Virus record (IMG/VR): IMGVR_UViG_3300013004_000143
Location: 1 to 28,834 of that record
From: a virus
Length of the DNA: 28,834 nt
Direction: 5' to 3' (one strand)
Shown here: piece after piece, positions 1-28,834 of the stretch
Layout: each line of letters begins with the position of its first letter
Numbering within the stretch: position 1 is the stretch's first letter
Notes under the pieces: generated by a model
What the model saw: only the letters and a program-made list of their open reading frames with translations
Databases searched by the model: none
Told to the model about the DNA's origin: nothing
Program-made: the position numbers and the translations under genes

Positions 1-1
1 G

Positions 2-2002
2 TCTAAATTGTCTAAACAAAATTTAATCGTTGCAGTTCCTTTCGAATCCGAACAAGGCCCACATTTTGGTAACTCTTATGAAATACACTTACAGCCAGAC
101 CTAACATTAGAAAATTTTTTCGATAGGTTTGACGGATTTTATCCATTCTGTTTACGTTTTGATTATGGTGTTTTTATTAGGGATAATTCAAGTGTCATTC
201 ATATAGAAACCGAACAATCCCCATTACCAACTAATTTCATGAATTTTTTAAAATCAAAATTTCAAAACTTTAAAATAGAAGACATTAATTCAGAAAAAAA
301 AACATTAAAAGATAATAACGTTACAATAGTAACCGCATTGTGGAATATGGGTAGGGGTGAAATATCTCATTCTTTTAGAAGAGGATATGATGATTACTTA
401 CAAAAATTTAGTGAATTGTTAAAAACTGAGGTCAATATGTATATTTTTATTGACCCATCTGATGAAGAATTCATTTGGAAATATAGGGATAAGTCAAATA
501 CCATATTAAATTTTATGAGTTTAGATGAGTTAAAAGTATGGTTTAATTTTACAGAAAAAACAAATGAAATTAGAGTAAAAGACTCTTGGTTGAGCCAGTC
601 AGGTTGGTTGAGGGATTCTCCGCAGGCTACTTTAGATTGTTACAATCCTGTTGTTATGAGTAAAATGTTTATGTTAAATAATGTTACTATATGGAATCCT
701 TTTAATAACGAATATTTCTTTTGGATTGATGCAGGAATCACAAATACCGTTCATTATGGTTACTTTACTCACGATGAGGTTTTCGATAATTTACCTGAAT
801 TTATTGAAACAAATAACGATTTTGTATTTTTAACATATCCATATATCGGGGGTGAAGAGATTCATGGGTTCGAAAGAAACTCTATCGCAAATTATTGTAA
901 CACAGATTATGTCAAGTATGTTTGTAGAGGTGGTTTCTTTGGAGGAAAAAAAGAAAGAATTAATGAGATTAATGGTTTATATTATTCGTATCTTCAAAGT
1001 TCTTTGTCTAATAATTTTATGGGTACGGAAGAAAGTGTATTTACCATAATTATGCATAATCATTCGGATTTGATATCACAATTCGGTTTGGAATCGGACG
1101 GGTTAGTTTGGCCCTTTTTTGAAGATTTAAAAAATAAAAAATTTTCAGACAGAATTTTAAATAAAAAAAACTTAGATAAGGTTATATTAAACTCATCTAA
1201 CTCAGCTTTATATGTTATAACATTCAATAGTCCTAATCAGTTTGAAACACTAATTCAATCTATGAAAGAGTACGATGAGAATTTTTTAGTAAAACCTAAG
1301 AAGTTTTTATTAGATAATTCAAGTGATTTATCTACAACTCCAAGATACCAACAATTGTGTGAGGAACATGGATTTGAACACATTAAAAAGGATAATTTGG
1401 GTATTTGTGGTGGAAGACAGTGGATTGCCGAACATTTTGATAAAACGGGTTTGGACTTTATGTTCTTTTTTGAAGACGACATGTTTTTCTATCCAAGAAA
1501 AGGTGAAGTTTGTAAAAATGGTTTTTCTCGTTATGCCAATAACTTCTATGATTCTGTTTTGGAAATTACAAAAAAATACAATTACGATTATCTTAAATTT
1601 AATTATACAGAATTTTTTGGTGATAATGGAACTCAGTGGGCGTGGTATAATGTCCCACAAGATTTCAGAGAATCTTATTGGCCTGAAAAACCGTCACTAC
1701 CTGTTTCAGGGTTAGACCCAAATGCTCCGAGAACCAAGTTTCAACATATCAGAGTTCACAATGGTATACCTTTCATAGATGGTGAAGTATATTTCTGTAA
1801 TTGGCCTCAAGTAATTACTAAACACGGTAATAAAAAGATTTTTTTAACCACGACTTGGGCCCACCCATACGAACAAACATGGATGAGTTATGTTTTCCAA
1901 GAGACAATAAAGGGTGAAGTTAACATGGCAATGCTTCTTATGTCCCCAACCGAACACAATAGATTTGAACATTATGAGGCAGGACTAAGAAAAGAAAGCT
2001 AA
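2..2002 (+). CDS. two-domain glycosyltransferase (HtrL/YibB-like plus GT-A domain), 5' partial
   Basis: Probably transfers sugars to a virion or host surface acceptor; the acceptor cannot be read from sequence. Numbering from the TTG at 8, the protein has 664 residues in two parts. Residues about 104-385 resemble the HtrL/YibB (WlaTC-type) family: TALWNMGRG at 109-117, the YFFWIDAGI stretch ending at 244, and a later RGGFFGG. Residues about 395-664 resemble a GT-A fold transferase: a start like LYVITFNSPNQF near 401, then FFEDDMFF with acidic residues 489-491, a likely metal/nucleotide-sugar binding DxD-type motif. The frame stays open to the first base of the window, and the TTG at 8 has no supporting context, so the true start probably lies upstream. 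The stop TAA is at 2000-2002. Fusion of two transferase modules could give a bifunctional enzyme. The family calls rest on motif recognition only. Confidence 0.7.
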   Translation, partial: SKLSKQNLIVAVPFESEQGPHFGNSYEIHLQPDLTLENFFDRFDGFYPFCLRFDYGVFIRDNSSVIHIETEQSPLPTNFMNFLKSKFQNFKIEDINSEKKTLKDNNVTIVTALWNMGRGEISHSFRRGYDDYLQKFSELLKTEVNMYIFIDPSDEEFIWKYRDKSNTILNFMSLDELKVWFNFTEKTNEIRVKDSWLSQSGWLRDSPQATLDCYNPVVMSKMFMLNNVTIWNPFNNEYFFWIDAGITNTVHYGYFTHDEVFDNLPEFIETNNDFVFLTYPYIGGEEIHGFERNSIANYCNTDYVKYVCRGGFFGGKKERINEINGLYYSYLQSSLSNNFMGTEESVFTIIMHNHSDLISQFGLESDGLVWPFFEDLKNKKFSDRILNKKNLDKVILNSSNSALYVITFNSPNQFETLIQSMKEYDENFLVKPKKFLLDNSSDLSTTPRYQQLCEEHGFEHIKKDNLGICGGRQWIAEHFDKTGLDFMFFFEDDMFFYPRKGEVCKNGFSRYANNFYDSVLEITKKYNYDYLKFNYTEFFGDNGTQWAWYNVPQDFRESYWPEKPSLPVSGLDPNAPRTKFQHIRVHNGIPFIDGEVYFCNWPQVITKHGNKKIFLTTTWAHPYEQTWMSYVFQETIKGEVNMAMLLMSPTEHNRFEHYEAGLRKES

Positions 2003-2027
2003 TATAATTTATATTCGTTTGTTTGGA

Positions 2028-2034
2028 TATTTAT
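2028..2034 (+). promoter_or_regulatory. TATTTAT box, 4 nt before the ATG at 2039
   Basis: TATTTAT followed by TTGT and then ATG. It has the same sequence and the same 4-nt spacing as the boxes before the genes at 8618, 14138 and 6787 (minus). No -35 element or Shine-Dalgarno is evident. It is a candidate phage promoter core that would start transcription at or next to the AUG. Confidence 0.45.
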
Positions 2035-2038
2035 TTGT

Positions 2039-2419
2039 ATGGAATTTTTCATCAAAAGTGGGGCAAACTTACCTTTATTAAAATTATATCTAATAAGAGA
2101 TGGTAGAAGTGATTTTCAATTGGTTGATAACAATTTGAACTCCACTTCTATTTTTTTTTCTACATATGACGTAAATACAGGTTTAATTAAGATTGCGCAA
2201 CAACCTTGTACCATAACAACAGAATTAGATGAAGATGGTATAACACTAAATTATGTTGTGGAATATAAATTTACTACAAGACAAACAAGTCAATCAGGAA
2301 GATACAAGGGTGAGTTTGTAATTCAAGACTCAACAGGTTCTGCAATACTTCCACTACGTCAAGAACTTTTTGTAAACATAACTGAATCAATAACTGAAGT
2401 CGGTTTTTGTTGTAAGTAA
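2039..2419 (+). CDS. small beta-rich structural protein, BppU N-terminal-like
   Basis: This 126-residue protein has no signal peptide or membrane segment. It has alternating beta-strand character: an N-terminal SGANLPLLKLYLIRDGR, a middle part FFSTYDVNTG, then YVVEYKFTTRQTSQSGRYKG and a terminal strand LRQELFVNI. The order (short leader, polarised strand, G/Y-rich strand, then SGRYKGEF) resembles the N-terminal domain of BppU-type baseplate/receptor-binding proteins, in which a 'G.Y..EF' strand is typical. The match is by eye and the family is diverse. The gene begins with ATG directly after a TATTTAT box and sits alone between the glycosyltransferase and the DNA polymerase leader, so it is probably transcribed on its own. 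A structural role is inference; it could be an unrelated beta-sandwich protein. Confidence 0.55.
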   Translation: MEFFIKSGANLPLLKLYLIRDGRSDFQLVDNNLNSTSIFFSTYDVNTGLIKIAQQPCTITTELDEDGITLNYVVEYKFTTRQTSQSGRYKGEFVIQDSTGSAILPLRQELFVNITESITEVGFCCK

Positions 2420-2445
2420 TTTTGACTATCGAACAATATTTTCTA

Positions 2446-2452
2446 TATTTAT
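2446..2452 (+). promoter_or_regulatory. TATTTAT box upstream of the DNA polymerase leader
   Basis: The box lies within TATATTTAT and ends 64 nt before the polymerase ATG. Two bases after it, ATG AAT GAG TAA (2455-2466) forms a three-codon mini-ORF. If the box is a promoter core, the transcript would start near that mini-ORF and carry the hairpin described at 2473-2490. Confidence 0.4.
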
Positions 2453-2460
2453 AAATGAAT

Positions 2461-2505
2461 GAGTAAGGGGAATTTCACAACGTCGTGAAAGCTAATAATC
2501 CACTC
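2461..2505 (+). promoter_or_regulatory. hairpin in the DNA polymerase mRNA leader
   Basis: The core is TTTCAC (2473-2478), loop AACGTC (2479-2484), GTGAAA (2485-2490), a perfect 6-bp stem. GAGT at 2461-2464 can also pair with ACTC at 2502-2505, and the GG/CC next to them could add pairs with a small bulge. The structure ends about a dozen bases before the polymerase start codon. In T4, the polymerase gp43 represses its own translation by binding a leader hairpin; a similar role here is inference. Confidence 0.4.
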
Positions 2506-2516
2506 GAAATTTATAT

Positions 2517-5312
2517 ATGATAGACAGTCAAGTAATTGAATCGTTCCTCCATGGAAACGACCCAGAAGAATTTATTGTTGCACTCGAATATGATTATGCC
2601 TCAGAGTGTATTTACAAAATTAAAGAAATCCCCAACAAAGGTAAAGAAATTAGAAAAGACACATTCATCCCATTTGCATGGGTGGGTGATTTGCGTGGAA
2701 TGAGGTTTTATAATGATTCCAAAGCCGCTCAGAAAGAAGCTATGTCTAAGTATGGTATTACCATCGACAAACTCGAAACAGGAGGAAATGAAAGAATGAA
2801 AAATGGTTTGACCTTTATGGTTAAATCGTTAAAAGGATATAGAGCACTAACAAACTTCTTCCGTGATGGAGGAATTGACCCATATGGTGAAAAGGGTAAA
2901 GAAAAAATACTTATTCTCCCACCCATCGAACAATATTTAATTCAAAAAGAGAAAAGACTTTTCAAAGGTTTTGAAGATTACAACCAAGTGACAAGACTTG
3001 TATTTGACTTGGAAACCACATCTTTGGAACCAAAAGATGGTAGAATTTTCATGATTGGAATTAAAACCAATAAAGGATATCATAGAGTAATTGAGTGTAT
3101 TGATGAATCACAAGAGAGGGGTGCGATTACAGAATTTTTTAAAGTTATAGACGAGATAAAACCAAGTATTATTGGTGGTTATAACTCCGCGAACTTCGAC
3201 TGGCATTGGATTTTCGAAAGATGTAAGATTTTGGGTCTTGACGCAAAAAAGATTTGTAAATCATTAAATCCGGGTAATTCTTTTACGAGAAAAGAAAGTA
3301 TGTTAAAGCTTGCAAATGAGGTTGAGGAATATACACAAACTTCAATTTGGGGGTATAATGTTATTGATATTATCCACGCAGTTCGTAGAGCTCAGGCGAT
3401 AAACTCGAGTATCAAATCCGCAGGACTTAAATACATTACAAAGTATATTAACGCCGAGGCCAAAGACCGTGTTTACATCGAACATACCGATATTGGAAAA
3501 ATGTATACTCAGAAAGAGGAGTATTGGTTGAATGTTCAGAATGGTAATTATAAAAAAGCGGGTGAGTATAAAGATTTGGATATTAAATTTCCTGAGGTTT
3601 ATAAAAAAATTACAGGTGATAAACTCGTTGAGATGTACCTTGATGATGATTTGGATGAGACACTTAAAGTAGACCAAGAGTTCAACCAAGGTTCTTTCTT
3701 ACTTGCTGCTATGATTCCAACAACTTATGAGAGGGTTTCAACTATGGGAACCGCAACTTTATGGAAAATGCTTATGCTTGCTTGGAGTTATAAGAACGGA
3801 CTTGCAATTCCCGAAAAACAAAAGAAAACTGACTTCGTAGGTGGACTTTCAAGATTGTTAAAGGTAGGTTATTCAAAGAATGTTTTGAAACTTGACTTTA
3901 GTTCTCTTTATCCTTCAATACAACTTGTTCACGATGTATTTCCCGAATGTGATATTACAGGTGCGATGAAAGGAATGTTAAAATATTTCCGTGACACCCG
4001 TATCAAATACAAAGAACTTGCAGAAAAGTTTTATGAAACAGACAGAAAGAAATCAGAATCTTATGGTAATAAGCAGTTACCAATTAAGATATTTATAAAT
4101 TCAATGTTTGGTGCGTTATCCGCTCCACAGGTATTTGCTTGGGGTGATATGTATATGGGTGAACAGATTACCTGTACGGGTAGACAATATCTTCGTCAAA
4201 TGATTAAATTTTTCATGTCGAAAGGTTATGTACCACTTGTGATGGATACGGATGGTGTGAACTTCTCAAGTCCTGAAGGTGTGGATGATAGAGTTTATAT
4301 TGGTAGAGGCCTTAATTGGAAAGTTAAAGAAGGTAAGGAATATAGAGGTCCTGAAGCAGATGTCGCGGAGTACAACGACATCTTCATGAGAAAAGAAATG
4401 GCACTCGATACTGATGGTGTTTGGCCTTCTTGTATTAACTTAGCCCGTAAGAACTACGCGGTTATGGATGCCAAAGGTAAAATCAAACTGACAGGAAACA
4501 CAATTAAATCAAAAAAACTCCCACTTTATATTGAGGACTTTTTGGATGTTGCAGTAAAACTTCTTCTTGAAGGTAAAGGAAAAGAATTTGTTGAATACTA
4601 TTACGAATACTTACAAAAGATTTTTGATAAACAAATACCCCTTATGAAAATCGCACAGAGAGCCAAGGTGAAACTAACTATGGAGGATTACAGAAAAAGG
4701 GCGACACAGAAAACAAAAGCGGGTGGTGCTATGTCTATGATGGCACATATGGAACTTGCAATTCAAAATAAACTGAATGTTAATCTTGGTGATGTTATAT
4801 ATTATGTTAATAACGGAACAAAGGCATCAAATGGCGACGTTCAAAAAGTAGGTAAATTAAAGAAAGGATGGAGTAAAGAAGTTCTTGATTATCTTACCGC
4901 AAACAATCAACCAGTACCCGATGATAGTATTGAATCAATAGTAAAAATAAATTGTTACATGTTGGAGCAAAGTGTTATCGAATCAAACCCAACTATGACA
5001 GGTGAATATAATGTTCCAAGAGCGGTGACAACATTTAACAAAAGAATTGAACCACTCCTAATTTGTTTCAATAAAGAAGTTAGAGAAGGATTACTTGTCG
5101 ATGACCCTAAAGATAGAGGTATATTTACAACCGCACAATGCGAGTTAATAAATGGGGTACCTTTCGAAGAGGGAGACCAAGATAAACTAAACGAGGATGT
5201 TTTGGAAATTACACCACAAGAACTTGAATATTGGGGGAAAAGAGGATTACATCCTGACTATATGTATGAATTGGCGGAAGAAGGATGGAATGAAAAGATT
5301 ATGACATTTTAA
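2517..5312 (+). CDS. DNA polymerase, family B with 3'-5' exonuclease (T4 gp43-like)
   Basis: Replicative polymerase of 931 residues, close to T4 gp43 (898). Exonuclease motifs: Exo I VFDLETT with D164/E166; Exo II in GGYNSANFDWHWI with D228; Exo III YNVID with Y280/D284. Polymerase motifs: motif A LDFSSLYPSI with D460; motif B around K524 with NSMFG at 528-532; motif C MDTDGVNF with D577 and D579. ARKNYAVM further on matches the KxY-type region contacting primer-template. All catalytic carboxylates are present, so it should polymerise and proofread. Motif C reads DTDG instead of the more usual DTDS. The ATG at 2517 has no Shine-Dalgarno and follows a structured leader. The 3' end overlaps a convergent minus-strand gene by 14 nt. 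No intein or intron interrupts it. Confidence 0.97.
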   Translation: MIDSQVIESFLHGNDPEEFIVALEYDYASECIYKIKEIPNKGKEIRKDTFIPFAWVGDLRGMRFYNDSKAAQKEAMSKYGITIDKLETGGNERMKNGLTFMVKSLKGYRALTNFFRDGGIDPYGEKGKEKILILPPIEQYLIQKEKRLFKGFEDYNQVTRLVFDLETTSLEPKDGRIFMIGIKTNKGYHRVIECIDESQERGAITEFFKVIDEIKPSIIGGYNSANFDWHWIFERCKILGLDAKKICKSLNPGNSFTRKESMLKLANEVEEYTQTSIWGYNVIDIIHAVRRAQAINSSIKSAGLKYITKYINAEAKDRVYIEHTDIGKMYTQKEEYWLNVQNGNYKKAGEYKDLDIKFPEVYKKITGDKLVEMYLDDDLDETLKVDQEFNQGSFLLAAMIPTTYERVSTMGTATLWKMLMLAWSYKNGLAIPEKQKKTDFVGGLSRLLKVGYSKNVLKLDFSSLYPSIQLVHDVFPECDITGAMKGMLKYFRDTRIKYKELAEKFYETDRKKSESYGNKQLPIKIFINSMFGALSAPQVFAWGDMYMGEQITCTGRQYLRQMIKFFMSKGYVPLVMDTDGVNFSSPEGVDDRVYIGRGLNWKVKEGKEYRGPEADVAEYNDIFMRKEMALDTDGVWPSCINLARKNYAVMDAKGKIKLTGNTIKSKKLPLYIEDFLDVAVKLLLEGKGKEFVEYYYEYLQKIFDKQIPLMKIAQRAKVKLTMEDYRKRATQKTKAGGAMSMMAHMELAIQNKLNVNLGDVIYYVNNGTKASNGDVQKVGKLKKGWSKEVLDYLTANNQPVPDDSIESIVKINCYMLEQSVIESNPTMTGEYNVPRAVTTFNKRIEPLLICFNKEVREGLLVDDPKDRGIFTTAQCELINGVPFEEGDQDKLNEDVLEITPQELEYWGKRGLHPDYMYELAEEGWNEKIMTF

Positions 5313-5634
5313 GTCCGTCGGAACTTAAAATATACCAACTATTTTCAACAAACCTAAACTCAATACACGCACCTTTATCGGCAACAATTTCATCGTACTC
5401 TTCATCAATTTTACCGATAGATGGTTTAATCGTAACGTGAGTCAGACATTTTATAACAGTATGTTCTGTTGTTGTGGAATCCAAAATAAGTGTTGAATCT
5501 TGTACTCCTTTTAGGATGATACAAGATTCTCCCGTTGTTGAATATTCTTTCTCGGTTACTATTGATGTTTCAGAAACATTAACAATAAAACCGTTAATTC
5601 TTTTTTGTGTTGGAATTGACTTTATGATTGGCAT
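5299..5634 (-). CDS. hypothetical beta-rich protein
   Basis: A 111-residue protein I do not recognise. It has no cysteine-based metal site and no membrane segment, and is dominated by short beta-strands rich in T, S, V and I (for example SCIILKGVQDSTLILDSTT). It ends in a W-containing strand (ENSWYILSSDG) of the kind often seen closing small beta-rolls or fibre/decoration modules of phage virions. The ATG is at 5634, 34 nt after the stop of the neck-like gene, with no promoter box between them, so it is probably the last gene of the three-gene minus-strand operon. Its 3' end overlaps the DNA polymerase stop by 14 nt. A structural accessory role is a guess from composition and context. Confidence 0.6.
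   Translation of the reverse strand: MPIIKSIPTQKRINGFIVNVSETSIVTEKEYSTTGESCIILKGVQDSTLILDSTTTEHTVIKCLTHVTIKPSIGKIDEEYDEIVADKGACIEFRFVENSWYILSSDGLKMS
5307..5330. other. inverted repeat at convergent gene ends
   Basis: TTTTAAGT (5307-5314) and ACTTAAAA (5323-5330) form an 8-bp stem around CCGTCGGA, which can itself pair CC with GG. It lies where the polymerase and the minus-strand gene converge and covers the last codons of the minus-strand gene and the polymerase stop. T and A are on the wrong sides for a standard intrinsic terminator, so I list it only as a hairpin that may end or stabilise transcripts from both strands. Confidence 0.35.
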
Positions 5635-5668
5635 AATTAAAACATAAATGACAAATAATTCAAGTAAA

Positions 5669-6787
5669 TTAAATTACGTAAATTTGTCTTGGCATTGCTC
5701 TAAACTTAAGTTGTTTATTCAAGTTCTCCGCAATGATTGCCTCTTTTTCCATTTGTTTTTCAGGTCTCAATCTTTCTAACCTTAATTTTAATTCTTCTTC
5801 TAATTTTGTTTTCTCGTCTTTACCTTCAGTTAATAAACTCTGATAGTCTAGTAAGATTTCTGAATCGGGTGTTTTTAAGTTACCACTATATTTTCCTCTA
5901 ACTCTTCCGAGGGTTTCTTTTACATATGCGGTAAACCATCTTCTGACCCATTGTTTAGCAGGCTCATTCAAGTCTTCCCAACTGATTGCTTCTAAAGGAA
6001 CATCCGATGGTAAACGTATGATATCGGGGTTCAATTTCAAACATTTATCTCTATCTCTACCATCAACATCATAATACCAATACCAAACTTTCGTACCTGA
6101 ATATGAACTATAATTAGCCCAATTAAATCTACCACCAGGTGTATTCATCAAATGTATAAGTTTTTTTCCATCTGGTAACGCGGTTACTCTGTATGTTAGG
6201 TCACCACCAAGAATCCTGTTTAGGAGATTTGCCGATTGAGACCTCACTAAATAATCAAAACCTGACATCATAAAGAAAGAACCTTGGTATCCAAACTGTG
6301 CGTAACCCGCTTGACTTGCACCTAAACCAATACCATCATAACCAAAACCCCATAAACCATATGGACCAAATGCTCCGTACGGTTGATTACTGAACCATAA
6401 TAATTCGTTTATTTCTCTACCGGCAGGTATTTCATATGTTTGTTGACCTCTAACAAGGTCAAAATAATCTTTTTTCAAAGGCCATGGACCAACTTGTTGA
6501 AGACCAACTATTTTTGAGTAAGCGTATTGAAATTGTTTTTCGAAATCGAATGTACGAGTCATTAGAGCGTTTGAAACTGACTTTTGGCTCATATCAAGAT
6601 TTACTAAGTTAGTCCAATTGGTTTCAATTAACCAATCTTGAATGTATTGTTCGTAATCTTGAATTGATAGTTCCATCAAAGAATCCATCATTTCATCTTC
6701 AATTTCAACACTTCTAATTGGTGCTCCAAGTAGGTGTTTGATTCGAGTATATATTCTCGACCTTTCTGGTTCGGCTATTACTGACAT
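5669..6787 (-). CDS. virion structural protein, probable neck (gp13-like) protein
   Basis: This 372-residue protein has an N-terminal helical part (IYTRIKHLLGAP; SIQDYEQYIQDWLIETNW), then a beta-strand region with YEIPAGREINELLWF. An unusually aromatic and glycine-rich loop follows at about residues 136-172 (FGPYGLWGFGYDG and similar), and a charged helical C-terminus with a KTKLEEELKLRLERLRPEKQ-type coil. This helix-then-sandwich plan fits neck or head-tail connector proteins of large myophages. The gene lies one gene away from the divergent gp14-like gene, and in T4 gp13 and gp14 form the neck together. I could not align it with T4 gp13 by eye, so the exact role is inferred. A TATTTAT box (6792-6798) ends 4 nt from its ATG, and a second overlapping copy abuts the ATG. 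Confidence 0.55.
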   Translation of the reverse strand: MSVIAEPERSRIYTRIKHLLGAPIRSVEIEDEMMDSLMELSIQDYEQYIQDWLIETNWTNLVNLDMSQKSVSNALMTRTFDFEKQFQYAYSKIVGLQQVGPWPLKKDYFDLVRGQQTYEIPAGREINELLWFSNQPYGAFGPYGLWGFGYDGIGLGASQAGYAQFGYQGSFFMMSGFDYLVRSQSANLLNRILGGDLTYRVTALPDGKKLIHLMNTPGGRFNWANYSSYSGTKVWYWYYDVDGRDRDKCLKLNPDIIRLPSDVPLEAISWEDLNEPAKQWVRRWFTAYVKETLGRVRGKYSGNLKTPDSEILLDYQSLLTEGKDEKTKLEEELKLRLERLRPEKQMEKEAIIAENLNKQLKFRAMPRQIYVI

Positions 6788-6791
6788 ATAA

Positions 6792-6798
6792 ATAAATA
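6792..6798 (-). promoter_or_regulatory. TATTTAT box, 4 nt before the ATG at 6787 (minus)
   Basis: On the minus strand the sequence is TATTTATTTATATG: two overlapping TATTTAT copies, the outer one 4 nt from the ATG and the inner one directly next to it. Because the helicase gene ends only 30 nt upstream, this box would give the neck-like gene its own start site inside the minus-strand operon. Confidence 0.45.
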
Positions 6799-6817
6799 TT
6801 TCATAAATGAAATAATT

Positions 6818-8572
6818 TTATTTACTTTTCAAATTATATATTTTTTCTAATATTTCTTCTGCTGTATCTGCAGAATTAAAACTATCACCCATCACAGTCG
6901 CAATTACTTGTTTCTTGGAGTTGATTATATCGTATATCGCAGCTTCAATTGTGTTTTCAAAGATTGGATAATAAACTAACACATTATTTTTTTGTCCGAA
7001 TCTGTAAGCTCTATCTTCGGCTTGTGCGTGGTCTGAAGGTAAAAAAGATAAGTCATTCATTATAACCGCCTCTGCAGACGTTAAAGTAATACCAACACCA
7101 GCGGCTTTTATATTACCCACAAAAACTTTTATTTTTTCATTTTCTTGGAATTGGTCTACACTAAATTGTCTCTGTTCTTTTGACATAGAACCATCTACTT
7201 TAACCGCGGTCTTTCCGAAATGCTCCACAATTTTATTTAGTGAATCCGTAAAATTACAAAATATAATAACTTTTTTATCTTGTTCTACGATATTTTCCGC
7301 GAGTTCGATTGTTTGAGATATTTTTTCATCGGCAATAATTTGTCTAACTTTTGTGAGTTTTGAAAACTGAACTGTTAGTGATTTCGATTCTTCAGGGTTT
7401 TTTTCATACCAATCGTAATACTCACCCATAACATCTTCGTACAATTTAGATTTTAACCTTAGATAGATAGGTGTAATAATTTTGTCGGGTAAATCCAAAA
7501 CATTTTCTTTCAATCTCCTAAGTATGGTTCCTGATGTTCTATCTCGTAGTTCTTCCAAATTACTCGCACCCATTACATTCCAAACTTTTCTTGGCCCCAC
7601 TTTGAATTGGTATCCCGCACAGTATCTAATAACATACGCCATCCAATTTTTCGCAACAGGTGAGTCTGCCAAGCTTAATAGGTTGTAATAATCTATTGGT
7701 CTTGAAGTCATGGGGGTACCTGTCAATAACCACAATCTATCAATATCTTTTACAAAAGAGTTTATTAACTTTGTTCTTTGGGCTTGAGCGTTTTTTATAT
7801 AATGTGCTTCATCAATTATTACTAAGTCAAATCCCGATTTAAGAATTTGTGAAGATTCTTCGTCCTTTGTGTCATGGAAGTTTTTAATGATATCGTAATT
7901 TATAATTACAAAGTCGTGTTCTGTTGAAAAATTTTTACTTTCTGCAATAAAAATACTTTTGTCTGAATAGTTCTCAATTTCTCTCTTCCAATTTATTTTC
8001 AAAGTTGCAGGACATATAATTAAAACTTTTTTTGAGCCTGACTCGAGAGCTGCAATTATTGTAGATGTTGTTTTTCCCAAACCCATATCGTCCGCCAAAA
8101 TAAACTTTTTGTTTTCAACCAACTTTTGGATTGCTTCTTTTTGGTGGGATAGTGGGGGTCTATGGGAATATTTTGTATAATCTATAATAACATCTTTAAC
8201 TGTGTTATCTTTTATAATCGCGGCTTTTGGTAACCAAAAATCTCTTAATTCTTCCGTTTCGAACATTTTACCCCAAATATGATAAGCCTTATCTTTTTCA
8301 GATAATAATTTTTCAACCCATACTTTTGTGGGGGTTGTGGCATAGAAGTTATCGTCTGCGAGTTTTTGTGCAAAGTATGAATCTAATAAAACCCATTTTC
8401 TCGCAACCTTGGGTGTTTTACTTTCATTTTGTATAATATACTCAGCCTGACTCCTTGTTGGATAAAACTTTTTATTTAATTGTGATTTTCTTTTTAACCC
8501 CAATATATAATTGTTGTATCCGTTATAGGATTCAAGTATTGTAATTGCCTTAGATTCTAAACTACTTTCCAT
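6818..8572 (-). CDS. SNF2-family superfamily 2 helicase/translocase
   Basis: An ATP-driven duplex DNA translocase or annealing helicase of 584 residues. It carries a full SF2/SNF2 motif set: a Q-like region HQKEAIQKL near 143, Walker A DDMGLGKT at 161-168, motif Ia LIICPATLKINW, Walker B DEAH at 254-257, motif III LLTGTP ending at 287, motif V AAGVGITLTSAE and motif VI QAEDRAYRFGQ with its arginine finger. DEAH plus the RAYRFGQ form is typical of SMARCAL1/HepA-like SNF2 proteins. The roughly 130-residue N-terminus before the ATPase is unassigned. Such enzymes could remodel stalled forks or branched replication intermediates, the job UvsW does in T4; that assignment is inference. The ATG at 8572 is the first gene of the minus operon, divergent from the gp14-like gene across 45 bp. 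Confidence 0.93.
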   Translation of the reverse strand: MESSLESKAITILESYNGYNNYILGLKRKSQLNKKFYPTRSQAEYIIQNESKTPKVARKWVLLDSYFAQKLADDNFYATTPTKVWVEKLLSEKDKAYHIWGKMFETEELRDFWLPKAAIIKDNTVKDVIIDYTKYSHRPPLSHQKEAIQKLVENKKFILADDMGLGKTTSTIIAALESGSKKVLIICPATLKINWKREIENYSDKSIFIAESKNFSTEHDFVIINYDIIKNFHDTKDEESSQILKSGFDLVIIDEAHYIKNAQAQRTKLINSFVKDIDRLWLLTGTPMTSRPIDYYNLLSLADSPVAKNWMAYVIRYCAGYQFKVGPRKVWNVMGASNLEELRDRTSGTILRRLKENVLDLPDKIITPIYLRLKSKLYEDVMGEYYDWYEKNPEESKSLTVQFSKLTKVRQIIADEKISQTIELAENIVEQDKKVIIFCNFTDSLNKIVEHFGKTAVKVDGSMSKEQRQFSVDQFQENEKIKVFVGNIKAAGVGITLTSAEAVIMNDLSFLPSDHAQAEDRAYRFGQKNNVLVYYPIFENTIEAAIYDIINSKKQVIATVMGDSFNSADTAEEILEKIYNLKSK

Positions 8573-8617
8573 TCAGTAAATAATATAATTATAATAATCT
8601 TTCGTATATTTATCAAT
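8573..8617. promoter_or_regulatory. divergent 45-bp intergenic region with opposed promoter boxes
   Basis: A very A/T-rich spacer between the SNF2 helicase (minus) and the gp14-like gene (plus). On the plus strand TATTTAT at 8607-8613 ends 4 nt before the ATG at 8618. On the minus strand TATTTAC (8576-8582), one mismatch from the box, ends 3 nt before the helicase ATG. No other signal is evident. Confidence 0.45.
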
Positions 8618-9130
8618 ATGCAAAAGTTAGTTCCAATAACAAGGTTAGGTAGATTCTTCGGTGGTGAAGATTACAATTTAGATATTGGTATGGGACAAGA
8701 ATGGTTAGAAGGTGATATGAACTTCACCGTTATACTTTATCGTGTTGATAAATATAAGACAAAAACCGACGATGTATATGGTGAAACTGTTACAGACGGT
8801 GTTAAGTTTTTACCTCCGATTGAGCTAAAAGGTTATGTTCGTATCGCAGCACCAACCGACGCTAAACTTGGTACTTCAAAGTTAGTTCAAGAAGAACCAG
8901 GAAACTTGACCTTTTCTGTTTATCAAAAGTATCTTGATGACTTAGAAATTGATATTCAGTATGGTGATTACTTGGGTTATTATGAAAGTGAAAAAAGGGT
9001 AAGATATTATAATGTGGTTAATGATGGGAGGGTCGTTTCAGATAACAAACATACATATGGTGGTTATAAACCTTTTTATAGAACAATTGTTGCAACTTTT
9101 GTAAATGAAAATGAATTTAACGGAATATGA
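8618..9130 (+). CDS. neck protein, T4 gp14-like
   Basis: This 170-residue protein is shorter than T4 gp14 (256 residues) but has comparable landmarks. A strand VILYRVDKY is followed by DDVYGETV (gp14 has a FGEDL-type element at the same place), then KFLPPIELKGYVR, a beta-rich core including LTFSVYQKYLDDL, and YGDYLGYYESEKRVRYYNVV ahead of a GGYKPFYRT segment that parallels EPYDPFYQ in T4 gp14. In T4, gp14 with gp13 closes the filled head and accepts the tail. The similarity was judged by eye, so it is moderate. The gene begins a three-gene plus-strand unit: its stop overlaps the next start as ATGA (9127-9130). No Shine-Dalgarno is seen; the TATTTAT box sits 4 nt upstream. Confidence 0.65.
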   Translation: MQKLVPITRLGRFFGGEDYNLDIGMGQEWLEGDMNFTVILYRVDKYKTKTDDVYGETVTDGVKFLPPIELKGYVRIAAPTDAKLGTSKLVQEEPGNLTFSVYQKYLDDLEIDIQYGDYLGYYESEKRVRYYNVVNDGRVVSDNKHTYGGYKPFYRTIVATFVNENEFNGI

Positions 9131-9558
9131 TTTATATAATAAGTGAAAATCAAAAAAATTTTTTAATGGACTCTTTGATAGGTCAGCGAGTAATGGTTTA
9201 CTATAACTTACATAAACACACCTTTTCGGTTCAGAAAAATGGGATTGTGGTTATGCACGCTGACTTCGTTAAGTTAGAGGATGTCGAATTTAGAGTTAGA
9301 CAAGGTGGTAAGGAAAAAGTGAGAAAAGAAAAATCAAAAAACGTTCACGCATTTGTGATTGGAAACTTGGTTGATTTTTGCCAATACCCTTGTGATGAAA
9401 TACCTGAAGAACCAACAGGAAATGTTGTTACTTATAACCCATACAAGTATGATACTTTTGTTTATAGAGATTCAGAAGAACCAATTATAAACGCAAAAGA
9501 GGTTGATTTGATTAACTCAAGAAATAAATTATTTGTAATTACTGAAGTTAAAAACTAA
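9127..9558 (+). CDS. conserved small phage protein of unknown function
   Basis: A 143-residue soluble protein. Its N-terminal part contains VMVYYNLHKHTFSVQKNG, then VVMHADFVKLEDVEFRVR and the basic stretch KEKVRKEKSKNVHAFVIG. I recall this 'YNLHK...FSV' then 'KNVHAFV' pattern from other phage proteins without assigned function, but I cannot verify that here. The second half (about 95-143) is acidic, proline-rich and less structured, ending in a strand KLFVITEV. The start overlaps the gp14-like stop (ATGA) and the stop TAA overlaps the gp15-like start (TAATG), so it is translated within the neck/tail-completion operon. A role in head-tail joining or tail completion is possible from context only. 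Confidence 0.8.
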   Translation: MIYIISENQKNFLMDSLIGQRVMVYYNLHKHTFSVQKNGIVVMHADFVKLEDVEFRVRQGGKEKVRKEKSKNVHAFVIGNLVDFCQYPCDEIPEEPTGNVVTYNPYKYDTFVYRDSEEPIINAKEVDLINSRNKLFVITEVKN

Positions 9559-10598
9559 TGGCATATCCAAAACAAATAAAAAAAACCTTAAAGTTAGTAC
9601 CTGATAAAGAGTTGTCCGACAGGAGAAAAGAGTTATCGGAGTATATTACAAAAAACGGAACTTACTTACCTAAATCTGTTTTACATGCCGATTTGGATAG
9701 AGGTATGTTAGATTTTGTTAAAGAAGACCTAAAAATATTTAGTGAAGGTAATGTAGTTCCCATGGTTGATATACTTTTAACAACGCAAAACTGGACTCAG
9801 TACTTAGAAACTTGGACGTTCTCAGATAGTGATTTCAACCCTATACCCCCTTTTATAACAGTTGTTAGACAACCCGAAGTTAAATACGGAACTAATCCCG
9901 CTCTCCAATATACAATACCAAATAGAAAACAATTTTATTTTGCTGCGGTACCAACATGGAATGGTAATCAGAATGGTATGGATATATACACAATTCCTCA
10001 ACCAGTACCTGTAGATATAAATTATAGTGTGAAGATTGTGTGTTTAAGAATGAGGGAACTTAACCAATTCAATAAAACAGTATTACAAAAGTTTTCTTCA
10101 AGACAGGCATACACTTTTATCAAAGGTCAGTACGTACCGATTATAATGAATAATGTGTCGGACGAATCGGTTATGGAAGTGGATAAAAGAAAATATTATA
10201 TTCAAAACTACGACTTCACAATGCTTGGTTATTTGATTGACGAACAGGAGTTTGAAGTTAAACCGGCAATTTCAAGAGTTCTACAAGTATTCGAAATTGA
10301 CGAGTCAAGACCAAAAAGAAGACCTAAAAGAGAACCTGAAAATCCATCGTCTTTTGATTTTATTATTGAAATACCTGTGGGTACGACGGATTATTCTAAG
10401 ACATTAGAATATAGTGTAAACATGAACATAGTAAAAACAGATAATGTTATTACTTATGATGTATTCATAAATGGTGACTTCTATGGTACTGATGTTTCTA
10501 GTATACCACTAAGTACAAATGATACTTTAGAATTCACTGTTGTAAAATATGATTTTTTGGAGTCATCAACAATTTCTACAAGGTGTGATTTAATTTAA
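9558..10598 (+). CDS. tail completion / sheath stabiliser, T4 gp15-like
   Basis: This 346-residue protein probably caps the tail tube and holds the top of the sheath before head joining. The best support is the middle section (about 150-250). A strand PVDINYSVKIVCLRMRE is followed by a helix and a QYVPIIMNNVSDES loop, then RKYYIQNYDFTMLGYLIDEQ. T4 gp15 has a similarly ordered segment: PIKMIYELSIFTRYEDDM, a helix, IPFKRDIKIVLMS, then RRRIEWSLTFEVNGWMYP. T4 gp15 has 272 residues. Here an additional C-terminal beta domain of roughly 80 residues follows a basic linker RPKRRPKREPENP, and I do not recognise it. The gene follows its neighbour with a TAATG overlap and precedes the sheath, the same order as T4 genes 13-14-15-18. 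Its 3' end overlaps a minus-strand small gene by 9 nt. Confidence 0.6.
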   Translation: MAYPKQIKKTLKLVPDKELSDRRKELSEYITKNGTYLPKSVLHADLDRGMLDFVKEDLKIFSEGNVVPMVDILLTTQNWTQYLETWTFSDSDFNPIPPFITVVRQPEVKYGTNPALQYTIPNRKQFYFAAVPTWNGNQNGMDIYTIPQPVPVDINYSVKIVCLRMRELNQFNKTVLQKFSSRQAYTFIKGQYVPIIMNNVSDESVMEVDKRKYYIQNYDFTMLGYLIDEQEFEVKPAISRVLQVFEIDESRPKRRPKREPENPSSFDFIIEIPVGTTDYSKTLEYSVNMNIVKTDNVITYDVFINGDFYGTDVSSIPLSTNDTLEFTVVKYDFLESSTISTRCDLI

Positions 10599-10760
10599 AT
10601 CTTCTCCGTATATATCTTTTTTTACACTACACTTTTCCATTATTAGTTGTTCTAATAACCTGTGAATTTTAATACCTGTCTTATTACAGTATTTTTTTAA
10701 TAACTCGTGTGACTCCTTTGAAATCTTAATATTCTTTATTTCTTTTTTGTTATCACTCAT
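10590..10760 (-). CDS. small ribbon-helix-helix DNA-binding protein
   Basis: A 56-residue protein encoded opposite to the surrounding tail genes. The core IKNIKISKESHELLKKYC, then NKTGIKIHRLLEQLI, matches the Arc/MetJ/CopG ribbon-helix-helix plan: one polar beta-strand (KNIKIS), helix 1 (KESHELLKKYCNKTG), a G-centred turn and helix 2 (KIHRLLEQLIMEKC). The tail is short and charged. Proteins of this fold dimerise and read DNA with the paired strands, usually as repressors. The ATG at 10760 is preceded on the minus strand by a TATTTATA box 35 nt upstream, so it probably has its own promoter. The stop overlaps the gp15-like 3' end by 9 nt. Its target is unknown; the gp15/sheath promoter region next to it is an obvious candidate. 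The fold call is fairly sure, the role is inference. Confidence 0.7.
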   Translation of the reverse strand: MSDNKKEIKNIKISKESHELLKKYCNKTGIKIHRLLEQLIMEKCSVKKDIYGEDLN

Positions 10761-10794
10761 AAAGATAAAAAAGGCAGAAAATTAGGTGCCTGTT

Positions 10795-10802
10795 TATAAA
10801 TA
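10795..10802. promoter_or_regulatory. TATAAATA / TATTTATA box between the RHH gene and the sheath gene
   Basis: The plus strand reads TATAAATA, the exact T4 late-promoter core facing the sheath gene; the minus strand reads TATTTATA, the form seen at other genes here, 35 nt upstream of the RHH ATG. The orientation in use cannot be decided from sequence. A weak AGGCA/TGCCT inverted repeat (10771-10791) lies between it and the RHH start and could be an operator. Confidence 0.4.
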
Positions 10803-10839
10803 CTTTATAAAAAGTAAAGTTTTTTCATCTTCGTTGCAA

Positions 10840-10846
10840 TATTTAT
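10840..10846 (+). promoter_or_regulatory. TATTTAT box upstream of the tail sheath gene
   Basis: TATTTAT in CAATATTTATCTAT, ending 33 nt before the sheath ATG at 10880. The leader between is almost entirely A and T with no Shine-Dalgarno. The tube gene has the same arrangement with a 31-nt leader, so the two highest-copy tail genes share leader architecture. Confidence 0.45.
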
Positions 10847-10879
10847 CTATAAAATAAATCTAATAGAATTAAAATTTTT

Positions 10880-13800
10880 ATGGCAACAACTTCAACAACT
10901 CAAAAAGTTTTCGTTTCACCCGGTGTCTATACATCTGAAACGGATTTAACTTTTGTGGCTCAAAGTGTGGGTGTTACTACATTAGGTCTCGTAGGTGAGA
11001 CTTTACGTGGTCCCGCTTTCGAACCTATTTTTATAACAAATTATGACGAATTTACCGCGATGTTTGGTGGAACAGAACCCACAAAGTTTATCGGTACACA
11101 AATTCCAAAATATGAGGCTGCGTATATTGCAAAGGCTTACTTACAACAATCTAATCAACTTTTTGTTACAAGAGTATTAGGTCTTTCAGGTTACGATGCG
11201 GGACCTTCTTGGAGTATCACACTTGATGCTAATGTGGATGGAACGACTATTGGTTCTGACAACGCGGCCGGTTCTTCTTGGTCTGCAACTTTTACAGGTA
11301 CGACAGGAGGAACATTTGGATTTACAAGTAGTTTACCTTCAATAATTTCGAATAGTTTAAATTCTCAATACAGAAGTGCGAACGGTAATAGTTCTACTTA
11401 TAATTCTGATTTTGCAGCATATATTGGTGAAATTATATTAGATAATACTTTATCTTCAACAACATCAGTAGTTTATGGTGCAATTCCTCTATCAGGTTGG
11501 CAGTCAAGTATTTCAGGTAAAACTGATATACAGAATGTTTTTGGTGTTGATAATGTTAATCTAAACTTGAATGATTTAACCGCAGCGGCAAATGATACTT
11601 GGTACTACGCAACTTTTGACAACACTACGGGTGATGTTTACTCAGGTTATTCTTTCTTCTACGGAATTGATACTTTGACAGATAACGGTGGTGGTGACTA
11701 TAGTGGTCAGATAAGTGGATATACTTATAACTTTACGGGAACTGCATTTTCAGATTATAATGATTTGGTAATTTGTACTTTACGTTCAAGAGGTATATCT
11801 CAATACAGTACTACAGAACACGGACCTAATTACCAAGTTAGTGCGACTAGTTCTGTGAGTTTAAATACTACGGGTTCATACTCAGATGTTGCAACTAATC
11901 CGTTCTCAACATTTGTAATTTCAGGTAATACGATTGATAATTCACAGTTTTCTTTTGAGGTGAGTTTACAATCTTCAGATAGTAAATACATAACCAAGGT
12001 CTTAGGAGCGGACAATTTTGGAAAATCAAGAACTCAAGTTCCTTTGTTTGTTGAAGAGCATTACCCAGGTCTTTTGAATTACCTTTATAATAAAGGTTAT
12101 ATCAAGGGTATAAATAGTAATTTGGTTGCTCTCGGTAGTGCTAGAAGTTTGACTTCTAATTCTATAGCGTGGAACTTGGAACAATATACAAGTCCTGCAA
12201 CACCTTTCTTTGTTTCTGAACTTAGAGGTAATGAGGTGTTCGACCTTTTCCGTTTTATATCAATTTCTGATGGTAGTGCTGCTAATACTCAGGTTAAGGT
12301 ATCGATTGCGGGAATTTCATTTAATAACCAAACATTCGACGTATTGGTAAGAGATTTCTTCGATACTGATACTAACCCTGTAGTTATCGAGAAATTCACA
12401 AATTGTAATATGGATATTAACTCGAATAACTTTGTTGCTAAGAAAATAGGTTCTTCAGATGGTGAATTCCAATTGATTTCTAAATATATAATGGTTGAAA
12501 TGGCAAGTGAATATCCGGCAAGTGCACTTCCTTGTGGTTTCCGTGGTTATACACAAAGGGTTTATTCAAGTACAAACTTTATTTCCCCATTACCTTTTTA
12601 TAAGATAAAATACAATACACCAGGTGAAACAATTTATAATCCGCCTTTTGGTAATACGTCAGGTGGTGATAACATAACTTCTTCTAATGGTGATAATGTA
12701 AGAAGAACTTATTTAGGTTTTTCAAGTAGATTAGGTGTAGATGATTCATTCCTTCAATATAAAGGAAAACAAAATCCTGTAACTAATTTTGGAACTGCGG
12801 TGGAATCTTCAAGTTGGAGTTATCAAACAAGAGGTTTCCATATGGATTCGGGAGCAACTGTAATAACAATTGCAAATTCTTTTGATACTAGTGGTGAAAC
12901 TGCGTTTGATTGTGGTGTAGCACCTTTTAGTTCTGAACCTACCACACAAGAGAGTCCTTATTACTTCACTTACTCAAGAAAATACACGGCATGTTTTGCG
13001 GGTGGTTTCGATGGATGGGATATCTACAGAGAATTTAGAACAAATGAGGATAGATTTAGATTAGGAGGTTCAGGTTACTTGGCGGGTGCATCACCAAGCA
13101 CAAGATACCCAACCGCATCAGGTAATGGTATGTTTAAACAAATCACAGTAAACCAAAACTCTGTTGATTACGCAAACACAGATTATTACGCATATCTTTT
13201 GGGTATTCAAACATTTGCAAATCCTGAAGCAACAAATATTAACATTTTCGCAACAGGTAGCATCAACTTAATTGACTTTAATGGTTTGTCAGAAGAAGCA
13301 ATTAACATGATTCAGTTTGATAGGGCTGATTCAATTTACATCGCTACTTTACCTGACTTCGACATGTTTACTTCTGATTCTACCGATACCGCTAACAGAA
13401 TTTTACCTCAAGAAGCGGTTGATATTTTAGAAGAAACTGGTATCGATTCTAACTATACTGCAACTTATTACCCTTGGGTCTTAACAAGAGATACTGTTAA
13501 TAACACACAAATTTACTTACCGGCAACCGCTGAGGTAGTAAGAAACTTGGCGTTAACTGATAACGTATCGTTCCCTTGGTTTGCATCTGCGGGTTATACA
13601 AGAGGTATTGTAAACTCAGTTAAAGCGAGAATCAAATTAACTCAAGAAGATAGAGATACCCTTTACCAAGGTAGAATTAACCCAATTGCAACTTTCTCTG
13701 ATGTAGGTACAGTAATTTGGGGTAATAAAACTCTTCAGATTGCGGACTCTGCTTTGAATAGATTGAACGTGAGAAGATTGTTGTTACAAGCTCGTAAGTT

Positions 13801-14068
13801 GATTTCGGCTGTTGCTGTTAGATTACTTTTCGAACAAAACGACCAAATCGTTAGACAACAATTCTTGGATAGTGTGAACCCTATTCTTGATGGAATCAGA
13901 AGAGATAGAGGTTTGTACGATTTCCGTGTAACCGTTTCATCTTCTCCTGAAGATTTGGATAGAAACACCCTCACAGGTAAGATTTACCTTAAACCTACAA
14001 GAGCGTTAGAGTTTATTAATATAGAATTCTTAATAACTCCAACGGGTGCTTCCTTTGAGAATATCTAA
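10880..14068 (+). CDS. tail sheath protein, T4 gp18-like, enlarged
   Basis: Contractile sheath subunit that polymerises around the tail tube and shortens on infection. The N-terminus has the family hallmark FVSPGVYTSETDL (11-23), followed by TLGLVGETLRGPAFEP and a YEAAYIAKAYL helix. The C-terminal core (about 855-1062) is also characteristic: YYPWV near 863, LPATAEVVRNLA, FPWFASAGYTRG, RRLLLQARKLISAVAVRLLFE, and a last strand pair ending TGKIYLKPTRALEFINIEFL. At 1062 residues it is far longer than T4 gp18 (659). The extra length is a Ser/Thr/Gly/Asn-rich beta section between about 110 and 800, which in sheath proteins of this family lies on the outer surface. It follows an A/T-rich leader and is followed by a strong terminator, as expected for a very abundant product. 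Confidence 0.93.
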   Translation: MATTSTTQKVFVSPGVYTSETDLTFVAQSVGVTTLGLVGETLRGPAFEPIFITNYDEFTAMFGGTEPTKFIGTQIPKYEAAYIAKAYLQQSNQLFVTRVLGLSGYDAGPSWSITLDANVDGTTIGSDNAAGSSWSATFTGTTGGTFGFTSSLPSIISNSLNSQYRSANGNSSTYNSDFAAYIGEIILDNTLSSTTSVVYGAIPLSGWQSSISGKTDIQNVFGVDNVNLNLNDLTAAANDTWYYATFDNTTGDVYSGYSFFYGIDTLTDNGGGDYSGQISGYTYNFTGTAFSDYNDLVICTLRSRGISQYSTTEHGPNYQVSATSSVSLNTTGSYSDVATNPFSTFVISGNTIDNSQFSFEVSLQSSDSKYITKVLGADNFGKSRTQVPLFVEEHYPGLLNYLYNKGYIKGINSNLVALGSARSLTSNSIAWNLEQYTSPATPFFVSELRGNEVFDLFRFISISDGSAANTQVKVSIAGISFNNQTFDVLVRDFFDTDTNPVVIEKFTNCNMDINSNNFVAKKIGSSDGEFQLISKYIMVEMASEYPASALPCGFRGYTQRVYSSTNFISPLPFYKIKYNTPGETIYNPPFGNTSGGDNITSSNGDNVRRTYLGFSSRLGVDDSFLQYKGKQNPVTNFGTAVESSSWSYQTRGFHMDSGATVITIANSFDTSGETAFDCGVAPFSSEPTTQESPYYFTYSRKYTACFAGGFDGWDIYREFRTNEDRFRLGGSGYLAGASPSTRYPTASGNGMFKQITVNQNSVDYANTDYYAYLLGIQTFANPEATNINIFATGSINLIDFNGLSEEAINMIQFDRADSIYIATLPDFDMFTSDSTDTANRILPQEAVDILEETGIDSNYTATYYPWVLTRDTVNNTQIYLPATAEVVRNLALTDNVSFPWFASAGYTRGIVNSVKARIKLTQEDRDTLYQGRINPIATFSDVGTVIWGNKTLQIADSALNRLNVRRLLLQARKLISAVAVRLLFEQNDQIVRQQFLDSVNPILDGIRRDRGLYDFRVTVSSSPEDLDRNTLTGKIYLKPTRALEFINIEFLITPTGASFENI

Positions 14069-14084
14069 AATATACTTATCTTTG

Positions 14085-14116
14085 AACCCCCAGTCAAATT
14101 AAACTGGGGGTTTTTA
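14085..14116 (+). terminator. intrinsic terminator after the sheath gene
   Basis: AACCCCCAGT (14085-14094) pairs perfectly with ACTGGGGGTT (14103-14112) around the 8-base loop CAAATTAA, followed by a T-run (ttttt at 14111-14115). The 10-bp G/C-rich stem is the clearest terminator in the window and lies 16 nt after the sheath stop. Confidence 0.92.
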
Positions 14117-14126
14117 TTATCTAATA

Positions 14127-14133
14127 TATTTAT
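14127..14133 (+). promoter_or_regulatory. TATTTAT box, 4 nt before the ATG at 14138
   Basis: TATATTTAT followed by TATT and ATG. It begins 14 nt after the sheath terminator stem ends, so the HAD gene appears to have an independent start directly behind the terminator. Confidence 0.45.
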
Positions 14134-14137
14134 TATT

Positions 14138-14965
14138 ATGAAAAAATTATTCGAAGGATTCAAAGATATTGACACTCCCGACATGAAATATTACGCATTC
14201 GATTGGGATGATAATATAGTTTCCATGCCAACAAAAATTATTTTGAAAAATGAAGAAGGTGAAGAAGTGGAAATGGGTACCGAAGATTTCGCCGAGTATA
14301 GAGGTGAGGTAGGAAAAAATCCATTTAAATACAAAGGGGATACTGTTGTGGATTTTGCAAACGACCCATTTAGAAATTTCGGAACAAAAGGAGACAAACA
14401 ATTTCTAATTGATGCTATGAGGGCTAAAGAGGGTCCTGCATTTGAAGATTTTAGGGAGGCGATAAATAACGGTTCCATTTTCTCAATAATTACCGCTCGT
14501 GGTCATTCCCCTAAGACACTTAAAAATGGTGTATTCAATTATATTGCATCAGGATTTGGTGGTATAGATAAAGACCAATTAGTTAAAAACTTAAAAAAAT
14601 ATAGAGACTTTAGTGATATGGAAGACCTTTCTGAAAAGGAACTTATCGAGAGTTATTTAGATTTGTGTAGATTTTACCCTGTTTCTTATAAAAATGAAGT
14701 TGGGGCTAAAAATCCCGAACAAGCTAAGGTGATGGCGATGGATGAATTTGTAGGATATGTGAAAGAATTATCTTCTGAACTCAATAAAAAAGCGTACCTG
14801 AAAAAACAAATCGGAAATAAGTTCACACCAACAAAACCTTCTATAGGATTTTCTGATGATGATTTAAGAAATGTAGATGTAATGAAAAAGCATTTTGAAA
14901 ATAAACCAGATAATATAGTTAAAACATATTCAACATCAGGAGGAGTAAAAATAAGAACTAGTTAA
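14138..14965 (+). CDS. HAD-superfamily hydrolase/phosphatase
   Basis: A 275-residue enzyme of the haloacid-dehalogenase superfamily, which uses an aspartyl-phosphate intermediate to remove phosphate from small molecules, nucleic acids or proteins. Motif I is YAFDWDDN, with D22 as nucleophile and D24 as general acid. Motif II is FSIITARGHS, with T119. A motif III lysine may be K197 in the QAKVMAMDEF helix. Motif IV is probably SIGFSDDDLRN, with D240/D241 binding magnesium. The region between motifs I and II (about 30-110) holds a large charged cap-like insert, and the basic C-terminal tail after 250 is probably flexible. It lies between sheath and tube, flanked by the sheath terminator and its own TATTTAT box, so it need not be a structural protein. 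No substrate can be read from the sequence. Confidence 0.82.
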   Translation: MKKLFEGFKDIDTPDMKYYAFDWDDNIVSMPTKIILKNEEGEEVEMGTEDFAEYRGEVGKNPFKYKGDTVVDFANDPFRNFGTKGDKQFLIDAMRAKEGPAFEDFREAINNGSIFSIITARGHSPKTLKNGVFNYIASGFGGIDKDQLVKNLKKYRDFSDMEDLSEKELIESYLDLCRFYPVSYKNEVGAKNPEQAKVMAMDEFVGYVKELSSELNKKAYLKKQIGNKFTPTKPSIGFSDDDLRNVDVMKKHFENKPDNIVKTYSTSGGVKIRTS

Positions 14966-15093
14966 TAATATTTTTAATAAACTAAAACCGGATTATATAT
15001 AAGAGATAAAAAATAAAAATTGAAAGTAAATAGAAAAATTTTATTACAATCAGTATATTTATAACTATAAACAAAAACATTAAATAGAATACT
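14966..15093 (+). promoter_or_regulatory. leader and promoter region of the tail tube gene
   Basis: 128 nt of very A/T-rich DNA with no reading frame of note. TATTTAT at 15056-15062, inside CAGTATATTTATAAC, ends 31 nt before the tube ATG. The remaining leader has no Shine-Dalgarno. I see no terminator for the HAD gene here. Confidence 0.45.
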
Positions 15094-15582
15094 ATGGCGG
15101 ATTTATTAATGAAAATGCCGATTCCTTACGAACCGAAAAGACAGAATCGATTTATTTTAAGGTTCCCATCAACTTTGGGAATAAATGAATGGTTTGTGGA
15201 ATCAACGGCACGTCCACATATCACGATAAATGCAACTGAAATTCCTTTTTTAAATACTTCAACTTATGTTGCAGGTAGATTTAACTGGCAAACTATTCCT
15301 GTTGTATTTAGAGACCCAATTGGTCCATCAGCGGCACAGGCACTTATGGAGTGGGTACGTTTACACGCAGAATCTGTTACAGGTCGTATGGGATACGCTG
15401 CGGGGTATAAAAAAGATATTGACTTGGAGATGTTAGACCCAACCGGTGTTGTTGTTGAAAAATGGATTATGTACGGAACATTCTTAACAGATGTGAACTT
15501 CAATAGTTTGGCATACAATCAAGATGGTCTTGCAACAATTAACGCGACTTTAAGAATGGATAGATGTGTATTGGTTTACTAA
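15094..15582 (+). CDS. tail tube protein, T4 gp19-like
   Basis: Subunit of the inner tail tube through which DNA passes. The length, 162 residues, is almost exactly that of T4 gp19 (163). The family pattern is clear: RQNRFILRFPS at the start, GINEWFVESTARPHITIN, then NTSTYVAGRFNWQTIPVVFRDPIGP, a helix AAQALMEWVRLHAES, DIDLEMLDPTGVVVEKWIMYG, and a terminal strand ATINATLRMDRCVL. The ATG at 15094 follows a 31-nt A/T-rich leader after a TATTTAT box. The gene is monocistronic in appearance, since a strong hairpin with a T-run follows. A gp19-like tube next to a gp18-like sheath and a tape measure fixes the tail as contractile. Confidence 0.95.
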   Translation: MADLLMKMPIPYEPKRQNRFILRFPSTLGINEWFVESTARPHITINATEIPFLNTSTYVAGRFNWQTIPVVFRDPIGPSAAQALMEWVRLHAESVTGRMGYAAGYKKDIDLEMLDPTGVVVEKWIMYGTFLTDVNFNSLAYNQDGLATINATLRMDRCVLVY

Positions 15583-15622
15583 TATCACAATACTATTGAT
15601 AATAAAATAATTAAATTTATAT

Positions 15623-15665
15623 TTAACCGTAGAGAAACTATAAACTTTCTACGGTTAATTTTTTT
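15623..15665 (+). terminator. intrinsic terminator after the tube gene, touching the next start codon
   Basis: TTAACCGTAGA (15623-15633) pairs perfectly with TCTACGGTTAA (15648-15658), an 11-bp stem extendable by a G-U and an A-U pair, followed directly by seven Ts (15659-15665). The next ATG is at 15668, so only two bases separate the T-run from a start codon. It should terminate most tube transcripts and pass a fraction into the gp26-like gene. Confidence 0.88.
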
Positions 15666-15667
15666 AT

Positions 15668-16411
15668 ATGGATAATCAAACAAGAGACTACGGACAACAG
15701 AATTTATCATTACCACATGATATTGTACCACTACCATCGGGTGGTGTTTTTTACAAAAATAAAAAACAATCGGTTAAGGTTGGATACCTTACTGCGATGG
15801 ATGAAAATATTATTATGGCAGGGGGTCTTGACTTTACAACCAATTTATTACGGGCCAAGTTATATGAACCCGACATGAAAGTTGAAGATATGTTAGAGGG
15901 AGATATCGAAGCGATTTTACTATTTTTGAGAAACACTGCGTTTGGTCCTTTAATTTCCTTAACGGTAAATGACCCTTTAACAAAAAAAGATTTTACCGCT
16001 GATATACCTTTGTCAGAACTGAATATTAAAAAAGGGGAATCACCAAACGAAGATGGTACTTTCACACTAACATTACCTGTTTCACAATCTACAGTAAAAA
16101 TTAAACCAATTACTTGGGGTGAATCTTTGAATCTAAATAAAGTTCTTGACACATACCCCGCGGGCAGAGTACCACCTAAAGTAACATTAAAACTTCAAAA
16201 AATTATTGTTGAAGTAAATGGAGATAAGAGTATGGCAACTATAAGTCAATTTGTAGAGCAAATGCCTATTGCAGATTCAAAACACATTAAAAAGTTTTTG
16301 AATGATAACGAACCAAGATTGGATTTGAATAGAGTTGTTATAGCCCCATCAGGAGAAAAACTGACAGTGAATGTCGGTTTTGGGGTCGACTTTTTTCGCC
16401 CTTTCTTCTGA
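15668..16411 (+). CDS. baseplate hub assembly protein, T4 gp26-like
   Basis: A 247-residue protein resembling the T4 gp26 base-plate hub family. The hallmarks are an N-terminal LPHDIVPLPSGGVFY, a V..GYLTAMDENIIM strand/helix, the helix MKVEDMLEGDIEAILLFLRNTAFGP, the strand pair FTADIPLSELNIKKG, and FTLTLPVSQSTVKIKPITWGE. The C-terminal half continues with a helix-strand pattern up to DLNRVVIAPSGEKLTVNVGF and a short tail DFFRPFF. T4 gp26 has 208 residues and acts in hub assembly. Lying just before the tape-measure gene, this protein also has the position of a tail assembly chaperone. It has no TATTTAT box, and its ATG follows the tube terminator by two bases, so its mRNA must come from terminator read-through or from a start inside the tube region. 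A second frame overlaps its 3' end by 41 nt. Confidence 0.65.
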   Translation: MDNQTRDYGQQNLSLPHDIVPLPSGGVFYKNKKQSVKVGYLTAMDENIIMAGGLDFTTNLLRAKLYEPDMKVEDMLEGDIEAILLFLRNTAFGPLISLTVNDPLTKKDFTADIPLSELNIKKGESPNEDGTFTLTLPVSQSTVKIKPITWGESLNLNKVLDTYPAGRVPPKVTLKLQKIIVEVNGDKSMATISQFVEQMPIADSKHIKKFLNDNEPRLDLNRVVIAPSGEKLTVNVGFGVDFFRPFF

Positions 16412-16550
16412 TTATAGGAAATCACAATTAGACGAATTTTACTATTTGAATACTTTGTTAAAAATTTCTTATAGTGATTTTGAGAGAATGCCGGTTTTTG
16501 TTAGGAAATACCTTTTAGATAAATGGTTGGAAGATAATAGAGAGGACTGA
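16371..16550 (+). CDS. small overlapping protein, gp51/tail-chaperone-extension-like
   Basis: A 59-residue protein in the +1 (equally -2) frame relative to the gp26-like gene, overlapping its last 41 nt. Starting at ATG 16371 it reads MSVLGSTFFALSSDYRKSQL and continues DEFYYLNTLLKISYSDFERM then PVFVRKYLLDKWLEDNRED. The pattern of aromatic helix, 'SYSD/SY..', 'MPV..R.wll' and acidic tail is one I associate with small proteins encoded after gp26-like genes in T4-like phages and with chaperone extensions. The overlap carries a six-T run (16391-16396) where ribosomes could shift by +1 or -2 and make a gp26-like fusion. No Shine-Dalgarno has good spacing to the ATG: AGGAG at 16350-16354 is 16 nt away. 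Independent start versus frameshift is undecided; that the frame is coding seems likely. Confidence 0.6.
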   Translation: MSVLGSTFFALSSDYRKSQLDEFYYLNTLLKISYSDFERMPVFVRKYLLDKWLEDNRED

Positions 16551-16563
16551 TTTTTCAGTCCTT
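16543..16563 (+). terminator. hairpin (weak terminator or processing site) before the tape measure gene
   Basis: AGGACTG (16543-16549), loop ATTTTT, CAGTCCT (16556-16562): a perfect 7-bp stem covering the stop codon of the small frame. Only TTT then ACTATTT follows, so the T-run is short and termination is probably partial. A TATTTAT box starts 5 nt further on. Confidence 0.5.
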
Positions 16564-16566
16564 TAC

Positions 16567-16573
16567 TATTTAT
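16567..16573 (+). promoter_or_regulatory. TATTTAT box upstream of the tape measure gene
   Basis: TATTTAT ends 17 nt before the ATG at 16591, with AATAAATAATATTGATT between. It directly follows the 16543-16562 hairpin, repeating the hairpin-then-box order seen after the sheath gene. Confidence 0.4.
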
Positions 16574-16590
16574 AATAAATAATATTGATT

Positions 16591-18285
16591 ATGCAGGACG
16601 CTAATAGTGGTAATTTAGATAATCTTGAAGGTTTTAAAGAACTTATCACACCAAATTTTTTAGACGCTATTGAAAGGTTGACCTCTGCCGCGACAGATTT
16701 AAATACGGTATTTGGTCAAAATAGACAAAGAATATCTGAGATGCAAAGGGCTATTTCAGAATCAGAACCTGTTGTTCTTAAATTAGGGGGTACTATAGAT
16801 GATGCTGGTAAGGCACTTGCAGAAATTTCAGAAGGAACTAGAAGAAATGTTTTAGCAACTTCCGAAGACGTATCAAAACTATTTGCGGCTTCCAAAATTT
16901 TGAATACAGAAATAAGTACTTTGGTAGAAAATTTTAATAATGTCGGTGTACAATTTAGTGCGGTGGGGGACCAACTGGAAAAAAGCATTAGTTATATTCA
17001 AAGTATTGGTATGAATACAAGTCAAATTATGAGAACGGTAACTAATAATATGGAAAAACTTAACGAATTCAACTTTGCAGGTGGTGTTGAAGGACTTACT
17101 AAGATGGCAGCACAGTCTACGTTTTTTAGATTCAATATGAGTGATACATTTAATGTGATGGAAAAAGCGTTGAGTCCCGAAGGAGCAATAGAACTTTCGT
17201 CAGCATTCCAAAGAATGGGTATTGCTGCAGGAGATTTGACTGACCCATTCCAACTCATGTATAAATCACTTAATGACCCCGAGGGATTACAAAAAAGTTT
17301 GAGTCAGATGACAAAACAATTCAGTTATTTTGATGAGAAAACAAAAACTTTCAAAATTAGTCCTGAAGGTATGTTACAAATGAGGGAGTTGTCAAAACAA
17401 ACTGGTATCAGTTATGAATCATTATCAAAATCCTCATTAGCGGCAGCAAATTTGGATGGTGTTATGAGACAGATGAAACCTGGATTCAAATTTGAGTCCG
17501 AGGAAGACAAACAACTTTTAGCTAATGTCGCGAGGATGACTAAGGAGGGTAAATACCAAATTGAAATGAAGGGGGGTCAAAAAATTGATATTGACCAAGC
17601 ATCCCCTGAGTTACTAAAACAATTTTTAGATGAACAAAAATCTGCTCCGAAAACATTAGAAGAAATGCAAAGAAATTCATTAGGTATTACTGAAACAATT
17701 GCCGGAGATGTGAGTGCTATTAGAGCTAAAATTGAAGGGACCGTAACCGCACCCTCATTAACAGAGTTTAATGAAATGGTTAGGGATTTTATAACTTCTT
17801 CAACCGATTTGGTTGAAAAAGAAGTGCCAAAAGGTGGTGCAAGAGATGAATTGGAAAATGTGATTCAACAATCAAAAAAGATTTATGATAGTTTGGCGAA
17901 AGGAGATACCGCCGGTGCCGCAAAAACTATTCAGGAACTTGAAGGGAGATTCGAAAAATTATCAGAACAAGGAGGAGAAAAAATGGCTAAATTAGTTGAA
18001 AAATTAAAAGATAATTTTGGTGAAGTAAAATCGAAGTACGATATCTTCAGAGAGAAAAGTGGTACTTCAACCATGAAGTCCAAACCAAAGGAAACTACTA
18101 AGGTTAGTTTAGAACAAACCGTAAATTCGAATCTGAACGTTAAAGTCGACGCGGGAAATGCAAATACAAAACAAATAGAACAATTTTTGAACACACGCGA
18201 ATTTAAAGAGGCGGTATTTAATGTAATAAAAAATATGGACTCGAACTCACTAGCAACACTTAGAAAGGCGTTAAAGTTGCAATAA
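16591..18285 (+). CDS. tape measure / tail length determinator, T4 gp29-like
   Basis: A 564-residue, almost entirely alpha-helical, Ala/Ser/Lys/Glu-rich protein, close to the length of T4 gp29 (590), which sets tail length. Long heptad-like stretches run through residues about 10-160 (for example FLDAIERLTSAATDLNTVFG; EDVSKLFAASKILNTEISTL) and again near the C-terminus (DELENVIQQSKKIYDSLAKG; GEKMAKLVEKLKDNFGEVKS). A more compact middle region includes STFFRFNMSDTFNVMEKAL and a Met-rich helix. Its place after the tube and gp26-like genes and before the baseplate genes fits. I chose ATG 16591 over the TTG at 16585 because TTG is rare here. No membrane segment is obvious. If the usual relation of roughly 0.15 nm per residue holds, the tail would be slightly shorter than that of T4. 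Confidence 0.78.
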   Translation: MQDANSGNLDNLEGFKELITPNFLDAIERLTSAATDLNTVFGQNRQRISEMQRAISESEPVVLKLGGTIDDAGKALAEISEGTRRNVLATSEDVSKLFAASKILNTEISTLVENFNNVGVQFSAVGDQLEKSISYIQSIGMNTSQIMRTVTNNMEKLNEFNFAGGVEGLTKMAAQSTFFRFNMSDTFNVMEKALSPEGAIELSSAFQRMGIAAGDLTDPFQLMYKSLNDPEGLQKSLSQMTKQFSYFDEKTKTFKISPEGMLQMRELSKQTGISYESLSKSSLAAANLDGVMRQMKPGFKFESEEDKQLLANVARMTKEGKYQIEMKGGQKIDIDQASPELLKQFLDEQKSAPKTLEEMQRNSLGITETIAGDVSAIRAKIEGTVTAPSLTEFNEMVRDFITSSTDLVEKEVPKGGARDELENVIQQSKKIYDSLAKGDTAGAAKTIQELEGRFEKLSEQGGEKMAKLVEKLKDNFGEVKSKYDIFREKSGTSTMKSKPKETTKVSLEQTVNSNLNVKVDAGNANTKQIEQFLNTREFKEAVFNVIKNMDSNSLATLRKALKLQ

Positions 18286-18301
18286 AAATTTAGTTTCATT
18301 C

Positions 18302-18308
18302 TATTTAT
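18302..18308 (+). promoter_or_regulatory. TATTTAT box upstream of the first giant baseplate gene
   Basis: TATTTAT ends 14 nt before the ATG at 18323, in an A/T-rich 37-bp spacer after the tape measure stop. There is no terminator between the two genes. Confidence 0.4.
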
Positions 18309-18322
18309 TATAAAATAATTAA

Positions 18323-21300
18323 ATGGCAAATAGTCCTTTAGATTTCCCATCTACGCAAACCTTCAGAAATAGGTTAATAGTTAGAAACTTGGCACCATAT
18401 CCCAAATCGCCAAGAAGGACTAATCCGCCTACGACGTATGAGATAATACAGTCAGACTATGCGGTTATAGATAGTCCTGACGCACTTATAGACCAACCAA
18501 CATTCGCAAACACTTTATACCCACTAAATCAATATGGGGCTGACGGAGGATACGAACAAGTTAGGGACCCCGGAACATTACAAAATACAAACTCAAATGA
18601 GGGTGAATATGGGGTACAGGATGCTAACCTACTTCAAACAGGAATAAATGAGGCCCCAAGTTGGAAAAGACTTAATCCGTATGGAGATACTACAAATGTA
18701 ATAGATTCAGGAGAAGCTTTTGCTAGTTTAGAGGTATTGACATCTACTTTATCGGGACAGTTTAACTCACAACCATACCCTACAACATTTGTTGCATCTT
18801 TCTACTCACCAGCTGCGATATTACTATCACCAACACCGAGAGGTTCAAATGGTAGTTTGAGTCAAGATTCCTTCTTGGCAAAGTTGGGTGCGAGAGTTTT
18901 AAGAAAAGAATTTCAAGATAGAATCGCGAGAGAAATAAAGAAAAGGACAATCGGAAGGGCGAATATCTTTAATGCAAATAGTGGAACAGATGTACTTGGA
19001 TTAGTTACGGGTACTATACCTTTAATAGAACCAAACTATCAAATTACTGTACCGTCAAACCCATTAGTTGCTGCGTCTGATTTAGCATTAAGATTAGCAG
19101 GAAGTTTACTTCCCATATCACCAATACCTGGTTCTTATTTTGACCCAAGTATAAATCCGGGTCAACCAACCACAAGTCAACAATTACAAAACGCATATAA
19201 CAATACAATAGGACAAACAGGGGTAGGTCAGTTTTTATCAAGTTTATTAGGTTCACCTAAAGGGGGCTCACAATTATTTTTGAATAACACGGGACCCGGT
19301 CAGAAATCAAGATTATTTAAGAACTTGGATTTCAATAGGTTCAAACCTGACTACGATAGAACATTTTTAGATAGATTGGCAGGGGCTGTTGTGGGAGGAT
19401 TGGCAAACAATAGTGAGTTTTATTTAGGTTCATCGAACTCGGAACCATCAAGGGTGTTATCACCAAGTGGTTCTTTACCTGTTGATGAGTTTGGAAGAGA
19501 GGTACAGGCACCCGTACTTGGCCCAAATGAAATTGCACAATTATACGAAGGACCTACAAGTAAAGATATTAAATTAGGTGCTAACGGACCAATATATAGT
19601 AATGGTGGAGGAATAGAGGGAGGTTTCACATGGACTTCACCAAAATACAAAGATAATGCGGGTCAATTGGTAGGACCGGGTGGAGACGCAATTAGAGAAG
19701 ATGAAGACTTTAAAGATTTTTCATATGCACCAACTGAATCTACTAATCTGAGATTCAAACCGGGTTCCATATTAGATGAAACACAAAGACTGATAAACAG
19801 TCAACCTGAAGGTGCTAAAAGGTACCAACATGTTGGAAACGCAATAGACCAAGTGAGTAAGATATTTCACGATGGTTATAAGGAGATGACCAAGGGCTCA
19901 AAAGTTTTATCATATATTGGAGATATCGGACAAGAAAAAGGTGCTGAGTATTGTAGAGTATTCACAAAAGACGTTCCTTATTTACAATATAACGATTTAC
20001 AGAAAACAGACGGAATGACAACAGAAGGTAGAAAATTCAACTATTCTGTTTTAGATAAGACATATAATTTGAATATGTACCCAAATAAAAGGGAAGGAGG
20101 GCAAGATTCCACAAATCTTGTTACAGGTAATGATGGTGTATACGCTAAAAAATACATGTTCTCATTAGAGAACTTGGCGTGGAGAACATCAAACAAACCG
20201 GGATATACTGTATCAGATTTACCTGTTTGTGAAAGAGGACCAAACGGGGGTAGGGTTATGTGGTTCCCACCTTATGATTTGAAGTTTACAGAAAGCTCAA
20301 GTGCGAACTGGAAAGCTACAGATTTCATAGGAAGACCCGAACCTGTATACACATACAACAATACAAGTAGGTCAGGTACTTTATCATGGAAAATAGTTGT
20401 GGACCATCCATCAGTTTTGAATGTAATTGTAAATAAAGTTTTAGCGAATGAGAATAATAAAGTAAGGGTTGACTCAATATTAGAATCATTCTTTGCTGGC
20501 TGTAGAAAATATGATTTATACGATTTGGCAAAAAAATATTATACGGTTAATCCAAATGATATATTAGAAATACAAAAAGAACTTCAAACAAGGGAAGTTC
20601 CTGTTGAAAGAATAAAATATATAAAACAACAGACAACAACTAATATAGAAGGGGTTAAGGAAGAAAGGAAACCTGGTATCCCTGATTCGATACCAAAACT
20701 AGATGGATACGTGGGTATCGGAGGGTATTTTGAAAATGACTACCCAAAACCTGATAACAATAAACAAAACTTCAAACAATTATATCCTGCATATGTAAGT
20801 AGTGAAAACCAAAAAAAATATAAAGATAAAAACCCTGACACAGAAGATTTCTTTTCAACGGTCGTCACACCAAACTATAATAAGTTAGATGAATTAGCAA
20901 TACAAATTGGACAGTTATTAACAAAATATCCTGGAGACCAAAATACAATTTCTTTAACGGTTGATGGTAATGCATCTGCACCTGCGAAAATAGATTATAA
21001 TATTAAATTATCTGAAAGAAGGATTAATTCAGTTATACAATTTTTTAAAGAACATGAAAGAACTAAAGATTTTTGTAAAGATGAGGGTAATTCTAGATTA
21101 AAATTAATACCGGGAAAAAAAGAAGGTGAATCGGGAAATAGCCAACCTATTTCATATTCAAATGGGAATGCTGTTACAACAAATTTAGGTGGATGTAGTG
21201 ACGAAACAACAGGTGATGATAAGGCACCAAAAAATGATGTTTTTACTAAAAGAGCGATGGGGTGTAGAAGAGCAACCATCTCCACAATCCTTGTTAATGT

Positions 21301-23353
21301 TACACCTGACCCAGTGCCTGACGTGATAACACAACCAGGGGTCCCACCATCAAGTTTCACAACAGAAGTTGAAGTACCACAAACAAGTATTGATACCGTA
21401 ACAGTTACAGATGAAATAGAAAGAACTGTCATAAGAGACAACATATCAAAAAGAGTTTTACGTAGTTTATTAACTGAGTGTGATTATTTTGAAACAATTA
21501 AAGAAGAAACACCTATGGTTTATGATAACCTTAGGGAAAAATTAAAATTCTTTAATCCGGCATTTCACTCAACAACACCTGAAGGTTTGAATGCGAGACT
21601 AACCTTCCTTCAACAGTGCCTCAGACCGGGAGATACAATACCTGTAATACAGGCGGAAGGAAAGTTGGAATATAATAATGCGACGAACACCGCATTTGGT
21701 GCACCACCTGTTTTAATATTAAGAGTCGGAGATTTCTACCACTCAAAAATTATCCCTGATGGTTTACAACTTACGTTTGAAGGTTTGGATTTGAACCCCG
21801 AAGGTATAGGTATTCAACCTATGATTGCTAACGTATCTATGAACTTTAAGTTTGTTGGAGGACAAGGTTTGGCAAGTGCGGTAGATAGATTACAGAACGC
21901 TTTAACATTCAACTACTATGCGAATACAGAGATGTATGATGATAGGGCTGATGTAACAGACACAAGTTACCAAGTAATAGATAAAGACCTTTTAGATTAC
22001 TTTAACATCGATGTTCCACCACCTAACATAAAACTTGCACCAACACCACAAACTTCAACAAACAACCAAACCATAGGAACTATTTTATCTGCAACAACAA
22101 CAGAAAGTGGTGAAACAGGTTCTATAAATTATCAGTTGTATATGAATGGGTTTATTCAATCAACACAAGATTATTTCACTAATGTTGTTAATAAAAACAA
22201 AGAGATATTCACACAATATAATAACGCCGTAAGACAAGTATGGACTCAAGATAGGAATTATATTTTAGGATTCATGGGTTACAATAGTTCCAAAATCACT
22301 AGAATTTTTGGTAAACCAAAAGATTTCGAGAAAAAGACAGACAAAATTTTCAATGATTATATAACTAATATAAATAATGAAGAGGTCGGACTAATAAAAT
22401 TTATCAAAGGTACACCCGAAAACCCTAAAAACTTTTCTGACAAGGTGGTAAGAGCTTTAAAAGAAAATTATAAAAAAACCATAACAGAATACAAAGGTAC
22501 GTTCCAAAGTTCAGCAACAAAGATTACACAAGATTTTGTAAACATTCAACAATTATTTATAAATAATATTGCAAAAAATAATGTTGTTTTATATACTCCA
22601 GACCCTTCTCGTGGTTCTGACGGATACCAACAACCTAATGGATATATTGTCACGTATGTACTAAGTTCAACTACAAAGGTATTTAATACAAAATATTCAA
22701 ATACATTTGATGAGTTATACGGAGATACAAATGATATTAACGAAGATATTATAGATTTTTACGAAAAAATAACAGAAACTACTAATTTCGATTATGGAGG
22801 ACCAACATACAAAGAAGCGTTAGTTTATGGTGGACAAGAACAAAAAATAGATACGGGTAAAGTTTTTAACCCTCTGTCACCAAACTTAAATTTTCAAAAT
22901 GTGATATTCCAACGTGAGTACTTTATTTTGAATCAAGAAATTATAAATGATACAAAATATAATACTTTTAAACAAAAGGTTATAGGTTCAATATTGACTA
23001 ATAAATCTTTGTTTGCGGGAGGACAAGACGATTTAGAAAAACAATTTGATGCTTATTATAAAAATACTGTAAAACCGGCATTTCAATCTGAAAATGAAAT
23101 TATAAATAAATTTTTCCAAACGATTGAAACAGAAAAACTGAAAAGCTTTTTGAACTATGTTCCATTCGAAGGTGCTAAACAAAAGAAATATGAATTTACA
23201 TATGAACTTGAATCAAAAAATGCTGGGCAAGTTAAAGTAAATAGAGAAAAATTAATAAGAGCTCTTGGAGTTAGTGATAATGAATTCAAAACCTTAAATA
23301 ATTGGGTTGATGACAAAAATGGTCAGGCAATCTGTAAAGTAAAACTTAACTAA
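18323..23353 (+). CDS. giant baseplate/tail structural protein with an OmpA-like domain
   Basis: 1676 residues, with no signal peptide or membrane segment. The N-terminal ~550 residues are Pro/Gly/Asn-rich and probably loop-heavy. Around 684-720, SGTLSWKIVVDHPSVLNVIV leads into a helical segment ending FFAGCRKYDLYDLAKKY. Residues about 854-995 look like an OmpA-type domain: helix KLDELAIQIGQLLTKYP, strand ISLTVDGNAS, then YNIKLSERRINSVIQFF (N893, R899, R900) and, after an insert, AMGCRRATISTILV, the equivalent of the family's last 'NRRV.I' strand. Next come FHSTTPEGLNARLTFLQQC and a beta region with GDFYHSKIIPDGLQ and LNPEGIGIQPMIANVS, suggesting a baseplate hub or wedge module. The C-terminal ~400 residues are helical and lysine-rich. 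Its stop overlaps the next start as TAATG. A baseplate role is inferred from position and the following gp53-like gene. Confidence 0.7.
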   Translation: MANSPLDFPSTQTFRNRLIVRNLAPYPKSPRRTNPPTTYEIIQSDYAVIDSPDALIDQPTFANTLYPLNQYGADGGYEQVRDPGTLQNTNSNEGEYGVQDANLLQTGINEAPSWKRLNPYGDTTNVIDSGEAFASLEVLTSTLSGQFNSQPYPTTFVASFYSPAAILLSPTPRGSNGSLSQDSFLAKLGARVLRKEFQDRIAREIKKRTIGRANIFNANSGTDVLGLVTGTIPLIEPNYQITVPSNPLVAASDLALRLAGSLLPISPIPGSYFDPSINPGQPTTSQQLQNAYNNTIGQTGVGQFLSSLLGSPKGGSQLFLNNTGPGQKSRLFKNLDFNRFKPDYDRTFLDRLAGAVVGGLANNSEFYLGSSNSEPSRVLSPSGSLPVDEFGREVQAPVLGPNEIAQLYEGPTSKDIKLGANGPIYSNGGGIEGGFTWTSPKYKDNAGQLVGPGGDAIREDEDFKDFSYAPTESTNLRFKPGSILDETQRLINSQPEGAKRYQHVGNAIDQVSKIFHDGYKEMTKGSKVLSYIGDIGQEKGAEYCRVFTKDVPYLQYNDLQKTDGMTTEGRKFNYSVLDKTYNLNMYPNKREGGQDSTNLVTGNDGVYAKKYMFSLENLAWRTSNKPGYTVSDLPVCERGPNGGRVMWFPPYDLKFTESSSANWKATDFIGRPEPVYTYNNTSRSGTLSWKIVVDHPSVLNVIVNKVLANENNKVRVDSILESFFAGCRKYDLYDLAKKYYTVNPNDILEIQKELQTREVPVERIKYIKQQTTTNIEGVKEERKPGIPDSIPKLDGYVGIGGYFENDYPKPDNNKQNFKQLYPAYVSSENQKKYKDKNPDTEDFFSTVVTPNYNKLDELAIQIGQLLTKYPGDQNTISLTVDGNASAPAKIDYNIKLSERRINSVIQFFKEHERTKDFCKDEGNSRLKLIPGKKEGESGNSQPISYSNGNAVTTNLGGCSDETTGDDKAPKNDVFTKRAMGCRRATISTILVNVTPDPVPDVITQPGVPPSSFTTEVEVPQTSIDTVTVTDEIERTVIRDNISKRVLRSLLTECDYFETIKEETPMVYDNLREKLKFFNPAFHSTTPEGLNARLTFLQQCLRPGDTIPVIQAEGKLEYNNATNTAFGAPPVLILRVGDFYHSKIIPDGLQLTFEGLDLNPEGIGIQPMIANVSMNFKFVGGQGLASAVDRLQNALTFNYYANTEMYDDRADVTDTSYQVIDKDLLDYFNIDVPPPNIKLAPTPQTSTNNQTIGTILSATTTESGETGSINYQLYMNGFIQSTQDYFTNVVNKNKEIFTQYNNAVRQVWTQDRNYILGFMGYNSSKITRIFGKPKDFEKKTDKIFNDYITNINNEEVGLIKFIKGTPENPKNFSDKVVRALKENYKKTITEYKGTFQSSATKITQDFVNIQQLFINNIAKNNVVLYTPDPSRGSDGYQQPNGYIVTYVLSSTTKVFNTKYSNTFDELYGDTNDINEDIIDFYEKITETTNFDYGGPTYKEALVYGGQEQKIDTGKVFNPLSPNLNFQNVIFQREYFILNQEIINDTKYNTFKQKVIGSILTNKSLFAGGQDDLEKQFDAYYKNTVKPAFQSENEIINKFFQTIETEKLKSFLNYVPFEGAKQKKYEFTYELESKNAGQVKVNREKLIRALGVSDNEFKTLNNWVDDKNGQAICKVKLN

Positions 23354-23676
23354 TGGCATTACAATATTATAACAGGTATACAAACTTTTTAATCAACGGG
23401 CAACAAACAGTTGTTCCGTTTGTTAATGTTCCACAAAAGACAACTGATAAAACTTATGTTTATAAAGTTGGAAAAAGTAGATTAGATAAAATCTCACAAG
23501 AATATTACGGAAGTCCCTTTTTTGGTTGGTTGATTTTACAAGCAAACCCACAATATGGGGGACTCGAAAATTTTATACCTGATGGTGCAATATTGATTGT
23601 GCCTTTTCCTTTACTACCTTCTTTACAGGACTATAAAGGTTCATTAGAAAATTATTTTTATTATTATGGCAGGTGA
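23353..23676 (+). CDS. LysM-fold baseplate wedge protein, T4 gp53-like
   Basis: A 107-residue protein with a single recognisable domain. YVYKVGKSRLDKISQEYYGS is followed by FFGWLILQANPQYGGL and FIPDGAILIVPFPL, the order of a LysM-like fold: strand, helix starting at 'LDKIS..YYG', second helix, then the 'P.G..I.VP' strand. T4 gp53, a baseplate wedge subunit of 196 residues, contains such a fold, as do P2-type tail X proteins. The N-terminal 35 residues (YNRYTNFLINGQQTVVPF) are probably an attachment arm. The start overlaps the previous stop (TAATG) and the 3' end overlaps the next gene by 11 nt, so all three are translationally coupled and probably needed in similar amounts. The fold is likely; the specific equivalence to gp53 is less sure. 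Confidence 0.7.
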   Translation: MALQYYNRYTNFLINGQQTVVPFVNVPQKTTDKTYVYKVGKSRLDKISQEYYGSPFFGWLILQANPQYGGLENFIPDGAILIVPFPLLPSLQDYKGSLENYFYYYGR

Positions 23677-26600
23677 AACATTAAAAGGAGACCAAAGCGG
23701 AAATATCTTAGTAGAGTTTGATTATAACAACATTATACTTGTTGACCCAAACAAAGTTAAAGATAGTCAAGGTAGAATTTCAGAAAGATTAGTGGACCAT
23801 GAGAATATGGTTATGTACGCTAATTTGGAAGCTGAGTTATTACCAAGAACCAAACTTGCGGTTGGGGCATCGCCTGATAGTATAAGGACAATCTCAATTG
23901 CAAAAATTAACTTCTTAAAACCCAACAACGACGAATACCTCACAACAAATTATTATGACGAATTAACGGGTGAAAATACAGTACAGGGTAGAGGAACAAA
24001 TCAATCAAGAAAAACATACGTACCCCCTTCTAATGGTTCGAAAGGATATAATAGAATGGATACTACGACAGGCGGAGAAGATAAATCTATTGATACAGGG
24101 TTATTAGGTATTACAAGTATAAATGTAAAAATATCAGGTTCGTTTATTCCAACGGTTAATATTGAATTAGAGGACGTACAAGGTAGAGCGTTATTCCAAT
24201 TAGGTGAAAACTCACCATACGCGGCTTTCTTCCATTTACCTTATCCCCCTTTTTATTTAACACTTAAAGGTTATTACGGACAGGCGGTTAAATACCAATT
24301 AAATCTTACAAAGTTTAATGCAAGATTTAATAGTATGGGTGGAAACTATCAGGTGAGTTTAGAGTTTCAAGGATACAAATATAATATATTAAATGAAATT
24401 TCCATGGGGTATATATTGGCAACACCACATATGTACTCATCAAGATTTGATATTTCGAATAGCCCAACATCACCAAGTACTAGTTCTTCATTACAAAAAA
24501 CGGCCAGTCAACAGGGGTCTTCAGTCACAAGTGCTTCGAACAGTCAGAATGCGACTACAAAACAATTATTTGTAGAAAAAGGTTACCAAAAAATATTGGA
24601 AGTTTATAACGAGTACAAAGCGAAAAACCTTATTCCAAAAGACTTTCCAGAACTTACCCTACAACAACTAATGAATAAACTTCAAATGTTCGAACAAACA
24701 ATAATTGAGGATTACCAAAATGGAAAATCCAACGTTCAACCTTTGACAGATATAAGGAATTACCAAACTAACTTGAAGTTGGTGTATGATGTAATATACG
24801 CCGCCCCCGACTCATTCTTCGCACAATACATTAACCCAAAACCATTTATAGGTATTGACGGAACATATTACTATGCATATAAGCAATCGGTTGAGGATAG
24901 TAAACAGGAAGAGATTTTTACCAAGATGAGCGGCAAAATCAAAGAATATAATGATGTATTAGATTCAAACCCAACACTTGGAAAAGGTAGTAAAGACCCT
25001 ATAACAAATAAAATAACTCCGACAATTTTAACCGCAACAACAACCCCTGATAAAATAGATTGGGAAAAGACTACAACAGAACAAACAGGTATTGTATCCC
25101 CCACCGTAATACAAGTACAGGAACTTATTAATAGTTACGATAAGTTATTTCAACCAAAAGTCGTAGGAAGTGTAGGAACTGTTGCTAATAGTGTATTTGG
25201 TCCAAGCGCACCAGGAGAAAAGTTCTCAACTAAAGTTAATAAAACACCATCTATTGAAATAGTTAAACCATACTTCTTTGTTATAGAAGGTCAAAACAGA
25301 TTTAAGAATGTCGTTCAGGAAATGAATGCTATTGCAAACAAAAGACTTTCTGATGTAGAAACAAAGTTGTCTGAAGAACTTAAACAAAAAATAGAAGATA
25401 AGAAAACAGGTCTTGGATTTTCACCAACGGTTAGAAATATTGTTGCGGTAATCTTGGCTTCTGCAGAAGGATTTATAAGACTGATGGATGACGTACATTC
25501 TAAAGCTTGGAATGTTAAATACGACCCTGTAAGAAAGGCAGCTATTTTGAATAACAGCTCATCGGCGCCCGGTGTTGATACAAAAAATGTTGTAAACAAT
25601 ACAATTACAAACTCGGCAAACAGTACGGTACTAAATACCCCTGTATATCCTTGGCCGCACTTTTTTGTGGAAGAAATTGCGGATGATAAGAAGGGAAGGT
25701 TTCAATTGAAATATCCTGGTGACCCGTCAGTAGTTCAGTTGACTCAAGCATACAATTATGAAAAATGGCCTGAGGTTGAGTTTGTTGAAGAGTTTATAAA
25801 TGGTGCAACTAAAAAATTTGACACCCCATCAACTCAAGACGCAAACGATGTAGAAATTTATTCACCCCTTCTTAATATAAATGCGATTGAATATCCACAG
25901 TCAGATGTTATTTATGCTAACAAACAAGAGATAAAATATTTTTACGAAATATGGGAAAGACAATTTCTCACATCAAGGTATGAAAACTATGCTAGATTCA
26001 CAAAGGATAATACCTCGGATTTCGAAAACCTTGTTGATTTGATAACTGAAGTGGATTCAAAAAATATTCTCACAACCTTGGGAACAAGTAATCCTTCTCT
26101 GAATCTAAAATTAAAAGAATATAAATTTGATTCTCAAAATTATGTTGCGGTATTAAAAGCGTTCTCTAAAGATGGAACAAGTGATTCTTGGAAAAAGTTT
26201 ATCAAAGACGAATTTGTTACACCATATATAGAGTCAATCACACAATCTCCAAATCAACTTTTGACAACCGATAATTTAGGTAAAGAATCGACATCTAATG
26301 TGGATATAAAAAAGTTGGAGAACATTATAAAATCAACAATTACAAATGTACCAAAAATTATAGACATATACCCATTCACCAACTCAAGATGGACAACATC
26401 AAATTTAGTTGATTCAAGTACAATAGACACGGTATACAACACAACAAAAACTCTGAAAATAAACGAAACAACAAAGTTGATTTCGAACTATACCAATCTT
26501 AATGAGTTTGAAACTAACAGACCCGTAACTAATTTTTCATACACAGACGTTCAAAACCCATTAAACAACTCAAACGCCTTTGCACCGCAATCGTCGTCAA

Positions 26601-28834
26601 GTTTTATTAAAACCTTATATTATAACAGAACACCAAACCAATTTATACCGACAGAGGGTTTTTGTTATTTCTCAACACCAAAAAACCAAAACTCAACAAC
26701 ATTTGGGTTACTAACACCCAATTTACCAATCAAAACAACAACATCGATTCTTAATACACCTTTCTTTATAAATGCGATTCAAGAAGGTGTGGTGAATGAA
26801 AAAATTGGAAACGATAATTCATATACCTCAGCCGCATATTTGTTTATAAATTCATTACCTTTAATTTCTTTGAGGGAGAAATTGAAAAATAAAGGTAGCA
26901 AACTTTCGGACTTGGACTACATGTTCGCAACTATCAAAAAATTTGCGGCAATTCATAAAATACCGTATGCATGGATTCTGAAAATGGGTTCGATATGGCA
27001 CAGGTATAAAATATTCATTAGTGAAGGGAGAGATATTATCTCTAACAACATTTGGACTAACGCAAATTACAAGTTTAATTTTGACCCAATTTCAAGTAAT
27101 CCACAGAAAAAATATACTCTGACTGTTAATGGTAAGACGGGAACAACGATACAACTTGAAAGTTTTAATCAAAATATTACAACAGTACAAACAGGATTTT
27201 ACCCAAAACTTATAGACGATTTTAATTTCTTTTATAAGGGTTCTGTATTGTATAATACATTCTCGGATGAGGAAATACAAGATTCTTTAGATTCTGGTAT
27301 GAAATTATACAATTTCACACCTTCTAATTTAACATTAACCGAGATAAACCCTCCATCTATATTAGCGACACCCGTTAACTTTTTCACATGGAGTGTGATG
27401 TTACCAAACAACAATAGTTATTATTTTGTACCTTCATGGGGTGGAAACCAAAATCAGGTTATAGACTCTATGGTTGAGAACAATTCATTAGTTTCGGGTT
27501 CTAAGTTGATTGGTAATAACTCCGTATATAACGGCTCAACAAGATTACTTTGGTCATCACCCAACTATGGATACTTTGACGCATCACAAATAAAAAAACC
27601 AAATTATGATTCTTATGTCAACAATATTGTGGGTAGTTCAGACAATTTGAGTCCATTTGAATTATTAAATACTGATTCATATAGTAAAATAGAAGAAATA
27701 TTTTCTGTCTTTGATAAGAGTACTTTAGATTTATTCGAAACAGAGTTTATAAACTTTTCGAAACCAGTAACAAAAATAAAAGTTCCTGGTAACTCGCAGT
27801 CCGTATTATTTAGGGAACCGACAAATCAAAATCTTAACTTTACAAATTTCCAATTATTATTTAGGAATTTGATGTCTATGAGACCAAAAAATAGTAACGA
27901 AACAGAAGAACAATTTTTTAATGTTTCGATAAACGAACAACTAACTAACTTTACAAACATAATTGAAGAATTTTTGAAGTATGATGTGATTTTGAAGTTA
28001 GGTAATCCGTCTTACTATAATAGATTTATATTTGATTCTTTCTTGAAACATGTATCGGCATCTACTGTTACTGATTTAGCAACCCCCGAAATATTTGGAC
28101 CATATATTCAAAATACTCTTCCAAGTAGAAACGGAACTGTTAGTTATAATTTATCATTCAATCAAAACCCTAACACTTGGAAAGAATTATATTTGAATGT
28201 TGGTTTCTCGGAAATAATTGGGATGAAGTATTCAGATAATGGTTCTTACATTACCGATTTCTTTATTGATAACAATATTGAATTTAATGTTGATAATGTT
28301 AAAAAACTCGCACCAATAATCAAAATATATGCAACACAAAAAATAGAAAATGCTAATATAACTTCAGCATCATTTACAAATAGTTTGTTAAAGTATTTCG
28401 GAGACTGTGATTCATTACAAAATATAACTTTGGATAGAATACTTGGAACCATAAGAAAAAATCTACCAAATTATAGTGAAACGCCTGAAAAGACAATCAA
28501 TTCAAGAATAGACGGACAACAAACAAAGGCAGATGCTTGGGAAAACTTCAAATCATTAAATGACAAGTGGATTGCGGGTGGAGACTTCACAAGTAAAACC
28601 TTTTTAGAGGATATTTTATTTTTGGATAAGGCAAGTAGAAATGTTGGGGAAACCCTTTATTTGGATATTTTCTCACTAAGAAATATTCTTAACGAAAGAA
28701 GCCAATTCGAAAATATGTCTGTATATACATTCATTTCAAATTTATTGATAGAAAATAAGTTTGTGGTTATGAACCTACCGGCGTATGTTAATTTTTACAA
28801 CGTACAGGATGTCGATGGACTTAACAACAGAGTA
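23666..28834 (+). CDS. giant baseplate/tail structural protein, 3' partial (at least 1723 residues)
   Basis: Reading from ATG 23666 (MAGETLKGDQSGNILVEFDY) I found no in-frame stop up to the last base, so at least 1723 residues are encoded and the gene continues beyond the window. Residues about 150-245 form a beta-rich module: ITSINVKISGSFIPTVNIEL, then SPYAAFFHLPYPPFYLTLKG, YYGQAVKYQLNL and YQVSLEFQGYKYNILNEI. This resembles the interlocking beta-barrels of tail hub proteins. After a Ser/Thr/Gln-rich linker (about 265-300) come helical parts (KGYQKILEVYNEYKAKNLIP; EMNAIANKRLSDVETKLSEE) and a long Asn/Ser/Thr-rich remainder with aromatic patches. No enzyme motif or transmembrane segment is apparent. 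It overlaps the gp53-like gene by 11 nt and belongs to the same unit. A baseplate role is inferred from context and composition; I recognise no named family. Confidence 0.75.
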   Translation, partial: MAGETLKGDQSGNILVEFDYNNIILVDPNKVKDSQGRISERLVDHENMVMYANLEAELLPRTKLAVGASPDSIRTISIAKINFLKPNNDEYLTTNYYDELTGENTVQGRGTNQSRKTYVPPSNGSKGYNRMDTTTGGEDKSIDTGLLGITSINVKISGSFIPTVNIELEDVQGRALFQLGENSPYAAFFHLPYPPFYLTLKGYYGQAVKYQLNLTKFNARFNSMGGNYQVSLEFQGYKYNILNEISMGYILATPHMYSSRFDISNSPTSPSTSSSLQKTASQQGSSVTSASNSQNATTKQLFVEKGYQKILEVYNEYKAKNLIPKDFPELTLQQLMNKLQMFEQTIIEDYQNGKSNVQPLTDIRNYQTNLKLVYDVIYAAPDSFFAQYINPKPFIGIDGTYYYAYKQSVEDSKQEEIFTKMSGKIKEYNDVLDSNPTLGKGSKDPITNKITPTILTATTTPDKIDWEKTTTEQTGIVSPTVIQVQELINSYDKLFQPKVVGSVGTVANSVFGPSAPGEKFSTKVNKTPSIEIVKPYFFVIEGQNRFKNVVQEMNAIANKRLSDVETKLSEELKQKIEDKKTGLGFSPTVRNIVAVILASAEGFIRLMDDVHSKAWNVKYDPVRKAAILNNSSSAPGVDTKNVVNNTITNSANSTVLNTPVYPWPHFFVEEIADDKKGRFQLKYPGDPSVVQLTQAYNYEKWPEVEFVEEFINGATKKFDTPSTQDANDVEIYSPLLNINAIEYPQSDVIYANKQEIKYFYEIWERQFLTSRYENYARFTKDNTSDFENLVDLITEVDSKNILTTLGTSNPSLNLKLKEYKFDSQNYVAVLKAFSKDGTSDSWKKFIKDEFVTPYIESITQSPNQLLTTDNLGKESTSNVDIKKLENIIKSTITNVPKIIDIYPFTNSRWTTSNLVDSSTIDTVYNTTKTLKINETTKLISNYTNLNEFETNRPVTNFSYTDVQNPLNNSNAFAPQSSSSFIKTLYYNRTPNQFIPTEGFCYFSTPKNQNSTTFGLLTPNLPIKTTTSILNTPFFINAIQEGVVNEKIGNDNSYTSAAYLFINSLPLISLREKLKNKGSKLSDLDYMFATIKKFAAIHKIPYAWILKMGSIWHRYKIFISEGRDIISNNIWTNANYKFNFDPISSNPQKKYTLTVNGKTGTTIQLESFNQNITTVQTGFYPKLIDDFNFFYKGSVLYNTFSDEEIQDSLDSGMKLYNFTPSNLTLTEINPPSILATPVNFFTWSVMLPNNNSYYFVPSWGGNQNQVIDSMVENNSLVSGSKLIGNNSVYNGSTRLLWSSPNYGYFDASQIKKPNYDSYVNNIVGSSDNLSPFELLNTDSYSKIEEIFSVFDKSTLDLFETEFINFSKPVTKIKVPGNSQSVLFREPTNQNLNFTNFQLLFRNLMSMRPKNSNETEEQFFNVSINEQLTNFTNIIEEFLKYDVILKLGNPSYYNRFIFDSFLKHVSASTVTDLATPEIFGPYIQNTLPSRNGTVSYNLSFNQNPNTWKELYLNVGFSEIIGMKYSDNGSYITDFFIDNNIEFNVDNVKKLAPIIKIYATQKIENANITSASFTNSLLKYFGDCDSLQNITLDRILGTIRKNLPNYSETPEKTINSRIDGQQTKADAWENFKSLNDKWIAGGDFTSKTFLEDILFLDKASRNVGETLYLDIFSLRNILNERSQFENMSVYTFISNLLIENKFVVMNLPAYVNFYNVQDVDGLNNRV

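Follow-up and report, generated by a model that had tools for sequence, protein, structure and literature searches.

TATTTAT precedes about half of the genes with promoter room in a group of large viruses. The heptamer lies in sense orientation, largely in intergenic DNA, and is conserved upstream of many orthologous genes. We consider it likely that this box acts as a -10-type element in a promoter that is specific to the phage and probably late; this promoter would be read by a phage-encoded sigma factor and would often yield leaderless mRNA. We studied the box in related genomes and in a window of 28,834 nt, the stretch of DNA taken from virus record IMGVR_UViG_3300013004_000143.

A sequence-only reading of the window had reported TATTTAT before ten genes, and we located all ten exact copies. 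TATTTAT is ordinary in overall number (21 copies found, 18.05 expected), but 12 of the 21 fall within intergenic DNA, which totals 721 bases or 2.5% of the window. Thirteen genes have 7 nt or more of intergenic DNA in front of them, and 10 of these carry a sense box there (11 boxes). When the same 13 segments were dinucleotide-shuffled, the mean was 1.92 boxes. None of 5000 shuffles reached 11 boxes, 10 genes or four boxes at a gap of 4, the gap being the distance in nt from the end of the box to the start codon. The features are as follows.

2028-2034, plus strand: box, 4 nt before the ATG of gene 2039-2419; predicted leaderless; box in 5/5 orthologues (four at gap 4, one at gap 6).
2446-2452, plus strand: box, 64 nt before the ATG of the family-B DNA polymerase gene 2517-5312; 3/5 orthologues (gaps 59, 64 and 67).
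2460-2506, plus strand: predicted conserved RNA structure in the DNA polymerase leader, downstream of the box; six sequences, 13 predicted pairs, five of them with at least one two-sided change that remains paired.
6792-6798, minus strand: box, 4 nt before the ATG of gene 5669-6787, which matches PHROG head-tail adaptor Ad2; 15/15 orthologues (eight at gap 4, six at gap 5, one at gap 17).
6788-6794, minus strand: overlapping second copy, ending at the ATG of gene 5669-6787.
8607-8613, plus strand: box, 4 nt before the ATG of gene 8618-9130; 24/26 orthologues (nearest gap 4 to 45).
10796-10802, minus strand: box, 35 nt before the ATG of the Arc-like repressor gene 10590-10760; 12/33 orthologues (gap 34-37).
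10840-10846, plus strand: box, 33 nt before the ATG of the tail sheath gene 10880-14068; 36/36 orthologues (gap 30-37).
14127-14133, plus strand: box, 4 nt before the ATG of gene 14138-14965, directly 3' of a terminator-like hairpin and T-run; only 8/67 orthologues.
15056-15062, plus strand: box, 31 nt before the ATG of the tail tube gene 15094-15582; 79/79 orthologues (78 at gap 31-45, one at 75).
16567-16573, plus strand: box, 17 nt before the ATG of gene 16591-18285; 57/57 orthologues with a called ATG, or 56/58 by a fixed 100-nt window.
18302-18308, plus strand: box, 14 nt before the ATG of gene 18323-23353; 62/62 orthologues (gap 13-17).

Boxes of four genes in the window end 4 nt before ATG, at 2039, 8618, 14138 and 6787 (minus), as had been proposed. 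At 6787 the gap-4 box stands but the single copy does not, as the two overlapping copies end 4 and 0 nt before ATG. Where leaders of 31-35 nt were given earlier, the gaps measure 33 nt (10880), 31 nt (15094) and 35 nt (10760). A one-mismatch copy before 8572 (minus), also listed by the sequence-only reading, is unconserved: of 23 orthologues, one has an exact box (gap 20). We dropped it as a promoter candidate. One extra exact copy, at 16575-16581 on the minus strand, is intergenic and antisense to both adjoining genes.

Conservation follows the genes. All orthologues of the tube, sheath and 18323 genes carry the box; with near-identical upstream DNA removed, 43, 20 and 34 sequences are left, respectively. 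TATTTAT is the most widespread heptamer upstream of these orthologues and those of 16591. Before the Arc-like repressor orthologues, TATTTGT was counted 14 times at gap 34-36, and these may overlap the 12 with an exact box. The gene 14138 box is kept in so few orthologues (8/67) that it counts against our preferred reading. Genes lacking the box mostly stay without it (9127, 0/7 orthologues; 5299, 0/6; 16371, 0/45; 9558, 1/26). The proposal that overlapping or closely following genes have no box holds for 9127, 16371 and 9558. It fails for 15668, which has 85 nt of upstream intergenic DNA and is therefore no close follower of its neighbour. Here, an exact box is present in 31 of 78 orthologues, usually at a distance of 54-67 nt. 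A TATTTAA near-copy before 15668 was rejected as a promoter; it sits in a terminator-like hairpin in the relatives printed. Counts leave out L019, L022, L044, L060 and L063 (contigs already included, or the near-duplicate), orthologues in which no in-frame ATG lies close to the aligned start (for example, 31 for 16371) and those with less than 60 nt upstream.

Upstream intergenic DNA of a 321-kb relative carries the box at about 54 times the density of coding DNA. In relative G012, upstream intergenic DNA (19,475 nt) contains 111 sense boxes and coding sense (291,714 nt) 31; for G013, the figures are 112 (18,909 nt) and 43 (291,990 nt). The equal density that the sequence-only reading had named as a refutation is not seen in these genomes. 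When genes with at least 12 nt upstream were counted, a Markov model gave means of 10.4 (G012) and 14.8 (G013) with maxima of 23 and 27, where 111 and 110 were observed. Antisense copies numbered 28 in G012 and 49 in G013, against 111 and 112 in sense. An enrichment search that was not seeded with the box returned TATTTAT as the top heptamer by sense/antisense in six records; these include G004, a near-duplicate of part of G003 that is excluded from pooled counts. Gene starts were taken from a simple caller made for this analysis. Among 653 genes, 327 have the box, 54 have a host-type promoter and 10 have both. One-letter variants mostly show no sense excess in box-free regions, the exceptions being TATTTAA (22/7), TATTTGT (13/6) and CATTTAT (5/0).

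Virion genes behind the box encode portal, prohead protease, sheath, tube and adaptor; some non-virion genes are also preceded by it. These include replication and nucleotide genes, namely DNA polymerase and ribonucleotide reductase. One gene with a host-type promoter matches head maturation protease families. Hence, a clean early/late split is not shown, and late use of the box is only probable. Capsid and terminase genes have no box of their own, the major capsid gene having none in its 30-38 nt of upstream DNA.

Among 344 boxes in seven records, 122 end 4-6 nt before the start codon, 4 end at 0-3 nt and 7 at 7-9 nt. Start codons of the gap-4-6 class are ATG in 121 cases and GTG in one. About a third of boxes, these 122 of 344, therefore lie where a -10 box of leaderless type would, roughly 10 nt upstream of the start codon. 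At 53 sites with gaps of 9-24, the frequency of A is 0.74, 0.92 and 0.81 at 5, 6 and 7 nt after the box. These are the positions taken by the A of ATG in the gap-4-6 class. Box spacing thus argues for the earlier suggestion that transcription of the 4-nt class starts at or next to the AUG.

Many genes hold to one spacing class from relative to relative. Across five genomes, gaps are 29-31 for portal, 12-14 for prohead protease, 33-37 for sheath, 33-36 for tube and 4-5 for adaptor. The two spacing classes described earlier are hence real and kept gene by gene, but there are more than two, because gaps of 64 nt (2517), 17 nt (16591) and 14 nt (18323) also occur. The earlier suggestion that spacing class separates low-output from high-output genes is at most tentative: long predicted leaders are found at sheath and tube, but also at portal, a low-copy protein in T4, and the major capsid gene has no nearby box of its own. 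A loose and unspecific pattern resembling a T4-like capsid-targeting N-terminus is commoner in gap-4-6 genes than in box-free genes (G012, 34/50 versus 70/244; G013, 18/35 versus 77/257).

The mechanism that we favour is as follows. Host core RNA polymerase probably takes up a phage sigma factor whose region 2 is gp55-like. This polymerase would read the box without a -35/-33 element and start transcription at an A about 5-7 nt downstream. Where the box is 4-6 nt before ATG, the mRNA would begin on the AUG or no more than 2 nt from it, and so be leaderless. Boxes 12-25 or 28-45 nt before the start would produce an A-rich leader without a Shine-Dalgarno sequence. Host-type promoters (TTTG, TAnnTTTG) in the same genomes would serve a smaller gene set.

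Alternatively, the box could be a variant of the host primary promoter (-7 TAnnTTTG), TAtaTTTA being read by host sigma-A; no phage factor would then be needed. We regard this as improbable. The resemblance of TATATTTAT to TAnnTTTG, already pointed out by the sequence-only reading, is genuine. In Flavobacterium psychrophilum, TAnnTTTG at -12 to -5 equals the start spacing of the 4-nt class (PMC9723704), and strict host-type sites in our genomes also peak at gap 4 (9/56). The box is not simply the host -7 element, however. TTTG occurs 22-24 nt upstream at 55 of 124 TAnnTTTG sites but at 2 of 334 TATTTAT sites in the same genomes, so TATTTAT boxes do not show the Bacteroidota sigma-A pattern of -33 TTTG with -7 TAnnTTTG. 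Upstream of 119 boxes no column carries more than 0.53 bits of information, the highest lying in an A/T tract; there is no conserved -35 element. TTTG shows a weak, unexplained excess at distances of 14-17 nt before the box (33 across these four positions in 334 sites). The rarity of genes carrying both promoter types (10 of 653), the lack of sense enrichment for most one-letter variants and the persistence of the box in Mel-JY01, whose recorded host is Microcystis, also argue against sigma-A.

A strict T4 late promoter on the opposite strand, with TATAAATA, gp55, gp33 and a gp45 clamp, is very unlikely. The box does give ATAAATA when reverse-complemented, it stands before virion genes, and a gp55-like sigma is present. 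However, T4 late promoters read TATAAATA in the direction of transcription (PMC1524935), and the string enriched in sense here is TATTTAT rather than an 8-bp TATAAATA at -13 to -6. The sequence-only description of the box as the T4 late core is thus not upheld. Boxes are sense-oriented, as the strand counts of G012 and G013 demonstrate, and lie at fixed distances from the gene they precede. In G008, with 28 called genes all on the plus strand, intergenic TATAAATA has no copies on the plus strand and six on the minus. The same pipeline run on T4 found TATAAATA 18 times in sense and 7 in antisense, with all gaps at least 13 nt. The gp45-type clamp family phrog_223 gave no match in six records, in a search that matched 1 of 14 controls and would miss a diverged clamp. 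The new sigma also lacks the C-terminal tail of T4 gp55.

It is similarly hard to credit a non-transcriptional origin, whether as an AT-rich signal for translation initiation or mRNA processing or as compositional noise around gene starts: upstream DNA is AT-rich and translation in Flavobacterium johnsoniae is aided by adenine upstream of the start, above all at -3 (PMC6847099), but the separate spacing classes reaching 45 nt and beyond, the strand bias and shuffle controls, the fact that no other heptamer is as widespread before orthologues of tube, sheath, 18323 and 16591, and the box-free state of several close-following genes all oppose it.

Returning to a phage-specific promoter, the gp55-like sigma search named by the sequence-only reading succeeded in the larger genomes of relatives. 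The window record itself has no sigma gene, and the factor is assigned from these relatives. The T4 late sigma family, phrog_234, matches one ORF in each of 4 of 12 records (E 6e-5 to 1.4e-3). At E<=1 it also matched 7 of 14 control genomes; hence, this search alone is unspecific. Searched against the T4 genome, a profile of the new sigma family finds a single match, which lies within gene 55 (E 1.3e-3); in Mel-JY01 and LR756508 the same profile scores E 1e-11 to 1e-12. Phmmer queries with gp55, gp45, gp43, gp44 and rpbA of T4 found one match only, of gp55 to the G002 sigma (E 2e-4). Among PDB sequences, T4 gp55 (7d7c_F) ranks first, though at only E 0.061. In a predicted model of moderate confidence (pLDDT 65.7, pTM 0.40), 105 residues of region 2 can be aligned to 7d7c_F (Z 8.0, 3.9 A) and 94 to sigma-E (Z 8.7, 2.9 A), which scores as high as gp55; a Z near 8 is possible by chance for helical folds. 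Foldseek gave no match to the model at E<=0.001, and most of the 50 matches listed, which do not include gp55, are sigma factors. Together, weak signals from several directions suggest that region 2 is related to gp55.

In alignment, about 90 residues at the C-terminus of the sigma form an additional conserved domain, and a clamp-binding tail like that of T4 is absent. Modelled alone, this domain reaches pLDDT 79.3. In PDB comparison, sigma region 4 entries score Z 4.2-4.6, tied with unrelated proteins. Foldseek found no match at E 0.001, and the sole match of the domain profile is a mitochondrial ribosomal protein (E 0.13). RNA polymerase beta subunit was not found in five records (control matched 14/14), and we rejected a phage multi-subunit polymerase as the box reader. 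A T7-type polymerase search matched neither our records nor its control, and is hence uninformative.

Box and sigma occur together beyond these records. The cultured Flavobacterium phage immuto has 42 sense and 13 antisense TATTTAT copies, only 4 of the 42 at gap 4-5, and a sigma ORF (E 3e-15). The immuto sigma is gp118, at 78174-78872, which is annotated as a hypothetical protein. Mel-JY01 has a sigma relative and ATATTTAT (19 sense, 2 antisense). Its genes use Shine-Dalgarno-like words (66/211, against 7 in a control window); hence, the box is not confined to a single type of host. Conversely, LR756508 (5 sense, 6 antisense in 200 of 484 kb) and Rhodothermus phage RM378 (TATTTAT 3/2; TATTTAA 35/18) have sigma relatives without a TATTTAT signal, so box and sigma are not strictly coupled. 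The sigma scan of bacterial genomes found one relative, on a MAG contig that gives no clue to host.

We tentatively extend this reading, with more doubt than confidence. A single-polypeptide late sigma, in which the C-terminal domain may do the gp33/region 4 job at the beta flap, would read TATTTAT. Box-AUG spacing would be a heritable, gene-specific code (leaderless, short A-rich or long leader) setting late-gene translation in a host without Shine-Dalgarno sequences; the same box in a phage of a Shine-Dalgarno host would nearly always leave room for one. The present work also bears on a question in a review of T4 late transcription, why there is no fused late sigma (PMC2988020).

Box carriers are probably a common group of large freshwater viruses with Bacteroidota hosts; the tube and sigma scans each gave at least 600 matches. 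We found no publication describing TATTTAT as a phage late promoter in the literature searched, which covered few subscription journals and no preprints. The box offers a readable promoter code for very common phages and places hundreds of predicted start sites with near single-base precision. It also suggests leaderless mRNA as a main mode in hosts that rarely use it. Since immuto, with both box and sigma, is cultured on Flavobacterium sp. LMO8, recognition of the box by the sigma is directly testable.

Moraphages are mainly freshwater phages of 200-307 kb with predicted Bacteroidota hosts, a T4-like tail, portal and protease, a conserved sigma factor and no RNA polymerase genes found (PMC12619734). 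The one promoter passage found in that paper concerns another matter. Jumbo phages without RNA polymerase often encode sigma homologues that likely direct the host polymerase to phage promoters (PMC13282480). Likened by published description in habitat, host prediction, sigma and missing polymerase, the present phages are probably moraphages or kin.

Like T4 late promoters, those proposed here have a short conserved -10-type box, no conserved -35 element and AT-rich downstream DNA, and precede virion genes (PMC2988020, PMC1524935). The sigma shares region 2 similarity with gp55. Conversely, the box is TATTTAT rather than TATAAATA, many gaps are 4-6 nt, against none below 13 nt among the 18 of T4, and the sigma has an extra C-terminal domain in place of a T4-like tail. 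Such C-termini are not conserved in every T4-family phage, according to one review (PMC2988020). As in Bacteroidota sigma-A promoters, about 4-5 nt separate the box from the start, and the core polymerase is presumably the same; unlike them, the box has another core and no TTTG at 22-24 nt, and both types coexist in the same phage genomes. Leaderless mRNAs make up 5.5% in F. psychrophilum (PMC9723704) and 5' UTRs below 10 nt about 3.7% in B. thetaiotaomicron, compared with 122 of 344 boxes of leaderless type here. In bacteria, genes are taken to be leaderless when a -10-like box lies some 10-12 nt ahead of the start codon (PMC3160421). The TA-led bacterial genes of this kind have the same box distance, whereas the box described here is phage-specific.

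In the window, 13 genes have an upstream intergenic stretch of 7 nt or more, and TATTTAT (the box) was found in sense orientation before 10 of them. The sequence-only reading had placed it before nearly every transcription unit and, at four genes, exactly 4 nt from the ATG; those four are present. Twelve of the 21 copies fall within 721 intergenic bases. Shuffles of the upstream segments matched the observed boxes, genes or boxes at a 4 nt gap (box end to start codon) in 0 of 5000 cases each. Equal density inside and outside genes, named beforehand as grounds for rejecting the box, was not found in two large relatives. Using our own simple gene caller, we counted sense boxes separately in upstream intergenic DNA and in coding sense sequence. 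IMG/VR record G012 (321 kb) has 111 in 19,475 nt of the former versus 31 in 291,714 nt of the latter; the figures for G013 (317 kb) were 112 in 18,909 nt versus 43 in 291,990 nt. First-order Markov models gave means of 10.4 and 14.8 boxes (maxima 23 and 27), respectively. When heptamers were searched for enrichment without supplying the motif, TATTTAT also came out on top. We conclude that TATTTAT is a genuine phage element, promoter-like and strongly conserved.

The window record (28,834 bases) has T4-like tail and neck genes. PHROGs matches identify a head-tail adaptor, tail tube and baseplate hub, and tblastn identifies the tail sheath. The record also encodes a helicase and a DNA polymerase of family-B type, and one further match, a weak one, is to a glucosyltransferase. 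Close relatives in IMG/VR are very numerous (at least 600 stretches; 599 of the 600 listed were confirmed). We kept 80 for comparison; among the matches listed, records reach 317–321 kb. The DNA polymerase gene leader (window 2460–2506, plus strand) contains a conserved nested RNA structure, with hairpin TTCAC/GTGAA inside GAGT/ACTC. Across 6 sequences, 5 of the 13 pairs have changed on both sides yet still pair. We take this structure to be reminiscent of the operator through which gene 43 of T4/RB69 represses itself.

Genes are named here by window start. Among the matches listed, the box precedes every orthologue of the tail tube (79/79), sheath (36/36, gap 30–37 nt), 18323 (62/62, gap 13–17 nt), 16591 (57/57), adaptor (15/15, of which 14 at gap 4–5 nt) and 2039 (5/5). 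It is also found for 24 of 26 orthologues of 8618, with variable gaps. Conservation is partial for 10760 on the minus strand (12/33) and 2517 (3/5), and the box at 14138 is not conserved (8/67). Upstream windows, again among the matches listed, contain TATTTAT for tube (78/78), sheath (36/36), 18323 (62/62) and 16591 (56/58). Most genes described as box-less lack it in orthologues too, among the matches listed; the description failed for some orthologues of 15668 (31/78), 23353 (4/33), 23666 (3/32) and 9558 (1/26). No box was found before capsid, terminase or PhoH genes in five genomes.

Gap between box and start codon in five genomes
Portal (by Pfam Portal_T4): 29–31 nt
Prohead protease: 12–14 nt
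Sheath: 33–37 nt
Tube: 33–36 nt
Adaptor: 4–5 nt

At window 14090–14137 (plus strand), and in relatives, a terminator-like hairpin and T-run adjoin the box. Hence, terminator, promoter and start codon are packed into ~50 nt. A hairpin plus T-run lies beside 48 of 324 boxes in six records.

We pooled the spacing of 344 boxes from seven records (the window and relatives G001, G002, G003, G008, G012 and G013). Gaps of 4, 5 and 6 nt account for 54, 51 and 17 boxes; 4 in total lie at 0–3 nt and 7 at 7–9 nt. A second mode at 12–18 nt holds 109 boxes and a third, smaller, at 28–38 nt holds 34. A fixed transcription start 5–7 nt past the box would require gaps of 0–3 nt to be nearly absent, as they are. 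For genes with gaps of 9–24 nt (53 sites), A occurs 5, 6 and 7 nt past the box in 74, 92 and 81%, and all 20 non-redundant sheath leaders have A at both 6 and 7 nt. For comparison, the last base of a T4 late box is at −6 (PMC1524935), and that of the Flavobacterium psychrophilum −7 box is at −5 (PMC9723704). Given the gap pattern, A positions and these box ends, the natural reading is that transcription from about one third of boxes would begin on the AUG or no more than 2 nt from it. For the 4–6 nt class, the likeliest predicted outcome is leaderless mRNA. Such genes make up 0.11 to 0.47 of box genes, record by record. Published values for bacteria are 5.5% leaderless in F. psychrophilum (PMC9723704), 5′ UTRs below 10 nt for ~3.7% in B. 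thetaiotaomicron (PMC7366714) and leaders above 10 nt in 87% of predicted transcripts in F. johnsoniae (PMC6847099).

Host-type promoters, of the Bacteroidota sigma-A type, have TAnnTTTG and an upstream TTTG. In the same genomes, TTTG lies 22–24 nt upstream of 55/124 TAnnTTTG sites versus 2/334 TATTTAT sites. Among 653 genes with at least 12 nt upstream, 327 have the box, 54 a strict host-type promoter and 10 both. Hence, the two are promoter classes distinct in sequence. Among ten host-type genes scanned with PHROGs are those for a primase, a peptidase, an HNH endonuclease and a protease whose matches are head maturation protease families; a further one weakly matches a DNA-binding protein. 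The ten box genes scanned include portal and ribonucleotide reductase, the latter with its box 53 nt upstream, and one weak integrase match. Because functions are mixed under both types, these assignments do not prove that the classes divide into early and late genes. A weak TTTG excess occurs 14–17 nt upstream of TATTTAT sites in seven records (33 over four positions, 334 sites).

In five records, Shine-Dalgarno words were no more frequent than in the control, except five-base words in G012 (11 versus 8). Beneath a box, G012 carries an outer membrane barrel with a carboxypeptidase-regulatory domain (126060–129335, plus strand), presumably SusC-like. The barrel also points to a Bacteroidota host. 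At ~120–245 kb of G012, many box genes encode proteins that start with one of a few short motifs (LTESDLxRLVxKVxxEQ, MKYIITESQ, MNLNENISRVKELMG) having an acidic end. The motifs resemble T4 capsid-targeting sequences, which the prohead protease cuts. By analogy, these proteins are possibly packaged internal proteins.

The suggested search for a gp55-like sigma factor gave matches in relatives. The T4 late sigma family phrog_234 matched one ORF of ~250 aa in G001, G002, G003 and G005, whereas the remaining eight records, 29 to 71 kb long, gave no match. At E ≤ 1, this search also matched 7 of 14 control genomes. The sigma family profile matched G012–G016 and, at ~1e-11 to 1e-12, phages Mel-JY01 and LR756508; its one T4 match was within gene 55 (E 1.3e-3). 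A profile from four divergent members gave gp55 17 bits (five T4 proteins searched), and T4 gp55 was the best PDB sequence match (E 0.061). In a structure model of moderate confidence, predicted region 2 aligned with T4 gp55 (Z 8.0, 105 residues, 3.9 Å) and sigma-E (Z 8.7, 94 residues, 2.9 Å); Foldseek returned none at E < 0.001. This sigma is the likeliest predicted reader of the box. RNA polymerase beta subunit was not found in five records (control matched 14/14), and gp45 had no match in six, in a search matching only 1/14 controls.

Both sigma and box occur in Mel-JY01 (recorded host Microcystis elabens; ATATTTAT, 19 sense, 2 antisense) and cultured Flavobacterium phage immuto (42 sense, 13 antisense), where boxes precede portal, sheath, tube and terminase. 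LR756508 (200 of 484 kb searched for the box) and Rhodothermus phage RM378 have sigma relatives but no TATTTAT enrichment. Hence, box and sigma are coupled in part of the family. In Mel-JY01, 18/19 copies lie at least 13 nt from the start, 13 with a Shine-Dalgarno-like word preceding it; in immuto, only 4/42 boxes are at gap 4–5 nt. The leaderless peak is thus a clade feature. A second enriched intergenic word in immuto (loci L266–L269), ATATTTAG (19 sense, 1 antisense; ATTTAGGT, 15/0), is perhaps another promoter class; no sense TAnnTTTG was found in this phage. In RM378 (loci L270–L272), the profile matches 17032–17826, annotated hypothetical (E 3e-14); an annotated sigma factor lies at 128329–128928.

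Some ~90 conserved C-terminal residues of the sigma have no counterpart in T4 gp55, and a search for a clear structural match to them found none. The box is proposed to work like a T4 late promoter, but with its own sequence rather than that of T4.

Follow-up and report, generated by a model that had tools for sequence, protein, structure and literature searches.

A T4-type gp26-like gene that probably encodes short and long tail assembly chaperones through a +1 frameshift at UUU_CGY

A 59-codon ORF at positions 16371-16550 (+) of a 28.8-kb virus record (the window, that is, the whole stretch of DNA analysed here) overlaps a gp26-like ORF at 15668-16411. This raises the question of whether the small ORF is a gene of its own or the C-terminal part of a longer chaperone, made by ribosomes that change frame within the gp26-like gene. 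A sequence-only reading had pointed out the ORF and its protein, and had proposed a frameshift at a T6 run, with an ATG at 16371 as an alternative start. Our analysis finds the ORF, its protein and the overlap as described; the out-of-register frame is +1 with respect to the gp26-like ORF, and the 59-codon ORF far exceeds chance expectation. The features of the locus are collected in Table 1.

Table 1. Features of the chaperone locus and its neighbours (positions in the window)
Feature	Position	Strand	Basis or remark
Tail tube protein, upstream neighbour	15094..15582	+	phrog_4542, E=4e-24
TAC-N, short tail assembly chaperone, T4 gp26-like, 247 aa	15668..16411	+	PF12322, phrog_150, 62 distinct relatives
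CCCC, may pair with GGGG 16382-16385 as an upstream hairpin	16344..16347	+	wobble C invariant, 62/62
Incidental ATG inside AAT GTC (Asn-Val)	16371..16373	+	in 50/62
GGGG 5' of the shift site, possible stimulator or hairpin arm	16382..16385	+	kept in all 62
Putative +1 shift site UUU_CGC, P-site Phe UUU and rare A-site Arg codon	16394..16399	+	
TAC-C extension, +1 frame, 50 aa plus stop	16398..16550	+	open and conserved, 62/62
Predicted fusion TAC-NC, 293 aa	join(15668..16396,16398..16550)	+	conceptual translation
Hairpin over the stop codon of TAC-C, ahead of the tape measure gene	16541..16564	+	terminator-like match
Probable tape measure protein, downstream neighbour, 564 aa from ATG	16591..18285	+	position, length

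The short form is a member of the T4-type gp26/gp51 family, matching PF12322 in Pfam (E=1e-6, above the gathering score) and phrog_150 in PHROG (E=3.9e-10). Its gene is placed between the tail tube and tape measure genes, the latter recognised by position: the candidate gave no family match, and its role was assigned from position and length. In the nine loci examined a large ORF begins 41-49 nt past the TAC-C stop, and the corresponding downstream gene is annotated as tape measure in immuto and LIS04. A scan of genome contigs returned no bacterial host and no prophage copy.

Two scans of IMG/VR yielded 90 window-type loci besides the window, giving 62 sequences distinct at the site, window included. 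The +1 ORF is open and protein-like in all 62, with the conserved protein F[A/V]LSS[DNE]YRK.Q.DE[FY]YYL...DF..[MI]P.F.RK[YF][LI]...KW. Diversity in the +1 frame is 0.22, 0.11 and 0.41 at codon positions 1, 2 and 3, and the extension is therefore under protein selection, in line with the earlier impression that its protein looks real. Residues encoded between the ATG at 16371 and the shift site are not conserved as protein; the true extension begins at the shift site, at about 16398, and not at the ATG. The locus consists, as in lambda G/GT, of two overlapping frames in which the C-domain has no conserved start of its own. A Pfam and PHROG scan of the 59 residues revealed no clear family (best PHROG match phrog_22509, of unknown function, E=0.013), tblastn of the extension alone against INPHARED gave no match, and a sequence search against the PDB returned only chance-like matches to thioredoxin reductase.

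The sequence GAC TTT TTT CGC is present at 16388-16399 as had been reported, with the T6 run at 16391-16396; the zero-frame stop (16409-16411) lies 12 nt past the run rather than 16 nt. The run is not the key element it had been taken for. It is absent from 4 of the 62 sequences, which read TTC TTT CGY and thus keep a T-run of just TTT, whereas the zero frame TTT CG[C/T] CCT TTC TTC is invariant (62/62). The next zero-frame codon after TTC TTC is TGA in 48 sequences, TAA in 12 and GGA in 2. At the site, Arg is encoded by CGC in 30 sequences and by CGT in 32; elsewhere in the relatives' genes AGA accounts for 78% of Arg codons, CGC for 0.5% and CGT for 3.8% (CGY about 4%), and in the 7,305 codons of the window's larger ORFs CGC occurs twice and TTT-CGY once. 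Wobble bases are free to vary 5' of the site and fixed from the site onward. The conserved element is hence UUU CGY, whose A-site codon is a rare one for Arg. A comparison of relatives had been suggested to decide between the T-run and the ATG; neither is invariant among the 62, and what is invariant is TTT CGY and the presence of both frames. The site falls outside the canonical -1 X_XXY_YYZ class, since all 62 window-type loci, window included, carry the extension in the +1 frame. The best reading of these alignments is, very probably, +1 programmed frameshifting at UUU_CGY.

We propose, with a probability of roughly 0.86, that the single gp26-like gene yields both the 247-aa TAC-N and the 293-aa TAC-NC by a +1 frameshift. 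TAC-N would come from the majority of ribosomes, which stay in the zero frame and terminate at 16409. Others would pause at the rare CGC codon while the P site holds Phe-tRNA paired to UUU; the paused tRNA would then slip one base forward, from UUU to UUC, and translation would resume at GCC (16398), giving TAC-NC with a predicted three-helix C-terminal domain. This TAC-C domain would correspond to cyanophage gp51 and to the C-terminus of T4 gp51. If the pair works like lambda gpG/gpGT, the tape measure protein would be coated with TAC-N and TAC-C would bring in tail tube subunits; shift efficiency would then determine how much long product is made relative to the short one.

The most serious competitor is an independent gene, whose translation begins at the ATG at 16371 or is coupled to termination on the gp26-like ORF. 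An ATG is indeed found at -23 in 50 of the 62 sequences, the window phage included; the C-domain is a separate ORF with an ATG beside the stop in L200, L206 and LR756511, and cyanophages have an ATG 5 nt past the stop. Yet the equivalent ATG is missing from 12 of the 62, no ATG, GTG or TTG precedes the site in the +1 frame in 7, and in L005, L006, L044, L067 and L085 the ATG is cut off by a stop in the +1 frame 8 nt before the site. Of the 72 sequences of the immuto and LR756508 groups, 25 likewise have no ATG, GTG or TTG before the site. The alignment indicates that this ATG arises from the Asn-Val codons AAT GTN, which are conserved, and is probably not the start; an AGGAG precedes it by 15 nt, too distant for a usual Shine-Dalgarno site. 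An independent gene would also leave the invariant TTT CGY unexplained. We consider this explanation improbable. The comparison does not bear out the alternative start put forward by the sequence-only reading, though some initiation there may occur in individual phages, the window phage among them.

That reading had allowed for either a +1 or a -2 shift at the T6 run, of which the former stands and the latter is disfavoured. A -2 shift at the run, present in most sequences, would enter the same frame, and Xu et al. are said to have described -2 frameshifting in phage Mu in 2004. In the four TTC TTT relatives, though, back-slippage would pair Phe-tRNA with UCU. There is no good -2 re-pairing at TTC TTT CGY, nor at the TTC TTT TGG of the LR756508 group, whereas +1 re-pairing is perfect at both; the rare A-site codon also suits +1, and we regard a -2 shift as very unlikely. 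Transcriptional slippage at the T6 run, leading to mixed mRNAs that fuse the frames, is less credible still: the run occurs in 58 of the 62 sequences, with a terminator-like hairpin ahead of it in the window only, but slippage is implausible in the four TTC TTT relatives, where the T-run is only three; the run is TTTT in the LR756508 group, and slippage leaves the rare CGY codon unexplained. Finally, a sequencing or assembly error could have split one in-frame gene, such as the in-frame fusion that exists in T4 gp51. This possibility is practically negligible, refuted as it is by independent assemblies: 62 distinct contigs share the arrangement, as do the isolated complete genomes of SP-15, immuto, Mel-JY01 and LIS04.

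Conservation around the +1 site suggests that RNA elements may contribute to the shift. Codon -4 is GGG in 62/62, although GGG makes up only 9.8% of Gly codons elsewhere, and creates a GGGG 8 nt before the P codon; L008 loses the last G yet retains four through a run shifted by one base. Codon -17, a degenerate Ala or Thr codon, is either GCC or ACC, so that its last base is C throughout and a CCCC results. We hypothesise a CCCC:GGGG hairpin 5' of the shift site; it shows almost no covariation, and the bases could pair in other ways. Upstream hairpins stimulate +1 shifting at hungry codons on 70S ribosomes in vitro (PMC6321510), and the CCCC:GGGG hairpin, if formed, would match these. RNAalifold proposed GGAGAA:UUCUUC and GGGG:CCCU helices at the site, with almost no covariation; we keep them as hypothetical only, their 3' arms being explained by dual coding.

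The hairpin that spans the TAC-C stop codon, scored as terminator-like, is also present in the examined relatives, where its arms carry compensatory changes (GGACTGA/TCAGTCC, GGGTTAA/TAACCC, GGAATGA/TCATTCC); it may be a terminator or a processing site between the chaperone and tape measure genes. This strong hairpin is followed by CTATTTATA. At 15620-15667, after the tail tube gene and ahead of the gp26-like gene, we also noted by eye an inverted repeat, AACCGTAGA..TCTACGGTT, with a T7 run behind it; at the equivalent place SP-15 carries an annotated terminator.

The sequence-only reading had suggested a profile comparison of the extension with gp51. When hhalign set the window-type extension directly against gp51 of cyanophages or of T4, no significant match resulted. 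A chain of extension profiles nevertheless connects them transitively, from window-type to immuto-type (85%), from immuto-type to cyanophage gp51 (87%) and from cyanophage gp51 to the T4 gp51 C-terminus (85%), and would link the window extension to the last of these. In a joint alignment of fused proteins, Phe-Phe stands at the site in nearly all rows, and a later [YW]..-MP-..R motif is aligned. AlphaFold2 models, predicted separately for the two parts, gave three helices for the extension (pLDDT 91) and a confident core for TAC-N (pLDDT 81). The TAC-N model matched SP-15 and T4-type hub proteins in BFVD; Foldseek found nothing significant in the PDB, and a second PDB comparison placed the HK97 tail assembly chaperone 2ob9 first, a weak match (Z=4.6).

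We then compared public phage genomes and IMG/VR more widely, looking for a shift site at the same protein position. For single phages the direction was called by eye from frame and position, and the exact slip codon is putative. At the homologous position the frame is +1 in phages of Flavobacterium, Microcystis, Bacillus, Listeria and Streptomyces. It is +1 in 60/60 immuto-type phages, at TTT [CTT/TTT/CTA] TGG CCT GA (one TAC), and in 12 LR756508-type sequences, mainly at TTC TTT TGG CCT GA; Mel-JY01, RM378, SP-15, LIS04, GXN1 and BRock are further +1 phages. P-SSM2-type cyanophages are -1 in 38/38 at T_TTT_TTC, as are S-RIM8, KVP40, phiM12, ORM_20, Atu_ph07, XacN1, CBB and Cassandra; in cyanophages, KVP40 and several jumbo phages the -1 site is the canonical U_UUU_UUY. 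The P-SSM2-type cyanophages (L104, L212-L291) combine this heptamer with the ATG past the stop, and could possibly make both a fusion and a separate gp51. In L200, L206 and LR756511 (L099), which lie outside the window clade, the C-domain ORF has its own ATG by the zero-frame stop, and the frameshift appears to have been lost. T4 has two separate genes, gp26 being short and gp51 being of the same family with an in-frame C-terminal domain. As side observations, the N-terminus of T4 (L094) gp28 resembles the start of the TAC-N family by eye, and T4 gp26 weakly matches the gp28 family phrog_1140 (E=9e-4).

A TAC-N tree that omits the shift region requires only one change between the -1 and +1 directions, on a branch with modest support (91/77), and a single switch of direction is likely. 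More tentatively, and with somewhat less than even confidence, we suggest that a branch of T4-type chaperones switched between -1 at U_UUU_UUY and +1 at UUU_CGY or UUU_UGG while keeping the codon position, and that a slow A-site codon and the conserved upstream GGGG/CCCC hairpin jointly drive +1 shifting in the window clade, as a natural counterpart of the hairpins of PMC6321510.

A 2016 review of tail-chaperone frameshifts named T4 as an exception (PMC5009743). According to later papers citing it (PMC10885494, PMC12846349), Vladimirov, Gautam and Davidson (2022, Virology 566:9) identified the T4-like TACs, some T4-like phages having separate short and long genes and T4 using two, 26 and 51; poly-T -1 signals are mentioned for T4-like chaperone genes (PMC12846349). 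The expected finding of a frameshift-type chaperone pair on a T4-type gp26 gene is supported, both frames being kept in 62/62. By the same accounts, the proposed link between T4 gp26 and gpG/gpGT had already been made for T4-like phages in 2022. In the literature, with the 2022 paper represented by its citations, we came across no +1 site reported for the T4-type chaperone family. Frameshifted tail chaperones and T4-like TACs were thus known, while the +1 branch and its site appear to be new. This branch is large, including phages of Bacteroidota, Firmicutes, Streptomyces and cyanobacterial hosts, and the family offers a natural experiment in the change of frameshift direction. UUU_CGY is a strongly conserved putative +1 site, containing the pair used by influenza PA-X, to test on bacterial ribosomes. 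Annotation can also be corrected: the phage records examined leave the C-domain out, start it at the wrong place, or list it as a separate hypothetical protein or as gp51.

The T4-like TACs share the PF12322/phrog_150 family and the position of the Phe-Phe site, gp26 corresponding to TAC-N and gp51 to TAC-NC; they differ in that the window would shift +1 at UUU_CGY, cyanophages, KVP40 and jumbo phages -1 at U_UUU_UUY, and T4 uses two genes. Lambda gpG/gpGT similarly provides a short and a long chaperone from one gene before the tape measure, with the C-domain in another frame (PMC5009743), but shifts -1 at GGGAAAG (Xu, Hendrix and Duda 2004; PMC5009743); the likeness drawn here is one of gene arrangement. 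In the haloarchaeal myovirus HSTV-2 the counterpart tail frameshift is very likely +1 (PMC5009743); its host is archaeal, and we liken it by description. The influenza A PA-X site UCC_UUU_CGU has the P/A pair UUU_CGU and the +1 direction in common with the window-type site (PMC5009743), in an unrelated gene and on an unrelated ribosome, and hence by convergence only. The +1 site CUU_UGA of E. coli prfB (RF2) also has a slow A-site codon and is similar to the immuto-type CUU_UGG; prfB, however, has a stop in the A site and a Shine-Dalgarno sequence spaced by 3 nt, whereas the window has a sense codon in the A site and its GGGG 8 nt from the P codon.
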